Shown in pieces: positions 1-64,000 of a stretch of DNA of 64,000 nucleotides. The stretch is from Streptomyces soli. GTDB taxonomy: Bacteria; Actinomycetota; Actinomycetes; Streptomycetales; Streptomycetaceae. The notes below the pieces were generated by a model. The model did no database searches. It saw only the letters and a list, made by a program, of their open reading frames with translations, and was not told the DNA's origin. Position numbers and translations under genes: made by a program. Each line of letters opens with the position of its first letter. Positions within the stretch are counted from its first letter, which is position 1. The DNA lies in NCBI RefSeq assembly GCF_003999195.1, contig NZ_RJVR01000106.1, positions 1 to 64,000 of the forward strand. The letters run 5' to 3'.

Positions 1-1
1 G

Positions 2-262
2 GGAACGGACACCCCCTCGACCGCGCCAGCAGCAGTCACCTCGCCCGCCTCGAACTCGCCCTCACAGCATGACAATTACGAATTAGCCACCAAGATCGGG
101 CAACGTCCTGGCCGCAACGAGCACCGCCCCCACCGAGCACGCAACCAACTACCTCCGGGCGCCGACCAGCAGCCCATCACCGTGCACGACCTCGAAGTCC
201 GCAGACTCCTGCGCACCCGCATCCTCGGCGGCGCCATTAACGAGTACCGCTATGCGGCTTGA
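2..262 (+). pseudogene. Unidentified partial reading frame at the left edge
   Basis: A frame open from the window edge ends at a TGA at 260-262, and its last residues read GGAINEYRYAA. A second frame, also open from the edge, ends at 70-72 and has equally plausible codon use. The two together look like one coding region with a frameshift near position 70, or the tail of one gene followed by another. I do not recognise either. The 5' part lies outside the window. Confidence 0.25.
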
Positions 263-296
263 CCTGCAGCGACGACTTTCCGAGCCCCACAGGTTG

Positions 297-3200
297 CTAG
301 GAGAGGGCCTTGTACCCGCCCCAGCCGGTGGCGATCTGGGTACGGGACCCGAACGACCCCTTCCCGTCACCGTAGTTGCGGTACAGCTTGCCCGCGCTAT
401 CCCGGACGACGATGTCCGCCTTGCCGTCACGGTTGAGGTCGCCGACACCGACGACGGCGTTGTACGTGCCGCCCCAGTTGCCGAACACCTTGGCGCGGGC
501 GCCGAACGTGCCCTTGCCGGTGCCGTTGTAGCGGTACAGGGTGTTCGAGGTGTCCTGGACGACCAGGTCGCCGATGCCGTCACCGTTGAGGTCACCGGTG
601 CCGACGATCTTCTTGTAGCCCTTCCAGCTGTCGTACAGCTTCACGCGCGCGGACAGCTTGCCCGTGCTGGTGCCCTTGTACAGGTACACCGCGCCGGTCG
701 AGGCGTTGCGCGCGATCAGGTCGGGCCGGCCGTCACCGCTGATGTCACCCGGAGAGGTCAGCACGTCGTACTGGGTCCAGCCGCTGGTCGCCAGCGTGGT
801 GTACGACGTCGTCGGCTTGAGCGCCGCGCCGCAGCCCGGCTTGTACAGGCGCAGGGCCCCGCTGCTGTAGCGCACCAGGACGTCGTTGCACCGGTCCCCG
901 CTCAGGTCGCCGAACGGGACCGCCTTGACGCTGGTCGCCCAGCCGCTGCCGCTGACCTTGCTCGAGAACGTCCCCGTGCCCGTGCCCCTCTGGAAGGTCA
1001 GGGCGCCCGAGGAGTTGAGGGTCAGCAGGTCGCCAGTGCCGTCCGGGCCGTCGGGGCTGCCGAAGTCGTGCCGTACCGGTGCCCCGTTGTTGAGGAAGCC
1101 GCTGCCGGTTGCCACGGTGGTGGCGGTGGACGTGTTCAGGCCCGTCGCCTTCAGGGTCCAGGTGAACCGGCCGTTGGGGAAGCGGGCCCCGCTCGCGGTC
1201 TTGCCGTTCCAGCCCGCCGAGACCCGGGCGGCGCTCGCACCGCCGGTGACCGAGCGGCTCGCCTTACCGGTCTCGCCGCTCTCCACCGAGGTGAAGGTGA
1301 GCGACCAGGAGCCGACAGGGCGGGACAGCAGCCACGAACCCGTCCAGGAGTCGGCGGTGGAAGGCGCGGCGTAGCTGTCGGCGCTCGAGTCGAACGCGGT
1401 CAGGGCGGACGGGGTCACGCCGGTGGTGGCGACGTGAGTCTGCTCGAACGCGTCGAACCAGGCGACCAGGCCCGTGTACTCGTCGACCGTCCAGCGGTAG
1501 CGGCGGTCGGCGGCCAGGCCGGTGTCCGGGACCTTCGCGGCGACCACGCGGGTGGCGCCGGTGGCCGCGTCGGTGAGGACCAGCTCGTCGGCGGCGTGGT
1601 CGTGGCGGACGGTGAAGCCGTCGCCGAGCAGCACGTCACCGGGGGCCACGGCGGCGGACGTGCCGGCCTTGGTGTCGTACACGCCCGCTGAGGCCGTGCC
1701 GCAGGCCCAGTACAGCCAGCGGCCCGCCGCCTGCAGCTCGGTCGGCACACAGCTGGCGCCGGGGACCGTGACCGTGGTGAGGGTCTTGTCCGTGGTGAGG
1801 CTGTAGGAGGTGACCTGGCCGGCGGTGGCGGTGGCGCTCCACAGGACGGGCCCGTTCAGGGCCGCGGCGCGGACCGAGCGCTTCAGCTTCTGGCCGTAGC
1901 CGAAGTGGCCCACGTACTGCATCGGGGCGGAGCCGCCCGAGTTGTAGACCGCGTAGTCGTCGGACACGTCGACGATCGCGCCCTTCTCGGTGCCGAACTC
2001 AAGGTCGGGAACGCCCGAGCCGTCGCCGACGCGGGCCACCCGGTCTGCGTCCGACAGACCCGATCCGCCCTCGTCGGCGTCGTAAAACGTCTCGAGGTAG
2101 GCGTCCCGGGGGGCGGTGACCTTGTTGCCCCACATCGCCGAGCAGGAGGTGCCCGGGTACGGGCACACGGCCGAGACCTTGTCGCCGGCCGTGGCGTCGG
2201 ACGCGGTGAGCGTGGTGCTGCCGTTCGTCGTCAGCGTGCGCACGGACGTGGCGTCCATAGTGCTGCTGACGGCGGGGTCGCGCTCCGCCACGCGCAGGCT
2301 GCCCCGGCTGAGCGCGAGGCCCGTCTTGGGGTTCTCGTACGGCGGCACCTTGGCCACCTTCTCCAGCCGCGGGATGCCGTCGGCGCCCTGGACGACGCGC
2401 TGCACCCACCAGTCGGTGGTGCTCGTGCCGCCGGTGACGAGGGCCGAGCCGTCGGGGGCGGCGACGGGGTCGCCGTACGAGCGGGTCAGCAGGGTCTTCG
2501 TGGTGCCGTCGGTCAGCGAGACGGCCGTGACGGGGCCCCGGTCCGCCACCAGGACGAGCCAGTTCCCGACGAGCACAGGGGAGCCGGCCGTGCCGTTGCC
2601 CGCCACCGTGACCGTCTCCTCGGCGGCGAGGTCCGCGCGGGACCGGAGGTGCAAGCCCGCGGCCGGGGTGTACCAGCCGATCCGGTCACCGGAGAGGGAG
2701 AGTGACAGCCCGCTCCCGGCGCCGGAGAAGACCTGGGTGAGCTCCGCGGTGGCGAAGTCGAGGTAGTGGATGTCGAAGGTCGCGGCGCCGGTCGAGTCGG
2801 CGGCGCCCGGGTACGCGAGCAGCGCGCCCTTGGCGTCTCCGGTGCGCACGGAGGTGACGCCCGTCTTCCAGACCTTGTCGGCCGGGCCTCCGGTCACCAC
2901 GCGGGTGCGCTGCTTGCCGTCGACGTAGTCCAGCAGTTCCAGCCCGGTGCCGGGCCGGGGCGAGCCGTCGACGCTGGTGTTCTGCTCGGCCGCCACGACA
3001 GTCCCGCCGTACGTGCCGACGTAGTCCAGCCGCGGCATGTCCAGCGTGCGCAGCGTGCCGCCGTCCGCTCCGCCGGGCGTCCACAGTGAGACGGGTTCGG
3101 TGTACGACCGGTGCGGGAGCGCGACGGTGTCGGCGCCCTGTCCGAACGTGCCCGAGGGGCAGGTGGCGCTGATGTCGTAGCAGCTGGTGGTGGTCGGCTG

Positions 3201-3521
3201 GTACGGCTGGCCCGCACCGGCGTTGCCGGGCGGGGTGGTGACGGTGGTGGTGCCACCGTCCTCGTAGTTCGTCCAGAGCAGCCCGGCTCCACCGGCCTGC
3301 CGGTGCAGGAAGCCGGTCTCGCCGGCCGCGAGCACGCGGTCCGAACGCGTCGTTTCCGTGCGCGGGTCCTGAAGGAGAATCTCCGTCGTTCCCGCTGTCT
3401 GTGCGGTGGCCGCGCGGGCCGGCTCGCCGCCCCCCGAGACCACGGTGACGGCCGCGACGGCGACCGAGAGTGCGGAGACAGCGACGGTCAGACCGCCCCG
3501 TCCCAGGGCATGTCTGCCCAC
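297..3521 (-). CDS. Secreted beta-propeller / FG-GAP repeat protein
   Basis: About 1074 residues. The N terminus has a signal peptide: a basic start (VGRHALGRG), a long hydrophobic Ala/Val run and a PARA-ATA cleavage zone, so it is exported. The middle is a large region of short beta-rich repeats of the kind seen in propellers, followed near residues 750-850 by a FlgD-like Ig segment (WNGKTASGARFPNGRFTWTL). The last ~230 residues hold at least four FG-GAP/VCBS units with Asp-rich calcium-loop motifs such as DLNGDGIGDLVVQD and DLNRDGKADIVVRD. I chose the GTG at 3521 because GGGAGGGA lies 7-8 bases upstream; an earlier in-frame start at 3563 would add 14 residues. It probably acts outside the cell in binding or adhesion; no catalytic motif was seen. 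It is a longer relative of the protein at 26739-29177, which lacks the FG-GAP tail. Confidence 0.85.
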   Translation of the reverse strand: MGRHALGRGGLTVAVSALSVAVAAVTVVSGGGEPARAATAQTAGTTEILLQDPRTETTRSDRVLAAGETGFLHRQAGGAGLLWTNYEDGGTTTVTTPPGNAGAGQPYQPTTTSCYDISATCPSGTFGQGADTVALPHRSYTEPVSLWTPGGADGGTLRTLDMPRLDYVGTYGGTVVAAEQNTSVDGSPRPGTGLELLDYVDGKQRTRVVTGGPADKVWKTGVTSVRTGDAKGALLAYPGAADSTGAATFDIHYLDFATAELTQVFSGAGSGLSLSLSGDRIGWYTPAAGLHLRSRADLAAEETVTVAGNGTAGSPVLVGNWLVLVADRGPVTAVSLTDGTTKTLLTRSYGDPVAAPDGSALVTGGTSTTDWWVQRVVQGADGIPRLEKVAKVPPYENPKTGLALSRGSLRVAERDPAVSSTMDATSVRTLTTNGSTTLTASDATAGDKVSAVCPYPGTSCSAMWGNKVTAPRDAYLETFYDADEGGSGLSDADRVARVGDGSGVPDLEFGTEKGAIVDVSDDYAVYNSGGSAPMQYVGHFGYGQKLKRSVRAAALNGPVLWSATATAGQVTSYSLTTDKTLTTVTVPGASCVPTELQAAGRWLYWACGTASAGVYDTKAGTSAAVAPGDVLLGDGFTVRHDHAADELVLTDAATGATRVVAAKVPDTGLAADRRYRWTVDEYTGLVAWFDAFEQTHVATTGVTPSALTAFDSSADSYAAPSTADSWTGSWLLSRPVGSWSLTFTSVESGETGKASRSVTGGASAARVSAGWNGKTASGARFPNGRFTWTLKATGLNTSTATTVATGSGFLNNGAPVRHDFGSPDGPDGTGDLLTLNSSGALTFQRGTGTGTFSSKVSGSGWATSVKAVPFGDLSGDRCNDVLVRYSSGALRLYKPGCGAALKPTTSYTTLATSGWTQYDVLTSPGDISGDGRPDLIARNASTGAVYLYKGTSTGKLSARVKLYDSWKGYKKIVGTGDLNGDGIGDLVVQDTSNTLYRYNGTGKGTFGARAKVFGNWGGTYNAVVGVGDLNRDGKADIVVRDSAGKLYRNYGDGKGSFGSRTQIATGWGGYKALS

Positions 3522-3658
3522 GGTGAGAGTCCCTCCCGGCGAGGGCCCCCTGCCCCCGCCCAAGTAAGCGGACTTTACCAGCCTCTTGCCATTCTCTTAC
3601 CAGGAGCCTGGGTGTTCACGTCGTCGGCCCCACGCCCCCGGCGGCTGCCGGGCGGCCG

Positions 3659-3877
3659 TCACTCAGGAGACTCCTCGTCGGGCGACTCGCCCTCCTCCAT
3701 CAGCCGCTCGGCGATGTCGTCCGACCAGTGCTGGGCCCAGGCACGCAGGGCGGTGACCGCCGCGTCGTCCAGGCCGTACCGGGTGAAGTCCGTGCCGGTG
3801 AGACGGGACTGGAGCGTGGGCAGGTCGAAGGGGTCGTGGGCGTGGCGACGGCCCAGCTGCGCGCAGAACATTGCCAC
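3659..3877 (-). CDS. Hypothetical 72-aa acidic protein
   Basis: A short soluble protein with no signal or membrane segment, ending in an acidic tail (EEGESPDEESPE). A GAGGGG motif lies just ahead of two alternative ATG codons (residues 1 and 3). Codon use looks coding. It reads in the same direction as the FG-GAP gene downstream, and a promoter for that gene could lie in the ~140-bp gap, where ctggtaa occurs twice. The protein could be the C-terminal part of a longer gene broken upstream, since the DNA before it looks non-coding. Function unknown. Confidence 0.5.
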   Translation of the reverse strand: MAMFCAQLGRRHAHDPFDLPTLQSRLTGTDFTRYGLDDAAVTALRAWAQHWSDDIAERLMEEGESPDEESPE

Positions 3878-4302
3878 CCCTCAAAGCCGCTTCTATCCGG
3901 CTGGCCCAAGTAGTCGGCCCGCGGCACCTGGCCGTGCGGACCGAGCCATGCGTGCGGTGAGGCTGGCGTGGGCACCATGCACGCCATGGCCATTGACGAG
4001 GACCTGCAAGCAGCACTCCGCCTTGCTCAGCAAACCGGCGTGTTAGGGCGGGCTTACGGACTTGAGCCGTTACGCCTGCAACTGCGTCGCCTCAGCCGAG
4101 GGCGGTTGGGCCAGCACAAGGGCTGGCCCAACCCTGCATCAGACCCATCCATGCGGGCTTGGGCCAGTCTCAGTTCTAGTCTCGATTGCTGCTCAATCCG
4201 GTGCGGTACGCGCTCGTCCGTGGACGTTCGGTATGGCGCCTGACCTGCAGCGCGAACCGACTACCGGATGCCCCTGGACCCCTGTGGAACAAGACCGGAC
4301 AG
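3878..4302. other. Non-coding stretch left of attachment copy 1
   Basis: No gene is recognisable. The last 40 bases contain a shortened version of the left-arm block seen at the other copies (ggatgcccctggac at about 4267-4280, against ggatgcctttggac elsewhere). Here it lies only ~25 bases from the tRNA core instead of ~120, and it lacks the paired direct repeats, so the left arm of copy 1 looks deleted. Confidence 0.5.
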
Positions 4303-4347
4303 CTCGTAATGCGTAGGTCTCGGGTTCGAATCCCGAAGGCGGCTCCA
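4303..4347 (+). repeat. tRNA-Thr(CGT) 3' half, copy 1 (attachment-site core)
   Basis: Runs from the anticodon loop (CTCGTAA, anticodon CGT) through the variable region, T arm (GGTTCGAATCC) and acceptor 3' strand (GGCGGC, T, CCA). The 5' half of the tRNA is absent, so it cannot make a tRNA. It is identical in all 45 bases to copies at 17433, 22788, 35456 and 59315, and the sequence differs immediately upstream of ctcgtaa. That places the crossover in the anticodon loop, as for many tyrosine integrases. Confidence 0.85.
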
Positions 4348-4352
4348 TGGTG

Positions 4353-4385
4353 AACCCCAGGTCAGGACTCTGAACTGGGGTTTTT
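4353..4385 (+). terminator. tRNA-type intrinsic terminator, copy 1
   Basis: AACCCCAG and CTGGGGTT form an 8-bp stem followed by a run of five T. The same stem recurs after each tRNA fragment. Confidence 0.7.
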
Positions 4386-4426
4386 CCTTCTTATTGACCA
4401 TGGGAAGTGTGCGTGTGAGGGCTTTT

Positions 4427-4454
4427 CGACCTACGCATTCCGATGCGTAGGTCG
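4427..4454. repeat. Second core-like palindrome, copy 1
   Basis: CGACCTACGCAT and ATGCGTAGGTCG are perfect inverted repeats around four bases. The right half matches the tRNA anticodon-arm core (ATGCGTAGGTC). Equivalent sites lie about 135 bp downstream of every tRNA fragment. Confidence 0.7.
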
Positions 4455-4569
4455 ATGGTTCACTCTGTGGAGTTGCTTGTGGCGCCGCTGGGCGTGAATG
4501 CCCCTTGAGCTGGACTTTCTTCATGGAGGCTCGGCTGTCGAGGTGCGGCGGGTGGGCTGTCGGCAGGCC

Positions 4570-4590
4570 AGGGGAGCGCGAGGGGAGCGC
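4570..4590 (+). repeat. Right-arm direct repeats AGGGGAGCGC x2
   Basis: Two exact 10-bp units at 4570-4579 and 4581-4590, 11-bp period. The same pair occurs at 17293-17313, at the other end of element A. Candidate arm-type integrase sites. Confidence 0.6.
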
Positions 4591-4965
4591 ATTGGTATTG
4601 ACGCACCATCAGTTCTGGGTCTGGTGGTGCCCGGTAGCGGTTGGTTCTGGCTGCGCCGACTGCCGTCTGCGTGGCGCTAACCAGCCCGGTACGTGCCAGT
4701 ACAACGAGTGTGGTCGGTGTGCATTTGGGTTCGCCGTGCGTGCCCGGCTCAGTTGTCGACCTCAGCCAAGAGCCGTGATCCGTGCTGCCCCGTCACCGCT
4801 GCCAGGTGCGCTCCGCTCTTGCCGGTGCGGTTCAAGGGTGTCACGCCATCAGACACCCACACACCCAACAACGTGACAACGCCAACCGGAGGTAAAGCTG
4901 TCCACGATCGATGTGCAGGGCCTCTGCGTAGGAGTCTGACCTCTGCGGGGTGTGGTCGTCGACGA

Positions 4966-5478
4966 TCACGGCTTGCCGCCGTTGCCGGGCGGGGACTTTT
5001 CCTCGTTGGCGCGGGCCGCCCGGTGGATGCGGCGCAGCTTCAGCGCGAGGGCCAGCGCGAAGGCGCCGAACAGGACAGCGGTAATGATCAGCCAGCGGCC
5101 GAGATAGATGTCGTAGGAGAGTCCGGTGGCGCCCGGGTAGGGGCTCGACAGCTGGAAGGCGAGGGGGAACCACACCAGCAGCAGCAGGCCGGAAAGGAAC
5201 GCCGGCACTCGCAGGTAGTTGATCAACGGAACGGCCGGCACGGCGTCGCCGCGATGTCGCAGGACGGAACGCGCCGAGAGATCGGCGAGGGAGTAGAGGG
5301 GCAGCAGGATCAGGTCGTGGAGGATCGCCGCCCCCACGAACCAGATCGCCACTTCGAGGGGCCGCGTGGCGAACAGCCGCACGCCGGCGTACGCGGTGAC
5401 CGCGAACGAGCAGATGAGGACCAGCAGGTGCAGGGGATTCGCGCCGTACCAGCGGGCCAGGCGGGCCAGGCGGGTCAT
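4966..5478 (-). CDS. Small membrane partner of molybdoenzyme 1
   Basis: About 170 residues with four predicted hydrophobic segments and a basic, cytoplasmic-looking C terminus (KLRRIHRAARANEEK). The ATG at 5478 has AGGA 8 bases upstream. A GTG two codons earlier overlaps the stop of the preceding gene, so the two are translationally coupled. A frameshifted relative (13588-14141) sits in the same place after the second molybdoenzyme, and shared phrases such as the L-LHD segment support homology. A membrane subunit or assembly partner for the adjacent enzyme is inferred from this conserved pairing. Confidence 0.75.
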   Translation of the reverse strand: MTRLARLARWYGANPLHLLVLICSFAVTAYAGVRLFATRPLEVAIWFVGAAILHDLILLPLYSLADLSARSVLRHRGDAVPAVPLINYLRVPAFLSGLLLLVWFPLAFQLSSPYPGATGLSYDIYLGRWLIITAVLFGAFALALALKLRRIHRAARANEEKSPPGNGGKP

Positions 5479-5480
5479 GG

Positions 5481-6896
5481 TCACGTCCTGAAGGTGAGCC
5501 GGTGCACCCACTTGGTGTTGTTCACACCGGGGTTGGCCGGGACGATGATGCGCGCCGGGTAGCCGTGGTCGAGCGAGAGGTCGGCGCCGTTGACCCGCAG
5601 GGCGAGCAGGGCACGCGGGTCGTGGATCTGGTTTCCGCGCAGCATGGCCGAGCTGTAGGGGCCGGGAGGCTGCACGGATTCCACCAGGACGCTTCCGGCG
5701 TGGGAAAGACCGGCTAGGGCGGCGAGGTCGGCGAGACGCAGGCCGTTCCAGTGCTGGTCCTCGGTGGACCAGCCTTCCACGCAGGCGATCGGCAGCGCGG
5801 CCGCGTGCCGGGGCATCGCGAGCAGTTGCCCGCGGGTGAAGACCAGGGCCGGTCCTCGGCCGTGCACTTCCAGCCGCCAGGCGGGGCCGACGAGAGCCGG
5901 GGTGACGCTGACGGAAGCGGCGGTCTTGTTGATCTGGAATCCGTTCGACCCGCTGCCCGGATTGCGATTGTGCGGGGCGAGCAGAGCGGTGCTCCGCAGG
6001 CGGCCACCGATGCTTTGGCCCACGGTGACCACAAGCAGGGCCAGCGATCCCGCCCCCACCAGGCCCACGGCGCCGCGCCGTGACATGGTCGGGGCCGCCG
6101 GCGCGGCCGGTACCAGACCGTCGGGGTCCGGCGGCTCGGGCCGCGTGTGGGCGACGTCGGTGCGCAGCTCCGTGAGCAGGTTGCGAGAGCGTAGGGCGCG
6201 TGTCATCCGGCCGAGCTTGAGGCACACATGGACACTGAACGCGGCGATGAATACCCACGCGCCGTAGAAGTGCAGGGTGTAGAAGGAGCCGGGGAAAATG
6301 TAGAAAAGCTGGATGTTGAAGATCCCGGTCACGAACTCGAAGATGGCCCCGCCCACGAGCAGCAGGAGGGACAGCCGCTCCAGGCCGTGCGCGAGCGACC
6401 GCACCGGCAGCCACTCGAAGAGTTTCGGGATGACCGACCACAGCTTGGCCAGCAGTACGGGTACGAGCACCACGCCGAGCGTTACGTGAATGCCCTGGGT
6501 CAGCCGGTAGAGCCAATACGGGTGGGTGGGCCAGTCGAACAGGTAGAAGCCCAGCAGGCCCTTGTCGGGGGTCTGGTCGTTGAGCGGGCCCAGATCGGGG
6601 TTGTACGCGGCGTAGGAGAGCGCGCCGGTCACGAAGAGCACCGGGATGCCGACCAGCAACACCAGGCCGAACACCGACGTCAGCCACGGACCGCGGATCG
6701 GACTGCGCCAGAACCCGGGCCGAAAGGGCCCCGGGGGCGGGGGCGTCTCGCTGATCCGCCCCACCGTCGTCTTCATCCGTGCTGCCGCGGCTGCGGCGAT
6801 CTGCTGGAATCGCCGCCGTGAAGGCGTGTCGCCGTCTTTCGAGGGCTTCGGTGTCCCCGCTGAACCGGAGGCCGAAGGTCGTCCGCCGTTTCCCAC
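5481..6896 (-). CDS. Cytochrome b / sulfite-oxidase-type molybdopterin oxidoreductase 1
   Basis: About 471 residues in two parts. The N-terminal half has several membrane segments with His residues placed as in diheme cytochrome b561-type proteins (TQGIHVTLG, AFSVHVCLK). After an RR-containing linker (MSRRGAVGLVGAG), the C-terminal half is an oxidoreductase molybdopterin-binding fold: the Moco-ligand Cys lies in LPIACVEGWS, followed by the typical LDHGYPARIIVPANPGVNN-W stretch. It should pass electrons between a periplasmic-side molybdenum site and the quinone pool; the substrate is unknown. The GTG at 6896 has GGAGGAG 7 bases upstream; an ATG at 6776 is an alternative. It is paralogous to 14141-15286 in the same element, but with a longer N terminus. 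Confidence 0.85.
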   Translation of the reverse strand: MGNGGRPSASGSAGTPKPSKDGDTPSRRRFQQIAAAAAARMKTTVGRISETPPPPGPFRPGFWRSPIRGPWLTSVFGLVLLVGIPVLFVTGALSYAAYNPDLGPLNDQTPDKGLLGFYLFDWPTHPYWLYRLTQGIHVTLGVVLVPVLLAKLWSVIPKLFEWLPVRSLAHGLERLSLLLLVGGAIFEFVTGIFNIQLFYIFPGSFYTLHFYGAWVFIAAFSVHVCLKLGRMTRALRSRNLLTELRTDVAHTRPEPPDPDGLVPAAPAAPTMSRRGAVGLVGAGSLALLVVTVGQSIGGRLRSTALLAPHNRNPGSGSNGFQINKTAASVSVTPALVGPAWRLEVHGRGPALVFTRGQLLAMPRHAAALPIACVEGWSTEDQHWNGLRLADLAALAGLSHAGSVLVESVQPPGPYSSAMLRGNQIHDPRALLALRVNGADLSLDHGYPARIIVPANPGVNNTKWVHRLTFRT

Positions 6897-7152
6897 CAAC
6901 CGTCTCCTCCGCACAGGACCGCGCCCTGGGCGGGGTGCAGGCGGCCGCGATCACCTTGCTACTCATAGACCGGGGTTCCGGTCGGAGCTCTCAGCACCAC
7001 CGGCGATCGCACTGCGTACCGCACAGATTGCACTCGTCCGGGCGTATCCCGGCGGCCGCGGGGTCGGTGATCGCCATGCCGGTACCGGCGGCCTGTCCGA
7101 CAAGGACGGTCGTGGATCGCTCGGCGGCGTCAGCGGCGTGTGAAGATTCCGC

Positions 7153-7565
7153 TCATGGGCGTGGGGAATGCGACAGCGCTGCCTTGACCTCGTCCCAGCG
7201 CGCAGCCTGCAGGGGGTGAGGGTGCCGCCAATTTCGGCGAGCTTGAGGAAGTTGGCCTCGGCGGCGGAGGTGCGGGTCTGGGCCTCGGCGCGGTAGTGGT
7301 CGTCGACGAGAGCGTCGAGTTCGGCGTCGTTCATGACGGGGGTGATGCGCTCGGCCAGATTGTTCATGTCCCGGTAGGAGCCCTGGAGCCGGAAGGGCGG
7401 TTCGGTGCGGGAGGCGTCGGACTGGGCGGCCGAGGCGATGTACGCGCGGTTGACGGCCAGCACGGTGCGCTGGGCGTGCAGCAGCTTGGTGAGGACGGCG
7501 AGGATGCCGTCGAGCTCCGCGGGCGGGTACCGGTGGGTGAGTTGATCGGGGTGAGTGAGTGGAGT
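7153..7565 (-). pseudogene. 3' remnant of a DNA-repair ATPase (DUF3686-type)
   Basis: The minus-strand product reads FRLQGSYRDMNNLAERITP, then a short acidic stretch and AEANFLKLAEIGGTLTP, which I recognise as the C-terminal end of the large actinobacterial AAA 'DNA repair ATPase' family. The last codons (ARWDEVKAAL) are in another frame, so a frameshift lies near 7210. Everything upstream is missing: near 7565-7620 the sequence switches to an unrelated gene on the other strand. Only ~130 of more than 1500 residues remain, so it is a non-functional scar. Positions 6966-7152 hold no gene. Confidence 0.65.
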
Positions 7566-7621
7566 CAGCGCCACGGGCCATGCCGGCCGCTGTGGGGCAG
7601 GCCCCGTCGCGACGTCAGCGG

Positions 7622-8006
7622 AGCCGCGACGGTCGTCGCGCGGGTGGGGTCCTTCGTCTTCGCGGCCTACTACACCGGCCTCGACGCGGTGGCGGGCATG
7701 TCTGCCGGTACGGTCACCGACCACGGGGCGACCTCAGCGGTGGGGCCACTGTTCACGAGGGGCGACGCCCTGGGCCATACCGGTGTGTACGCCCTTGCCG
7801 TCGCCGCTCTCGCCACCTGTGCCGTGCCGTTCCTGCGCCACGGTGCGCGAGTGCTTCCTGGGGGCGTGATTCTGCTCGCGGCCTGCTGGTCGTTCTACGA
7901 CAGTCACATCTTCCGGCCCAAGGGCGTGTTCACCATGTTGGGCTACGCTGTCGCCTTCGGCCTGCCGGCCCGGGCGGCGAGCGCGGATACGCCGAGTGCC
8001 GCCTGA
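7622..8006 (+). pseudogene. 5'-truncated membrane protein
   Basis: Open frame coding for about 125 residues with three or four hydrophobic segments (VGSFVFAAYYTGLDAVAG, ALAVAALATCAVPFL, GVILLAACWSFYDSHIF). There is no start codon with a ribosome-binding site at the front. The coding part begins where the DNA-repair ATPase remnant ends, so both genes were cut at the same breakpoint. It resembles small Streptomyces integral membrane proteins of unknown function. An internal GTG start (about 7689) is possible but would remove the first membrane segment. Confidence 0.5.
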
Positions 8007-8078
8007 ATTCCTTACGGACCGCTGACGACCGGGCACGGAACACGCCGCGGGGCGGCGGGGGTCCGTAATGTCGGCCTC

Positions 8079-9127
8079 ATGCTGGTACTTGTCACTGGAG
8101 GAGCGGGCTTCATCGGCTCGCGGGTCGTCACCGCTCTCACCGCGGCGGGGCACGACGTTCGGGTCCTGGACGCACTGCTGCCCGCTGCGCACCGTACGGC
8201 GCCGCCCGTTCCGGAGGGGATGGAATGGCGGCAGGCCGATGTCCGTGACCGGGCGGCGGTCGAGGAGGTCCTGCGGGATGTGGACGCGGTCTGCCATCAG
8301 GCCGCCATGGTTGGGCTGGGCAAGGACTTCGCCGATGCGCCCGACTATGTGGGGTGCAATGACCTCGGTACGGCGGTGCTTCTGGCGGGCATGGCGCGGG
8401 CGGGAGTGCGGCGGTTGGTGCTTGCCGGGTCGATGGTGGTGTACGGCGAGGGGCGGTACGAGTGCGTGCGGCACGGGGTCGTGCGGCCGGGTCCGCGCCG
8501 GGTGGCGAGTTGGACGCCGGGCGGTTCGAGCCGCCGTGTCCGCGGTGCGGTGAGCCGCTGGCGCCGGGGCTGGTGGATGAGGAGGCGCCTCTCGATCCGC
8601 GCAATGTGTACGCGGCGACCAAGCTGGCCCAGGAGCACCTGGCGGCGGCGTGGGCGCGGGCGGTGGGCGGCTACGCGGTGTCCCTGCGGTATCACAACGT
8701 CTATGGTCCCGGGATGCCCAGGGACACTCCGTACGCGGGGGTGGCATCGCTGTTCCGGTCGGCACTGGCTCGGGGTGAGGCGCCGCGGGTTTTTGAGGAC
8801 GGCGGTCAGCGGCGGGACTTCGTGCATGTACGGGATGTCGCCGCGGCGAACGCGCTGGCACTGTCAGGGGCGCAGGATGGTCCGGAGGGCGCTCTGCGGG
8901 CGTTCAACGTGGGCAGTGGCGAGCCGCACACGGTCGGCGAGCTGGCGGCCGAGCCGGCCCTCGCGTCCGGTGGGCCGGCGTCGGTGACGACGGGGGAGTA
9001 CCGGCTCGGGGACGTCCGGCACATCACGGCGTCGTCGCGGCGGCTCCGCGACGAGCTGGGGTGGAAGCCGGAGGTCCGGTTCGCGGAGGGCGTCGCGGAG
9101 TTCGCTACGGCGTCGTTGCGGGGCTGA
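8079..9127 (+). pseudogene. NAD-dependent epimerase/dehydratase with a frameshift
   Basis: Extended SDR. The N terminus reads MLVLVTGGAGFIGSRVV (NAD-binding GGxGxxG). Past the lesion come the catalytic YAATK and the typical RYHNVYGPGMPRDTPYAG segment. The second part begins ELDAGRFEPPCPRCGEPLAP, a small Cys pair insertion seen in this epimerase subgroup. The halves are in different frames; adding one base near 8505 (ggtggcgagttgg) restores a continuous ~350-residue protein. It is therefore a recent lesion or a sequencing error. It would make or modify a nucleotide sugar for the glycosyltransferases at 11127 and 15401. Confidence 0.75.
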
Positions 9128-9149
9128 CCGCGCGAAAGGCGCAGAACCG

Positions 9150-10260
9150 TCAGACGGCGGCGGGGAGGCGTACTTCGAAGCGGCAGCCGCCCGGGACATT
9201 ATGGACGGCGGCGTGGCCGTGGTGGGCCTCGACGATTCCGCGGACGATGGCCAGTCCGAGCCCGGCGCCTGCCGGGGGTGTGCGGGCGTCGGTGCCGCGC
9301 CAGCCGGTGTCGAATACCCGGGGGAGTTCCTCGGGCGGGATGCCGCCGCAGCCGTCGGTGACGGACAGCACGACGGAGTCGGCCTCGCGGTGTGCGGCGA
9401 CGGCGACGGTGCCGTCGGCGGGGGTGCGGTGGATGGCGTTGACGAGGAGGTTGGCCAGGACGCGGGTCATCTCCCGGCCGTCCACCTCCACCGGTACCGG
9501 CTCCACGCCCCGGCCGACCAGCGATATGCGGTGCTGCCGGGCGAGTGCGTCGGCGCCCGCGATGGCGTCGCCCACGAGGTCGTACACCGACATGCGGGCG
9601 GGCATGAGCGAGAGCACGCCGGCCTGGATGCGGGACAGTTCGAAGAGGTCGCCGACCATGGAGGTGAGCCGTTCCACTTCGGCGCGGATCTGGGTGTGGT
9701 AGCGGGTGGGGTCGGCGGCGACGCCGTCCTCCAGGGCTTCGGTCATGGCCCGCAGTCCGGCGAGCGGGGTGCGCAGGTCGTGGGAGATCCAGGCGACCAG
9801 CTCGCGGCGTGATGCCTCCAGGGCGCGTTCGCGTTCCCGGGACTCGACCAGTTTGGTGCTGGTGGCGGCGAGTTCGCGGCCCAGTTCGGCGAGTTCGGCG
9901 GTGGGCGCGTGGCGTGGGGCGGCGAAGGAGTCGCTGTCGCCGAACGCCCGGGTCGCGGCGGTCAAGGGCGCGGCTGCCCGCGACCACTCTGCGGCCGAGC
10001 AGCAACGCCATGACGAGGGAGATGACCGCCGCTATGGCGCACACGGCCGTCACCACGCCCAGGTCGTGGCTGGACAGGAACATCGCGCGGGCGACCGAGA
10101 GCGTCCCGGCGAGCATCGCCCCGACGGTGACCGCCGCCACCACGGCCAGCGACACGGCGACCGAGCGGGCGCGCAGCAGCCACAGTGCGACCGCACCGAG
10201 CAGCCCGGCGGCCACGGCGCCGAGGGCCGCGTACGCGAGGATCAGCAGCAGGTCCTGCAT
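9150..10260 (-). pseudogene. Sensor histidine kinase with a frameshift
   Basis: The N-terminal part (from ATG 10260) has three to four membrane segments (MQDLLLILAYAALGAV onward). The second part holds a HisKA domain with the phospho-acceptor in [13 protein letters not shown] and a HATPase domain with N box (LANLLVNAI), G1 (VTDGCGGIP) and G2 ([12 protein letters not shown]). The frames meet near 9963, where removing one base (ctt to ct) joins GSRAL to TAATRAF. It pairs with the response regulator transcribed just upstream (26-bp gap). If the frameshift is real, the receptor half is cut from the kinase half and signalling is lost. Confidence 0.8.
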
Positions 10261-10285
10261 GGTCGGGGTCCTCCGGTTGCTGGGG

Positions 10286-11013
10286 TTACCGGGGTTGCGG
10301 GGGTGGGTCGAAGCGGTAGCCGGCGCCCCATACGGAGCTGATCAGCCGGGGCCGGGCGGGGTCCTCCTCGACCTTCTCGCGCAGCCGCCGGACGTGGACG
10401 GTGACGGTCGACAGGTCTCCGAACTCCCAGCCCCAGACGCGTTGCATCAGCTCGTCGCGGCCCATGACCCGGCCGGGATGTTGGAGGAAGAAGGCGAGCA
10501 GGTCGAACTCGCGCATGGTCAGGGCGAGCTCGGTGCCGTCGAGGGTGGCGCGGCGGCCGCCCGGTCCAGGGCGAGTGGGCCCGCGCGCAGCCAGGCCCGG
10601 GCGGCGGGCCCCTGTTCGGCGGTGCTGCCGGCCCGGCGCAGCACGGAGGTCACCCGCAGGACGAGTTCGCGCGGGCTGAACGGCTTGGTGACGTAGTCGT
10701 CGGCGCCTACCTCCAGCCCCAGGATGCGGTCCTCCTCGTCGGCGCGTGCGGTGAGCATGACCACGGGGACCGGGCCTTGGCCATGCCGGATCCGGCGGCA
10801 CACCTCCAGGCCGTCCATGCCGGGCAGCATCAGGTCCAGCACGACCAGGTCGGGGCGTACGGCAGCGGCCCGGGCCACGGCGGAGGGGCCGTCGGCAGCC
10901 CGGTCCACCGTGAAACCGGCGCGGTCCAGGTAGGTGGCGACGACCTCCGAGACGGTCGAGTCGTCGTCCACCACCAGAACGCGGGCCCTGGGTACTGCGA
11001 TCGGTGCGCTCAC
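10286..11013 (-). pseudogene. OmpR/PhoB-type response regulator with a frameshift
   Basis: The receiver domain carries the phospho-Asp in [15 protein letters not shown] and the conserved Lys in [13 protein letters not shown]. The C-terminal winged helix has WGWEFGDLSTVTVHVRRLRE and ends GAGYRFDPPP. The two domains are in different frames; restoring one G near 10557 (gcggccgccgcg) joins LALDRAG to RRATLDG. GTG at 11013 is the likely start. It is the partner of the kinase at 9150-10260 and divergent from the glycosyltransferase at 11127, which it may control. Both genes of one two-component system carry single-base lesions, which is worth checking in the reads. Confidence 0.8.
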
Positions 11014-11072
11014 GTCGTCGAGTCTCGCACCGGGGATGCGCCGGGGCGGCCCGCGCCTGCGGACGTCCGCGT

Positions 11073-11118
11073 TTCGTAAGGACCAGATTCCCAAAATGTC
11101 CCTTTCGTGTTCGTAAGG
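11073..11118. promoter_or_regulatory. Direct repeats TTCGTAAGG in the divergent gap
   Basis: Two exact 9-bp copies (11073-11081 and 11110-11118) lie 37 bp apart, start to start, between the response regulator and the glycosyltransferase. Tandem repeats like this are typical of OmpR/PhoB-family binding sites, though the spacing is longer than usual. Candidate operator only. Confidence 0.35.
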
Positions 11119-11126
11119 TGTGAGGG

Positions 11127-11864
11127 GTGACAGAGACTTCTCCGCCTCCTGAAGGCGTCGCTCCTGCCGGATCCCTCGTCGATGTCGTACTGCCGTGCCT
11201 GGACGAGGCCCCGGCCCTGCCCTGGGTGCTGGAACGCATCCCGCCAGGCTGGCGGGCGATCGTGGTCGACAACGATTCCACCGACGGCTCGGCGGAGCTG
11301 GCCGCATCGCTCGGCGCGTACGTCCACGAGCCCCGCCGGGGCTTCGGCGCGGCCTGTCACGCGGGGCTGCGGGCTGCGACTGCGGACGTGGTGTGCTTCT
11401 GCGACTTCGACGCCTCGCTGGACCCGGGCCTGCTGCCGTCCGTCGCCGGACCGGTGCTGGACGGCGCCGCCGATCTCGTACTGGGCAGGCGGCGGCCGAC
11501 CGTGCGCGGTGCCTGGCCGCCGCACGCGCGGCTGGCCAACCTGGAACTGGCCCGTCTCATCCGTCGCCGCACCGGCCTGCGGCTGCACGACCTCGGCCCG
11601 ATGCGCGCCGCCCGCCGCGAGGCGCTGCTCGGTCTCGGCCTGACCGACCGACGCTCCGGCTACCCGCTCCAGATGCTGGTCCGGGCCGCCGACGCGGGCT
11701 GGCGGGTCCGCGAGCTGGACGTCCCGTACACGCCGCGCGTCGGCCGTTCCAAGGTGACCGGGACCTTGCGCGGTACCTGGCACGCGGTGCGCGACATGCG
11801 GGCGGTGCTCGCCGAACCGGCTCGGCCGCAGCGGACGGCGTCCCCGGCCGGAGTCGCCCGGTGA
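11127..11864 (+). CDS. Family 2 glycosyltransferase
   Basis: 245 residues, GT-A fold. VDVVLPCLDEAPALPWVL opens the domain, VVDNDSTDGS is the nucleotide-binding loop, and CDFDASLDP supplies the DxD metal site. There are no clear membrane helices, so it is probably cytoplasmic and uses a lipid-linked or small acceptor (polyprenyl-phosphate mannose synthase-like). GTG start. The stop overlaps the next GTG as GTGA, the first of three tightly coupled genes (11127-13239). It lies divergent from the two-component system and between an epimerase and a GT-C transferase, which suggests an envelope glycan pathway. Confidence 0.85.
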   Translation: MTETSPPPEGVAPAGSLVDVVLPCLDEAPALPWVLERIPPGWRAIVVDNDSTDGSAELAASLGAYVHEPRRGFGAACHAGLRAATADVVCFCDFDASLDPGLLPSVAGPVLDGAADLVLGRRRPTVRGAWPPHARLANLELARLIRRRTGLRLHDLGPMRAARREALLGLGLTDRRSGYPLQMLVRAADAGWRVRELDVPYTPRVGRSKVTGTLRGTWHAVRDMRAVLAEPARPQRTASPAGVAR

Positions 11865-12562
11865 CCCCCGCGATCCGGGGCGCGGCCCCGGCGGGCCCGG
11901 TGACCTTGCTGGTCATCGCCAAGGAGCCGGTGCCCGGCCGGGTCAAGACCCGACTCACGCCTCCGTACGCTCCCTGGCAGGCCGCCGCCCTCGCCGAAGC
12001 GGCGCTGGCCGACACCCTCGACGTGGTGCTGCGGGCCCCGGCCCGGCGCCGGGTCCTGGTGCTCGACGGTTCGCCGGGCCCCTGGCTGCCGCCCGGCTTC
12101 GAGGTCGTTCCGCAGGTGGCTGGTGGCCTCGACGAACGGCTCGCGGCGGCCTTCGCCCGGTATGACGACGGCCCCGCGCTGCTGGTCGGGATGGACACCC
12201 CGCAGGTCACCCCGGAATTGCTGGCCCCGGCCGTGGCGTCCGGCAGGTGGGACGGCTGCGAGGCCTGGTTCGGCCCGGCGGCCGACGGCGGCTTCTGGAC
12301 GCTGGGCCTGAGCGAGCCCGGGCTGGCCCCCGGGCTCATTCGGGGTGTGCCGATGTCCACCGCCCGCACCGGGGAGATCCAACGGCGCCGTCTGACGGAC
12401 GCGGGCCTGCGGGTACGCGACCTGCCGCCGCTGCGGGACGTCGACAACGCCGTTGACGCCGCCGAGGTCGCGGCGGCCGTACCGCACTCGCGCTTTGCGG
12501 CGGCAGTGGGCCGGTTCGCGGACAGCGCGGCGAGCCGGGTACTGACGGACGCCGTTCGGTGA
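11861..12562 (+). CDS. DUF2064 / MobA-like nucleotidyltransferase-fold protein
   Basis: 233 residues. LLVIAKEPVPGRVKTRLTPP at the N terminus is the signature of the DUF2064 (TIGR04282) family, a GT-A-like fold related to MobA; GMDTPQVTPELL and a late GGFWTLGL are also typical. The GTG overlaps the stop of the glycosyltransferase (GTGA), and its own stop overlaps the next start. The catalytic activity of this family is not established. Together with GT2 and methyltransferase neighbours, it is probably a sugar or nucleotide-sugar step. Confidence 0.85.
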   Translation: MTPAIRGAAPAGPVTLLVIAKEPVPGRVKTRLTPPYAPWQAAALAEAALADTLDVVLRAPARRRVLVLDGSPGPWLPPGFEVVPQVAGGLDERLAAAFARYDDGPALLVGMDTPQVTPELLAPAVASGRWDGCEAWFGPAADGGFWTLGLSEPGLAPGLIRGVPMSTARTGEIQRRRLTDAGLRVRDLPPLRDVDNAVDAAEVAAAVPHSRFAAAVGRFADSAASRVLTDAVR

Positions 12563-13239
12563 GCGGCACCGATCTCACCGAACTCGCTGAGCTTCCGGCC
12601 GATCCGGCCGGGCCGTGGATCGACGATCCGTACGGACATGCGCTGCGCACCGGGCGCGGGCCGCTGTTCCTTCGGCGTTCCGACGGCTGGTTGCTGCCGC
12701 TGGAGGTGGAGCGCTGGTGCGCCGAGCCGGACGCGACCGATATCACGTTGTTCAGCCGTTGCCGGGGTTCGGTGCTGGACATCGGCTGCGGTCCCGGGCG
12801 GTTGGTCGCCGCTCTCGCCGGGCACGGGCTGACGGCGCTCGGCGTGGACGTCAGCCCGGCCGCTGTCGCCCGTACCCGGGGCGCGGGCGGCTCGGTGCTG
12901 CGGCGTTCGGTCTTCGACCGCCTTCCGGCGGAGGGACGCTGGGGCACCGCCCTGCTCGTCGACGGCAACATCGGCATCGGCGGCGACCCGCACGCCCTGC
13001 TCACCCGGGTCCGCCAACTCATCGCCCCCGGTGGCCGCCTGCTCGCCGAGGCGGCCCCGCACGACGTCGACGAACGCCTCACCGTCCGCGTCCAGGACGC
13101 CCACGGCCACCACGGCCACGACTTCCCCTGGGCCCGCCTCGGCCCGACCGCCCTCCTGCGCACCGCCACTCTCACCGGCTGGACCCCGGTCGACCAATGG
13201 ACCGCCGACGGCCGCACCTTCGTCGAGCTGTGGGGATGA
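12559..13239 (+). CDS. Class I SAM-dependent methyltransferase
   Basis: 226 residues with motif I VLDIGCGPGRLVAALAGHG and a following acidic motif in LGVDVSPAAV. The substrate cannot be read from sequence. GTG start overlapping the upstream stop; last gene of the GT2-DUF2064-methyltransferase operon. It converges with the small membrane gene at 13588 across a 350-bp gap in which I saw no gene and no clear terminator. Confidence 0.85.
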   Translation: MSGTDLTELAELPADPAGPWIDDPYGHALRTGRGPLFLRRSDGWLLPLEVERWCAEPDATDITLFSRCRGSVLDIGCGPGRLVAALAGHGLTALGVDVSPAAVARTRGAGGSVLRRSVFDRLPAEGRWGTALLVDGNIGIGGDPHALLTRVRQLIAPGGRLLAEAAPHDVDERLTVRVQDAHGHHGHDFPWARLGPTALLRTATLTGWTPVDQWTADGRTFVELWG

Positions 13240-13587
13240 CGCCGGCCGGGCCCCGCACCGCTGGTCGCGGTGAGTTCGGCACTGTCCGGCCGGGGGCTGC
13301 CCGGCGGATCCTGACCGGATCCGTCACGTGTCCCGGGCCCGGCGGCCGGGAGGGGCCCAGCGCACAGCACCTCGCGGCGCTGCTGACCACGCCCGCCCGG
13401 CAGCCCCCTCACGCGGGAGCCCCGACGCCCGGCGACGCCATCCACAACCATTGGCCAGGGGTGTACTTGCCCCCGGCCATCACCGTCAGAGCCGCGTCTA
13501 CGCCCGCGCTGCCGACCGCCAGTGTCCGGCCCACGTAAGCGCACGCCGGCGCTGTGGCCGCCCGTGCCCCAGGGCCACGCCGTCCGG

Positions 13588-14141
13588 CTACTGCCGGTCG
13601 GGGCGGGGAGGGTCCTCGGGGGCAGGCCGCCCGGCAGTGTCCGGTCCGGGGGACGTGGTCTCCGGCGCGGGCGTGACGGTTCGCTCGGGCAGGTTCGCCG
13701 GTGCGTCAGCCGCAGCTGACCGGGGTGACGCCTCGGCACAGTGGGCGGTCGGCCTGTGCCGGAGGATTCGTCGTACGGCGTGCCAGGCCAACGCGAGGGC
13801 GGCCACCGTGCCGAGGGCGATGACCAGGTTCCGTCCGTAGCCCAGCGGAAGCACCGAGGCGTTGGCCGGGCGCCCCGGCCGTAGCAGCGTGGGAGGGCCA
13901 CCGCCGTGAGGCAGGCGGCGATGATCAGGGCGCCCCGGACGGAACGCCGAAGCCGGGGCGGCAGCAGCGCGCCGGCGGTGAGGGTGGCAGGGACCAGCAC
14001 ACCGTCGTGCAGTAGTACCGCACCGACCAGCCACCACAGGACGTCCAGCGGCTTCTTGACGTGCGGGTCCGTCAGGAGGACGGCGCCCAGCGCCATCGCC
14101 GCGACCCCTGCCGTGCCGACTGTGACGCGCAGCGCCTTCAT
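13588..14141 (-). pseudogene. Small membrane partner of molybdoenzyme 2, frameshifted
   Basis: The first ~85 residues (MKALRVTVGTAGVAAMALGA, DVLWWLVGAVLLHDGVLVPA) match the partner gene at 4966-5478 in pattern: membrane segments and a conserved LHD. A lesion near 13890 then shifts the frame. The continuation LLRPGRPANASVLPLGYGR, one more membrane segment and a Pro-rich tail are intact in the other frame; one added base restores them. The ATG overlaps the molybdoenzyme stop (TGATG), so translation is coupled. Confidence 0.75.
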
Positions 14142-15286
14142 CACAGCACCTCCAGGCGTTCGACCCATTTGGTCTGCAGAACACCCGGCCGGTTCGGGGC
14201 GATGATGCGGGCCGGGAAGCCGTGGTCGAGGGCGAGGGTCTGCCCGTTCAGGGACAGGGCGAGCAGGGCGAGCGGGTCGCGGGCGTAAGAGGTGCCCATC
14301 TCCATCACCGCGTATGCCCCGTGCCGCTGCATCGACGTCACACGTACGTGTGCCCCCGGCGGGGCACCGGCGCGGTCCAGGAGGTCCGTGATCCGTACGC
14401 CCGTCCAGTGCGCGTTCTTGCTCCAGCCCTCGACGCAGGCGATGGGCAGGACCACGAAGCGCTGGCGCATGGCCCGCAGTTCGTCCAGCGTCAGTTCGTA
14501 CGGGCGCGGGCCGTCCACCCGCAGCCGCCAGCCCGGCAGCCGCTCGGCAGTGATCCCGGCGGCGGCCGCGGCGCGATTGACCGGCAGGCCCTGGGGTCCG
14601 TGGTCGGGGTGGCGGGGCGCGAACAGGTCGAAGTCCTTGAGCGGGGTGACGGACTGCCCGACCGTCGTCAGCGTCACCGCGCCGACGGCCGCGCCCACCG
14701 CCGCGACGAACGCCCTCCGGTCCGGGCCGTCGGCGTCCAACTGGGGGCGCTGCCAATGGGCGGCGATCTGCGGGGCCTTGACGGCGATGTGCAGCAGCAG
14801 CGCGCCCACCGCGACCCAGGCCAGCGCCCAGTGGGTCGGCCTGAAGTTCCAGGGCCACGGATACCACTGCAGGGTGTTGAGCAGCCCGGTGAGCAGCTGC
14901 AGCAGCACACTGCCGACCAGCACCCCGATGGACAGTCTCTCCAGCGCGTGCACCACCGACCGCACCGGCGGCCACTCGAACAGCCGCGGATACACCGTCC
15001 ACAGCTTGGCGAACAGCAGGGGGATCGCCGCGATGCCGCTGGCCACGTGCAGGCCCTGGGTGAGCCGGTAGCCCCAGGACGGGCGGCTGGGCAGCAGGTT
15101 CGCCGCCCATCCGGGCGGTTGTTGCAGGTAGTGGCTGATCAGGCCGGTCACGAAGGCCGTCAGGATCGCCGCGCCGAGCAGGCGGCCGATCACCGTGGCC
15201 GTGCGGGGGTCGTGCAGGCGCCCCTTGAACACCGGACGCGGCGGGCGTGGAAGGTGCGCAAGGCCTGGAGGGCGGCTCGTGTCCAT
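14141..15286 (-). CDS. Cytochrome b / sulfite-oxidase-type molybdopterin oxidoreductase 2
   Basis: 381 residues, the same two-part layout as 5481-6896. Membrane helices with haem-type His (TQGLHVASGIAAI, ALLLHIAVKAPQ) come first, then a short linker and a Moco domain with the ligand Cys in LPIACVEGWSKNAHWTG, ending LDHGFPARIIAPNRPGVLQ. Membrane-bound electron transfer is inferred; the substrate is unknown. The ATG at 15286 has GGAGG very close upstream. The GT-C gene at 15401 diverges from it, leaving ~115 bp for both promoters. Two homologous but clearly diverged modules in one 13-kb unit suggest different substrates or an old duplication. Confidence 0.85.
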   Translation of the reverse strand: MDTSRPPGLAHLPRPPRPVFKGRLHDPRTATVIGRLLGAAILTAFVTGLISHYLQQPPGWAANLLPSRPSWGYRLTQGLHVASGIAAIPLLFAKLWTVYPRLFEWPPVRSVVHALERLSIGVLVGSVLLQLLTGLLNTLQWYPWPWNFRPTHWALAWVAVGALLLHIAVKAPQIAAHWQRPQLDADGPDRRAFVAAVGAAVGAVTLTTVGQSVTPLKDFDLFAPRHPDHGPQGLPVNRAAAAAGITAERLPGWRLRVDGPRPYELTLDELRAMRQRFVVLPIACVEGWSKNAHWTGVRITDLLDRAGAPPGAHVRVTSMQRHGAYAVMEMGTSYARDPLALLALSLNGQTLALDHGFPARIIAPNRPGVLQTKWVERLEVL

Positions 15287-15400
15287 GCCTCCATCACACC
15301 GCGCCGCACACGCTGAGCAGGGCCTTGAACACCTTACGGAATGCGGACGTCCCGCCCCGCCTGATCGCTTCCGGGTGCGCGGGGCTGGCACGGTGGCGGC

Positions 15401-16822
15401 GTGGGAATCCGTACACGCGTCTCCGTCGTCGCCGCCCTGCTCGCCGCCCTCACCGCAGCCGTTGCCCTCGCGGTCCACAGCGGCGCGATCCGTGCCGACC
15501 CCGGCCGCATCCTGCTCTGGTACGGCATCGCCTGGGCGCTGTTCGCAGCCGCCGCCTGGGCCGTACGCAAGGTGCCGGTCCAGGCCGCGACCGTGCTGGT
15601 CCTCCTCGGCGGCGCGGCCGTTGCCGTCGCGGCGCTCACCGCGCCGCCCAGCACCAGCAGCGACATGTACCGCTACGCCTGGGACGGCAAGGTGCAGGCC
15701 GCCGGGATCTCCCCGTACACCTACCCGCCGTCGGCGCCGGAGCTCGCCCCACTGCGCGAGAGCTGGCTCTTCCCGCCGCAGGCCGCCTGCCGGGACCACG
15801 ACCTCGTGCGGAAGCTGGAACTGCACGCCGCGGACGGCGTGTGCACCCACATCAACCGCCCCACCGTCCACACGATCTACCCGCCGGTCGCCGAGGGCTG
15901 GTTCCTCGCGGTGCACGAGCTGTCCCCGGCCGGCAGCGGCCACAAGGCCCTGCAGACCGGCGGCGCGGTGCTGGCCATGGGCACCACCGTCGCGCTGCTC
16001 GTCGTGCTGCGACGGCGCGGCCGCGACCCGCATGCGGCGGCGCTGTGGGCCTGGTGCCCGGCCGTCCCCGTCGAGGCCGTCAACAACGCCCACATCGACA
16101 CCCTCGGTGTGCTGCTGACCGTCCTCGCCCTCGGCACCGCCACCGCCGGCACCCGGCGCGGAGCACTGCTCGGCGCTGCCATCGCCGTCAAGCTCTACCC
16201 GGTCCTCGCCCTGCCCGGCGCCCTTTCCGCCCTCCGGCCCCGCCAGGCCGCGCGCGTCGTGGTGCCCGCTGTCGCCGTCATCACCCTCGCCTACCTGCCG
16301 TACGCCCTCGCCTCCGGCGCTGGCGTCCTCGGCTACCTCCCCGGCTACCTCCAGGAAGAGGGCTACGACTCCGGCAGCGTCCACCGCTTCGGCCTGCTCC
16401 GCATCCTCCTGCCCGACGCCGCCGCCGGCCCCGCCGCCGTGCTCCTGCTGCTGCTCACCGCGCTGTACGTACTCCGCCGCGGCGATCCGGACCGGCCCTG
16501 GAGCGGCGCCCTCCTGGTCACCGGCACCGCCCTGCTCCTCACCTCGCCCGCCTACTCCTGGTACGCCCTCCTCATCGTCGCCCTCGTCGCCCTGGACGGC
16601 CGCTGGGAATGGCTCACCGTCCCCGCCGCAGGGGCCACCCTCTACGTCGGCGGCGCGCTGTGGCACGTACCCCTCCAGTCGCTGTCGTACGGGGCCGCCG
16701 CGCTTGCCGTGCTGGCCGGTGCGGCTGTACGAGGCCGCACGGCATCGGGCCGGGCGGCGTCCGGCGGGGTCGGTGTGCCTGCCATCCGCCGCGCGCTCGC
16801 CAGCGAGGAGCAGGACGCCTGA
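15401..16822 (+). CDS. GT-C-type membrane glycosyltransferase (mannosyltransferase-like)
   Basis: 473 residues with about ten to twelve membrane helices. The first extracytoplasmic loop has SSDMYRYAWDGKVQAAGISP, the acidic/Arg signature of polyprenol-phosphate-sugar-dependent transferases of the GT87/GT39-like superfamily; AVNNAHIDTLGVLLTVLAL and a membrane KLYPVLALPGAL motif are also typical. It would add a sugar from a lipid-phosphate donor outside the membrane, plausibly using product made by the GT2 at 11127. GTG start with little Shine-Dalgarno. It is the last gene of element A. Confidence 0.85.
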   Translation: MGIRTRVSVVAALLAALTAAVALAVHSGAIRADPGRILLWYGIAWALFAAAAWAVRKVPVQAATVLVLLGGAAVAVAALTAPPSTSSDMYRYAWDGKVQAAGISPYTYPPSAPELAPLRESWLFPPQAACRDHDLVRKLELHAADGVCTHINRPTVHTIYPPVAEGWFLAVHELSPAGSGHKALQTGGAVLAMGTTVALLVVLRRRGRDPHAAALWAWCPAVPVEAVNNAHIDTLGVLLTVLALGTATAGTRRGALLGAAIAVKLYPVLALPGALSALRPRQAARVVVPAVAVITLAYLPYALASGAGVLGYLPGYLQEEGYDSGSVHRFGLLRILLPDAAAGPAAVLLLLLTALYVLRRGDPDRPWSGALLVTGTALLLTSPAYSWYALLIVALVALDGRWEWLTVPAAGATLYVGGALWHVPLQSLSYGAAALAVLAGAAVRGRTASGRAASGGVGVPAIRRALASEEQDA

Positions 16823-17432
16823 CAGAGCGCCTCGCCGGACGGCCGACGAGGCGAGCCGAGCCGAGCCCGAGGCAACACGATGACGATCGAGGAGTGGCTT
16901 CGTTTAGGTCTAGCAGCAGCGTTTGGACGCCGGGTTGGGCAGCAGTTTGGAATCTTGGGTCTCGTGAATGTTCGCGAGAAATGACGTCACCGCATGGGGA
17001 CGCCTGGGAGATGAGTCTCGCGGCGGTGACCACGGCCTGAACAGGCGGTGCAGGCCTGCGTGATCTATGAGACCGTCCTCGATGTCCTGAGGGGCTGACA
17101 ACGATCGTTCCCGTGCGTCTCCAGTCGGCATTGCTTTGTTGGCTTGCTACAGGCGAGCGCCTGGGGTGCCGTCAGCAGGGTGGTCACTGGACTGGGACAC
17201 GGTACGTAGCCTCCAGAACATGTGGTCACGTCGACGTCCTGGCATCCCCGGTTGTATGGAGGTGACGCCGAGGCCGTGCGATAGAGGACGGCAGGGGAGC
17301 GCAAGGGGAGCGCGGACGCCTTTGGACCTGCCATCACGAGGCATCACGAGAGAACGTGGCTCATGCGCTGTGATCAGGTAATACGGGATGGGGCAGCCTT
17401 GGGCGGCACGGCGCGGCATGATCGCTTTCGTA
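16823..17432. other. Right end of element A, no gene recognised
   Basis: About 600 bp of mixed composition with no convincing reading frame. The last 140 bp are the left arm of attachment copy 2, including the AGGGGAGCGC pair and the conserved cgcggacgcctttgga block. Confidence 0.5.
17293..17313 (+). repeat. Left-arm direct repeats AGGGGAGCGC x2 at copy 2
   Basis: Exact units at 17293-17302 and 17304-17313, followed by ggacgcctttgga, which is shared with copies 4 and 5 (ggatgcctttgga at copy 3). They match the pair at the other end of element A. Confidence 0.6.
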
Positions 17433-17477
17433 CTCGTAATGCGTAGGTCTCGGGTTCGAATCCCGAAGGCGGCTCCA
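17433..17477 (+). repeat. tRNA-Thr(CGT) 3' half, copy 2
   Basis: Identical 45 bases to copy 1. Upstream sequence reads tcgta before the conserved ctcgtaa; the other copies read differently there. Confidence 0.85.
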
Positions 17478-17482
17478 TGGTG

Positions 17483-17515
17483 AACCCCAGGTCGGCCATT
17501 TGACCTGGGGTTTTT
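17483..17515 (+). terminator. tRNA-type terminator, copy 2
   Basis: AACCCCAGGTC pairs with GACCTGGGGTT (11 bp) and is followed by a T run. Strongest of the five. Confidence 0.75.
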
Positions 17516-17556
17516 CCTTTCGGGTGACCTTGGAACCTGGGTCAATCGGGCACGTG

Positions 17557-17584
17557 CGACCTACGCATCGTAATGCGTAGGTCG
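17557..17584. repeat. Second core-like palindrome, copy 2
   Basis: CGACCTACGCAT, four bases CGTA, then ATGCGTAGGTCG: a perfect 12-bp inverted repeat. Its right half plus centre equals the tRNA core cgtaatgcgtaggtc. Confidence 0.7.
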
Positions 17585-17677
17585 GAGGTGTGGTTTCTCT
17601 GTTGACGTGGGCGGTCTAAGCCTCTGAGCTGGTCTTTTGCCTATTCGGGAGGATGGATCAGGCTCGCGCAAAGGGTC

Positions 17678-17698
17678 CCGGTGGACAACCGGTGGACA
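17678..17698 (+). repeat. Right-arm direct repeats CCGGTGGACA x2 at copy 2
   Basis: Units at 17678-17687 and 17689-17698. They match the arms at the right end of element B. Confidence 0.6.
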
Positions 17699-17699
17699 G

Positions 17700-18744
17700 G
17701 CGTGCGTGATGCTCCATCAGGGGCCTGTCGCTGCCCGTGGGACGACGGATGAAATGGACCGGTCTTCGGCGGGACGATCGGCGTCGTCGGGACTGTCTGG
17801 TCCTGACAAGTCTCACCTCAGGTTTGGATCCTCGGCGACGATCACGGCCATGAACATCCGCAACCGCCGACGGCGCGGGGCAGGGGCATCGAAGTGGCGG
17901 CCGATAGGCCGCGTTGCCTGAGGTTGCGGCCGGACGCCAGGGCCGCCGGTTGGGTGCGGTGAAGTCGTAGAACAGGGCGCGTTGAGCGACTGGGGTACAC
18001 GCGGATCGCGGCTTGCACGACCTTGCCGTCGGCCAATTCCCCGACCGCCGCGGACATACCGAAGAAGCTCTGGTCATGCCTCGGCGACGAGATTCCGAGC
18101 ACCGCTGGAGGGACTTGGACGAGGATGACCCGAAGGGTACTCCGCCCGGCCCGTTGCGGGCGATTCTCGGTGTCTGCCCCGCTTCCGTCAATGGCCGCTG
18201 CGTCGGGGGTTCTTCTTCCATGGCAACCGCTTCGTCGGCGTTTCGGACCGGAGCGGAGATCCTTGGTACCTGGACATCATCCGCCAAGACGGGGGAGACG
18301 GTGACACTCGGATACCCGACCCAGCGGGGGGACGGTGACCCCGCCTGCTGCCCCACTGGACCAGTCACGATTCGCCACTTCATCCGGAGCGGTTCCCCTG
18401 TAGCCGCCGACACCGCGGCCCGCCCTCCGCGCCCGGGGCCGTGCACACCGCCATCGTCCCGGTACAGGTTGGGGCCCGGGACAGGAGCCCAAAAACATGG
18501 CTGCTCGTGCGCGGGGCGCTGATCTGTGGATATGCGCCACCGCGAGGGTGGAGGGACGGTCTGGGCTGGTACCGCTGGTGTCGGCGGCAGTCCTTGAGAT
18601 CTCTATCGAACCCGGGGCGGTTCAGGTGCCACAAGTCGAGGGCCCTACCGCACCAAGGTCTCCCAACGGAAGCAACGTTGCGCTGTGGGCCGACCGCACA
18701 GGGACAGACCCGACAGCGCCTCGAACAAGAACACGCCCTCGTGG
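17700..18744. other. Decayed stretch, no intact gene
   Basis: About 1 kb with fragments of coding-like sequence on the minus strand in several frames (for example GMSAAVGELADGKVVQAAI at about 18000-18055 and ALFYDFTAPNRRPWRP at about 17930-17980). I cannot assign them to a family. Composition and broken frames suggest an old, degraded gene. Confidence 0.4.
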
Positions 18745-18885
18745 CGTAAGCATCGAGTGTCCAAGATCACGGGGAAGCTTCAGGGTGGCCTTCGTGACGG
18801 TCTTGTCGGAGGCCAGGGCCAGGTCCACGGCATCGCGCCTGAACTCGGCGGTATACCGCTTGCTGAAGTTGCTCTTGCTACTCAC
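18745..18885 (-). pseudogene. IS3-family OrfA transposase remnant
   Basis: Begins MSSKSNFSKRYTAEFRRDAV and continues DLALASDKTVTK, the N-terminal helix-turn-helix of IS3-group OrfA. After about 32 residues the similarity ends and the frame runs into unrelated sequence. No inverted repeats or OrfB were found. The ~165 bp from 18886 to 19049 show nothing. Confidence 0.6.
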
Positions 18886-19049
18886 TACCTGGACTGCTTC
18901 CTCCGGGACCCGTCCGTCCCAGTATCAGGCTGTCCAGATCAACGGTGGAACTTCGGGGAACCTCACTGCTGCCGCCCACCCCGACCCGCCATCAGCAATC
19001 CAAACGATCACCCCACAGGCCGACCACAACCAAGTTGACAATGCCCTGC

Positions 19050-19598
19050 CTACGACTGTCGCGCCTGGCTCGGGCTGTCGCTGGAGGCGACGAGCTGTGC
19101 TGCCCAGCGGGCCCATTCCTCCTGCATCGCGGTGAGGCGCAGGCCGTATTCGAGGGTGAGCAGGCCGTTGGCGGTGAGCATGCCTTCCTCGGTCCAGTCC
19201 AGCGAGTCCCGCAGCTGCCGCAGCGCGGCGTGGTGGCCGGCGGCCCGTTCCGCCTGGTGGTTCAAAAACGCCAGGCGCTGCTGCGGGGTGAGGACGTCGA
19301 GGAAGAACACCCGCAGCAGCGTGTCACTGCGGCGGGGTTGTTCGGGCGGCGGGTCGGCGAGCCAGCGGTGCAGCTCGGTCATTCCCGTGTCGGTGAGCGC
19401 GTAGTCCTTGCGTCCGCGCGGCCCCTGGCCCACGACCTCCAGTAAGCCGGCGTCGGCCAGCCTGGTCAGCTCGCCGTAGACCTGACTCTGGGTGGCGGGC
19501 CAGACATGGGCCAGCGAGGTGTCGAACAATTTCAGCAGGTCGTACCCGCTGGCCGTGCGGTCGACCAGCAGGCCGAGCAGAGCATGCCGGAGGCTCAT
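19050..19598 (-). CDS. PadR-family transcriptional regulator
   Basis: 182 residues. The N-terminal winged helix reads LRHALLGLLVDRTASGYDLL and QVYGELTRLADAGLLEV, then the beta wing GRKDYALTDTGMTELHRWL; the C-terminal half is the helical dimerisation domain. The ATG at 19598 (MSLRHALL) matches the family start. It is divergent from the membrane protein/carotenoid oxygenase pair with a 170-bp shared gap, so it probably represses them and itself. The inducer is unknown; PadR proteins often sense aromatic or hydrophobic ligands. Confidence 0.85.
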   Translation of the reverse strand: MSLRHALLGLLVDRTASGYDLLKLFDTSLAHVWPATQSQVYGELTRLADAGLLEVVGQGPRGRKDYALTDTGMTELHRWLADPPPEQPRRSDTLLRVFFLDVLTPQQRLAFLNHQAERAAGHHAALRQLRDSLDWTEEGMLTANGLLTLEYGLRLTAMQEEWARWAAQLVASSDSPSQARQS

Positions 19599-19678
19599 GA
19601 CGGCACCCCACCTTCCAGTTTTCACAGGTCCACTACATTCATTCTACCTCTGATATGTCATACCTGCACCTTCCTAGA

Positions 19679-19708
19679 TTGACAGATCAATCGTTGACCT
19701 TCTACTTT
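19679..19708 (+). promoter_or_regulatory. Candidate promoter for the 19770 operon
   Basis: TTGACA (19679-19684), 18-bp spacer, TACTTT (19703-19708). A second TTGACC follows at 19694. This PadR-divergent gap is AT-richer than the surroundings. Confidence 0.35.
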
Positions 19709-19769
19709 CGACCTATCGGACCTGAGACATGTGGGACTCGGGCCGTACGGACCGAAAGGGAACCCAGTC

Positions 19770-20354
19770 ATGAGCTTCATGAGCTACTTGCGCGGATTCA
19801 TCCCGTGGATCGCCTTCGGCGCCTTCTCCTCGCTGGGCTGGCAGTGGGGCGCGCTGATCGCCCTGATTCTCGGAGCGGTCCTGCTGCGCAAGCAGCGGCG
19901 GGCAGGTGCGGCCGCGGACGCGCTGGTCCTGGAGACCAGCACCGTCATCTACTTCGCCCTGCTGACCGCGCTCGCCTTCTCCGCCCCCCATTCGTCACTG
20001 GAGCACTACTCCGGAGTGGCGTCCTTCACCTGGCTCGCGCTGACGGCGTGGGGCACCCTCGCCATGCGGCACCCCTTCACCCTCGGTATCGCCAAGCAGA
20101 ACACCCCGCGCGAGTTCTGGAACACGCCGCAGTTCCTGCACATCAACGTCGTCCTCACCACGGTCTGGGCGCTCTGCTTCACCGGCACCGCGATCGTCAA
20201 CGCGATCCTCATCGCCGCCGGCAGCGGCACGCTGGCCACCACGCTCACCCAGGTCGCCGGGTTCGTTGTGGGCGCCGTGTTCACCGCCCGCTACCCCAAG
20301 ATCATGCAGGCCAAGTACGCCGCCCAGGCAGCGGCGGCGCACGCCGCCAGCTGA
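19770..20354 (+). CDS. Integral membrane protein, PadR-divergent
   Basis: About 194 residues with five or six hydrophobic segments and basic short loops; no signal peptide and no catalytic motif was recognised. The ATG at 19770 follows GAAAGGGA; an earlier in-frame ATG at 19731 lacks a ribosome site. It ends 28 bp before the carotenoid oxygenase and is almost certainly in one operon with it. A role in handling or exporting the lipophilic substrate or product is a guess. Confidence 0.7.
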   Translation: MSFMSYLRGFIPWIAFGAFSSLGWQWGALIALILGAVLLRKQRRAGAAADALVLETSTVIYFALLTALAFSAPHSSLEHYSGVASFTWLALTAWGTLAMRHPFTLGIAKQNTPREFWNTPQFLHINVVLTTVWALCFTGTAIVNAILIAAGSGTLATTLTQVAGFVVGAVFTARYPKIMQAKYAAQAAAAHAAS

Positions 20355-20382
20355 CGCCCCACCACAGACCCAGGATTGCGAA

Positions 20383-21726
20383 ATGACCTCCACGGCTCCC
20401 CATCTGCTGGGTAACTTCGCCCCTGTGCCCGACGAGTCCACCGTCATCGAACTGTCCGTCACCGGCACCATCCCGCCGGCGCTGAACGGCTGGTACCTGC
20501 GCAACGGCCCGAACCCCCGCGAGGCCGCCTCCGAGCATTACTTCATGGGGGACGGCATGGTGCACGGCGTCCGGCTCGAGGGCGGCCGGGCCACGTCCTA
20601 CCGCAACCGCTGGGTCCGCACCAATACCTTCGCCCATGGCGCGAAGATCTACGACGAGCAGGGCAACCTCGACCTCACCGCAAGCCGGGCCAACACCCAT
20701 GTGGTCCGGCACGCCGGGCGCACCCTGGCCCTGGTCGAGACGTCCTACCCGTACGAGCTGGACTGCCGGCCCGGCCACGAACTGGACACCGTCGGGGTCT
20801 ACGACTTCGGCGGCCGGCTGCGTACCCCGATGACCGCGCACCCCAAGATCTGCCCCACCACGGGGGAGCTGCACTTCTTCGGTTATGGCGGCCTGGCCGC
20901 GCCGTATCTGACCTACCACCGCGCAAACGCCGGCGGCGAACTCCTCCTGAGCCGACCGATCGACGTCGGCGCGCACACGATGATGCACGACTTCGCCCTG
21001 ACCAGCGGCCATGTGATCTTCATGGACCTGCCGATCCTGTTCGACCTGGCCAAGGCGACCAGCGGCCGGCCGGGCATGCCCTACACATGGGCCCCCGACT
21101 ACGGCGCCCGGCTGGGCGTGCTGCGCCGGGACGACCCGTTCGGCACCGTGCGCTGGTTCCAGATTGAAACCTGCTATGTGTTCCACACCCTCAACGCCCA
21201 CGAAGAAGCCGACGGGCAGCGCCTGGTGCTGCATGTGCTCCGCTACGACTCCCTCGGCGACGGCGTCGAGCTCACCGGTCCGGCCACGCTGTGGCGCTGG
21301 ACCATCGACCTGGCCCTGGGAACCGTACTCGAAGAGCAACTGGACGACCGGGGCTGCGAGTTCCCCCGTATAGACGACCGGCTGGCCGGGCTGCCCGCCC
21401 GGTACGGCCACGCCAGCACCGCCGACGACCCGCACGACCAGGGACGGGGCGGGGCGATCCACCGCTACGACCTAGAGCAGAACACCGTCACCAGCCACTT
21501 CTTCACCGAAGGACGCATCCCCGGTGAAGCGGCGTTCGCCCCGGCCGACGACCGTGCCGGAGGCCCCGGCTGGCTGATGACCTTCGTCTACGACCCCGCG
21601 ACCGACCGCAGCGACCTGGTCATCCTCGGCGCGGACGACCTGAGCGCACCACCCACGGCCACGGTCCATCTGCCCCGCCGGGTACCCGCCGGCTTCCACG
21701 GCAACTGGCTGCCCGACACCGACTGA
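20383..21726 (+). CDS. Carotenoid cleavage oxygenase
   Basis: 447 residues, full length for the RPE65/CCD family. The N terminus has the typical GTIPPALNGWYLRNGPNP and HYFMGDGMVHGVRL. Four iron-binding His are present in order: TAHPKICP, MMHDFALT, CYVFHTLNAHEE and the C-terminal GFHGNWLPDTD. It is a soluble non-haem Fe(II) dioxygenase that splits a polyene or stilbene double bond. No carotenoid biosynthesis gene is in the window, so the substrate must come from elsewhere in the genome. Controlled by the PadR neighbour, by inference. Confidence 0.9.
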   Translation: MTSTAPHLLGNFAPVPDESTVIELSVTGTIPPALNGWYLRNGPNPREAASEHYFMGDGMVHGVRLEGGRATSYRNRWVRTNTFAHGAKIYDEQGNLDLTASRANTHVVRHAGRTLALVETSYPYELDCRPGHELDTVGVYDFGGRLRTPMTAHPKICPTTGELHFFGYGGLAAPYLTYHRANAGGELLLSRPIDVGAHTMMHDFALTSGHVIFMDLPILFDLAKATSGRPGMPYTWAPDYGARLGVLRRDDPFGTVRWFQIETCYVFHTLNAHEEADGQRLVLHVLRYDSLGDGVELTGPATLWRWTIDLALGTVLEEQLDDRGCEFPRIDDRLAGLPARYGHASTADDPHDQGRGGAIHRYDLEQNTVTSHFFTEGRIPGEAAFAPADDRAGGPGWLMTFVYDPATDRSDLVILGADDLSAPPTATVHLPRRVPAGFHGNWLPDTD

Positions 21727-22129
21727 GCCCGGATCCACCGGCTTGATTGCGGTGTGATTGTTTCGGGGTCCTGCAGGCCGTGTCGGGGCTGGGCTGCGGA
21801 TTCGGGCATGGGGTGGCCGCTGGTCTGCCCAGCTTTTCCACTTATCCACAGGTCTCGGGCTCTTTCGGGCAGGTCGGTCAGGGAGTTTCAGGGGGCTGGT
21901 GGCGCGTGCACGATGTTGAAGAGTTGGGTGAAGTCCCGGGCCTCTTGGCAGCTCGTGGGTGCGACTCTGTCCGAGCAGCACCAGGAGGACCTGTTGTCAT
22001 AGTCTTTCGCGTTCGCGTCCACGAACTCCAACGCGCCGTCCCCAGCGTGTGACTGTCTCGCGCACAGGTTCGGCAACGCCGCGGACCAGCCGGACCGCTT
22101 CCCCTGCTACGGCTCCGACATGACGGAGG
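21727..22129. other. Gap after carotenoid oxygenase, no gene recognised
   Basis: About 400 bp without a convincing reading frame or terminator. Confidence 0.4.
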
Positions 22130-22475
22130 TGGGTGGCAGAAGCCGCGGGAGGCGCTACCGGTGCCGCCCCGGCTTCAGGGGCGGAGCGGCCGGCCGGAGC
22201 GGCCGGCCGCGGTCTTGGCCGCCCCGGCGGCTACGACCATGCCGGCCACTCCGGTGCGGTGCAGGTCGTCGTGCCCGCCGCCGTCCGAGGCCCAGTGGAC
22301 GAACTCGTAAGTGGTGTAGGGGGCAGAGCAGGACCAAGGCCATGTCGACGAGGTCGGCCATCGCGTCGGACAGCGCGGAGGGTCCGCCGTGGGAGTCGGA
22401 CTTGCCCATCGCGCTGACGCCGATCAGGAACACCCCGGTCATCAGCAGTTTGCTGACAACCAGGGTCGCGGTGGC
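22130..22475 (-). pseudogene. Membrane-protein remnant
   Basis: A minus-strand frame codes for a hydrophobic stretch (LVVSKLLMTGVFLIGVSAMG, then MADLVDMALVLLC). The likely continuation TTYEFVHWASDGGGHDDLHR is in another frame, so it is frameshifted near 22315. No start codon with a ribosome site is seen at the front. I do not recognise the family. Confidence 0.35.
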
Positions 22476-22545
22476 GTCGATTCAGCCCCGTTGCCATCGC
22501 TTCGCGTGGTCGCTGACCTCGTGATGGGACACCGACAGGACAGGC

Positions 22546-22566
22546 GATTGTCGAGTCTTGACAATC
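22546..22566. repeat. Inverted repeat GATTGTC-n7-GACAATC
   Basis: Perfect 7-bp arms. A similar palindrome, GTTGTCG-agttc-CGACAAC, lies at 23121-23139 on the other side of attachment copy 3. Both contain TTGTCGAGT. Possible regulator sites of the lost integration module. Confidence 0.4.
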
Positions 22567-22649
22567 ACATCGTCCGGGGCGACCGAACGAGTTCCCGCGA
22601 TGCCAGGGAGCCGGCAGGCGGGCACCACGCGGTGGGCGCGGAGGCATGT

Positions 22650-22669
22650 CGGTGGACAGCCGGTGGACG
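22650..22669 (+). repeat. Left-arm direct repeats CGGTGGACAG/CCGGTGGACG at copy 3
   Basis: Units at 22650-22659 and 22660-22669, followed by gatgcctttggacgg. Same arm type as the left end of element B. Confidence 0.55.
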
Positions 22670-22787
22670 GATGCCTTTGGACGGTGCAGAACGCGGTGGC
22701 ACAGCCCAACCCGGTGCGCCTGTCCTGATCAGCAGAAACGTCACGAGGCGGCACCACGCGGTATTAGGCAGCATGATCGCTCACGGT

Positions 22788-22832
22788 CTCGTAATGCGTA
22801 GGTCTCGGGTTCGAATCCCGAAGGCGGCTCCA
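22788..22832 (+). repeat. tRNA-Thr(CGT) 3' half, copy 3
   Basis: Same 45 bases. The ~135 bp upstream are homologous to the left arms of copies 4 and 5, with shared ctgatcag and tcacggt just before the core. Confidence 0.85.
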
Positions 22833-22837
22833 CGGTG

Positions 22838-22870
22838 AACCCCGGGATAGGCCTCTGACCTGGGGTTTCT
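22838..22870 (+). terminator. tRNA-type terminator, copy 3
   Basis: AACCCC and GGGGTT stem flanking a changed inner sequence (gggatag), weaker than at other copies, followed by TTTCTTG. Confidence 0.5.
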
Positions 22871-22923
22871 TGTTTCGGTTGACCTTGGAATTCGGGCTAA
22901 TCGGGCACTCTTGGCCTGCGCAT

Positions 22924-22938
22924 CGTAATGCGTAGGTC
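22924..22938 (+). repeat. Second core CGTAATGCGTAGGTC, copy 3
   Basis: Exact copy of 15 bases of the tRNA core, 135 bp downstream. The left palindrome arm is degenerate here (ggcctgcgcat). Confidence 0.65.
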
Positions 22939-23031
22939 TGCGGTTAGCCGTCAGCAGCCATTTCCTGGCGCAACGCTCTGACCTGTGGCTTTGTCACCGT
23001 TCGCCTTCCCGTCTCCGCTCTGAGGAAAGGT

Positions 23032-23063
23032 CCGGTGGCCATCCGGTGGCCATCCGGTGGCCA
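23032..23063 (+). repeat. Right-arm direct repeats CCGGTGGCCA x3 at copy 3
   Basis: Three exact units with 11-bp period (23032, 23043, 23054), then two GCGTGCAGCG-like units at about 23066-23084. The gap 22833-23317 holds no gene. Confidence 0.6.
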
Positions 23064-23317
23064 AACGTGCAGCGAGCGTGCAGCGGTCACTGCCAGGGCT
23101 CACGCCGCGCGGGCTGAGATGTTGTCGAGTTCCGACAACCATCTGGCGTGACTCTCCGAGACTAGGCTGCACCGAATGGAGGGCCATACTCTGCGCGCCG
23201 TAAAACGCCTTTGACAGGCCGTAGGATCCCGGCCGCTTACCTGCCAGGTCATCGACCCCGGCGCGTCCGCATGCCACGATCGTCGACGTAGGGACCCTGA
23301 CCGACCGGAAGGACGCC

Positions 23318-23665
23318 ATGCCTGCCTACGCCATAGCTCACCTGCGGGAGGCCGCCCCGCACTCGGAGATCGCTGAGTACATCGAGCGCATCACCGCCAC
23401 CTTCGAGCTGTACGGCGGCCGCTTCCTCGTTCACGCCACGCAGCACGAGGTGAAGGAGGGCAGCTGGCCCGGGCACGTCGTGGTGATCGGCTTCCCCGGG
23501 ATCGCCGAGGCGCGGGCATGGTGGGACTCACCCGCATACCAAGAGATCGCACCGCTGCGCTCTCGGCACATCGAGAGCGACATCATCCTGGTCGGAGGCG
23601 TCCCCGAGGGCTACGACCCGACTGCCACCGCAAAGGCGATGCGGGAGGCCCTGCCTGCCGAGTAG
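23318..23665 (+). CDS. DUF1330 family protein
   Basis: 115 residues, normal length for the family. The N terminus MPAYAIAHLRE, the central YGGRFLVHATQHEVKEG and the following VVIGFPGIAEARAWWDSPAY are family signatures of a dimeric alpha-beta barrel fold. The start follows GGAAGGACGCC. Function is not established; family members are usually small cytosolic proteins. Single gene at the left end of element C. Confidence 0.85.
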   Translation: MPAYAIAHLREAAPHSEIAEYIERITATFELYGGRFLVHATQHEVKEGSWPGHVVVIGFPGIAEARAWWDSPAYQEIAPLRSRHIESDIILVGGVPEGYDPTATAKAMREALPAE

Positions 23666-23845
23666 CCCTCGGGTTCGGGCCCGGCTCAGCAGCGCCCGGC
23701 CCTCCGCCAGCTCGCGGTAACGCTCGCCCGCGTGCGGCCTTCACGTCCGCTGCGAACTCGCCGTCCGCCACGCACACAGCCGATGCCCCCGGCCGGAAGA
23801 GGGCGCGATGGGGTTGCGAGAGCAGCTCTGGGGAACGAGGTGAGC

Positions 23846-24666
23846 GCCGATGGGGAAATACAGGGCTCTGGCCCGTGTTTGCGTGAACAATCTATGGCGG
23901 CTGCTTGAGGCTGGTGGGGATGCCTGAGCTATGCCAGGGCTCCGGCGATCGCGCCGATCAGGGCGGAGACCAGGGCGGAGACGAGGGCAACTCCTGCGGC
24001 TGCCAGGAGTCCCTTCCAGCCGGCCGGGGAGCGGGTGAGGCCGGTTAGGGTCAGGACGCTCATGATGGCGGTACCGGCTAGGACCGTCCCGAAGAGGGTC
24101 ACGGTCAGCCAGCCGCAGAATGCAGCGACTCCCACGCGCACGTAGCTGTTGTTCGACGTGCGTTGCACCCGGCACCGCGGCCCCTGCTGTGAGCGACTGG
24201 GAGATGGTCGCGTCCAGATCCACGGTCTTGCCGTCATCGGACCGGAAGGTCCCGTCGCATTGCGTGTGGTGTTCCTTAAGGGCTCCGACCTCGCTACAGG
24301 AACGGACGATGAACAGGCCAGGGGTTCCTGCCCACCTCGCCGCATAGGACAAGTCCGGCACGCTGTCCAGGAGTGTCGCGCCCGCGCCTGCCAACAGAGC
24401 TACCACGAATACCGCTACGGCTGCTACCGCCTTGCCGCGTGAGGGTCCGGAGATTCTTCCGCCTCGGCCCGACATTCGCATCGCCCTCCCGGCCCCGCCC
24501 GTCGCTTGGACGGTCAGCTGGCGAACTCTACTCCTGCCGTCCCCGTCTCGTCGCCACTGGCACGGGCTGCGGTTCGCCCGCGTCCACGTCTGCACTGCAA
24601 GATCGCTCACGCGATCGCGGTCAGAGCCAAATACAGAGAGCCTCATCAGCCGATGGGGAAATACAG
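23846..24666. repeat. 18-bp direct repeat flanking the 23.9-24.5 kb gene
   Basis: GCCGATGGGGAAATACAG occurs at 23846-23863 and 24649-24666, bracketing the frameshifted membrane gene. The right copy overlaps a 21-bp repeat present twice (24629-24649 and 24659-24679, 30-bp period). Could reflect slippage or an insertion footprint. Confidence 0.55.
23929..24481 (-). pseudogene. Membrane protein with a frameshift
   Basis: The N-terminal part has one membrane segment (KAVAAVAVFVVALLAGAGA) and an exposed region with Cys residues (IVRSCSEVG, HHTQCDGTFRS). Downstream, in the other frame, come RTSNNSYVRVGVAAFCGWLT and a last helical pair ending LIGAIAGALA. The frames meet near 24165; one or two bases would join them into ~185 residues. 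Start at ATG 24481 or 24475. Not assigned to a named family. Bracketed by the direct repeats described above. Confidence 0.55.
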
Positions 24667-24769
24667 AGAGCCTCATCAGTGGTGGCGGCGATAAAAGGGA
24701 AGGCGGGAACCAACGGCGCGTTGGCAGGATGTCCGCGCTCAACATCCGACGGGAAAGGACCCGACGACC

Positions 24770-25180
24770 GTGGCTCGTGCCATCACTTTGATCCGCTCCG
24801 CCTCCCTGTCCGACGTCGCCGAGTACGCCTACGCGGCCACGGCGCCCGCTGAGTCACGCCTGATCTTCCTCGCTGGGGCGTGTCCGCTGAACGATGACGG
24901 CTCCACGGCAGCGATCGGGGACTATTCGGGCCAGGCAGCGAAAGCCATCGAGAACATGCAGGCTGCTCTCAATGCCTCAGGTGCGTCACTCCAGGACGTC
25001 ATCAGTACACGGGTTCTCGTCGCATCGGCCCGGCGGGAGGACCTGGTGGCTGCCTGGCAGGTAGTCCGGGATTTGTTCGCTGACCATGACGTCCCCAGTA
25101 CCTTGATGGGCGTCACCGTGCTCGGCTACAAGGACCAACTCGTCGAGATCGAGGCCGTCGCCGCCGTGCTCGATTCTTGA
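24770..25180 (+). CDS. RidA/YjgF family protein
   Basis: 136 residues. Family hallmarks: SRLIFLAGACPLNDDG, an SGQAAKAIENMQAAL helix, then VISTRVLVAS and a C-terminal VEIEAVAAV. GTG start after GGAAAGGAC. RidA proteins are trimeric cytosolic enzymes that hydrolyse reactive enamine/imine intermediates; the usual Arg of true RidA is not obvious in TRVLVAS context, so deaminase activity is uncertain. Stands alone, with a GNAT remnant downstream on the other strand. Confidence 0.85.
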   Translation: MARAITLIRSASLSDVAEYAYAATAPAESRLIFLAGACPLNDDGSTAAIGDYSGQAAKAIENMQAALNASGASLQDVISTRVLVASARREDLVAAWQVVRDLFADHDVPSTLMGVTVLGYKDQLVEIEAVAAVLDS

Positions 25181-25269
25181 GCCCCATTGACACGCTGTGG
25201 CGGCCGAACGTAGCCGTGGACCGGGTCCGGTGAGCCGCGAGGCGACGCCGTTGGGCCCGGCTCTGGGTG

Positions 25270-25586
25270 GCGATGGGCCCAGCCCCTGCCCCGCGCGCCG
25301 ACGTCGGCAGGTACCTGCGCTTGATCTCCACTGTGTCCGCGTCGAGCAGTCGGACTCCGCCGCAGCCCACCGCGGCACCCTCACGGTGGACTATCACGAA
25401 CAGCCTGCACGGCGGGTCGAAATGGCCCTCGGGAGTGTCGTCCGGGTCTTCGGCGAACCCGTACGTGGCGACCTGCTCGCGGTGAAGGGCTTGGGTGAGG
25501 TGGCGTGCCTCAGGATGGCTGTAGGGCACGGCGGTCAGCGACGGCGGGGCAGCTGGGCTGGGTGGAGCGGTGCTGAGGTACGTCAC
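25270..25586 (-). pseudogene. Truncated GNAT acetyltransferase
   Basis: The product has HLTQALHREQVATYGFAEDP, then RLFVIVHREGAAVGCGGVRL and VEIKRRYLPTSARGAGAG, the front half of a GNAT fold up to the acetyl-CoA loop. After that loop the sequence becomes unrelated, so the catalytic core is incomplete. The front lacks a good ribosome site (GTG 25586 is a guess). Confidence 0.55.
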
Positions 25587-25927
25587 GGAGCCGATACCGC
25601 GATGGGTGCAGATCTTTTGAGGGTGTCTGGCACGAGCGTGACCTGCGGGTTCTTGATTCACCACGGCTACGCCGCGTCAGTGACGCCCGGCCATACGGAG
25701 CCGTCGCGGCTGAACGGGTGGGCGCGATCCAGTAGGTGATGCGCTGGGCGTTGCCGTGCTAGTGGGGCTCGTCATCGAGCGCATCACGGCGCTGCAGAGC
25801 GCCGCGCTCGGCGCCACCGTTCCCGTCGCACCTCTCGCCCAGGCGTGATCCCGCAGTTTAGCCCGAGCCGCTAGCACGCTAGCCTGTGCTCAGCGGTCCG
25901 AACAGGGCCCGCGCAGACGGCCAGAGC

Positions 25928-25953
25928 GGCCCTACCCCCTGCGGGGTAGGGCC
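25928..25953. terminator. Perfect 11-bp hairpin
   Basis: GGCCCTACCCC, loop ctgc, GGGGTAGGGCC, then tctctgc. No T run, as is common in Streptomyces terminators. The gene it served is not apparent. Confidence 0.5.
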
Positions 25954-26214
25954 TCTCTGCATCGCAAGGGCGATGCGCTGGAGACACTTTCCCGCCCGGC
26001 GCTGACCTGGCGGCCCGTCCGGCTGGGGCCCAAGGTGCCCGTCGGCGGGGCTTTCCTGGGGCCAATGTGGGGCCGGAAGGACAGGGAAGCCCCGTGAACG
26101 ACCATGGAGCCCCGGGAGGGGTGCATGCCTGCTGACCTGCTAGAACGAGGAAAGCTGGGACGGGCAGCTAAGCCCAGGGGAACGCTCTGGCGAGCTCGGT
26201 CGGGGGCGCGGAGC

Positions 26215-26260
26215 CCCCACCAGCCCAGCCGGCGGACAAACCGCCGCTGGGCTGGTGGGG
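26215..26260. terminator. Long GC-rich hairpin
   Basis: About 20-bp stem with a single bulged C and loop ACAAA, lying 11 bp past the stop of the epimerase remnant on the minus strand. Probably its terminator. Confidence 0.6.
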
Positions 26261-26270
26261 TGGGTCGGCA

Positions 26271-26525
26271 TCAGTCGGTGGTGAAGTAGTGGCCGTCTTC
26301 GAGGTCGGCGATCAGGCCGGGGTGGACCGGCTCCCAGTCCAGCAACTGCCTGGTGTCCGCGTTGGACATCGTGATGTCGAGCGTGATGAACGGGAAGGCC
26401 TTGAAGTGGTCCGAGGCCTGCTCGGCCGGGATGCTCACGGCCGGGACGTTCAGGTGGCGGCCGATGGTCTCGGCGATCTCGCGCACCGTGATGCCCTCTT
26501 CGGTCGCGGCGTACAGCTGCGATCC
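26271..26525 (-). pseudogene. 3' remnant of an NAD(P)-dependent epimerase/reductase
   Basis: About 85 C-terminal residues remain: GITVREIAETIGRHLNVPAV, FITLDITMSNADTRQLLDWE and the very typical HPGLIADLEDGHYF end. The Rossmann nucleotide-binding half is missing. The frame stays open upstream, but the residues stop resembling the family at about 26525, so the gene was cut there. Confidence 0.6.
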
Positions 26526-26738
26526 GGCCGGGGCCTTCTCCCGGCCACCCGAAGGGGCCCCGGCCCCTTTCGTGTCCCAGGAAGGTCCGATTTGACAGCC
26601 CGCAACCCTTTCGCGCAATCGTTCGAATCCTGTAGGTCCGCTGTGCTACATTGCCGCCTCGTCTGGGGGCTGTTCGGCGTCGATCCCTGTGTGTCCGCGT
26701 CGAACAGCCTCTCTCCCTATGCCTTTTGGAGGTGCTGC

Positions 26739-29177
26739 GTGGCCGCACGCCACAAGTCGAACCGAAGAGGATCGCTCGTACGCGGTGGACTCGCCGCTGC
26801 GGTGGCCCTGGCGGCCGCCGGCGGAACCCTGCCCCTCCTCGTATCGGACGCCTACGCCGAGCCCGCCCCGCTGACGATCCCGGCCCCCGACCGCTTCAAG
26901 CCGGTCGCCAACCCGCTGTACGGGGCGGGGCCCGACGGCGTCGTGGAGCGCACGGAGGTCAAGGACCATAGCGCGCTCGGCTACTACCGCTGGACCCCGG
27001 ACGGCGGTACCCCGGTCGACCTGCCCGCCTCGTCCCCGTACGACGACGTCAACACGATCGACGGAGGCGGAGGGAGCCACGTCTCCGTCACCAGCGGGGA
27101 CGTCGTCGCGATCTACGACTTCCCGAACCAGGTGCAGCTGAAGGACATGAAGTCCGGCACCACCACCAAGTACACGCTGCCGGACCACCACCTCTACCGG
27201 GGCGTCTTCGGCTCCGCCGTGCTCACCGCCACCCAGGACGCGAACGGCGACTGGAACGTCCTGCATGTGCTGCGCATGGCGGACGGGCAGCTTACCGACA
27301 CCCCCGTCACCGGTCTGAACGGCTGGGTCGCGGAAGACGGCATGACGCTCGGCGGCGACGACCGCACGGTGGCGATCTGGTACGCGCACCCCGACGGCAC
27401 CCGCGGCGTCGGCCTGCTGGACCTGGCGACGGCCAAGGTCACCCCGGTGTTTCCGGGCGCGACCGGCGCGAACGCCCAGGTCGTGTTTTCGGACGCGTAC
27501 GTCGCCTGGTACTCGCCGGAGGGCGGCAACACCACAGCCCGCGTGCTGCCCCGCGCCACCCCGGAGGCGGCCGACACCAAGATCGAACTCGGTTCGGGCG
27601 GCGAGGGCACCCCGCAGATCGGGCTCGTCGGCGACTGGCTGCTGACCACGCGCCAGATCGAGCAGGCCGCGGGCGACTTCCTCGTCCGCGAGGGCGCCCC
27701 GCTCACCGCCCTGCCGATCGCCGGCGGCGAGCCCAAGACCCTGCTGGCGCACGCCGGCTGGCGTATGGCGCAGGTCCCGGGCGGCGGCGTGGCCGTCACC
27801 GGCGGCGCCTCGGCCCGGGACTGGGCCGTGCGCCGGGTCTTCATCAGCGACGACGGGGCGCCCGCGCTGCGGACGGTGCGCGAGGTGGCGCCCAAGGAGG
27901 GCAAGCTCACACAGCTGTCGCTCACGGCCGGGCACCTGGTCACGGCCGAGTCCGACACCACGTACCTGCCGGCGCTCTTCCAGCGGAACATCACCCTCGG
28001 CGCCGCCCCGTCGGCGGGCGAGCGGTCCCTGCTCGCGCGCCCGGACGCGCAGACGACCGGCGAGACGGCACAGCGCATCTACGACTCCCGTCAGCCGGTC
28101 GGCACCGGAGACGGCCGCACGGTCGTCGCCACCACCGACGCGGACGGCACCCAGGAACTAGTCGTGCTGGCAGCGGACGGCACCAAGACGGTCGTACCCG
28201 CCGTGGACCCGCAGACCGGCGAGAAGATGCCGACGGGCTCCGACCACTACTCGACCGTGCGCTCGGCCTCCGGCCGCTATGTGGTGTTCGGCGACAGCGG
28301 GCGCGGTCTGGAGGACCGGCAGTACGTCGTCGACCTGGACGCGTCCGGCGGGCCGAAGGTGGTCCGGATCCGCCAGGGCCAGGGCGGGCTCGCAGTATGG
28401 GGAACCAAGCTGTGGATGCCCGGTGACACGGAAGGCACGCTCCAGGCAGTCGACCTGAAGACCGGCGCGGTGACGGAAACGGAGCCGATCACCGACAACG
28501 GCTGTCTGCCGCAGCAGATGCAGGCCGTGGGGCCATGGGTGTACTGGGACTGCTACCCCTCGGGGTCCATCAGCGACGGTCACGGCGTCTACAACACGCA
28601 GACCCAGCAGTGGTCGTGGGCCCCGCGCGGCACCCTCGGCGACGGCTACGTGGTGGCGTACGACTACGACCGCGGCCAGCTCAACCTCACCCCGATCGGG
28701 GACGTGCCGCACACCGTCGAGGCGTTCACCTCCCAGTACAACGGCCCGCTCGTGGAGGCCGACCGCTTCGGCAGCGCGATCGCGTACGCGAAGGAGAACA
28801 GCGCCCAGATCACCGTGCTCGACTCGGGCGTCGCCACCTCCCCTGTGGCCGAGATCGAGTCGCGGGTCGAACAGTCCGTGAACCTCGCATCGGCGACCGA
28901 CGCCGTGTGGGGTGCCGACTGGCAGCTGTCCAAGCCGGTCACCGGCGCCCAGGTGACGATCCGGAACAAGGCCGGGCACACGATGTTCACCGGGTCGGCC
29001 AAGGAGTACGCCGCCGCCGTCGCCTTCTCGTGGGACGGCCGGACCCGCGACGGCCAGTACGTCGACGACGGCACCTACACCTGGGAGCTCACCGGCACGC
29101 CCGCGGACGGCAGCGGCGCCGCCCTGAAGGCCACGGGCACGGTCGAGCTCACCAGGTATACGAAGCCTGCCAGCTGA
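26739..29177 (+). CDS. Secreted beta-propeller protein with C-terminal Ig domain
   Basis: 812 residues. The N terminus is a signal peptide: KSNRRGSLVRGG, then an AAAVALAAAGGTLPLL core and an Ala-Tyr-Ala-Glu cleavage zone. The body is a long series of beta-rich repeats as in WD40/TolB-like propellers. The last ~100 residues are a FlgD-like Ig domain (FSWDGRTRDGQYVDDGTYTW). GTG at 26739 is chosen for the GGAGGT 6 bases upstream. Homologous over the whole length to the protein at 297-3521, except that it lacks the FG-GAP tail. Exported, function unknown. A strong terminator follows at 29333. Confidence 0.85.
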   Translation: MAARHKSNRRGSLVRGGLAAAVALAAAGGTLPLLVSDAYAEPAPLTIPAPDRFKPVANPLYGAGPDGVVERTEVKDHSALGYYRWTPDGGTPVDLPASSPYDDVNTIDGGGGSHVSVTSGDVVAIYDFPNQVQLKDMKSGTTTKYTLPDHHLYRGVFGSAVLTATQDANGDWNVLHVLRMADGQLTDTPVTGLNGWVAEDGMTLGGDDRTVAIWYAHPDGTRGVGLLDLATAKVTPVFPGATGANAQVVFSDAYVAWYSPEGGNTTARVLPRATPEAADTKIELGSGGEGTPQIGLVGDWLLTTRQIEQAAGDFLVREGAPLTALPIAGGEPKTLLAHAGWRMAQVPGGGVAVTGGASARDWAVRRVFISDDGAPALRTVREVAPKEGKLTQLSLTAGHLVTAESDTTYLPALFQRNITLGAAPSAGERSLLARPDAQTTGETAQRIYDSRQPVGTGDGRTVVATTDADGTQELVVLAADGTKTVVPAVDPQTGEKMPTGSDHYSTVRSASGRYVVFGDSGRGLEDRQYVVDLDASGGPKVVRIRQGQGGLAVWGTKLWMPGDTEGTLQAVDLKTGAVTETEPITDNGCLPQQMQAVGPWVYWDCYPSGSISDGHGVYNTQTQQWSWAPRGTLGDGYVVAYDYDRGQLNLTPIGDVPHTVEAFTSQYNGPLVEADRFGSAIAYAKENSAQITVLDSGVATSPVAEIESRVEQSVNLASATDAVWGADWQLSKPVTGAQVTIRNKAGHTMFTGSAKEYAAAVAFSWDGRTRDGQYVDDGTYTWELTGTPADGSGAALKATGTVELTRYTKPAS

Positions 29178-29332
29178 GGCACGGGCATCTCTCAGCCGGG
29201 CGGCACTTGCGTACGGCTTGTGGAGTTGGTGTCGCACGCGTCCCTCGACAAGCAGCGAAAGGCACTGCGGAAGCTGGGGGCACTCTTTCCTAAGACCCCC
29301 CGTTGGCGCACGGGTTGCTTACTCGGCGAGAA

Positions 29333-29362
29333 CAGCCCCTCCGGAAGATCCCGGAGGGGCTG
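29333..29362 (+). terminator. Perfect 12-bp hairpin after the secreted protein gene
   Basis: CAGCCCCTCCGG, loop aagatc, CCGGAGGGGCTG, 155 bp past the stop codon. Likely terminator. Confidence 0.65.
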
Positions 29363-29399
29363 TGTGCCCTGGTAGGCCGGTCGTGGCTGGGGCTCGGAC

Positions 29400-29600
29400 C
29401 CTGCCTTCCTGGCGCCGAGCACCTGGCACGGAGGGTGGACGTCCGGTGCGCTTGCGGTCAACCAGGCCGGGCATGCCTGGCTCGGCGAAGCGTTTCCGCC
29501 AGGTGCGCACAGTGTCCACGTGCAGCCGACCCGCGCGTTCGACAGCCCGCGGGCCGCGTGGAGCACGATCTGCGTGCGCACCCGAGGCGTCGCCTGCTCG
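29400..29600 (-). pseudogene. IS630-family transposase remnant
   Basis: RTQIVLHAARGLSNARV and, in another frame, VDTVRTWRKRFAEPGMPGLV followed by DRKRTGRPPS. Together these are the N-terminal helix-turn-helix region of IS630-type transposases. A frameshift separates the two parts and the DDE catalytic domain is missing. It abuts the aldo/keto reductase remnant directly, so the insertion probably destroyed that gene. Confidence 0.6.
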
Positions 29601-29878
29601 CTCGGCACACCATCCGGCCCGAGCAGCGGCCCGACCTTCGTCGCGATCACCAGGTCGTCACGGTAGAGGGTCAATGCCGTACGGATCAGCTCGTTGGCCC
29701 GCGCCGCTCCCCTGTCGTAGAAACCAGCCGGCCGACTTCCCTGCGCGCGCCGCACCTGGGATCGGTCGCCCGCCGTATGCCCAATCCCCAACCGTCTCGC
29801 GGTCAACAAGACTCCTCTGGAGGGGAATTCGCGATCGCCCAGCACGTTGCCGAGCGGGACCCGGCCGTCTGCCGACAT
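29600..29878 (-). pseudogene. Aldo/keto reductase remnant
   Basis: Residues FYDRGAARANELIRTALTLY and RDDLVIATKVGPLLGPDG match the substrate-barrel strands of actinobacterial aldo/keto reductases. The N-terminal part (LTARRLGIG) is poorly preserved and the C-terminal two thirds are gone, replaced by transposase sequence. It lay downstream of the TetR gene in the same direction. Confidence 0.5.
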
Positions 29879-29933
29879 CGGTTAACCCCCGCCGTTTGCG
29901 GTGGGCTACAGAGTCCTTTACCGGCGCCGCGGA

Positions 29934-30560
29934 TTACGTCGCCGAGTCCGGAGAGTCCGGGGCGATGCCCTGGAAGAGGTTGGCGATCAGCTGATCGACG
30001 AACTCCGTGGTCAGCGGTTTCGCGGGCAGCAGCAGTCGGTGGTAGACGGCGCCCCAGAGTTGGTCGACGATCGTCTCCAGGTCGACTTCCACGCGGATCT
30101 GGCCGGCCTGCTGCGCGCGCGTGAGGCGTTCGACGGCGAGGGCGCGGCGCTGTGCGACGTAGTGCGTCGAGAGCGCCTGCGCCAGGTCGGCGTCGCCTTG
30201 AGCGGCTCCGATGATCCCGGCGATGACGGAGCCGTTGCGGTTCAGAAGGTTGACGAACACGCGCAACTGCGTGGCCAGGTCGCGCTGGACGTCGCCCGTG
30301 TCGGGGAAGGCGAGGGACTCCTGGAAGGCGTTGAAGTAGGCGTCGAAGGCCAGGGCTCCGGGAGAGGGCCACCACTTGTAGAGGGTCATCTTGCTGACGC
30401 CCGCGCGGGCGGCGACCTTGGAGAAGGACAAGGCGTGGACTCCCTCGGCGAGCAGTAGTTCGGCTGCCGCGGTCAGCGTCGCGTGGCGGACGTCCTCCGC
30501 CCGGCGGCGTCCGCGCCCCGGCTTGAGCGGGCCGGGCTTCTCGGCGTCTGCTTGCTCCAC
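29934..30560 (-). CDS. TetR-family repressor
   Basis: 208 residues. The N-terminal helix-turn-helix reads ATLTAAAELLLAEGVHALSF and SKVAARAGVSKMTLYKWWPS; the rest is the helical ligand-binding and dimerisation domain (TetR_C-like). GTG at 30560 is supported by GAGGAGGAGACAG immediately upstream. Divergent from the SDR operon at 30703 with a perfect operator-like palindrome in the 142-bp gap, so it most likely represses that operon and itself. Confidence 0.9.
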   Translation of the reverse strand: MEQADAEKPGPLKPGRGRRRAEDVRHATLTAAAELLLAEGVHALSFSKVAARAGVSKMTLYKWWPSPGALAFDAYFNAFQESLAFPDTGDVQRDLATQLRVFVNLLNRNGSVIAGIIGAAQGDADLAQALSTHYVAQRRALAVERLTRAQQAGQIRVEVDLETIVDQLWGAVYHRLLLPAKPLTTEFVDQLIANLFQGIAPDSPDSAT

Positions 30561-30639
30561 CTGTCTCCTCCTCGTCCGGCGCGACCGGCCTGATCGACGC
30601 GGCGTCCAGCAATTATATGGACCCACTAGCCACATATAT

Positions 30640-30656
30640 ATGGACTATCAGTCCAT
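30640..30656. promoter_or_regulatory. TetR-type operator palindrome
   Basis: ATGGACT-atc-AGTCCAT, perfect 7-bp arms, in an AT-rich tract (two tatatggac units precede it at 30614 and 30636). It lies 47 bp before the SDR start and 80 bp before the repressor start, where binding would block both promoters. Confidence 0.65.
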
Positions 30657-30702
30657 GTAGAGTTAGTGTACTCATCGTCCACAAAGACGAGAGGAGGTCA
30701 CT

Positions 30703-31452
30703 GTGACCACCATCGAGCAGTCCGCCGCCCGTGTAGCGATCGTGACCGGGGGTTCGGGCGGGATCGGCAGCGCGGTCGCGCACGCACTGGCCGCCGACGG
30801 CATGTCCGTGGTCGTGCACTACTCCGGCAGCGCCGAGCGCGCCGAGAAGGTCGTCGCCTCGATCCAAGAGGCGGGCGGCGCGGCCGTTGCCGTATCCGGC
30901 GACGTCGCGGAGGAGGCTGCGATGACGGCCCTGTTCGACGCCGTCGAGGAGCGCTTCGGCGGGGTGGACGTGGTGGTGAACACCGCCGGGATCATGCTGC
31001 TGGCCCCGCTGGCAGAGATGCACCTCGACGCCTTCGACCAGATGCACCGGGTCAACGTGCGCGGCACGTTCGTCGTCTCCCAGCTCGCGGCCCGGCGGCT
31101 GCGCCCCGGCGGCGCGCTGGTCAACTTCTCCACGTCCATCACCCGGCTCCAGCAGCCGACCTATGCCGCCTACGCGGCGAGCAAGGGCGCGGTCGAGGCG
31201 ATGACCCTGATCCTCGCCCGCGAACTGCGCGGCCGGGACGTCACCGTCAACGCCGTGGCCCCCGGGCCGACCGCGACCCCGCTCTTCCTGGACGGCAAGA
31301 GCCCCGAGCTGGTCGAGCGGATCGCCGCTGCCTCCCCGCTGGAGCGGCTCGGCACGCCCGAGGACATCGCGAGCGCCGTCGCCTTCCTGGCCGGTCACGG
31401 CGGCCGGTGGGTCAACGGCCAGGTCCTGTTCGCCAACGGCGGCGTCGCCTGA
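30703..31452 (+). CDS. SDR oxidoreductase (FabG-like)
   Basis: 249 residues, classical SDR. Cofactor motif IVTGGSGGIGSAVAHAL, NxAG as VVNTAGIML, catalytic Ser in STSITRLQ, YAAYAASKGAVEAM supplying Tyr and Lys, and a C-terminal GRWVNGQVLFANGGVA. It reduces a carbonyl or oxidises an alcohol with NAD(P); the exact substrate is unknown. GTG start after GAGAGGAGG. First gene of a three-gene operon controlled by the TetR neighbour. Confidence 0.9.
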   Translation: MTTIEQSAARVAIVTGGSGGIGSAVAHALAADGMSVVVHYSGSAERAEKVVASIQEAGGAAVAVSGDVAEEAAMTALFDAVEERFGGVDVVVNTAGIMLLAPLAEMHLDAFDQMHRVNVRGTFVVSQLAARRLRPGGALVNFSTSITRLQQPTYAAYAASKGAVEAMTLILARELRGRDVTVNAVAPGPTATPLFLDGKSPELVERIAAASPLERLGTPEDIASAVAFLAGHGGRWVNGQVLFANGGVA

Positions 31453-31516
31453 CCGCCCGGCTCCCGTCCGCCCGCAACCGACAAGAACACGCACCGCACG
31501 ACAGGAGCGATCCCCC

Positions 31517-32407
31517 ATGTCCACTGTTCTCATCACCGGCGCCGCCACCGGCATCGGCAACCTCACCGCCAAGGCGCTTGCCCAGGCCGGGCACCGCGTC
31601 TACGCGACGATGCGCACCCCCGAGGGCCGCAATGCCCCTCGGGCCCAGGAACTGCGCGACTTCGCCGCCGCGGAAGGTGCCGACATCCGCGTCGTCGAAC
31701 TCGACGTCGCCTCCCAGGTGTCAGCGGACGACGCCGTCCACGCGGTGGTCGCCGACTGCGGCGAGCTCGACGTGGTCATCCACAACGCCGGCCACCTGCT
31801 GGTCGGCTACGTGGAGGCGTTCACCGCCGAGGAGATCGCCCACCTCATCGACGTGAACACCCTGGGCGTCCAGCGACTCAACCGCGCCGCCCTGCCGCAC
31901 CTGCGCGAACGCGGCCGCGGCACCCTGCTCTACGTCGGCAGCACCATCCCGGTCACCACCCCGCCCTTCCTCGGCCCCTACGTCGTCTCCAAGGCCGCGA
32001 TGGACTCGCTGGCCCTGGTCACCTCCTACGAGGTCTCCCAGCTCGGCATCGAGACCGTGATCGTCATGCCCGGCGCCTTCCCCCAGGGCACCGACCACTT
32101 CCCCAAGGCCGGCCGCGCCGCCGACACAGCCGTCGCCGAGGCGTACAAGGTCCTGGACCCGCTGGTCGCCCGCAACGAGGAGGCCACCGCAAGCCTGTTC
32201 ACCCCCGGTACCGAGGCCGACCCCGTCGTCGTCGCCGAGGAGATCGCCCGTCTCCTCGCCCTCCCGTACGGCGAGCGGCCCTTCCGCAGCGTCGTCGACC
32301 TCACCAACTCCAAGGTCGAACAGGCCAACACCGCCGTCACCGAGGCCCGCACCGACTTCGTCCGCCGCATGGGCTTCGGCGAAGTCCTCGAACTGCGCCA
32401 CGCCTGA
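31517..32407 (+). CDS. SDR oxidoreductase, long form
   Basis: 296 residues. N-terminal VLITGAATGIGNLTAKALA, NAG as VIHNAGHLLVG, catalytic Ser in LYVGSTIPVTTPPF, YVVSKAAMDSLALV for Tyr/Lys. The longer C-terminal region (PKAGRAADTAVAEAYKVLD) is as in SDRs that act on larger, often steroid- or terpenoid-like, ketones. ATG follows ACAGGAGCGATCCCCC. Second gene of the operon, 64 bp after the first SDR. Confidence 0.88.
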   Translation: MSTVLITGAATGIGNLTAKALAQAGHRVYATMRTPEGRNAPRAQELRDFAAAEGADIRVVELDVASQVSADDAVHAVVADCGELDVVIHNAGHLLVGYVEAFTAEEIAHLIDVNTLGVQRLNRAALPHLRERGRGTLLYVGSTIPVTTPPFLGPYVVSKAAMDSLALVTSYEVSQLGIETVIVMPGAFPQGTDHFPKAGRAADTAVAEAYKVLDPLVARNEEATASLFTPGTEADPVVVAEEIARLLALPYGERPFRSVVDLTNSKVEQANTAVTEARTDFVRRMGFGEVLELRHA

Positions 32408-32448
32408 CACCCCTGCCCTTGCGAACTTGTTGAGAAAGCGAGACCACC

Positions 32449-33351
32449 ATGGCTGAGTCCCAGCTCGGCGCGATCACCGACCTGCTGCGCGCCTCCCCGC
32501 TCGACATGGGCGGCGACCCGCACACGATGCGCACCGTCTTCGACGAAATGATCGGCTCCCACCCCGTCCCCGAGGACGTACGCACCATAACCGTCGAGCT
32601 CGGCGGCGTGAGCGCCATCGCGGTCACGGCGGGCGGCGGCGAGGCGTCGGGAGCGGTGCTGTACTTCCACGGCGGCGGCTATGCCCTCGGATCCGCCGCG
32701 GCCAGCGTCAACCTGGCCGCCGACGTCGCCCGCCGCTCCAGTACCACCGTCTACACCGTGGACTACCGCCTCGCGCCGGAGAACCCGTTCCCGGCTGCGG
32801 TCGACGACGCCCTCGCGGTCTACCGCGGGCTGCTCGACCGCGGCATCCCTGCGGAGGCAATCACCGTCAGCGGCGAGTCCGCCGGCGGCGGACTCGCCCT
32901 GGCCCTCCTGATCGCGATCAAGGACGCCGGCCTCCCCCAGCCGGCGGCGGCCGCCGTCCTCTCCCCATGGGCGGACCTCACCCAGTCCGGCCGCAGCTAC
33001 GAGACCAAGGCCGCCGTCGACCCGGCCCTCACCCGGCAGGCGCTGTCCACCCGCGCCGACGACTACCTCGCGGGCGCGGACCCCCGCTCCCCCCTCGCCA
33101 GCCCCCTGTTCGCCGACCTTCGCGGACTGCCCCCGCTGCTCATCCAGGCCGGAACCTACGAGATCCTCCTCGACGACGCCGTCCGGCTGGCCGCAAAGGC
33201 CGCCGACGACAACGTGGCGGCCACCTTGCAGACGTTCCCAGGTGCCCCCCACGTCTTCCAGGGGTTCTCCGCCGTCCTCGCCGAGGGCGGCCGGGCCCTG
33301 GACCAGGTCGGAGCCTTCATTCGCACCCACCTCGACCGGCAGGCCGCCTAA
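32449..33351 (+). CDS. Alpha/beta hydrolase, HSL-type esterase
   Basis: 300 residues. YFHGGGYALGSAAASVNLAA gives the oxyanion HGGG motif; the nucleophile is in ITVSGESAGGGLALALL. The Asp and His of the triad fit the later DPRSPLASPLFADL and GAPHVFQGF segments. It is a cytosolic esterase of the hormone-sensitive-lipase (Abhydrolase_3) group. ATG after GAGAAAGCGAGACCACC. Last gene of the SDR-SDR-hydrolase operon, which looks like a small catabolic or detoxifying set for a ketone/ester. Confidence 0.9.
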   Translation: MAESQLGAITDLLRASPLDMGGDPHTMRTVFDEMIGSHPVPEDVRTITVELGGVSAIAVTAGGGEASGAVLYFHGGGYALGSAAASVNLAADVARRSSTTVYTVDYRLAPENPFPAAVDDALAVYRGLLDRGIPAEAITVSGESAGGGLALALLIAIKDAGLPQPAAAAVLSPWADLTQSGRSYETKAAVDPALTRQALSTRADDYLAGADPRSPLASPLFADLRGLPPLLIQAGTYEILLDDAVRLAAKAADDNVAATLQTFPGAPHVFQGFSAVLAEGGRALDQVGAFIRTHLDRQAA

Positions 33352-33370
33352 CTAACGGACGGGCGGCACA

Positions 33371-33407
33371 CGGGGGAGGCCGTCGCGTCCACCGACGGCC
33401 TCCCCCG
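33371..33407 (+). terminator. Perfect 15-bp hairpin ending the SDR operon
   Basis: Left arm 33371-33385 and right arm 33393-33407 pair completely around a 7-base loop, 20 bp after the hydrolase stop. Strong intrinsic terminator. Confidence 0.75.
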
Positions 33408-33445
33408 TCCCGCCCGACAACGGCCACCGCACAAGGCAGAGAAAA

Positions 33446-33471
33446 CAAGGAGCGAACCATGTGCGTGTGAG
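33446..33471 (+). pseudogene. Gene start cut off by an attachment-arm repeat
   Basis: AACAAGGAGCGAACC-ATG is a good ribosome site and start codon, but the reading frame is ATG TGC GTG TGA because the 363-bp arm block begins at 33460, at the T of the ATG. The original gene was replaced from its first codon onward. Confidence 0.55.
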
Positions 33472-33822
33472 GGCTTTTCGACCTACGCATTCCGATGCGT
33501 AGGTTGATGGTTCACTCTGTGGAGTTGCTTGTGGCGCCGCTGGGCGTAAGTGCCCCTTGAGCTGGGCTTTCTTCGTGGCGGCTCGGCTGTCGAGGTGCGG
33601 CGGGTGGGCTGTCGGCAGGCCAGGGGAGCGCATTGGTATTGACGCTCCATCAGTTATCGGTGTGGTGGTGGCCCGGTAGTGGGTGGTTCTGGCTGCGTCG
33701 GATGCCGTCTGCGTGGCGCGAACCAGCCCGGTACGTGCCAGGGCATCGCGTGTGGTCGGTGTGTATGTGGGTTCGCCGTGGGTGCCTGGCTCAGTTGTCG
33801 ACCTCAGCCAAGAGCCGTGATC
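33460..33822 (+). repeat. Right-arm block, near-identical to 4408-4780
   Basis: Aligned with 4408-4780, including the palindrome around ATGCGTAGG at 33479-33506 (one mismatch here) and one AGGGGAGCGC unit (33622-33631) instead of two. It lacks the tRNA fragment and terminator that precede the block in copy 1. A sixth, partial attachment-site scar. Confidence 0.75.
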
Positions 33823-34383
33823 TCTGAGCGTCGGTCATGCCGTCTCTCCATATGCCGCACGGGCTCAAGATGAGACGTTGACCGCCGGCCTCCTCTCGTC
33901 CTGATGGGTCGAGGGCCCAAGTGCAGTGCTGGTTGATCCGCATGTGGGTGGTGCAGGCGACCGCCAGGAGGTAGCCGCCCCCGCGTGCCTCCGGGGCGGG
34001 GCGATGCTGCGGGTCCTGTACGGCTGACCAGGAAGGTAGCGAACTGCGAGTGGGTTGGCTGGCCGGTCCGAGCAGGCCAGTCCGCCGCCCAACGAGGAGA
34101 CCCGCCGTATCCTGGCCAGCGACGTACGCGCCGCCGTTTTCGAACACGCTGACCGGATTCTCGCCGACCCGGCTGGCCCGCCCTCGCCGACGCCGGAGCG
34201 GGCGGCCACAAGCCCCACCAGCTCCTCAAAGAAGCAGCCGCTCAGCGCGAACTGGCCACCACCCGCCAACCCGCCCGCGTCCTGATCACCCGCACCCAGC
34301 ACACCAGTCGCAACCCCATCCCCAACCGCCGCGCCGAAGCCGGCGACCAGCGGACAGCGCTCGCGCAGGGGCATACTGGGTGC
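33823..34383. other. Region with broken coding sequence
   Basis: A plus-strand frame from about 34055 (ILASDVRAAVFEHADRILA) and a second frame (LLKEAAAQRELATTRQPARV, running into the start of the 34384 gene) suggest one frameshifted gene. On the minus strand a frame ends TDAQRSRLLAEVDN inside the arm block. None can be assigned. Confidence 0.35.
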
Positions 34384-34698
34384 GTGGAGTCTCGGGTGCG
34401 GTATGCGGAGATCCGGCCCTACACGGTTCCGGAGGAGCTGGCCGGTCCGGCGGCCGGGGTGGTTGTTCTGCCGACCGTGCTGGACTGGACGCCGAAGCGC
34501 GTCTACGACCTGTCGGACGACGTCGACCTGCGGATGCTCTATGAGACGGTCATTCGTGAGGCCATGCATGTGGAGGAGCTGCGGAAGTTCCTGGACCCGG
34601 TGCTGCTCTCGGCCGTGTGGCAGAGGCTGTGGCTTCCGCCGCGCGTGCGGTTGATGTGGGAAGGGCGATTCCCGCAACTGGCCCGCAGGGCTGCGTAG
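34384..34698 (+). CDS. Putative antitoxin-like partner of the AbiEii-type protein
   Basis: 104 residues, soluble, with a helical C-terminal half (MLYETVIREAMHVEELRKFL). GTG start; the frame continues upstream, so the true start is uncertain. It ends 11 bp before the nucleotidyltransferase, which is the usual two-gene spacing of type IV toxin-antitoxin loci, and the motif SDDVDL also occurs in the partner, though in a different context. The antitoxin role rests only on gene order; no AbiEi helix-turn-helix was recognised. Confidence 0.55.
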   Translation: MESRVRYAEIRPYTVPEELAGPAAGVVVLPTVLDWTPKRVYDLSDDVDLRMLYETVIREAMHVEELRKFLDPVLLSAVWQRLWLPPRVRLMWEGRFPQLARRAA

Positions 34699-34709
34699 TA
34701 TCCACCCGT

Positions 34710-35396
34710 ATGGATCCCTTTCACGCCCGACTCGCCCGTATCGGTCTTGGAGCCGCCGCAGGGTACGGCTTCGTCCTGGCCGGCGGGTACGCGGTTCAGG
34801 CGCACGGGTTCCTGGAACGGCTGTCGGATGACGTCGACCTATTCACGGACATCGCTGACCCGGTTGCTTTCTCCGAGGCCGTTGATGCGGTGGCTGCGGC
34901 CTACCGGAGGGCAGACTTGACCGTTGAGGTGGAGAAGTCCGGTGGGGTGTTCGCCCGGTTCGCGGTTGCTGATGAACAGGGGCACATGGCGAAGGTGGAG
35001 CTCGGGTGCGACTGGCGGGCTCGCCCGCCTGCCGTGTTGGAGATCGGTCCGGTGCTGCACCCCGATGACGCGGTGGCCAACAAGGTGACCACGCTGTTCG
35101 GACGGGCCGCACCCCGGGATTACCTCGACGTGAATGCGGCGCTCGCCTCCGGGCGGTACTCGGGTGGGCGGCTTCTGCAGTTGGCGTCGGAGCACGACGC
35201 CGGGTTCGAAGTCGCTTGTAGAGGTCCTACAGTGACCTCCGTTTGTCTCTCCGTCTGGTTGACGGCATCGTCGGGAGCCCAGCTCCGGTCTCGCTGGTGG
35301 GCTGGCGACAACCCCTCCGGTGGACAGCCGGTGGACAGACGCCTTTGGACGGTGCATCACGGGGTGGTACGGCCCAACCTGCCGAACGTGCTCTGA
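34710..35396 (+). pseudogene. AbiEii/DUF1814-type nucleotidyltransferase, 3'-truncated
   Basis: The N terminus reads GYGFVLAGGYAVQAHGFLER and SDDVDLFTDIAD: the GG plus DVD metal motif of AbiEii/AbiGii nucleotidyltransferases. Then come KVELGCDWRARPPAVLEIGP and VANKVTTLFGRAAPRDYLDV, typical of the family core. After about residue 170 (near 35225) the residues are no longer family-like and the frame reads through the left arm of attachment copy 4 to a stop at 35396. The C-terminal helical domain is therefore lost. Such proteins are toxins in phage-defence toxin-antitoxin pairs; this one is probably inactive. Confidence 0.7.
35317..35337 (+). repeat. Left-arm direct repeats CCGGTGGACA x2 at copy 4
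   Basis: Exact units at 35317-35326 and 35328-35337, followed by gacgcctttggacggtgca. Confidence 0.6.
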
Positions 35397-35455
35397 TCAG
35401 GCAAAATGTCACCACGTAGCATGGCGAGGCACCACGCAACATGATCCCTCACGGT

Positions 35456-35500
35456 CTCGTAATGCGTAGGTCTCGGGTTCGAATCCCGAAGGCGGCTCCA
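35456..35500 (+). repeat. tRNA-Thr(CGT) 3' half, copy 4
   Basis: Same 45 bases; preceded by tcacggt as at copies 3 and 5. Confidence 0.85.
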
Positions 35501-35506
35501 TGGTGC

Positions 35507-35537
35507 ACCCCAGGTCATGCCTTTGACCTGGGGTTTC
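35507..35537 (+). terminator. tRNA-type terminator, copy 4
   Basis: ACCCCAGGTC pairs with GACCTGGGGT, then TTCTTG. Confidence 0.65.
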
Positions 35538-35591
35538 TTGTTTCTGTTGACCTTGGAATCTGCGCGAATCGGGCACTGGCGATCTCCGCAT

Positions 35592-35606
35592 CGTAATGCG
35601 TAGGTC
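35592..35606 (+). repeat. Second core CGTAATGCGTAGGTC, copy 4
   Basis: Exact 15-base copy of the tRNA core, 135 bp downstream; left palindrome arm degenerate (gatctccgcat). Confidence 0.65.
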
Positions 35607-35703
35607 CGAGGTCGACGCTGAGTGGCTGATCTCACGCCCCACGCCTCTGAGCTGGCCTTTTGTTCCAAAGAGCAGGTCCGCTCGGGTCTAGTCGGCGTGA
35701 GGT

Positions 35704-35721
35704 GGTGGCCGTCCGGTGGCC
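35704..35721 (+). repeat. Right-arm repeats GGTGGCC x2 at copy 4
   Basis: GGTGGCC at 35704-35710 and CCGGTGGCC at 35713-35721, then a GCGTGCAGCGA/GCGTGCAA pair as at copy 3. The remaining gap to 36055 holds a plus-strand frame (RGMELLMALGGYRCLRAHDP) that I cannot assign. Confidence 0.55.
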
Positions 35722-36055
35722 GAGCGTGCAGCGAGCGTGCAAATGGGTCTCGGTGAGCCTTGCGGGTTGAGCGGTGTGATGGGGGCCGGGGTTGTGGCAA
35801 CCCAACAATCCCGTGAGCTCAGCTGGCCGTCGTTGGCACCGCTGTGCCAACGACGGCCGACGACATCGACCGACCGATGAGCGGACGATCGTGGACCTGG
35901 CTGGGCGGGGCATGGAGCTGTTGATGGCGCTGGGCGGCTACCGCTGTCTACGGGCGCACGATCCGCTGCCCGCGCAGTGCCAGTACGAGGGGATGCTCAG
36001 ACCGAAAAGCCGTGGGGGTGGAAGGCGTTTCGCGTATGAACAGCGAACGCCATGG

Positions 36056-36940
36056 TCAGCGTGTGTTATCAGTTGCTGCGGGGGCGCTTCGCCGATGGCT
36101 GAGCACCGTGGCGATCGGGAGGGCTGCTGCCAGGCCGCTGAGCAGGACGGCGGCGAGCGCGCCCAGGACGGCGGGCTGGTCGCCGAAGGCGATGCCGATC
36201 GCGGCCAGGGCGGGCCCCGCGTTGCGTACTGCGGCGACGCCGCCCATGGTGGTGCGGCGCACCGGCGGACCTGTGGCCAGCAGTGTGCCGACGGCGAAGG
36301 CGGCGGCTGCGAGCAGGAAGCCGGCGAGGAGGGTGAGTGAGCCGAGGAGTGCCACGACGTCACTCCAGTTGCCGATCAGCATGCCCGCCAGCACGATCAG
36401 GAATGTCACGTTCGAGACCGCGGCCGCCGTGGGGTGCCACGACCGTGCGGTGGGCGTGGCGTAGCGGCGCAGCAGCAGGCCCATGGCGAACGGTACGAGC
36501 TGCAGGAGGGCCACGGTCCGCACCAGCGCCACGACATCGAGGGAGACCCCCTGGCCGACCTTGGCGGCGGTGAGGATGCCGTTGACCGTCGGGGCGAAGG
36601 TGAGGCTGCCGACGGTGGCGAGCAACACCTGCGTCGCCGCGCCCGTGACGACGTCGCCGTTCTGCACCATGGCCAGCTTCGCCCCGAAGGGCCCGCCTGG
36701 GGATGAGGCGACGAGGACGAGCGCGATGAACGCTGCTGAGGGGAGGCTGAACAGTGCACCGATGCCCCAGCCGAGCAGCGGGACGACCACCATGTTGGCG
36801 AGCAGTGCCAGCAACAGCAGCGGGGCGTTGGTGAAGATGCCGCGCAGTGCCGCGATGGTGGCCCCCAGGCCGGCGGCGAACATGGTGGCCGCGATGAAGA
36901 TCACTGTGACGGCGTTGAACAGCATGTGCAGGGTGTCCAT
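36056..36940 (-). CDS. SBF-like (bile acid:Na+ symporter family) transporter
   Basis: 294 residues with about nine or ten membrane helices. The crossover-type motifs ASSPGGPFGAKLAMV and RNAGPALAAIGIAF, rich in Gly/Pro/Asn, are like those of the SBF/BASS fold. Start ATG 36940 after GGAGGGGAATG. It probably moves an organic anion; the substrate is unknown. Last gene of the operon 39927-36056, 41 bp after the DyP peroxidase, so it may supply or remove a DyP substrate or product. Confidence 0.75.
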   Translation of the reverse strand: MDTLHMLFNAVTVIFIAATMFAAGLGATIAALRGIFTNAPLLLLALLANMVVVPLLGWGIGALFSLPSAAFIALVLVASSPGGPFGAKLAMVQNGDVVTGAATQVLLATVGSLTFAPTVNGILTAAKVGQGVSLDVVALVRTVALLQLVPFAMGLLLRRYATPTARSWHPTAAAVSNVTFLIVLAGMLIGNWSDVVALLGSLTLLAGFLLAAAAFAVGTLLATGPPVRRTTMGGVAAVRNAGPALAAIGIAFGDQPAVLGALAAVLLSGLAAALPIATVLSHRRSAPAATDNTR

Positions 36941-36981
36941 AAGACATTCCCCTCCGCGGCAGAGCGCGCGTCGCCGCCCTG

Positions 36982-38316
36982 TCAGTCCTGGAGATCGCCG
37001 AGCCAGCGCAGGGCGCTCAAGCCCGGCAGGAAGCAGTACTCGCCGCCGCGGGTGGTGACGAAGCGCGGCAGAGGGGTAAGGCGCCGTCGCAGCGGCCGCC
37101 GGGGAACGGTGAAGCCGGTGTCGCCGTCGTGGGATCCGGTGACGGGGTCTTTGGTGTTGCCTGCGCCGAAGAAGACGCCGTCGTTCATCCATTCCGACTG
37201 GACGAACTCGAACTGCCGCCCGAGGTGGGCTCCGATGAACGCGAACATCAGGCCGCGGTCGGCCCCGTCGTCCTCCAGGACTCCCTTGAGCAGCGGCGGA
37301 CCGTAGACGGCGCCGCGTCTGATCATGCGGTGCAGTCGCACTTCTCCCGCCACCGAGGCGTCGCGGGGGTTGGCCCGGCGGATGTGGCAGCCCCCGGGCG
37401 TGATGAATCCCGCAGGGTCGTCTCGCTCGTACAGGAAGGTGTTGCGGCGGTGCGGGTCCGCACCGAGAGCGGGATCGTCGTGCTGCGGACTGAGCGCCAG
37501 GGGAGCTCCGCTGCGCCAGCGTCCCATGATCTTGGCCGCGAGCAGTTCCTCGTCTTCGGGACCAGTGGAGTTGTCGCGCAGATAGCGTCGGAACGCGGCG
37601 ACATTCTGGTGGAGTTTACGGAAGACCGCGTAGCTGCCGTTGCGTCCCAGCACCTCCGGCTGCGGGGTCTGGATACCGCCGATCTCGTCGCGATAGCCGA
37701 GCACGAACTCCCCGGCCTTCAACGGCACCTCCAGCTGGTTCGACCCGGCGATGCCGCTCCCTTCGACGGCCGGATGGCTGACGCCGTCGCGATAGCCGAA
37801 ATGCTCGGTCTCGGTGGGCAGTGCGTGACAGTCCTGCCGCCAGATCGCGGTCACACCGCGAAGGCGGTCGTACGCGGGGCGGGCCCGATCGAGGGCCGCC
37901 TCCAACCACGGGGTATCGGGCGCGACCGCCGCGACCACCACATGGACATCCGACGTGCCCAGCGGCGCTTCCCAGTTCTCAGGGCTGCTCTCGCCGACAT
38001 CGCTCAGCGCTTTGGCCCGGGCGGCCATCCCCTGCCGGAACTCCCATGCGAACGTGTCCAGTGACGCGTGCGGCACCCCCAGCGCCTCCAGACCGTGGCA
38101 GGTGACCGCGACACTGACCCAGGTGTCACCCAGGGGGCTGATCGAGTCGGCGGCAGAGGTCACCACCGAACTCGCGCGCCGCATCAACTCCCGCCCGTCT
38201 GCCCGGTCATCGACGCGGAACACAAGGTACGTCGCCGCGTAGGGAGTCGGCCGGGGGCTGAGAACCCCGCGCTGAATATCGTCGAGTTCCAGCGTGACTT
38301 GCGTAGGTCCGCTCAC
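36982..38316 (-). CDS. Dye-decolourising (DyP-type) haem peroxidase
   Basis: 444 residues, typical of long DyP forms. The GxxDG distal motif is present as FGYRDGVSHPAVEG; the haem-side region reads GGCHIRRANPRDASV, with the candidate proximal His, then MIRRGAVYG and GLMFAFIGAHLGRQFEFVQ. The domain is two ferredoxin-like halves. There is no Tat signal at the N terminus (VSGPTQVTLELDDIQRGVL), so it is cytosolic unless carried by a partner; no encapsulin gene was found nearby and no clear encapsulin-targeting tail is seen. GTG 38316 has GGGAGG 6 bases upstream. Part of an operon with two unknown proteins and a transporter. Confidence 0.9.
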   Translation of the reverse strand: MSGPTQVTLELDDIQRGVLSPRPTPYAATYLVFRVDDRADGRELMRRASSVVTSAADSISPLGDTWVSVAVTCHGLEALGVPHASLDTFAWEFRQGMAARAKALSDVGESSPENWEAPLGTSDVHVVVAAVAPDTPWLEAALDRARPAYDRLRGVTAIWRQDCHALPTETEHFGYRDGVSHPAVEGSGIAGSNQLEVPLKAGEFVLGYRDEIGGIQTPQPEVLGRNGSYAVFRKLHQNVAAFRRYLRDNSTGPEDEELLAAKIMGRWRSGAPLALSPQHDDPALGADPHRRNTFLYERDDPAGFITPGGCHIRRANPRDASVAGEVRLHRMIRRGAVYGPPLLKGVLEDDGADRGLMFAFIGAHLGRQFEFVQSEWMNDGVFFGAGNTKDPVTGSHDGDTGFTVPRRPLRRRLTPLPRFVTTRGGEYCFLPGLSALRWLGDLQD

Positions 38317-38335
38317 GGTTGGCCTCCCTGCGGCG

Positions 38336-39349
38336 CTACTTCGCGACGAGGTTCCGCCAGAAATTCCGCAGGCTCTCGTCGCCTCCGAACAGCGAACTGA
38401 AGATCGTGGAGTCCGCCAGCAGCACATCGCCGGCCCGCTCACCGCTCGGAGGCATCCACAGGAACATGTTGAACTCGGTGTTGCCGGCCTCGGTGAACGG
38501 ATGCGGCCTGGAGGTGTCGATCGGCTGCCTGGCCAGCACGTGGATGACATCCGGCTCGTCGGTCGTCACGGCGTAGTGCGGAAGGTGCATATGGAGGTTG
38601 AAGTTCGTCACCCCTTCCAACCACCCTTTCGCGTCCAGGTCCGCGACCGTGGACAGCGGGGCGATCTTGTTGTTCTCCCGCACCGCGGGGCGCAGTCCGT
38701 AGCGGTTCTCGACCGGCACCCCGAGGCCTTGCATCAAGCCCCGGACGTACGTGGCGAACCGCTGCCGGCGGGGGACCAAGGGATCGCCGTGATGGTGGTA
38801 CTCCACGTCCCGCACGGCCAGATCGTCCGATGCCCCGACGTCATGGTGAGGCCCCAGGACCAGACAGGCGTCCTCTCGGCCGAGGAAAGCCCGCAGTGCC
38901 TCAACCTCCTCAGGCTGGGCCTCCTGCCCGGTGACCATGTGGTCCAACCCGAACACGAACAGGGTGTCGGTGTCGGCCAGTACGCGCTCGTCGAGCGGGG
39001 TACGGAAACCGGCCTGGTCGATGCGCTGATACACCGGGACAGGGTGCCCGGTGACCTCCTCGACGAACTGCTGGAACGGCACCCAGGCCCAGAAGAACAA
39101 CTCCATTGATCCAGCGATGCCTTGCTGGAACTGCAACGGGTCCGACCACTTCGGGTCCTCGTAGGCAGGCCACGCCACCCGCCGGACCTCCGTCATCGTG
39201 GAGAACCGGTTGTCCAGCTCAGCCGGATTTCTGCCCGCCTCGGCGGGATAGCTCCACGAGACGTAGATGCTCACCCGTCGTCGACCAGGGGTGTATTCGC
39301 GCGGGACGTGGTTCTGGTTGTAGGTGCGCGCGGTCCTGGCCTCGCTCAT
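38336..39349 (-). CDS. Unknown protein in the DyP operon (337 aa)
   Basis: Soluble, no signal peptide, no membrane segment. Notable features: an acidic-His-rich central part (LVLGPHHDVGASDDLAVRDV, then EYHHHGD) that could bind metal, and a compact ending (GGDESLRNFWRNLVAK). ATG 39349 follows GGAGACGAG. I do not recognise a family. It lies between the 177-aa protein and the peroxidase, 19 bp before the peroxidase GTG. A role as substrate-processing or metal-binding partner of DyP is only suggested by the operon. Confidence 0.75.
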   Translation of the reverse strand: MSEARTARTYNQNHVPREYTPGRRRVSIYVSWSYPAEAGRNPAELDNRFSTMTEVRRVAWPAYEDPKWSDPLQFQQGIAGSMELFFWAWVPFQQFVEEVTGHPVPVYQRIDQAGFRTPLDERVLADTDTLFVFGLDHMVTGQEAQPEEVEALRAFLGREDACLVLGPHHDVGASDDLAVRDVEYHHHGDPLVPRRQRFATYVRGLMQGLGVPVENRYGLRPAVRENNKIAPLSTVADLDAKGWLEGVTNFNLHMHLPHYAVTTDEPDVIHVLARQPIDTSRPHPFTEAGNTEFNMFLWMPPSGERAGDVLLADSTIFSSLFGGDESLRNFWRNLVAK

Positions 39350-39393
39350 CTCGTCTCCGATCCGCAGTGGGACAAGCGCGCGACAGCCCGCTC

Positions 39394-39927
39394 TCACTGC
39401 AGCTGGTCGAGCATCTCCGACAGGGCACCTTTGATCCGCAGAGCTTTCTTGATCTCATCAGCGGTCACGTACGGGTACTCCCCGTACTCGATGAAGCTCG
39501 GACAGTGGTGTTCACGCACAAACCTGACGAACGCGTCAGGGTTGGTCCGCCAGTCCTCCGGGAACCCTTCGAGGTTCTCGAAGGCCGTGTTCACCCCCGC
39601 CTTGCTGAAAAGCGCGATGGCGTCCTCGGTGTACTTGTCGAAGTCCGTGTCGAAGATCCCCTGATACATGAAGCGCGTATCGTCGTCGAAGAGCACCCAA
39701 CGCAGGTAGTGCAACTTCAGCGGCGCGAGAAGATAGGGGTTCTCCTCCAAAGCTTTGGCCAGCGTGTGGCCATACTCACGCATCGCGTCAGCCCGGCCCG
39801 GCTTGACCTTCGCGACGATGGTGAACCCATAACACGCCGGCGTCTTCGGAAAAACCGGGCCGTACTTCCCCAGCTCGAACTGGTCGGCATCCTTGGGGAT
39901 GACGGCCGCCTGCGGCTTGATCTCCAT
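39394..39927 (-). CDS. Unknown 177-aa protein, first gene of the DyP operon
   Basis: Soluble. Two similar-looking halves (CYGFTIVAKVKPGRADAMRE, then LRWVLFDDDTRFMYQGIFDT) fit an alpha-beta barrel of the ferredoxin-like type, the same fold class as DyP halves and chlorite dismutases. I cannot identify haem ligands. A Cys-Pro (REHHCPSFIEYGEYP) is present. Transcribed toward the 337-aa gene with a 44-bp gap. Could be an accessory peroxidase-fold protein; this is inference from fold pattern only. Confidence 0.7.
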   Translation of the reverse strand: MEIKPQAAVIPKDADQFELGKYGPVFPKTPACYGFTIVAKVKPGRADAMREYGHTLAKALEENPYLLAPLKLHYLRWVLFDDDTRFMYQGIFDTDFDKYTEDAIALFSKAGVNTAFENLEGFPEDWRTNPDAFVRFVREHHCPSFIEYGEYPYVTADEIKKALRIKGALSEMLDQLQ

Positions 39928-40438
39928 GTCCGCTCCTCCCGCAACCTACCGGCCGGGAACAATCCTCGTCATCGTCCCACGCAGCACGTCCCTCTGCCTC
40001 TTGACCAGAAATAGAAAGGCCGGTTGGCCGTGGCCCCTTCTCCGGTGGCTCGTTGAGGGTGTTGTGGGGAAAAGGAACGGCCCACCGTGGCTGGTGTCGG
40101 ATGGCCTATGGCGGCGGATTGAGCCGCTGTTGCCAGCGCGTGCGCCCCGGTCGGCTGCCGCCGCGTCGCCAGCAGCCAGCGGCCCGCGACGCTTGCGCTG
40201 AGCCGGGCGGGATCTGCCGGCGCGGCCCCCCGCCACCGTCAACCTGGGTGGCCGCGGGCTCCGTCGGGCCGGATGATCACCGACCTGCCTGCCGGGCCTG
40301 CCCGCCGCGGCGAATCATGCGCCCCCATGCGCGAGGTCCGGATGGGTTCTAAAGTTGAGGGGAATCCCACGTGGAAATCCGTTCCTTCCGCCTCACTCCG
40401 CCACTCGGGCTCGGAAACGCACGAGGAGGGCATACAAC
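39928..40438. other. Gap with IS5 remnant and the 40439 leader
   Basis: Apart from the transposase remnant described next, no gene is seen. The region before 40439 would hold promoters for both directions. Confidence 0.4.
40070..40201 (+). pseudogene. IS5-family transposase remnant
   Basis: KRNGPPWLVSDGLWRRIEPL is the N-terminal signature of IS5-type (DUF4096) transposases. The similarity ends after ~35 residues and the frame stops at 40201. No terminal repeats recognised. Confidence 0.6.
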
Positions 40439-40765
40439 ATGTCCACTGCATCTGAAACCCCTGTCCTGGACACCCTCGCCGCCATGACGGTCGACTCGAT
40501 CGAGCGGTGCGGGCTGACCCCGGACATGCTCATGCTCACGCGTATCGCGGCACTCGCTGCTTCGGATGCTCCGCCGATCTCCTACGTGGCCCATATCGAC
40601 CCCGCCCTGAAGGCCGGCCTGACCGCCGACCAACTGCAGGACGTCCTGGTCGCCATCGCGCCCATCGTGGGCACAGCCCGCATCATGACGGCAGCGGGCA
40701 ACATTGCCACGGCACTCGGCATCGCCATCGCCGTCGCCGATGCCGAGATCGAGGCCCAGGGCTGA
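40439..40765 (+). CDS. Carboxymuconolactone decarboxylase-like (CMD) family protein
   Basis: 108 residues, helical. The phrases LTRIAALAASDAPPISYVAH and AIAPIVGTARIMTAAGNIAT fit the CMD/AhpD fold, but the CxxC redox pair of AhpD is absent, so peroxidase activity is unlikely. ATG after GAGGAGGGC. A frameshifted relative lies at 46229-46569 in the same element. Followed by the DUF2252 remnant in the same direction. Confidence 0.75.
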   Translation: MSTASETPVLDTLAAMTVDSIERCGLTPDMLMLTRIAALAASDAPPISYVAHIDPALKAGLTADQLQDVLVAIAPIVGTARIMTAAGNIATALGIAIAVADAEIEAQG

Positions 40766-40939
40766 GAGCAGACGCTCACCCGGCATCGATGATCGGCGCG
40801 GCCGATGTCGGAGGAGGCCACGGAGCCGGTACTGGCCGCAGGGCCCTGCGCCGGGCGTCCTGACAGCCGCAGGGCCAGGCAGGAGGCCTTCGATGTCCCA
40901 GAACACGACCACGGCGATGCGCGGGGCACACCCCACGCC

Positions 40940-41361
40940 ATGCCCGAGGAACGCGCGGCCCTCGGCAAGGAGGCCCGGCGCCGCTCGCCGCGGTCGGGTC
41001 ACGCCGCGTACAAGCCGTCTCCTCACGGGCCGGACCCGCTGGTGATCCTGGAGGCGCAGTCCGGGGCACGGGTGCTCGAACTCGTCACGATCCGCTACGG
41101 CCGGATGATGGAGTCCCCGTTCCGTTTCTACCGGGGCGCCGCCGCGAGCATGGCGTCCGACCTGGCCCGGCAGCCCGCGCTCGGGACTCACGGCCCAGTT
41201 GTGCGGGGACGCGCACATGCTGAACTTCCGTCTGCTTGCCTCACCGGAGAGGAAGTTGATGTTCGACATCAACGACTTCGACGAGACGCTGCCGGGCCCC
41301 TGGGAGTGGGACGTCAAGCTGCTGTCGGCGAGTCTCGTCATCGCGGCCCGGGCGAACGGCT
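40940..41361 (+). pseudogene. DUF2252 gene remnant (N-terminal third)
   Basis: MPEERAALGKEARRRSPRSG, VTIRYGRMMESPFRFYRGAA and, in another frame, LCGDAHMLNFRLLASPERK and NDFDETLPGPWEWDVKLLSA correspond residue by residue to the intact DUF2252 protein at 48262-49659. A frameshift lies near 41180, and homology stops at RANG (about 41361). It is a broken paralogue on the opposite strand from the intact copy. Confidence 0.75.
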
Positions 41362-41499
41362 CGGGACGAGCAGCGGGGGATCCGCCGCTCCATGCGGCGG
41401 AGGAGATCGACTTCGATGTGGATCTGCGGGAGCTCCAGGGACAGGAGCGACTGGATGTGTTCTGCCGTTTCGGGATGGGGCGGCGGCTGAGCAAACCGG

Positions 41500-41611
41500 T
41501 GCTGATGAATCCGGCGAGGTGGATGAACTCGCAAAGCTGTCGGAGATCAAGGCCAGAGGCGACATCTCCGAAGAGGAGTTGCGGCGGGCAAAGGAAAAGA
41601 TCCTGCACTGA
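41500..41611 (+). pseudogene. SHOCT-domain C-terminal fragment
   Basis: VDELAKLSEIKARGDISEEE followed by LRRAKEKILH is a SHOCT domain, nearly the same as the end of the intact protein at 45707-46123. Only the last ~35 residues are present, in a frame open from the DUF2252 remnant; 41362-41500 is unassigned. Together with the DUF2252 remnant it marks a large internal deletion. Confidence 0.65.
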
Positions 41612-41640
41612 CGCGGGAACCGACGAAGGAGGGGTGTCCC

Positions 41641-42474
41641 ATGTGCCGGTGGCTCGCCTATTCGGGAACGCCGATGCTGCTCGATAACATCCTCTACAGA
41701 CCGGCACACTCCCTGATCGACCAGAGCCTGCACTCCCGGCTGGGCGTCGAGACGACCAACGGCGACGGGTTCGGCGTCGGCTGGTACGCACCGGGCCTCG
41801 ACACTCCGGCAATCCTCCGGGACACCGGCCCCGCATGGAACAACCGCAATCTGCGGGAGATCTCGGGCCATGTCCGCTCGGGGCTGTTCTTCGCCCATAT
41901 CCGGGCCTCGACCGGTACGGCAGTGCAGCAGACCAACTGTCATCCGTTCCGCCATGGCCGCTGGATGTGGATGCACAACGGTGCGATCAGCGACTTCCAC
42001 CGCCTCCGGCGAGATCTGTGCCTGGCGATCGATCCGGCACTGTTCGCCTCCATCGAGGGATCGACCGACTCGGAGGTGATGTTCTTCCTCGCGCTCACCT
42101 ATGGCCTGGACCAGGACGCGCCGGGAGCCGTGGCACGGATGGCGGGCCTGGTGGAACGGCTGGGCCACGAGAACGGGGTGGAGTTCCCGCTCCAGATGAC
42201 GGTCGCGGCGACCGATGGTGAACGGCTTTGGGCCTTCCGCTACTCCAGCCAGGGCACTTCGCGCTCGCTGTTCTACAGCAGCCGGGTGGACGCGCTGCGG
42301 GCGCTGCACCCGGATACGGCGTTCCTGCAGCGGGTATCCGACGAGACGCGGCTTGTCGTGTCCGAGCCGCTGGGTGATCTGCCGGGCGCCTGGAACGAGG
42401 TCCCGGAGAACAGTTACGGCATTGTGCAGCAAGGGCAGGACGAGTTGCGGCCCTTCGCTCCGCAGCCCGTGTAG
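41641..42474 (+). CDS. Class II glutamine amidotransferase
   Basis: 277 residues. MCRWLAYSGTP places the catalytic Cys at position 2, free after Met removal; NGDGFGVGWYAPG, FFAHIRASTGTAVQQTNCHP and WMWMHNGAISDF are the Ntn-hydrolase glutaminase motifs. It is a stand-alone glutaminase domain (GATase_4/YafJ type) with no synthetase part. Clear ribosome site GAAGGAGGGG. It could hydrolyse a gamma-glutamyl amide. No partner enzyme is adjacent. Confidence 0.9.
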   Translation: MCRWLAYSGTPMLLDNILYRPAHSLIDQSLHSRLGVETTNGDGFGVGWYAPGLDTPAILRDTGPAWNNRNLREISGHVRSGLFFAHIRASTGTAVQQTNCHPFRHGRWMWMHNGAISDFHRLRRDLCLAIDPALFASIEGSTDSEVMFFLALTYGLDQDAPGAVARMAGLVERLGHENGVEFPLQMTVAATDGERLWAFRYSSQGTSRSLFYSSRVDALRALHPDTAFLQRVSDETRLVVSEPLGDLPGAWNEVPENSYGIVQQGQDELRPFAPQPV

Positions 42475-42806
42475 GGCGCCGGGGCCTGCCCCTGGCCCCG
42501 CCCCAGGAGTCACCCTGATCGCCGCAAAAAGAGACGCGGGAGGAGTACGCCTCATACGCGTGGGCTGGGTGCGAGGGCGGCCGACGGGGGCGCTCACCTT
42601 GATCCGCTCGATGACGGCGGCGAAGCGAGCATTGTGTCCCGATCACAGGTGACGACCTGCGCAAAGGGCGGCCGGGTATCCGTGGCCGAGCCTCCAGGAT
42701 GCCGCCGCAGATGACGTGATCGCGATCGAGCGCCCCGGAGAGGTGCCCAGTAGCGTGGGCCGGGGGAGGGCGAGACGAACCGCCGGCAACTGAAGGACAG
42801 ACTCTC
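42475..42806. other. Gap, no gene recognised
   Basis: 332 bp between the amidotransferase and the CPBP gene; no convincing frame or hairpin. Confidence 0.4.
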
Positions 42807-43589
42807 ATGCCCTGCCGCGACCCCGATGGTCCCGAGCGGTGCGAGGTACGAGGGTGCCCCACCGTGAGCGACACGCCGCGGAGCCGACGCCGAAGACGGA
42901 TCGGCACCTGGCCCGCCGTGGGACTCACGGTGGCCGTCCTCGTCGCTGCCAACCTGGTCATGCACCGCTGGAGTGGCCTGTTCGGCCTGGTGACGGCCGT
43001 CGTGGTCAGCGTCCTGCTGCTCGGTGTGCTCCGCTGGGCCGGCGGTACCTGGGTGGACGCGGGTCTGGCGCCCGGCACACTGGCCGGCGGTGCCCGTTGG
43101 GCGCTGGCCCTGATCGGCCTGGTCGGCGTCGTCTACCTGGCCGGGGCTCTGTTGCCGGCCACCAGCACGCTGTTCGAGGACCGGCGGTACGACGGGATGA
43201 AGGGGACCGAGCTGATGATGCGTGTTCTCGTGCTGGTCCCCGTCGGCACGGTGCTGGTGGAGGAGATCGCCTTCCGCGGCGTGCTCTACGGTCTGGTGTG
43301 CCGCGCCCGCGGGGCGGTATGGGCGACCGCCGTGTCGAGCCTGCTGTTCGGCCTGTGGCACGTGCTGCCGTCACTGCACCTGGCAACGGCGAAACCCGCT
43401 TTGACCACGGTCTTCGGGGACTCCGCGCTCGGTGCTGCCCTGGCGGTTCTGTCGGCGGTGCTGTTCACGGCGGCAGCGGGCGTCGTGTTCTGCGAACTGC
43501 GGCGCCGTAGCGGCAGTCTGCTGGCTCCCATGGGCCTGCACTGGGCGGTCAACGCACTCGGCTACCTCGTCGGGTTCCTGCTGCGCTGA
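42807..43589 (+). CDS. CPBP-family intramembrane metalloprotease
   Basis: Up to 260 residues; a start at the GTG near 42864 (VSDTPRSRRR) is also possible. About six to eight membrane helices. The catalytic EExxxR motif is VLVEEIAFRGVLYGL; the two later His come in SLLFGLWHVLPSLHL and GLHWAVNALGYL. It is a membrane protease of the Abi/CAAX type; bacterial members are often linked to bacteriocin immunity or prenyl-type processing. The substrate is unknown. Converges with the hydrolase gene at 43601. Confidence 0.85.
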   Translation: MPCRDPDGPERCEVRGCPTVSDTPRSRRRRRIGTWPAVGLTVAVLVAANLVMHRWSGLFGLVTAVVVSVLLLGVLRWAGGTWVDAGLAPGTLAGGARWALALIGLVGVVYLAGALLPATSTLFEDRRYDGMKGTELMMRVLVLVPVGTVLVEEIAFRGVLYGLVCRARGAVWATAVSSLLFGLWHVLPSLHLATAKPALTTVFGDSALGAALAVLSAVLFTAAAGVVFCELRRRSGSLLAPMGLHWAVNALGYLVGFLLR

Positions 43590-43600
43590 CCGCGCGACAG

Positions 43601-45442
43601 CTAAGGCCCTGTGGCCGTGGGCTCAGTTTCCGGCCAGATGATGTCCTTCAGCCGGTCCAGGTCCTGCGCCGTGAATCCGGCGGGCCGCATGACGGCATTC
43701 CAGCCGTCGACGTACGCGGCCTTGTACGTGTGGCCGTGGCCGTCCGGTACGTCCGTGGAGAACGGCAGGTCGGCGGTGACCTGCCAGAAGGTCACGAAGG
43801 GCATCCAGACCATCGCTTGGAGCACATCTCTGCCGGGCGCCTCGCCGATCCATTCGGGTTTGGAGAGGGCCAGCTGGGGGCTCCACCAGACGATCGGATC
43901 GGAAGGGTGCATGAGGTAGAGCACCCTCGTACCGTCCCACGGCTGGTCCGTCGGAGGTATTCCGGTGGCCGGGTCGTCGGTGAACCGGACGGTTCGCCCC
44001 TCCTTGTAGACGGGCTTGATTTCGGGACTCCCCGCGTCGCGGTGATCGCTGAACTCGCGGAACAGCGTGTTGAAGTTGGGCGGGCCGACGAGCAGGGTGC
44101 CGGCGGTGCGGTTGCGCAGGTCGTACTCCCCGCTGAAGGCCGTCTCACCGCCGAACGATCCCAGGCTCTCACCCGCCACGAACAGCCGCGGACGCTGGTC
44201 CTGCGGCAGCTTGGACCAGGTGTCGTAGACCGCGTCGAAGAGTTCGCGGCCGGCCTCGCGCGCCTTGGACTGATCGACGAGATACGACAGCCACGACGGC
44301 AGGTACGAGTACTGCATCGCCACGGTGGCCGAGTCGCCGTTGCCGAGGTACTCGAACGAGTCCACAGCGGCGGGGTCGACCCAGCCGCTGCCTGTCGTGG
44401 TCATCACGAGCAGGTTCTCGCGCTCGAAGCCGCCTGCCCGTTCGAGGTCCGCGACGGCTCGGGCCGCCCGGGTCTCCGCATCGTCGGAGGTCGCCAGCCC
44501 GGCGTAGGCCCGGATGGGCTGCTGCGCCGCGCGGTGGGTGAAGGCGCCGATGTCCCGGGCCGACGGCCCGCTGCCGGTGAAAGCACGGCCTTGCCTGCCC
44601 AGCGAGTCCCACGGCACGAGAGAACCGGGCCCGCCCGAGCGCAGGGCAGACGTGGGCTGGTGCACGCCTTCCGGTGTCTGCGTGTCACGCAGCGAGAACG
44701 CCTCGTTGGCCGCGTTCACGAAGCCGCCCAGCAGCAGCCCGGTGAACGCGGACCACGCCAGACCCGCCACCAGGAGCCAGCCGACCGCCCGTGCTGCTCG
44801 CCTGCCGATCCAGCGCCCGAGCAGGCGGGCGGCCCAACGGTACAGGCTCCGGATCCCCCGCCCGGCCAGCAGCAGGAGGTAGAAGACGAGAGCCGCGACG
44901 AACGGGCAGGCGGCTGCGGTGAGGACGTTGTAGTCGGTGACCCCCATGAGAGCGCGGATCTCGTGCTGCCAGTACTGTCCGAGCCCGAACGAGAGGCCGA
45001 ACAGCACGATCGCGCTGAGGAGCAGGACGAGCCAAGACCTGCGCGATGCGCTCCGCGCGTCCCGGTCGGCGAAAGCGCGCCAGACGTAGGCCACGACCAC
45101 GGCGAGCCCGTACCCGATGGCAGCGCTGATGCCGCAGATCAGTCCTTGGAGTATGCCTCCGCGGGGAAGCAGCGACGGAGTGAAGGACAGGCACGCCAGG
45201 ACGAGCGCGCCCCAGCAGCCGGGCAGCGTGACGTGGAGGAGCCGGCGGCGCTTCCCGGAGTCGGGGGACGGCTCTGCGCGGGACGGGGGAGATGGCTCGA
45301 CGTGCTCGGCCCCCGGCTCCCTCGATGCGTCGCCCCCGCCCCCGGTCTCGGCCGTGTCCGTACCGCCAGGCCGGTCCACCCTGCCGTCCTCCTTGCGTGG
45401 TGTCGGCCCTTCCGACGGAGAGACTGGCGGGTCGTGGCTCAT
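43601..45442 (-). CDS. Membrane alpha/beta-hydrolase family protein (Abhydrolase_9)
   Basis: About 613 residues. After an acidic, disordered N terminus come four to five membrane helices (to about residue 250), then a soluble hydrolase domain. The nucleophile elbow is LFVAGESLGSFGGETAFSG and the late His lies in VPDGHGHTYK. This layout matches the actinobacterial 'alpha/beta-hydrolase family' membrane proteins. ATG 45442 follows GGAGGAAAGCC. Probably a membrane-anchored esterase acting on a lipid or cell-envelope ester; this is not proven. 45443-45706 carries no gene. Confidence 0.85.
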   Translation of the reverse strand: MSHDPPVSPSEGPTPRKEDGRVDRPGGTDTAETGGGGDASREPGAEHVEPSPPSRAEPSPDSGKRRRLLHVTLPGCWGALVLACLSFTPSLLPRGGILQGLICGISAAIGYGLAVVVAYVWRAFADRDARSASRRSWLVLLLSAIVLFGLSFGLGQYWQHEIRALMGVTDYNVLTAAACPFVAALVFYLLLLAGRGIRSLYRWAARLLGRWIGRRAARAVGWLLVAGLAWSAFTGLLLGGFVNAANEAFSLRDTQTPEGVHQPTSALRSGGPGSLVPWDSLGRQGRAFTGSGPSARDIGAFTHRAAQQPIRAYAGLATSDDAETRAARAVADLERAGGFERENLLVMTTTGSGWVDPAAVDSFEYLGNGDSATVAMQYSYLPSWLSYLVDQSKAREAGRELFDAVYDTWSKLPQDQRPRLFVAGESLGSFGGETAFSGEYDLRNRTAGTLLVGPPNFNTLFREFSDHRDAGSPEIKPVYKEGRTVRFTDDPATGIPPTDQPWDGTRVLYLMHPSDPIVWWSPQLALSKPEWIGEAPGRDVLQAMVWMPFVTFWQVTADLPFSTDVPDGHGHTYKAAYVDGWNAVMRPAGFTAQDLDRLKDIIWPETEPTATGP

Positions 45443-45706
45443 GGCTTTCCTCCGGGACAATGCTCCCAAGGCCCGGCTGGTAGTGCCATCCGGGTCACTG
45501 CCCCCCAGTCCCCCATGAGCTGACCGCGTTGCATCCCATGCGGCCGATCAGGCGTCCACGGTGGACATGCCGCGCAGGGTGACCGCTCGTTGAGGTGCCC
45601 TGAAGTGGATGCCTGCGGACGTTCAGGGAGCCGGCTCGCCCGGTACGCAGTGCTCGAGATTCCTGTCCGGCAGCCGGTGGAGCGGCGGGAGGTTGCCCCG
45701 TCGCGG

Positions 45707-46123
45707 TCAGTGCAGGATCTTCTCCTTGACCCGGCGGAACTCCTCATCGGAGATGTCGCCCTTGGCGCGGATCTCCGAGAGTTGCGCAAGTTCCTCGATC
45801 TCGCTGGGCGTTCCTGTACCCCGGGCGGTTTCACGCACATAGGTGTCGAATGCCTGCTGCTTGGCCCGGGCCTGCTCCGTCTCGCGCCTGCCCATGCCCT
45901 TGCCGCGGGCGAGGACGTATACGAAGACGCCGAGGAAGGGAAGAACGATCGCGAAGACGAGCCACCCGGCCTTGGCCCAGCCGCTCATGGTGTCGTCACG
46001 GAAGATGTCAGTGATGATCCGGAAGAGCAGGAAGATCCACAGGACCCACAGGAAGATCCACATCATGGTCCAGAATGCGCCCAGAAGCGGATAGTCGTAC
46101 GCCATGTACACGGAACTGTCCAT
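45707..46123 (-). CDS. PLDc_N / SHOCT small membrane protein
   Basis: 138 residues. Two membrane helices (FWTMMWIFLWVLWIFLLFRI and AGWLVFAIVLPFLGVFVYVL) with the GxxxV-Y-ARG pattern of the PLDc_N domain, then a charged linker and a C-terminal SHOCT domain (EELAQLSEIRAKGDISDEEF). Typical of Streptomyces SHOCT membrane proteins; function unknown. ATG 46123 follows GGGAGAAGG. A fragment of a paralogue remains at 41500-41611. Confidence 0.85.
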   Translation of the reverse strand: MDSSVYMAYDYPLLGAFWTMMWIFLWVLWIFLLFRIITDIFRDDTMSGWAKAGWLVFAIVLPFLGVFVYVLARGKGMGRRETEQARAKQQAFDTYVRETARGTGTPSEIEELAQLSEIRAKGDISDEEFRRVKEKILH

Positions 46124-46228
46124 TGCCTTCTCCCATCCATGTGTCCCCCGGCGGTGTCCGAGCGTGCGTGATTCGCGGGGCTGGACGCCTCACCCGGCGT
46201 GGGTGAGATTCCGGCGGTCCCGGGTTGG

Positions 46229-46569
46229 TCAGTCCTCGGTCTCGCCCTGCAGCGGCAGCCCGAACGCCTCCCCGTTGCTGCGGGCAGCCGATACGACACA
46301 GGCACTGCCGACGACGGGGGCGATGGCCAGGAGCGTGCCCCGGATCTTCTCCGGCGGCACACCGAGTTCTTTGGGCGCCGATGGTGAGCAGGTAGGAGGC
46401 GGGGGCAGCGTCCATGGCCACCGGTGTCGCGATGCGCACTAGGGGTACGTTTCGGGGTTCAGACCCGACCGTTCGAGGGTGTCGTCATCTGGACGATCGT
46501 TTCGAAAACGGGGGTGTCGGCCTGCGCGAGTGCTGCGACACCAGCGGCTGCCGACCTCTCCTCGGTCAT
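46229..46569 (-). pseudogene. CMD-family protein with several lesions
   Basis: MTEERSAAAGVAALAQADTP starts at ATG 46569 with GGGAGAGCGTGAG upstream. LERSGLNPETYP, RIATPVAMDAAPASYLLTIG and ELGVPPEKIRGTLLAIAPVV are then in three different frames, with shifts near 46482, 46440 and 46385, ending LPLQGETED. The parts together match the family of the intact protein at 40439. Three lesions within 340 bp argue for real decay rather than a single sequencing error. Confidence 0.7.
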
Positions 46570-46783
46570 CTCACGCTCTCCCTTCGTGCGTGCTGTCCTT
46601 CCTGCACAGCTCACCCCGGTATACGAGGCATCGCCTGTGGTGGGTGATTTCTGCTCCGTCGGGCGACCAGCGGTCAGCCGGGCGTACCAGCGTGAAGGGG
46701 CCAGGATCCTCCGCGTCGTCGGGGAGGAGTTCATCGCCTGCCTCCCGGTTCGGGCCGGTGACCGGCGCGATGCGCTGCCGCCG

Positions 46784-48151
46784 TCACCGGTCGAGGGTTT
46801 TCGTGGCGCCGGTCCCAGCGCCCTCGGAGCCCGTGCCCGGCCTGTCGGCCGCTGCGCTGAGAATGCCGAGAATCACCAGGATGAAGACCACGATGCCCAG
46901 GATGAGTGCTACGGATGCCGGGGTGGGGTAGTTCCACAGCAGCAGGGCGAGCGCGCCTGCGGCGATGAGGACGCCGGTGGTCCAGCCGCGGTGGGTGTCC
47001 AGCCAGTGGCCCGGGCTGCCGGTGCGCAGGCCGGAGTGGGCCAGGGCCCGGCCGGCGGCTCCGGTGCTCCAGGCGGCGCCGGAGCGTACGGCGCGGGCAC
47101 CGCGGCCGGGCCCGTACAGGTAGGCCGCGAGGGCAGTGATCACCGCGATGACGAGGATGGTACGGGCGCTCTCGCGCAGGAAGCGGACGAGCGTGTCAAA
47201 AATGCTGGCGGCCGCGTCCCTTGGCAGCGTGGCCGGGGGGACGGAGTCCAGATACACCCCGCGCATGACCGCGAGCCCGGTGAGCAGCACGATCATCATC
47301 AGGCCGATCCCGATCGCGGCGCTCATCAGTGCCACCCTGTGCGCAGGCACCGTCCAGACGGCGAGTGCGGCCAGCGCGAGGGCCACGACGGGCAGCCAGG
47401 TGCCGACGACGTCGAGCAGGCGCATGGCGCCCTGCGCCTTGTGGAGCTTGTCGGTCTTCAGCAGCGGAACGGTCCGGTCGGCCGAGGGAATGGCGGCCGC
47501 CTTCTCGAATCCGGCGTCCACCAGGCGCTGCTTGACGTTGTCCACGACGGTGCCGATGTCCAGGACGATGGTGTTCCCCCGCGCTTGCACCGCGCTGCTC
47601 CCCTCGCCGGTGAGGACCTTCAACACCGCGGCGTGGGCACGGCGGTTGGCCACCTCCCACACTTGGGCGAACTGGTCGCTGGTCACCACCTTCGACGCCA
47701 CGCCGCGCACAGCGTTGGTGAGCGCGCTCTTCAAAGGGCCGGCCAGCGCCGGGGTGCGGTCTACCACCGCGGGCGGCGCGCCGGCCTTCTGGAGAGCCGC
47801 GGCGAGGGACTTGGTGATCGCGTTGACGTCGACATTGCTGACCACTTGGTTGGTCAGCCGGTCGGTCACCACATGCTGCACGGCGCGATCGGAGGCGAGG
47901 GGTGCCACGGTCTGCACGTACCGGTCGGTGTCGGAGACCGTGCTGTGCACCCAAGTGGCGACGACGGCGAGCGGGGCGAAGAGGAAGGCCAGTACCAGCA
48001 GGACGGATCCTGCCGTGTAGCGCAGGCGCCGGTGGGGCACCGCGGCGGCCTTGCGCAGCCTGTCGTACTCCTCACGTTCGGCGGCGCTCAGGGCGGCCTG
48101 CTCTTCGGGCCGGCCGGGGCCTTGGGCGGCGGAGGGGTCGGACGGGGCCAT
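46784..48151 (-). CDS. Large membrane protein with extracytoplasmic domain
   Basis: 455 residues. Cytoplasmic N terminus, first membrane helix (YTAGSVLLVLAFLFAPLAVV), a long outside region of ~190 residues (VNAITKSLAAALQKAGAPPA and following helices), then four to five helices and a short cytoplasmic tail. Matches a conserved Streptomyces membrane-protein family of unknown function, with no catalytic motif. ATG 48151 follows GGGAGGAGCCG. Transcribed with DUF2252 upstream and the CMD/SHOCT genes downstream. Confidence 0.8.
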   Translation of the reverse strand: MAPSDPSAAQGPGRPEEQAALSAAEREEYDRLRKAAAVPHRRLRYTAGSVLLVLAFLFAPLAVVATWVHSTVSDTDRYVQTVAPLASDRAVQHVVTDRLTNQVVSNVDVNAITKSLAAALQKAGAPPAVVDRTPALAGPLKSALTNAVRGVASKVVTSDQFAQVWEVANRRAHAAVLKVLTGEGSSAVQARGNTIVLDIGTVVDNVKQRLVDAGFEKAAAIPSADRTVPLLKTDKLHKAQGAMRLLDVVGTWLPVVALALAALAVWTVPAHRVALMSAAIGIGLMMIVLLTGLAVMRGVYLDSVPPATLPRDAAASIFDTLVRFLRESARTILVIAVITALAAYLYGPGRGARAVRSGAAWSTGAAGRALAHSGLRTGSPGHWLDTHRGWTTGVLIAAGALALLLWNYPTPASVALILGIVVFILVILGILSAAADRPGTGSEGAGTGATKTLDR

Positions 48152-48261
48152 CGGCTCCTCCCTTCACGCGCGGAACCGACCCTGGCCGGCCGGTGATCTC
48201 CACCGTGGCCACCGCCGCGGCTGCTCCGCATCGCCCGGGACGGGTGAGTGACGGTGTCGCA

Positions 48262-49659
48262 TCAGGCGGTTGCGGCGGTGATGCGGCCAGTGCGCGCGGC
48301 CTCGGCGAACGTGTCGTAGTCGCGTTGGTTCTGGTCGGCGTAGGCCTCGGCGAACTCCGCCAGGGCCTTGTCGAAGGCATCCCCGGTGCCCAGGTATGCG
48401 GCTATGGCGATTGCGTCGCCGGAGCGGGCGTGGGCCCGGGCCAGACAGGCGCCGCACAGGCGGGCGAAGATCCGCATCATGTCCCAGGTCATGGTGTCGG
48501 GCTGGGCGATGCCCTTCCAGTCGTGCAGCTGCCGGATGTAGAAGTCGCGCTGCCGGTCGTCGGTGCCGGTGACGCGTTCCCAGCCGAGGAAGATGTCGCC
48601 GGCGGCCTGCATCAGCCGCTGCCCGGCGACGACCCGGCGGCCCTGGTTGTCGTATCCGCCCGGCCCCGTGTACGGGGCGAGTACCGATTCCCCCGCCTCC
48701 TTGGCCTGGAGGAACAGCGGATCCCCGTCGTCCCGGCCGAGCAGGAGGAAGATCCAGCAGCGGGTGCCCACACTGCCGACGCCCACGACCTTGTGCGCCA
48801 TGTCGACCACGCGGAAGCGGCCGAGCAGATGGCGCCGTTCCGAGGAGAGGCTTTCTGCATACCGCTCGATGAGCAGCCGTAGATTCCGCTCCAGGTGGGC
48901 GCGTTCGGCCCCGGGCAGCAGGTCGCCGAGGGGGGTGATCAGTGGGGGGTCGGGAGCGATCCGGCGCTCGCCGCCGACGAGATGGGTGAGCTTGGCGAAC
49001 GCCTGCAGGTGGTCGCGGGTGCGCGCCTTAGCCAGGGCCCGGTCGGTCCTGTGCCGGACGCTCCGTTCCGCCACCACGTGCGCGAGGTCCTCGGCCTCGT
49101 CGCGGGCGTACCAGATGTCGAGGGTGCGCATGGTGGAGAAGCGCTGCATCCGCTCCCTGTACGCCCGGACGGCTTCCTGCACGACGGCGTCGCGCTGCCG
49201 GCCGGAGAAGCCGTTGGCCCGCCCTGCGATGGCGAAGCTGGCGGCAAGCCGCTTGACGTCCCACTCGAACGGGCCCGGCAGAGTCTCGTCGAAGTCGTTG
49301 ATGTCGAAGACCAGGCGCCGTTCGGGGGAGGCCAGCAGCCGGAAGTTCAGCAGGTGCGCGTCGCCGCACAGCTGCGCGGTGAGGCCGGTATGGGGTGCCC
49401 GGCCGAGGTCGGCGGCCATGATCCCCGCGGCGCCGCGGTAGAAGCGGAACGGTGACTCCAGCATCCGGCCGTAGCGGATCGGCACCAGCTCCGGTACGCG
49501 GGTTGCGGACTGGCGCTCGAGGACGCCGAGGGGATCCGGCCGCTCCTCGCCCGGTACGAACCGGGCATGGCCGGAACGCGGTACTTGGGAGCGGGCGGCC
49601 TTGCCGTGGGCGGCTCGCTCGGCCGGGGTGGAATGGCGGGCCGGATGCGTCGTTGTCAC
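48262..49659 (-). CDS. DUF2252 family protein (intact)
   Basis: 465 residues, full length. LVPIRYGRMLESPFRFYRGA, AQLCGDAHLLNFRLLASPER and FDINDFDETLPGPFEWDVKR are family landmarks; GDAH and NDFDE resemble the catalytic and metal-binding loops of kinase-like (phosphotransferase) folds. The biochemical role is not established. GTG 49659 has AAGGAGGAACCCC upstream. Its broken paralogue is at 40940-41361. Downstream of the 68-aa gene and the LuxR gene, in the same direction. Confidence 0.88.
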   Translation of the reverse strand: MTTTHPARHSTPAERAAHGKAARSQVPRSGHARFVPGEERPDPLGVLERQSATRVPELVPIRYGRMLESPFRFYRGAAGIMAADLGRAPHTGLTAQLCGDAHLLNFRLLASPERRLVFDINDFDETLPGPFEWDVKRLAASFAIAGRANGFSGRQRDAVVQEAVRAYRERMQRFSTMRTLDIWYARDEAEDLAHVVAERSVRHRTDRALAKARTRDHLQAFAKLTHLVGGERRIAPDPPLITPLGDLLPGAERAHLERNLRLLIERYAESLSSERRHLLGRFRVVDMAHKVVGVGSVGTRCWIFLLLGRDDGDPLFLQAKEAGESVLAPYTGPGGYDNQGRRVVAGQRLMQAAGDIFLGWERVTGTDDRQRDFYIRQLHDWKGIAQPDTMTWDMMRIFARLCGACLARAHARSGDAIAIAAYLGTGDAFDKALAEFAEAYADQNQRDYDTFAEAARTGRITAATA

Positions 49660-49682
49660 GGGGTTCCTCCTTGCTCCCGGCG

Positions 49683-49889
49683 TCAGTCCGCGAGTCGGCG
49701 CATTTCCTCGACGCGCAGGCCGAGATCCCGGAAACGGTTCAGCAGCCCGTACAGATGCGCCTCGTCCGTCACCGCCCCGAAGAACAGCGTCTGCCGGGGA
49801 GCCAGCACCCGTTGCAGCTCTGGGAACGCCTCGGCCAGGACCACGGAGACGTGGCCGGTGACACGGAACTCGTACTGCATGTGCTCCAC
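49683..49889 (-). CDS. Hypothetical 68-aa protein
   Basis: Soluble, alpha/beta-looking (QYEFRVTGHVSVVLAEAFPE, then LYGLLNRFRDLGLRVEEMRR). GTG 49889 follows GGGAGGAGCG. It ends 23 bp before the DUF2252 start and is probably co-transcribed with it. Small proteins with this kind of sequence are common in Streptomyces stress regions; no function is known. Confidence 0.65.
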   Translation of the reverse strand: MEHMQYEFRVTGHVSVVLAEAFPELQRVLAPRQTLFFGAVTDEAHLYGLLNRFRDLGLRVEEMRRLAD

Positions 49890-49990
49890 CGCTCCTCCCC
49901 GCGCGTGGAAAACCGTCTTCCCGCATGTTGCCCGCCGTGCGACGGGACGGCATCACCCTCAGGAGGTGACCGCACGGCAGGGCCGGCGGC

Positions 49991-52690
49991 TCACAGAAGG
50001 CGGAGTTCACGGCCGCGCTCGACCGCTTCCCGGCGGCGGGAGACGCACAACTTGCGGTAGATGCTCCGCAGGTGTGTCTTGATGGTGTTGACGGACAGGT
50101 GCAGGGCGGCGGCGATCTCGTCGGTGGACATCATCTGCTCCAGGTGCGCGAGCACCTCGCGTTCACGGCCGGTCAGCGGTTCGGTCAGGATCGGGTCGTC
50201 CTGGCGGTCCGGTGGCGGAGCGGTGAGCCAGGCATGTACGCCAAGTGGGCCGTCCGAGCGGTGGAGCAGATGCCGCATCCAGGGTCCGGCTTCGGTGAAA
50301 GGCCGTCGCAGTTGTTCGGGGCGTGCCGCGTCCAGAGCCTGGGCGAGCAGGGCGTGAGCGGCTGCAGGGTCGCCGTCCAGCATTGCGGCGCGGGTCCGCA
50401 GCAGGCGGATCCGTACGCGATCGGGCAGGCTCAGCCCCGGTGAGTCGTCGATCGATGCGACGAGGCGCAGAGCGGTCTTGGTGTGCCCGGCGGCGAGGTG
50501 GGCGAGCGCGAGGGCGACGGTCCGGGACGGACCTCCGGACTCGGCTCCGTCCAGGGCGGAGATCGCCGCCGCGTGGTCTCCGCGGGCCAGGGCGGTGGTG
50601 GAGCGCGCGACGGCCAGGCGTCCTGCGGGCCACAGAAGGAGGGACGGGCCGAGTTCGTCCAGGGCCGCGAGGGCCGCAGCCCCCCGGCCCCGCGCCACTT
50701 CCACCCGGGACCACAGGATCGCCCTCTCGGTCATCAGGACCGGGTCGTTGCAGGTGTCGGAGAGCGCCTCGGCCGGACCGAGGTGGTGAATCGCGGTGCA
50801 GACATCGCCGCGTTCGAACGCCACGATGGCCAGCGCCAGGTGACCGGCCCCCGAACGGCAGGGCTCGGGTATGCAGAGCTGGTCGGCGACGGCGAGGGAG
50901 CACCGGGCGTGGTCTGCCGCTACGGTCAGCGCCCCGTCGATACCCTCGGCCAAGGCGAGCCGCCCCAAGCACTGATGCCGCACGAGGTACGTGGCTTCGG
51001 CCGTGCAGGCCCGTACGGCCTCCGTGAACGCGGTCCTGGCGTCGTCGAGGCGTCCGGACTTCAGCAGGGCGCAGGCCAGCCCGTGGCGTCGCAGCACCTC
51101 GATCTCGGGGTGTTCCTTGATCCGGAATGGTGGCAGCTGCGCCATGAGTTCCCCGACGTGGCGTGCCGCCTCCTCGGCCGCCGCCGAGGCGTCTGCACCT
51201 GCGTGCTGCTGCTCGTACGGTTCGGACAGCAGCCGTAGCAGGGCGTGGGTGAGCTGCGTCTCGGGCGTGGGCCGTGCTCCCTTGCCGTGCAGGTGGTGCT
51301 CGGCCCGCGCGAGGTGCGCGCGGCAGCCCGCGGCGTCGCCCCGGGACAGGTGGCAGGCCCCCGCGACCATGGCCGGTTCGGCTCCCGGGACGTCCTCGGG
51401 CATGCGCGAGAAGAGCCCTTCGAGCCCCTCGGCGTCGGGGCCGGCCAGCAGACGCCCGATCATCAGGTCCTGGACGGCCGCGGTGGCGCCGTACTGCCAG
51501 TCCCCGCCCGCGGCCGCGTGGGCCAGGGCCTCGGCGGCTTGGCCGGAACCGGTGAACCACCGTGCGGCCAGGCGGTGCAGCTTTGGTTCGAGGCCGGGCC
51601 GCTGGCTGCGCAGGTGCGCATGGAGCACCTCGGCGAACAACGGGTGGAAGCGACACCACCTGGTGTCGGCGATGGGTTCGACGAAGGCGTTGGCACGCGT
51701 CAGCCCCGTCAGGATCCGCTCGGCGTCCTCGCGCCCGGTCAGCGCGTTGGCCAGCTCGGGGTGCACCCGGTCCAGGATGCTGACACGCAGCAGCAGTTCC
51801 CGGGTCGTGGCGGGTTGTGCGTCGAGGACCTCGGCGAGTAGGTAGTCGGCAACCGCGTCCTTGGAGGCGGTGAACGACCGGACGAAGCCGTCCGCGTCAC
51901 CCGACCCCCGCATGGCCAGGGCGCACAGCCGCAGCCCGGCGGCCCAGCCCCCGGTGCGGCTGGTGAGGGCGTCCACGGTCTCCCCGCCCGGCACCAGGCC
52001 GTGCCCCCGCAGCAGAACGGCCACCTCGTGCGGGGTGAACGCCAGGTCGGCGCCTCGGATCTCGCAAAGTCGGTCCTCGGTACGGTAGCGGTGGAGCGGC
52101 AGCAAGGGATCCACCCGGCTGGTGAGCACCAGGCGCAACCGCGGCCCGGCGTGGTCCAGGACGAATCCCAGGCCCGATGCCACCTCTCGGCCGGGCACCT
52201 TGTCCAGGCCGTCGAGCACGAGGACCACCGGCTCGGGCAGCCGTTCCAGGGCGGAGCAGAGACGGACCAGCAGTGAGTGATCGACGCTGCCGGCACAGAC
52301 GGGCAGGACGATGTCACCGGTGAGCCCGAGAAGCCCGCGTTGGAGTGCCTCCACGATGTAGGCCCAGAAGACACCGGGGGTGTCGTCGCAGTCCAGGTTC
52401 ACCCACACCACCGGCCCGGGGGCTGTCGCCCATTGTGTCCAGGAGGAGACGAGGGTCGTCTTTCCGGCCCCTGCCGGGCCCGTGATGAGGGTGAGCGGCC
52501 CGTTCGTGCCATCGGTGAGCCGGTCTAGCAGTCGCTGTCTGCGGACGACGCACCGGGCGACGGCCGGGACCGAGAACGTCGCCGCGAGCAGCGGGTCCCC
52601 GGACGGATCCAGTGGTGCTCCCGCCGAGCCGAACGAGGGGACGACGGTGTTCTCGCCGCCCTCTGCGGCTGAGGCACTGGCTGGAAGCAT
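49991..52690 (-). CDS. LuxR/MalT-type ATP-dependent transcriptional regulator
   Basis: About 899 residues (LAL/MalT layout). Walker A is LTLITGPAGAGKTTLVSSWT and Walker B is PVVLVLDGLDKV; a helical TPR-like middle spans roughly residues 350-800. The C-terminal LuxR helix-turn-helix reads LTGREREVLAHLEQMMSTDE and AALHLSVNTIKTHLRSIYRK. ATG 52690 is chosen for GGGAGGGGAACGC directly upstream; the frame stays open far beyond it, but that is only antisense to the next gene. Signal unknown. The position at the head of the DUF2252/SHOCT region suggests it regulates those genes or the divergent lipid kinase. Confidence 0.9.
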   Translation of the reverse strand: MLPASASAAEGGENTVVPSFGSAGAPLDPSGDPLLAATFSVPAVARCVVRRQRLLDRLTDGTNGPLTLITGPAGAGKTTLVSSWTQWATAPGPVVWVNLDCDDTPGVFWAYIVEALQRGLLGLTGDIVLPVCAGSVDHSLLVRLCSALERLPEPVVLVLDGLDKVPGREVASGLGFVLDHAGPRLRLVLTSRVDPLLPLHRYRTEDRLCEIRGADLAFTPHEVAVLLRGHGLVPGGETVDALTSRTGGWAAGLRLCALAMRGSGDADGFVRSFTASKDAVADYLLAEVLDAQPATTRELLLRVSILDRVHPELANALTGREDAERILTGLTRANAFVEPIADTRWCRFHPLFAEVLHAHLRSQRPGLEPKLHRLAARWFTGSGQAAEALAHAAAGGDWQYGATAAVQDLMIGRLLAGPDAEGLEGLFSRMPEDVPGAEPAMVAGACHLSRGDAAGCRAHLARAEHHLHGKGARPTPETQLTHALLRLLSEPYEQQHAGADASAAAEEAARHVGELMAQLPPFRIKEHPEIEVLRRHGLACALLKSGRLDDARTAFTEAVRACTAEATYLVRHQCLGRLALAEGIDGALTVAADHARCSLAVADQLCIPEPCRSGAGHLALAIVAFERGDVCTAIHHLGPAEALSDTCNDPVLMTERAILWSRVEVARGRGAAALAALDELGPSLLLWPAGRLAVARSTTALARGDHAAAISALDGAESGGPSRTVALALAHLAAGHTKTALRLVASIDDSPGLSLPDRVRIRLLRTRAAMLDGDPAAAHALLAQALDAARPEQLRRPFTEAGPWMRHLLHRSDGPLGVHAWLTAPPPDRQDDPILTEPLTGREREVLAHLEQMMSTDEIAAALHLSVNTIKTHLRSIYRKLCVSRRREAVERGRELRLL

Positions 52691-52930
52691 GCGTTCCCCT
52701 CCCAGGAGGCGACGGATGGCCCCTGGCCGGGCATCGACTCCGGTCCCGACACTGCGTGAGCCGGACCGTGTCGGGGAGTTGGTTGGCATTCCCATGGTCA
52801 GGTGCTCGGCCGTTGATCGCCACACGACGGCGCGGGGACGGGTCGCCCGCGCCGGGTGATGCGCTTCGCGGACCGTGCCCGTGGAATGGAAGACGGGAGG
52901 AGCGGCTGAATCGACGGGAGGTCTGATCGC

Positions 52931-54292
52931 ATGGACAGGCGTTGGGCCGCACGCCTGGCACTGGTGGCGGGAACGGCGGCGGTTCTGGTCCTGCTGGTGG
53001 TCGCCGGGGTTCGGAGCGTCGCGCTGGTGGGGGTGGGGCTGGCCGGGCTGGCCGCCACGGCGGCCGGCGTGTGGTGGGTGCTCGCACGCCGAGGTGCGGT
53101 CAGGGCACTCGCACTCATGCTGGCGACAGCCGCACCGGTGGCCGTCCTGGTGCTCTACGCGGCCGCCGGGCTGCTGTGGGTGGTGCTCGTCTCGCTGGCC
53201 CTGTGGGCGCTGGCCGTCTTCACCGGCAGAACAGCCCTGGCACTGGACACCGGCCCGGCGCGTATGCCGGAACGCCCGGTCGCTCCTGCAAGACGCGCTT
53301 TCCTGATCATGAACCCGCGCTCGGGTGGCGGGAAGGTCGGCAGGTTCCACCTGGTGGACAAGGCCAGGGCCCTGGGCGCCGAAGTCGTCGTGCTGGACCC
53401 GGCGCATCCGCAGGACGTGGCCGAGTTGGCGAGGCGGGCCGTCGACGACGGCGCTGACCTGCTCGGTGTCGCGGGCGGCGACGGTACGCAGGCCCTGGTC
53501 GCGGGCGTGGCGGCCGAGCGTGACGTTCCGTTCGTCGTCATCAGCGCCGGGACCCGCAACCATTTCGCCATGGACCTCGGCCTCGACCGTGAGGACCCCT
53601 CGGCGTGCCTTCAGGCGCTCACCGACGGCGTCGAGCTGCGCGTCGACCTGGGCTTCATAGGCGAGGGGACACCCCCGGCCGAAAACGGGACGCCCCCGGC
53701 CGAAAACCGGGAGCGCGTCTTCGTCAACAACGCCTCCTTCGGCGCGTACGCGACCGTGGTGCAGAGCCCGGCCTATCGCGACGACAAGGCCCGTACGACC
53801 CTGCAGATGCTGCCGGACCTGCTCACCCGCCACAGCGGCCCACGCCTGAAGGTGCACGCTGCTTCCGTGAGCATCGACGGGCCCCAAGCTGTCCTGGTGA
53901 GCAACAACCCCTACCGGATGGGAGATCCCGCGGGGCTAGGGCTCCGGGATCGGCTGGACTCCGGCGTCCTGGGAGTGCTCGGTGTCAAAGTCGACAACGC
54001 GGTCCAGGCGGCCTCGATGCTTCGCGGCCGGCGTGGGCCCGGGCTGGCCTCGGTCACCGCCCGGGAGGTCGTCGTCGACGCTGACGCACCCGTCATCCCG
54101 GCCGGTGTCGACGGCGAGGCCCTCACCCTGCCCGCCCCCGTACGCTGCCGGATCGAACCGGGCGCCCTGCGCGTACGGCTGCCCCGTCACCGTCCCGGCG
54201 TGCCACGCGGCAAGCCGCCGATGAACTGGCGCAGGGTGCGCAAGCTGGCCCTGACGGTGGGACGGGCCGCGGCGGGGCGTGACACCGGCTGA
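52931..54292 (+). CDS. Diacylglycerol kinase-family lipid kinase with N-terminal membrane region
   Basis: 453 residues. Four membrane helices in the first ~105 residues, then a DAGK catalytic domain: FLIMNPRSGGGKVGRF (nucleotide loop), GVAGGDGTQALVAGVA (GGDGT signature) and SAGTRNHFAMDLGLDREDPS. In residues ~245-260 a seven-residue unit (GTPPAEN) is repeated head to tail, from a 21-bp near-duplication at about 53668-53709. It phosphorylates a lipid at the membrane, such as diacylglycerol or a sphingoid base. ATG after GGGAGGTCTGATCGC. Divergent from the LuxR gene (240-bp gap, no other gene). Confidence 0.9.
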   Translation: MDRRWAARLALVAGTAAVLVLLVVAGVRSVALVGVGLAGLAATAAGVWWVLARRGAVRALALMLATAAPVAVLVLYAAAGLLWVVLVSLALWALAVFTGRTALALDTGPARMPERPVAPARRAFLIMNPRSGGGKVGRFHLVDKARALGAEVVVLDPAHPQDVAELARRAVDDGADLLGVAGGDGTQALVAGVAAERDVPFVVISAGTRNHFAMDLGLDREDPSACLQALTDGVELRVDLGFIGEGTPPAENGTPPAENRERVFVNNASFGAYATVVQSPAYRDDKARTTLQMLPDLLTRHSGPRLKVHAASVSIDGPQAVLVSNNPYRMGDPAGLGLRDRLDSGVLGVLGVKVDNAVQAASMLRGRRGPGLASVTAREVVVDADAPVIPAGVDGEALTLPAPVRCRIEPGALRVRLPRHRPGVPRGKPPMNWRRVRKLALTVGRAAAGRDTG

Positions 54293-54367
54293 CAGCGCCG
54301 GCCATTCCCCCCGGCCGTCGCACGCTGTGACCATGCGAAGCGCGGCCTGCTCGGCGACCCTGAGGGT

Positions 54368-54889
54368 GTGACACACCGCACCCGCGCGCAGGACTCGCGG
54401 CCTCGGCCGTCGACCGGTGCCGCCCGCATCGACTACAGCGGTGCGGTATACGGCTCGCTGCTCGCCGCCTCCGTGGTGGTCGGAGCCGGCACGCTCGGCT
54501 CGTTTCCGCGGTTGGAACTCGTTCTGCTGCTGCTGTGTACGGGGGTGGTGTTCTGGGCCGCGCACGTCTTCTCCCGCATCCTTGGAGCCCGGCTGGTGCA
54601 GCAGGCCGTGAGCCGGGAGGAGGTTCGCCGCGTGTGCGCCGACGAGCGGCCGATCGTCGAGGCGGCCGTCCCACCGGCCGTCGCTGTGGCGATCAGTCCG
54701 CTCCTCGGACTGGGAGTTCAGGGGATGGCATGGCTGGCGCTCGCTGTCGCTCTGGCCGGGCAGGTCGGCTGGGCGACTCTGGCCGCTGTTCGCGCCGGCG
54801 CCTCACGTCGTCTGATCCTGGTCGCGGGTGCGGTCAACCTTCTCCTCGGGTTGGTCATCGTGGTCTTCAAGGCCGCACTCCAGCACTGA
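54368..54889 (+). CDS. Integral membrane protein (173 aa)
   Basis: GTG start, four or five membrane helices (SLLAASVVVGAGTLGSF, LVLLLLCTGVVFWAAHVF and a C-terminal LLLGLVIVVFKAALQH). No family motif recognised. Follows the lipid kinase by 75 bp in the same direction and converges with the HdeD-like gene. Function unknown. Confidence 0.7.
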   Translation: MTHRTRAQDSRPRPSTGAARIDYSGAVYGSLLAASVVVGAGTLGSFPRLELVLLLLCTGVVFWAAHVFSRILGARLVQQAVSREEVRRVCADERPIVEAAVPPAVAVAISPLLGLGVQGMAWLALAVALAGQVGWATLAAVRAGASRRLILVAGAVNLLLGLVIVVFKAALQH

Positions 54890-54915
54890 CGCGACCGCAT
54901 GGCTTGCCGCCGCGA

Positions 54916-55527
54916 TCAACGCTGGTCGGCGGCGGTGTTCCGGCGGGTCGCCGCGCGCAGGGCGATCGCCACTGCCAACTCGACGACGCCGAGCAGGACG
55001 AGCCACAGACCCACTAGCCGTGCCAGTGCCACCGCCGACTCCACGGGATAGCCGAGTACCACGACTCCGGCCACGATGGCGAGCGCGCCGGCGGCGAAGG
55101 CCAGACCCCGGTGGGTGAGGTCACGGTCGGCGATCGCGGCGAATGCGGTCAGCAGGCCCGACAGCAGCCAGCAGACACCGACGATCAAGGACAGAGCGGC
55201 GATCGTCTGCAGGGGGTGCCGCAGAGACAGCACCCCCGCCAGGACCAACACGACCGCGACGAGCACTGCGGTCACCCTGCCGCCGCGATCACCGTCCCGG
55301 GAGAAGGCCGTCACAAAACGGAACCCTGCCGCCACCAGCAGCTGCAGCCCGACGATGACTGCCAGCACGTGCAGCGTCTCGTCGGGCCAGGCCAGCACCA
55401 CAATGCCCGGTAGCAAAGTCGCGAGGGCCATGCCGAGTGTCCAGAGCCATGAGCCGCCGATACCGGCGAGGATCTCCTGGGGATCAGCGGGCTCGTGCTC
55501 CGGTGCGGGAACGGGTCTTTCGGCCAT
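54916..55527 (-). CDS. HdeD-family (DUF308) membrane protein
   Basis: 203 residues with six membrane helices arranged as three similar pairs, e.g. MALATLLPGIVVLAWPDETL and VAVVLVLAGVLSLRHPLQTI; the 'hairpin plus short amphipathic P-x-x-T' repeats are typical of HdeD/DUF308. ATG 55527 follows GGAGGTGCC. In enterobacteria HdeD is linked to acid resistance; here only envelope stress is inferred. Divergent from the DHA2 transporter. Confidence 0.8.
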   Translation of the reverse strand: MAERPVPAPEHEPADPQEILAGIGGSWLWTLGMALATLLPGIVVLAWPDETLHVLAVIVGLQLLVAAGFRFVTAFSRDGDRGGRVTAVLVAVVLVLAGVLSLRHPLQTIAALSLIVGVCWLLSGLLTAFAAIADRDLTHRGLAFAAGALAIVAGVVVLGYPVESAVALARLVGLWLVLLGVVELAVAIALRAATRRNTAADQR

Positions 55528-55763
55528 GGCACCTCCTTCGAAACGGGCGGGCACCGGGCGCGCGGACACGAGCGCCACGCAGCCTGCCGCGCGGCGGCGG
55601 TCCTGTTCGGTAGACCGGTCGGCGCGAGAGGCACCCCCGTACGGGTGACTCGACACCACCAAACACACCGAATGCCCTATATGGGGCCAAATATATGCTC
55701 CGGTGGATCCTGATGCCGCTCCCGGCCGTGAGGCTGCGGCGGAACATGAGGAGGTGCGACGCC

Positions 55764-57365
55764 GTGAGGCGCTGGCGGGTTCTGATCATCCTCGGGACGG
55801 CCCAGTTCCTGATGGTGCTGGACACCTCGGTAATGAACGTCTCGATCAGCCAGCTGGTCAAGGACTTCCACACCGAGGTCACCGCGATCCAGGCCGTCAT
55901 CACCCTCTACACCCTGGTCATGGCCGCCTTCATGATCACAGGCGGCAAACTCGGCGACATGCTGGGACGCCGCCGCGCCTTTGTCATCGGCCTGGTCGTG
56001 TACGGCGTGGGGTCCGCGCTCACCGCGTCGGCTCCGGTCCTGTGGGTGCTCACACTCGGCTGGTCGGTCATCGAGGGGCTCGGCGCGTCACTGGTCCTGC
56101 CCGCCCTGGCCGCGCTCGTGGCCTCGACCTACAGCGGCCGGGACCGGGCCGTTACGGGGTCATCGGGGGGCTGTCAGGGGCGGGCATCGCGGTCGGGCCA
56201 CTGGTCGGCGGATGGGTGACGACGTACCTGACCTGGCGGCTGGTCTTCGCCGCCGAGGTCGTCGTGGTGGTGGCCATCCTCTGCTGCGTCCGGTGGGTCG
56301 AGGAGCACCCGCGAACGGGGCCGCGGATCCGGCTCGACAGCGTCGGCGCCGTACTGTCCGCACTCGGCCTGGCCCTCGTGGTCCTCGGCGTGCTGCAAAG
56401 CAGCTCCTGGGGATGGCTACGGCCCCGCAACTCCCCGGTCACCGTCTTCGGGTTCTCCCTCACCGTGTTCGTCATCGCCGCGGGAGCCGTCGTCCTCCAT
56501 CTGCTCCGGGCGTGGGAGAGACGATAGGAAGCCCGGGGACGCGATCCCCTGGTGCGGTTCTCGCTGTTCGCGATCCCCCCGCTGCGCGCAGGCCTGACCA
56601 TGCTGCTCAGCCAGAATCTCATCCTGCTCGGCCTGTTCTTCACCATCCCCCTCTACCTGCAGGTCGTACAAGGGCTTGAACGCGTTCGAGACCGGCCTGC
56701 GGCTGCTGCCGGTCTCGGTCACCATGCTGGTGTCCGCCATATGCGGTCCGCTCCTCGGAAGGATCGCCGGCCCTCGGACGGTGGTGCGGGCCGGGCTGCT
56801 GGTGCTGTTCGTCGCCATCCTGTGGCTGCTCGCCACGATCGAGCCCCGCCTCGACAATCTGTCGTTCGCGCTGGCAATGGCCGTACTGGGACTCGGCATG
56901 GGACTGCTCGCCTCGCAACTGGGAAACGTAGCCCAGTCCAGCGTCGGGGAGTCGGACCGCAGCGAAGTGGGCGGCCTGCAGTACACCGCCCAGAACCTCG
57001 GCTCCTCCCTGGGCACCGCGCTCATCGGCTCCATCCTCATCGGGGCCCTGGTGCACGCATTCACGACCCGGATCGAGGACAACCCCAAGATCTCGGACGC
57101 GGTGCACCAACAGGTCGGTACCACCATCGAGGCCGGGGTCAGCTTCGTCAGCACCGACCAGGTACGGGCCGCCACCGAGGCCGCCGCGCTGCCGCCGTCC
57201 GAAGCCGAGGCGGTCGTGGACGCCTACGCCGACGCACAACTCGCCGCCCTCAAAGCCGCCATCCTGGCCACCGCCGGCATCACCCTCGCCAGCTTCGCGT
57301 TCACCCGCCACTTGCCCACGCAACGGCTGCCCAAGCAGCCGGACACCGCGGCAACGGCAGCCTGA
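55764..57365 (+). pseudogene. DHA2-type MFS exporter with two frameshifts and an internal stop
   Basis: About 14 membrane helices in total. Motif A is present as ITGGKLGDMLGRRRAFVIGL; TAQFLMVLDTSVMNVSISQL and LGAS--LP match the drug:H+ antiporter DHA2 group. Three lesions: a frame change near 56151 before YGVIGGLSGAG, an in-frame TAG at 56525-56527 after WERR, and a frame change near 56675 between VVQG and LNAFETG. All parts between are well preserved. GTG 55764 follows GAGGAGGTGCGACGCC. It probably encoded a multidrug or metabolite exporter and is now inactive unless the lesions are sequence errors. Confidence 0.8.
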
Positions 57366-57690
57366 CCCGCCGACCAGCGAAGCCTCCTCGCCAGGCTGCC
57401 GCAGCAGCCTGGTTGGGCGAGTTTGCGGCCCGCCAGGTCTGCGAGCCCGTCGGCGCGGTGGCCGCGCAGCAGCATCGCGTTGGCCATGACGACTGTGGGC
57501 AGCTGGGCGGAGGCCTACTCTGAGGTGCGCCCTCGGCTCGGCCGGGTGAGGATCGGGGGACGCGCGGTCTCCCGCCCGCGCTGCGGCCGTCTACCGGTGC
57601 CGTGATCGCTCGAACCAGGCGGTCGGCTTGCGGGGCTGTGAAGCAGCGGCCCGGCTGCGCGGTCGTCGGCGGCCAGTCGCTGCTGGAGTG
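57366..57690. other. Gap, no gene recognised
   Basis: About 325 bp; a minus-strand fragment (ANAMLLRGHRADGLADLAGR) is open but short and not assignable. Confidence 0.35.
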
Positions 57691-58920
57691 ATGATGGCGT
57701 CCCGGATCAGCCAGACCCCCCTCCAACGCAGGCGCCGCCTGCGCGCCGGGCGTACACAGCTGCTGTTCACCCTTGTGGGCCTGGGTCTGGGCCTGGCCGT
57801 GCCGCGTGTTACGGGCGGCCCGACAGCGCCGGCGCGTCAGGTGACCGACATGTTGCTGGGGCTGGGCTTCGGTGTGCTCGGTGCGACGGCTGTCATCTTC
57901 TCGCTCCTGTTCCTGGTGGTGCAGTGGGCGCACACCACGTTCACGCCGCGCCTCACACTGTTCCGAGAGGCGCCGATCGTATGGCGGACCTTCGCCTTCG
58001 CGATCAGCCTGGCGGCCTTCTGCATCACGGCGGCCCTCGCCATCGGCTCCCGCACCGATGTGTCGGTCGCTGTGCCCGTCGTCGCCGGAGTTCTGCTGCT
58101 CGTCATGCTGGCGCTGCTGCGGACGCTGCAACTGCGGGCCTTCGCCGCCATCCAGCTCGCGCCGGTCCTCCACTCGATCACGGAGCGCGGCCGCATCATC
58201 CTCGATGCCCTGTACCCCCACGACGGCGCCTCGGCCCCGGCAACGTCCGGGCCACTGCCCCCGCTGTACTCGACGCTCACGTGGCCCAGGCCTCTGACGG
58301 TGCTGCAGCAGGTCGACACCGTCCGGCTGCTCGCTGCCGCGCAGGCGGCGAACGCGGTCGTCGTTCTGCACAGCCTGCCGGGCGACACCCTGCCGCACGG
58401 CGCCACCATCGCCGACGTGCACGGCGCGCAGCTTCCGGCCTCCGCCGTGCTGGACGCCCTGGTCACCGGCACCGAGCGGACCTTCGAACAGGACCCGCAG
58501 CTCGCCTTCCGACTGCTGGCCGACATCGCCCTGCGGGCACTGTCCGCGGCGGTGAACGACCCCGCCACCGCCGTTCAGTGCCTGGACTGCCTGGAAGACC
58601 TGCTCGGCGGGCCCGCCGCGGCCCAGAGTGGCCGCCCCCTGCAGGTCACCGGCCCCGACGGCGCGGTACGCGTCGTGGTCGAGCTGCCCGGCTGGGAGGA
58701 CTTCCTGCGCACCTCCCTCGACGATGTCATCGCGGCCGCCGTGAACTCCCCGATGGTCCTCCTGCGCCTGCGGACCCTGCTGATGCGGCTTCGGGCCGAG
58801 AGCCACCCTGACCGCGACGAGCTGCTGATCCGTCGGCTGGCCTGGGTGGAGGGGGAGCTGGGCGGGCGCTTCCCCCTGCTGTTGCGGGAAGCGGCCGGGG
58901 CCTCACCCGACGGCGGATGA
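57691..58920 (+). CDS. DUF2254-like membrane protein
   Basis: About 409 residues. Four membrane helices in the first ~160 residues (GLGLGLAVPRV, LGFGVLGATAVIFSLLFLVV, FAISLAAFCITAALAI, VAGVLLLVMLALL), then a soluble domain with DIALRALSAAVNDPATAVQC, the conserved segment of DUF2254 proteins. Several start codons (GTG 57688, ATG 57691, ATG 57694) follow CTGGAG; the exact one is uncertain. Role unknown. Its stop overlaps a 57-codon frame (58917). Confidence 0.8.
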   Translation: MMASRISQTPLQRRRRLRAGRTQLLFTLVGLGLGLAVPRVTGGPTAPARQVTDMLLGLGFGVLGATAVIFSLLFLVVQWAHTTFTPRLTLFREAPIVWRTFAFAISLAAFCITAALAIGSRTDVSVAVPVVAGVLLLVMLALLRTLQLRAFAAIQLAPVLHSITERGRIILDALYPHDGASAPATSGPLPPLYSTLTWPRPLTVLQQVDTVRLLAAAQAANAVVVLHSLPGDTLPHGATIADVHGAQLPASAVLDALVTGTERTFEQDPQLAFRLLADIALRALSAAVNDPATAVQCLDCLEDLLGGPAAAQSGRPLQVTGPDGAVRVVVELPGWEDFLRTSLDDVIAAAVNSPMVLLRLRTLLMRLRAESHPDRDELLIRRLAWVEGELGGRFPLLLREAAGASPDGG

Positions 58921-59090
58921 CCCGCGGAGCCGCCCGGATCTGGCTGTTCACCACTTCCGGGAGCCGCGACACGGAGTACAGCCTCAAGGGCCGGGAGGTC
59001 GCGGACAAGTGCCGCTCCGTCTACAACAACCTCGTGTGGGGCTCGAAAAGGATTCTGTCCGGGACCGTCTACGTCGAAGAGGCTTCCTGA
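58917..59090 (+). CDS. Small 57-aa reading frame overlapping DUF2254
   Basis: ATG overlaps the DUF2254 stop as ATGA, and codon use is strongly Streptomyces-like, so it may be translated by coupling. Sequence: basic/aromatic, with RIWLFTTSGSRDTEYSLKG and CRSVYNNLVWGSKRI. No signal or membrane segment. I do not recognise it; it may be the remaining piece of a larger gene cut near attachment copy 5. Confidence 0.4.
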   Translation: MTRGAARIWLFTTSGSRDTEYSLKGREVADKCRSVYNNLVWGSKRILSGTVYVEEAS

Positions 59091-59175
59091 GAGGCCATTT
59101 TCTAGGAGTCGACGACCACTCGCAGGAGGATCTGTTGGAGACCAACAACCCTGATGAGTTGGCCTCCTGACGGTC

Positions 59176-59196
59176 CCGGTAGCCAGCCGGTGGCCG
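59176..59196 (+). repeat. Left-arm direct repeats CCGGTAGCCA/CCGGTGGCCG at copy 5
   Basis: Units at 59176-59185 and 59187-59196, then gacgcctttggac. Same GGTGGCC family as the other end of element D. Confidence 0.55.
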
Positions 59197-59314
59197 GACG
59201 CCTTTGGACGACGCAATACGAGGCAGTACAGGTCAACCAGTCGCATGTGCTCTGATCAGGCAGAACATCACTCGGCAGCACGACCCGGCACCACGCAACA
59301 CGAACGCTCACGGT

Positions 59315-59359
59315 CTCGTAATGCGTAGGTCTCGGGTTCGAATCCCGAAGGCGGCTCCA
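59315..59359 (+). repeat. tRNA-Thr(CGT) 3' half, copy 5
   Basis: Same 45 bases, preceded by tcacggt. Confidence 0.85.
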
Positions 59360-59364
59360 TGGTG

Positions 59365-59396
59365 AGCCCAGGTCAAGCCTTTGACCTGGGGCTTTC
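59365..59396 (+). terminator. tRNA-type terminator, copy 5
   Basis: AGCCCAGGTC pairs with GACCTGGGGCT with one bulge, then TTTC. Confidence 0.6.
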
Positions 59397-59450
59397 TTCT
59401 TTTGGGTGACCTTGAAATTCGGGTAAATCAAGCACCTGCGGTCTGTGCAT

Positions 59451-59465
59451 CGTAATGCGTAGGTC
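59451..59465 (+). repeat. Second core CGTAATGCGTAGGTC, copy 5
   Basis: Exact 15-base copy of the tRNA core about 135 bp downstream, with a degenerate left arm (ggtctgtgcat). Confidence 0.65.
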
Positions 59466-59561
59466 GGAGGTACCGTTTCCGTGACGGGACCCAGGTGCTG
59501 AGCCCCCTGAACTGGGGTTTTACGTGTTCCGACTGCTGATGCTGGCTCACGTGAACGGTCT

Positions 59562-59582
59562 CCGGTGGACGGGCGGTGGACA
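59562..59582 (+). repeat. Right-arm repeats CCGGTGGAC/GCGGTGGACA at copy 5
   Basis: Units at 59562-59570 and 59573-59582, followed by GCCGTGCAGCGGTGGTGCAGG. The rest of 59583-59899 holds no gene. Confidence 0.55.
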
Positions 59583-59816
59583 GCCGTGCAGCGGTGGTGC
59601 AGGTAGCGGCCAAGCACCTCGCGATGGGAGCTGTCTTCCTGGCCTTGGCGACAGCGGGCCCGCTGTCTGCCGGCGTAGGTGGCTTCGGCGGTGCTTTCAC
59701 AGTTGCCTACCGCACTCGGAACGGTGCACACCGCCACCGTCGAGCAGCGGATCTGCCGTGATTGACAACTGTCGCTGCTTTCATGACGCACGTCACCAGA
59801 TCCCGAGCGGCCACTC

Positions 59817-59860
59817 CTGCCGGGCATGGCCTCAGCCATACGGTCAGGCATGCCCGGCAG
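59817..59860. promoter_or_regulatory. Inverted repeat upstream of the ABC exporter
   Basis: CTGCCGGGCATG and CATGCCCGGCAG are perfect 12-bp arms around a 20-base loop, 62 bp before the ATPase start and 39 bp before the candidate leader cistron. Could be an attenuator hairpin or an operator. Confidence 0.5.
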
Positions 59861-59899
59861 CTCAGAGGCCGGCAAGTGAAGCAGGCAAGGAGGAGCAAC

Positions 59900-59926
59900 G
59901 TGAGGGAACTGGAGCGACCACGATGA
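59900..59926 (+). CDS. Candidate 8-codon leader cistron
   Basis: GTG AGG GAA CTG GAG CGA CCA CGA TGA, preceded by AAGGAGGAGCAAC, a stronger ribosome site than that of the ATPase itself. Its TGA overlaps the ATPase ATG as ATGA. The peptide would be MRELERPR. A short Arg/Pro-ending peptide with a hairpin upstream is the layout of translationally attenuated exporter genes. It could equally be chance. Confidence 0.35.
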   Translation: MRELERPR

Positions 59927-60888
59927 CGGCGGTTGTTGTGGAAGGTCTGCAGAAGACCTATGGAAGCCACGAGGTGTTGCGCGGAATCGACTTCACTGTG
60001 ACGGAGGGTGAGATCTTCGCCCTGCTGGGACCCAATGGCGCGGGCAAGACGACGACGCTGGAGATCCTCGAGGGTTTCCGCGGCCGGGACAAGGGCCGGG
60101 TAAAGGTGCTCGGCCTGGACCCCGGGCTGCCCGGCGACAGCCGTCGTCTGCGCGAACGGGTGGGTCTGGTCCTGCAGGACATAGCGGTGGAGCCGTATCT
60201 GTCCGTGCGCGAGACGATCGCACGCAACGCGGGCTATTACCGGGCTCCCCGTGACGTCGACGAGGTCATCGAGCTCGTCGGTCTGCGCGAGAAGCGGGCC
60301 GCCAAGGTCAAGGACCTGTCCGGTGGGCAGAAGCGCCGTCTGGACCTGGCAATGGGGGTTGTCGGAGATCCTCGTCTGCTGTTTCTCGACGAGCCCACCA
60401 CGGGCTTCGATCCCAGTGCCAGGCGGAGTGCCTGGGAGGTGGTGCAGGACCTGAGGGCTTCCGGCACCACCATCGTGCTGACGACGCACTATATGGACGA
60501 AGTGCAGGCGCTCGCCGACTCCGTGGCTGTCATCGCGGACGGACGAATCGTCGAGTCGGGCACACCGGCCACGCTCGGCGGGAGAGACAGCGCGTTCGCC
60601 AGGATTCGCTTCGAGCTGCCGCCGGGGACGAAGGTGTCGGATCTGCCGGTGCGGGCGAGTACGGCCACTGAGGGTGCCCTGGTCACCATCGAGGTGGAGG
60701 AGCCGACAGCGGTGTTGCACTCCCTCACAGACTGGGCCCTGCGCCGTGGCACGACGCTCCAGCGACTGACCGTCGAGCGGCCCTCCCTCGAGGACGTCTA
60801 CCTCGAGATCACCCGTTCCTTCGAACGTGAGCCGTCCCAGCAGTCCGTCGCCACACGAGGGCATCGCCCCAATCGGAGCCATTCATGA
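59923..60888 (+). CDS. ABC exporter ATP-binding protein
   Basis: 321 residues. Walker A FALLGPNGAGKTTTLEILEG, Q-loop VLQDIAVEPYLSVRE, signature DLSGGQKRRLDLAMG, Walker B LLFLDEPTTGFDPSAR and the His switch VLTTHYMDE. The C-terminal ~100 residues are the extension found in drug-export ATPases (DrrA type). ATG 59923 has GGAG 8 bases upstream and overlaps the candidate leader. It powers the permease at 60885. Substrate unknown; an antibiotic or metabolite is likely from the family. Confidence 0.92.
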   Translation: MTAVVVEGLQKTYGSHEVLRGIDFTVTEGEIFALLGPNGAGKTTTLEILEGFRGRDKGRVKVLGLDPGLPGDSRRLRERVGLVLQDIAVEPYLSVRETIARNAGYYRAPRDVDEVIELVGLREKRAAKVKDLSGGQKRRLDLAMGVVGDPRLLFLDEPTTGFDPSARRSAWEVVQDLRASGTTIVLTTHYMDEVQALADSVAVIADGRIVESGTPATLGGRDSAFARIRFELPPGTKVSDLPVRASTATEGALVTIEVEEPTAVLHSLTDWALRRGTTLQRLTVERPSLEDVYLEITRSFEREPSQQSVATRGHRPNRSHS

Positions 60889-61730
60889 CCGCCTTGTCCC
60901 CTGCGTCCACGGCCGACGCGCCAAACACGTCACCGGAGCAGGAGCCCGACCTCCGTCGTGGCGAATTTCCTGGTCGTGGCCGTGTCGGCCTCTTGATCCA
61001 TCAGATCCGCTACGAGCAACTCTCCTTCTGGCGCAACCCGCAAGCAGTGATCTTCACCTTTCTCCTGCCCGTGGTCGTCGTCACGATCTTCGGAGCGGTG
61101 TTCGGGGGAGACGAGAAGCAGGACTTCTTCTTCGGGATGTCCGGCATGGAGTACTACACGCCGACGATCGCCGCAGTCTCCGTACTCGGCGCCTGCTACG
61201 GCCAGTTGGCGATCGTGCTGTCGACGCGGCGTCAGACCGGCCTGCTCAAGCGGCTGCGAGCGACTCCCCTGCCGGCCTGGGTCTACTTCGTCGGCCTGTT
61301 GGTGCACTGCGTGCTGGTCAGCCTCGTCGACGTCGTCCTGGTCATCGGTGTGGGCGCGCTCTACGGGGTGGCACTGCCCACCCACTGGACGGCGCTTGCG
61401 CTGACGCTGGTACTGGGTGCTGCGAGCTTCTGCGCCCTCGGCGCCGGCGTCGCGTCGTTGGTCAGAAGTGCCGAGGCAGCCCCCGCGCTCGTACAGTTCA
61501 TCCAGTTTCCGCTGGTGTTCATCTCCGGCAGCTACTTCCCCATACACGCCGGTGTGCTGAACACCATCGCGGGTCTGCTTCCGGTCAAGCCGTTCAACGA
61601 GGCCATGCTCGCTCCGTTCACACACGGAGGCGGCTACCAGTGGAAGGAGCTGGGGGTGCTGGCTGCGTGGGGCGTCCTCGGCGCACTGGTGGCTGTCCGA
61701 CGCTTCCGCTGGGACCCCAGGCCCGAATGA
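60885..61730 (+). CDS. ABC-2 type permease
   Basis: 281 residues with six membrane helices. IRYEQLSFWRNPQAVIFTFL is the typical N-terminal amphipathic and first helix; FPLVFISGSYFPI near residue 210 and the LLPVKPFNEAML loop are ABC2_membrane landmarks. ATG overlaps the ATPase stop (ATGA), so the two are made together. Converges with the monooxygenase gene at 61772. Confidence 0.9.
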   Translation: MTALSPASTADAPNTSPEQEPDLRRGEFPGRGRVGLLIHQIRYEQLSFWRNPQAVIFTFLLPVVVVTIFGAVFGGDEKQDFFFGMSGMEYYTPTIAAVSVLGACYGQLAIVLSTRRQTGLLKRLRATPLPAWVYFVGLLVHCVLVSLVDVVLVIGVGALYGVALPTHWTALALTLVLGAASFCALGAGVASLVRSAEAAPALVQFIQFPLVFISGSYFPIHAGVLNTIAGLLPVKPFNEAMLAPFTHGGGYQWKELGVLAAWGVLGALVAVRRFRWDPRPE

Positions 61731-61771
61731 CGGCCAATGGGTCGACACACCGACATGGGGCGGGGCAGCAG

Positions 61772-62962
61772 TTAATGCCCGGCCAGAGCGTGTATTGACC
61801 GGATGGCGTCCCCGTAGAGCCAGTCGAGGTGATCGAGAGCCCGCCGGCCGGCCAGCGCGGCATCGCGTTCGGCCTGAAGCGGTCCGTCCGAGAGGTGGAA
61901 TGTGCTGGAGCGCAGCCGTGACTGCCGGTGGACCTCTGCCGTACGGGGCATCCGGATCGCTTCATATCTGCGCAGGGCACCCGGCACGTCGGTCATGTAC
62001 TCGGTGAGGCTGTCCGCCAGTACGACGGCGTCCTCCAGCGCCTGACTCGCCCCTTGCGACAGGAAGGGCAGCATGGGGTGAGCGGCGTCACCGACCAGAG
62101 CCATGCGACCAGTGCGGTATCGGTCGGACAGGTTCCGGTCGAACAGCCCCCAGCGGGTCACCGATTTTGCTGTGCACATGACCTGCCTGACGTCTTCGTG
62201 CCAGCCGTCGAACTGTGCCAGCAGGTCCCTGGCGTCGGCGGGCGAGCTGCGCGGAGCGGTGCCCGCGGACGGGTCGGCACACACCGCACTGAAGTGGACC
62301 GTCCGTCCGGACGAGACGGGGTAGTAGGTGACATGACGGCCGGGGCCGAACCAGAACATCACCCGCGGATCGTCCTCGAAGGACGGCACGGCTGAGGCCG
62401 GTACCAGCCCCCGGTAAACCGAATAACCCGAGAACACCGGCCTGTCGTCCACCACCGCACCGCGCAGGGCGGAGTGCACACCGTCCGCACCGATCACCAC
62501 GTCGGCCGTCGCCGAGCCACCGTCGGCGAAGCGCAGCTCCATCCGATCGTCGTGTTCCACGATACCGCTCACCGCCCGCCCGAGATGTATCTGCCCCGAC
62601 GGCAGCAGGTCGACGAGGCAGGCCTGCAGATCGGCACGGTGAACGAGGTAGTAGGGCGCCCGAAACCGGTCCTCGCAGACGTTTCCGTGCGCGACACGGG
62701 ACAGGAGCGTTCCGTCGTTCCAGCGTCTCGTCTCGATCGCGCGCGCTGTGATACCCCTTCGGCGAATGGACGGCTCGGCACCGAGGTCATGGAGAATGCG
62801 AGCACCGTTGGGAGACAGCTGGATTCCCGCGCCCACCGCGCCGAGCGCGTCCGACTTCTCGTACACGTCACAGCGCACACCGCGTCGGCGCAGAAGGATG
62901 GCGACGGCGAGTCCCGACACCCCCGCCCCGACCACGGCCGCGCGCATACCGGCGGCTGTCAT
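61772..62962 (-). CDS. FAD-dependent aromatic-type monooxygenase 1
   Basis: 396 residues, group A flavoprotein. AAVVGAGVSGLAVAILLRRR is the FAD GxGxxG, ADVVIGADGVHSALRG the DG motif, and MALVGDAAHPMLPFLSQGAS the GD/ribityl motif. Similar in plan to salicylate and 6-hydroxynicotinate hydroxylases. ATG 62962 overlaps the stop of the next gene upstream (ATGA); an internal ATG at codon 6 is also possible. Hydroxylates an aromatic or related ring using NAD(P)H and O2. Its neighbour is a paralogue, so the pair may act on successive positions or form a heteromer. Confidence 0.9.
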   Translation of the reverse strand: MTAAGMRAAVVGAGVSGLAVAILLRRRGVRCDVYEKSDALGAVGAGIQLSPNGARILHDLGAEPSIRRRGITARAIETRRWNDGTLLSRVAHGNVCEDRFRAPYYLVHRADLQACLVDLLPSGQIHLGRAVSGIVEHDDRMELRFADGGSATADVVIGADGVHSALRGAVVDDRPVFSGYSVYRGLVPASAVPSFEDDPRVMFWFGPGRHVTYYPVSSGRTVHFSAVCADPSAGTAPRSSPADARDLLAQFDGWHEDVRQVMCTAKSVTRWGLFDRNLSDRYRTGRMALVGDAAHPMLPFLSQGASQALEDAVVLADSLTEYMTDVPGALRRYEAIRMPRTAEVHRQSRLRSSTFHLSDGPLQAERDAALAGRRALDHLDWLYGDAIRSIHALAGH

Positions 62963-63999
62963 GACACCACTCCCGTTCCTGCAGAGCCCGTACGACGGGG
63001 GGCCCCGGCTTCATGGCCGTAGAGCCATGCGCGCTCGCGCAGTCCGGTCGGACCCGCGGCCCGGCGCATTGCCCGGTCCCGTTCGCGTTGCTGCGGGCCG
63101 TCCGCCAGATGCATGGTGTCCGCATGACCTCGTGAGCCCTGCTGGATGGCTGCCGTACGCGGCGCGCGGGCCTTCTCGTACCTGGCGAGCAGCTCGGGCA
63201 CCTCATCGCGGCGGGCACCGGCCAGCAGCGAGGCCAGTTCCACCGCGTCCTCGACGGCCTGGTTCGCGCCCTGCGCCATGAAAGGAAGCATCGGGTGCGC
63301 GGCATCGCCGAGCACCGTGAGCCGGTCCGCAGACCAGCTACGCAGCTCCGGCCGGTCATACAGGGCCCAGCGGCGGACCGTGCCGACGGCGTGGGTGATG
63401 TCCGACACCAGTCCGCGCCACCCGTCGAAGGCCGCCACCAGTTCCGCAGGGTCGCCGGCCGCCGACCAGGACTCCGCTCCGGCTTCGGCGAGCGGGGCGA
63501 TCGCGGCGAAACTCATCAGCCGTCCACCGGCAACCGGGTAACACACGAAGTGACGCCCCGGACCCAGCCACATCCTGATCAGCGGTTCGCGTGCCGGGGC
63601 CGGTAACCGGTCGACCGGAACGAGGCCCCGGAAGACGCCGAGACCGGAGAACACCGGTGCGTCGCGGACCAGGGACTCCCGGACCACGGAGTGAATGCCG
63701 TCGGCCCCCACCACGAGGTCCGCGCGATGAGTGGTCCCGTCCTCGAATCTGAGAACCACGTCTTCGCCGTCCCGGGAGGCGGTTTCCAGCCTGCGCCCCA
63801 GCCGCAGCGGTCGCGGTCCGACCAGCCGGAGCAGCGCCCCCTGCAGGTCCGCGCGGTGTACGGCGTAGTAGGGCGCCCCGTACAGCTTCTCGCACGCGGC
63901 GCCGAACGGAGTGCCGGCGATCAGTCCGCCCGCCCAGCCGTACACGCGCATCTCTTCGATGGCCACGCCCCGCTCCTGCAGCATGGGCTGGAGCCCGAG
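62959..63999 (-). CDS. FAD-dependent monooxygenase 2 (5' end outside window)
   Basis: The last ~346 residues are present, in the same family as the adjacent gene: ADLVVGADGIHSVVRESLV (DG motif) and LTVLGDAAHPMLPFMAQGAN (GD motif). The FAD-binding N terminus lies beyond 64000, so GxGxxG cannot be checked. The frame stays open to the window end (LGLQPMLQERGVA). Overlaps monooxygenase 1 by four bases. Confidence 0.88.
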   Translation of the reverse strand, partial: LGLQPMLQERGVAIEEMRVYGWAGGLIAGTPFGAACEKLYGAPYYAVHRADLQGALLRLVGPRPLRLGRRLETASRDGEDVVLRFEDGTTHRADLVVGADGIHSVVRESLVRDAPVFSGLGVFRGLVPVDRLPAPAREPLIRMWLGPGRHFVCYPVAGGRLMSFAAIAPLAEAGAESWSAAGDPAELVAAFDGWRGLVSDITHAVGTVRRWALYDRPELRSWSADRLTVLGDAAHPMLPFMAQGANQAVEDAVELASLLAGARRDEVPELLARYEKARAPRTAAIQQGSRGHADTMHLADGPQQRERDRAMRRAAGPTGLRERAWLYGHEAGAPRRTGSAGTGVVS

Positions 64000-64000
64000 T

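Follow-up and report, generated by a model that had tools for sequence, protein, structure and literature searches.

Some cassettes carry no recombinase in SCC cassette arrays at orfX/rlmH and in integron arrays; SCC uses serine recombinases, and integrons combine attC sites with a resident integrase. Tandem islands without an integrase are likewise already known. In the closest published accounts, one to three AICEs or DAICEs, elements defined by traB, are accreted at tRNA-Arg in a Streptomyces population (PMC9513070), 15 Dehalococcoides islands at ssrA lack an integration module and are termed possible cis-mobilizable elements (PMC3146451), and CIMEs are described as decayed ICEs or IMEs (PMC5704250). 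The open-licence literature that we searched yielded no description of an arm code or satellite family of the kind considered below, and no paper on integrative elements in this genus.

The window, which is the whole stretch of 64,000 nt that was analysed and lies on contig C28, holds five letter-identical 45-bp copies of the 3' half of tRNA-Thr(CGT), at 4303, 17433, 22788, 35456 and 59315, all on the forward strand. On the 3' side of every copy stand a GC-rich repeat resembling a hairpin and a run of T; on the 5' side the sequences diverge at the point where the anticodon loop begins, and ARAGORN found no tRNA gene in the window. On each of these points (identical copies, terminators, divergence at the anticodon loop, no complete tRNA) the sequence bears out the first-pass annotation. 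A chance origin of five identical 45-mers in the same orientation is not credible. A whole-genome search returned 11 exact matches to the 45-bp core, and none to a reversed-pattern control, with five on C28, two each on C12 and C314, and one each on C299 and C106; the earlier count of five in the locus is therefore correct for the window but too low for the genome. Two more cores, on C229 and C184, carry one substitution each. No further exact core follows 59315 up to the end of C28 at 90145.

An intact copy of the gene had been expected outside the window, and the only intact tRNA-Thr(cgt) that ARAGORN found in the six flanking pieces scanned does lie on another contig, at C12:25371-25447. 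The right arm adjoining it is the same as the right arms of the array, and ten exact half copies remain in the genome when this gene is set aside. The assembly provides no linkage between C12, C28, C299, C314, C106, C229 and C184, which we infer to be parts of one continuous array. Each of the other 34 genomes from the genus contains between zero and six exact cores, and in two relatives, G027 and G031, such core sites are located apart from the tRNA gene.

The cores divide the window into four complete units and two partial ones, as had been proposed. Its 54 predicted genes were called with an in-house codon-usage script rather than a standard predictor. The features, in order, are as follows.

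1..4302, + strand: right end of a partial element with a type I left arm; its far end lies off the contig
4303..4347, + strand: tRNA-Thr(CGT) 3' half, junction 1 (I / A)
4348..4834, + strand: right arm type A, with terminator-like repeat, inverted repeat 4428-4453 and tandem GGGGAGCGC x2 at 4571
4348..17432, + strand: unit 1, arms A/A, 13.1 kb, no integrase match; cargo of two molybdopterin-oxidoreductase domain proteins, a histidine kinase, a response regulator, glycosyltransferases and a methyltransferase
17294..17432, + strand: left arm type A, tandem at 17294
17433..17477, + strand: tRNA-Thr(CGT) 3' half, junction 2 (A / B)
17478..17842, + strand: right arm type B, with inverted repeat 17558-17583 and tandem CCGGTGGACA x2 at 17678
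17478..22787, + strand: unit 2, arms B/B, 5.3 kb, no integrase match; cargo of a PadR regulator and a carotenoid-oxygenase-like (RPE65) protein
22650..22787, + strand: left arm type B, tandem at 22650
22788..22832, + strand: tRNA-Thr(CGT) 3' half, junction 3 (B / B)
22833..23209, + strand: right arm type B, with inverted repeat 22913-22938 and tandem at 23032
22833..35455, + strand: unit 3, arms B/B, 12.6 kb, no integrase match; cargo of a TetR regulator, two short-chain dehydrogenases and an alpha/beta hydrolase
33460..33975, + strand: truncated type A right arm without a core, inside unit 3; about 90% identity to right arms at G000:C12 and G010:C377
35318..35455, + strand: left arm type B, tandem at 35317
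35456..35500, + strand: tRNA-Thr(CGT) 3' half, junction 4 (B / B)
35501..35862, + strand: right arm type B, with inverted repeat 35581-35606; core and right arm are 94% identical to a G010 copy
35501..59314, + strand: unit 4, arms B/B, 23.8 kb, no integrase match; cargo of an SBF symporter domain, DUF2252, a LuxR-family regulator, an alpha/beta hydrolase, a diacylglycerol kinase domain and DUF2254
59177..59314, + strand: left arm type B
59315..59359, + strand: tRNA-Thr(CGT) 3' half, junction 5 (B / B)
59360..64000, + strand: start of unit 5, right arm type B, with inverted repeat 59440-59465 and tandem at 59563; cargo of an ABC transporter, with a RiPP-like cluster past the window's end

The first base of motif GTCTCAGTTCT in the type I left arm lies 136 bp upstream of the core at 4303. 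Arms of type I belong to elements at this tRNA gene that carry an integrase, and a I/I unit with an integrase frame is present in G010 (C124, 79403-54255). The truncated, core-less arm inside unit 3 is a relic of another element, so one or more further elements must have been lost or fused.

The left and right arms around the cores carry a tandem motif with an 11-bp period, and the type of this motif is the same at both ends of a unit. Arm types agreed in 18/18 typed CGT units, compared to 14/26 typed junctions (p = 5e-4; both counts tallied by eye). The 18 were drawn from 30 unit rows after 12 with an untyped arm were left out; they include two composite rows, G016 14051-44792 and G005 191232-160602, each spanning a further junction or left arm, and agreement without these was 16/16 (p = 1e-3). 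At a second gene, tRNA-Thr(TGT), arms agreed in all seven units with both arms typed, which were paired by hand. In alignments, mean column identity was 76% for 24 right arms and 77% for 17 left arms, although the cargo is unrelated, and blastn comparison of the window with other arrays matched mainly the arms, the DNA between them being mostly unshared. Since arms agree within units and mix across junctions, the window's units are separate elements. Direct core repeats delimit them and the complete target gene stands at one end, although the contigs of the host are unlinked. Together, these data support accretion of integrative elements at tRNA-Thr(CGT), as first proposed.

In relatives, the integrases at intact tRNA-Thr genes include two sister clades, IntA and IntB, and the arms next to them are of the same types, A and B, as those of the cassettes. 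The IntB of G023 (538 aa) belongs to an element of 95.4 kb that is bounded by two B arms and encodes proteins matching Relaxase, T4SS-DNA_transf and NLPC_P60, so that integrase, relaxase and T4SS-type genes stand between matched att sites, as in an ICE. A second IntB element, of 99.8 kb, occupies the CGT gene in G020; its cores, arms and predicted genes were seen by eye only. The left-arm model also matches both of these elements, but the right-arm block of the cassettes is not shared with them. Relatives of IntB were sought in 249 genomes drawn evenly from the larger family. Counting the query, 12 integrases reach 74% identity or more along their length, and eight of these have the B motif and a tRNA-Thr core on the 3' side; the exceptions are G084 and G090, with no motif in 7.6 kb, G054, with another arm, and G039, which has the motif and no tRNA-Thr core that we could find. 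A further partial match, in G064, is 82% identical over 321 residues.

Both members at 67% identity (G028 and G011) have the A motif at an intact CGT gene, and G011 combines IntA at this gene with A/A and B/B cassettes on another contig. A tree was built from 26 of 30 fetched loci; L225, L236, L240 and L244 have no row in it, and among these four are a B case (G040) and two of type II. Types A, B and II each fall on one side of a supported branch, and arm type changes twice in all, a value equalled in 0/200 shuffles. The type A label alone, which covers two integrases only, was as clustered in 23/500 shuffles. Judged from these sequences, arm type follows the integrase tree. The host genome has no IntB-like match at E <= 1e-170, so present-day movement of cassettes there would need a visiting element.

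The complete units of the window are integrase-less cassettes, which we present as new. A six-frame search for Phage_integrase (PF00589) gave no match on C28, C299, C314, C106, C229 or C184. The first-pass annotation had pointed to the common use of tRNA sites by tyrosine integrases; accretion is supported, but the contig of the window is free of matches to such an enzyme. Large serine recombinases were rejected as movers of the array because PF07508 had no match on the array contigs, C28 included. Pfam scans of 35 window proteins (33/54 predicted genes and two other frames) found no relaxase or T4SS families, and PADLOC gave no match for a 1099-aa protein of a unit in G034.

From the units, their matched arms, the missing integrase matches and the correspondence of arm type with integrase clade, all of which are read from sequence, we consider it probable that the window is part of a tRNA-Thr(CGT) accretion array of independent integrase-less cassettes with matched IntA/IntB arm sites, for which large conjugative-type elements supply the integrase in trans. 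Each cassette has the layout core 3' half, right arm, cargo, left arm. IntA or IntB, a tyrosine integrase, would act on the anticodon loop, where crossover presumably occurs. Insertion at the intact gene would restore the tRNA with the incoming 3' half and shift older units to the right. The source of the integrase would be large IntA/IntB elements for which these tRNA-Thr genes are also the target; a search of this genome revealed none. The cassettes would be putative satellites moved in trans, and may thereby pass between cells. The right arms of cassettes are not the same as those next to IntA/IntB: the arm motif stands at about +200/+223 compared to about +97, and there is an additional inverted repeat. 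Recognition by IntA/IntB is therefore predicted from the motif and the left arm.

Alternatively, the array could be an ordinary accretion of decayed conjugative elements (CIMEs), in which each unit lost its own integrase and kept attL and attR. Both CIMEs and accretion are established (PMC5704250), and C28, on which PF00589 and PF07508 are absent, lacks an integration gene as a CIME does. The type I element left of 4303 would fit decay, as would integrase fragments in two G010 units and short-form arms, which also occur beside integrase-less stretches. An integrase beside short-form right arms was rejected for G034, G006, G022, G026, G028 (3443068), G011 (C72:9075), G014 and G003. Against decay, 20/23 complete cassette units by our own tally have neither a PF00589 match, among the matches listed, nor a phmmer match, and an integrase or integrase fragment is present in 3/23.

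Cassette right arms also share a 10-6-10 inverted repeat, found in 47/52 of them and missing in 5/52, compared to 0/19 comparison arms (9 integrase-side and 10 short-form). The frequency is partly a product of selection, since the right-arm model R1, of whose 54 strong matches 52 were examined, was built from 24 arms, most with the repeat; two of the 47 matches need 5 substitutions, and the pattern occurred in 13/1760 random 110-bp stretches. A role for the repeat as an additional point of crossover with the tRNA was set aside: the 6 bp at its centre vary and, in TGT units, do not track the anticodon loop, and the repeat is therefore read as a putative binding site. A block common to cassette right arms of types A and B, and absent from integrase-side arms, is not expected from independent decay, and we regard the decay explanation as unlikely, if still a serious contender.

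A resident integrase might instead gather cassettes at the tRNA site in an integron-like manner. Many integrase-less units with a common attachment site would suit this, and PF00589 matches on contigs with an exact core are confined to C12, where one cassette carries two tyrosine recombinases adjoining a DUF6262 gene. This pair lies mid-unit, away from the core, and the larger recombinase has matches in 5/35 genomes that do not track the arms, compared to strong right-arm matches (E <= 2e-10) in 19/35. On these grounds the pair is read as a nested transposon, and together with the DUF6262 gene it was rejected as the mover; it may yet have some role in cassette movement, while capture by a resident integrase is very improbable. 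Duplicated tRNA fragments or an assembly artefact, to which the 412 contigs of the assembly and several array contigs ending near cores might point, are scarcely credible given units within single contigs of the few-contig genomes G029, G027 and G034 and unrelated cargo between matched arms.

The proposal that integrase is supplied in trans can be extended. Tentatively, and at somewhat less than an even chance, the cassettes may be long-lived integrase satellites rather than dead ICEs. Their ends would be of constant design (tRNA-Thr 3' half, terminator, 10-6-10 inverted repeat made from the half-site that the anticodon stem-loop also has, arm tandem, and, at -139, the left-arm motif), and each of the two versions would suit one clade of helper integrases; tRNA-Thr in Streptomycetaceae would then be a platform on which visiting conjugative elements drive the capture of genes. 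The arm tandem, with its 11-bp period, would be a readable code for the integrase clade to which an integrase-less element answers, and, if this is true, integrase-less islands could be assigned to helper elements. It also makes a testable claim, namely that packages of chromosomal genes, themselves encoding no mobility gene, are gathered and carried by conjugative elements; the packages are metabolic genes and a RiPP-like cluster here, and anti-phage genes in a relative.

The described systems each resemble this locus in part. Unlike the attC sites of integron arrays, its sites are tRNA 3' halves with arms. IntA and IntB elements (IntA: G028, G011; IntB: G023, G020) share the core and arm motifs, but they encode an integrase, have a shorter right arm and, in the two that were measured, span about 95-100 kb. 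AICEs and DAICEs at tRNA-Arg are likewise tandem elements at one tRNA gene with direct repeats, where integrases of different kinds use a common site, and they too come from this bacterial family, although one to three elements are accreted there and ten exact half copies, mostly integrase-less units and matched arms are found here (PMC9513070). Dehalococcoides islands are also tandem at one RNA gene, but a large serine recombinase acts at ssrA, and the portion of that account consulted does not mention an arm code to helper integrases (PMC3146451). CIMEs are integrase-less, have attL and attR and occur in tandem with others (PMC5704250), whereas the cassettes described here have a common right-arm block that is missing from the integrase-side arms examined.

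The first-pass annotation had proposed an accretion array from five identical 45-bp 3' halves of tRNA-Thr(CGT), here called cores, in a window without a complete tRNA. We confirmed the five as exact copies, and a tRNA scan detected no complete tRNA in the window. The intact tRNA-Thr gene that the annotation had sought is present at C12:25371-25447, with anticodon CGT (one copy; six flanking pieces scanned). Genome-wide (9.4 Mb, 412 contigs), the host carries 11 exact core copies, with no tRNA 5' half seen upstream of the remaining copies in the flanking pieces scanned, while two further half copies, on contigs C229 and C184, have one substitution each. The window forms bases 1-64000 of contig C28, which totals 90,145 bp. 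Across the genus, sampled as 35 species with one genome each, exact core copies ranged from 0 to 11 per genome, with at least one in 21 of 35. The pattern of a core plus its right arm matched 25 stretches in named records (24 from Streptomyces, one from Actinacidiphila), three of which, read by eye, lie at an intact gene (L116, L118, L119).

Arms extend ~360-490 bp to the right of the core and ~140 bp to its left. They are alike across units (the stretches between cores) and species, and the DNA between them is mostly unshared, apart from a few short stretches common to arrays, such as 26201-26551. Every arm contains a 9-10 bp motif repeated in tandem every 11 bp: GGGGAGCGC in type A arms and CCGGTGGACA in type B arms. 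In cassettes, the units that mostly lack an integrase, this motif lies near +200 in type B right arms, near +223 in type A right arms, and at -138/-139 in left arms. The same arms recur at tRNA-Thr(TGT), where the core is replaced by the 3' half of the TGT gene itself:

Units and arms at tRNA-Thr(TGT)
G005: an A/A unit of 3.6 kb
G021: two B/B units
G011, G022, G031: right arms

The two arms of a unit should agree if the unit is one element, whereas agreement is not required of the arms at a junction, which belong to different elements. Among 30 CGT-gene unit rows, all 18 with both arms typed agreed (A/A 4, B/B 13, I/I 1), compared to 14 of 26 typed junctions at that gene (Fisher p = 5e-4); with two composite rows removed, agreement was 16/16 (p = 1e-3). 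At the TGT gene, arms agreed in all seven units with both typed (G005, G021 twice, G023, G012, G030, and G032), paired by hand and with the interior of the G012 unit unread for further junctions. Matched unit arms and mixed junction arms directly support the accretion of separate integrated elements, as first proposed.

Six-frame searches with PF00589 produced 32 matches in the host, with none on C28, C299, C314, C106, C229, or C184, and the six host matches to PF07508 included none on array contigs. In the unit on C12, two PF00589 matches adjoin a DUF6262 protein, a set-up known from Tn554-like transposons. They are tyrosine recombinases of 389 and 875 aa encoded side by side (L009:12103-19169), with a TniB-like protein nearby; the larger recombinase has matches in 5 of 35 genomes, distributed independently of the arms. 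By hand tally among the matches listed, PF00589 was absent from 20 of 23 complete cassette-type units from 11 genomes, the other three being the C12 unit, a G010 unit with a broken integrase, and another G010 unit with an integrase fragment.

In relatives, integrase-bearing elements at the same tRNA-Thr genes sorted by arm into type I, type II, and others:

Integrase-bearing elements by arm type
Type I: G010, G002, G012, G001, G022, G030
Type II: G023, G007, G012, G019, G032

In G023, the tyrosine integrase IntB (538 aa, N-terminal SAM-like domain) is encoded by a 95.4-kb element bounded by an intact tRNA-Thr(TGT) on one side and a half copy on the other (G023:C2:4942918-5038335; L194, L209-L213, L134). 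The element has no cores beyond these two, and its only perfect B motifs are the pair at its ends. Some of its proteins match Relaxase, T4SS-DNA_transf, and NLPC_P60. Other proteins of the element match Cas1, DevR/Csa2, and Cse1, possibly representing two CRISPR-Cas sets on a single conjugative-type element. The G020 IntB element sits at the CGT gene itself, with 99.8 kb between two cores.

A search with IntB over 249 genomes reached E <= 1e-170 in 39 of them. We read the 3' side of 12 full-length integrases at least 74% identical (query included), and in eight a B motif precedes a tRNA-Thr core. G039 has the motif with the core absent, G054 has a different arm, and neither motif nor core was found within 7.6 kb in G084 and G090. 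The two relatives at 67% identity, called IntA, come from G028 and G011, and each lies with an A motif beside an intact tRNA-Thr(CGT); in G011, IntA is at the intact gene on one contig, and A/A and B/B cassettes are on another. Type II motifs were found beside 13 of 16 other integrases fetched. On a tree that took in 26 of the 30 fetched integrases, arm labels required two changes, the minimum, and none of 200 shuffles required as few.

Cassettes with matched arms and no integrase match are accompanied, at the same genes, by integrase clades with the same arm motifs. We propose that IntA and IntB would bind the arm motifs, with strand exchange in the anticodon loop, as supported by the sequence divergence that starts there. 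Such a helper, when present, could act in trans to insert cassettes and to excise them. The intact gene would be restored by each insertion, and its earlier 3' half would come to lie to the right of the newcomer. Between cells, cassettes might travel as a composite excised with the helper, or by chromosomal transfer.

Cassettes could instead be simply decayed ICEs. Decayed IntA or IntB elements would keep their own short right arms, but cassettes of both types share a longer arm with an inverted repeat at about +80 (10-bp arms, 6-bp centre). One arm of this repeat, TGCGTAGGTC, is identical to the right half of the tRNA anticodon stem-loop region. The repeat was present in 47 of 52 strong right-arm matches examined (54 in total, spread over 19 of 35 genomes), and its pattern occurred in 13 of 1760 random stretches. 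It was not found in short-form arms (0/10, including the G023 element) or in arms beside integrases (0/9). We tentatively take the cassettes to descend from one lineage, or to be under selection for the inverted-repeat block, rather than to be simply decayed ICEs, with confidence kept somewhat below even because few short arms (19) were compared and cassette arms were gathered by similarity.

In G016, two half copies (G016:C261:14051 and 44792; L084, L086) have a terminator of the intact-gene type, but this terminator runs directly into the right arm of a cassette; homologous exchange within the terminator may have produced the join. In G027, core-and-arm sites distant from the tRNA gene (G027:C1:7467382-7508656 and 8650047-8670213; L077-L081) contain transposase-like genes and two 384-aa integrase genes whose first 70 residues are identical.

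Cargo of the window units comprises metabolic, regulatory, and membrane genes. Beyond the window, unit 5 encodes lantibiotic-dehydratase, ThcOx, and AMP-binding proteins. They belong to a RiPP-like cluster at L011:6329-14627 (C28:70329-78627; Lant_dehydr_N, ThcOx/nitroreductase, AMP-binding), within which a 58-aa Ser/Cys-rich frame (L011:10849-11025) could be a precursor peptide. A G029 A/A unit at an intact tRNA-Thr(CGT) has Druantia-like genes matching the PADLOC DruE4, DruF4, and DruL4 models (L058:2344-10813). In several units, toxin-antitoxin-like pairs adjoin the left arm:

Toxin-antitoxin-like pairs
L055:9848-10521, with a PIN domain
L094:674-1323
L109:4263-4933
G029:C1, near 5520068-5520740

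The pairs of G034, G029, and L109 share 88-95% identity. Near short-form A arms of two species, related genes at L129:1773-2402 and L133:14416-14904 both contain DFKAIVAQTSAVLLTRGVEVEPVAVRDVV.

The tRNA-Thr array belongs in kind with published tandem accretion systems. In the text of those reports available to us, these comprise one to three elements at a Streptomyces tRNA-Arg (PMC9513070), tandem AICEs in Frankia and S. avermitilis (PMC3218068), tandem ssrA islands, 15 without an integration module (PMC3146451), and CIMEs, described as decayed elements (PMC5704250). As far as these accounts extend, the tRNA-Thr array differs from all four in its copy number, in the predominance of integrase-less units, and in having an arm code that names the proposed helper together with an extra repeat.
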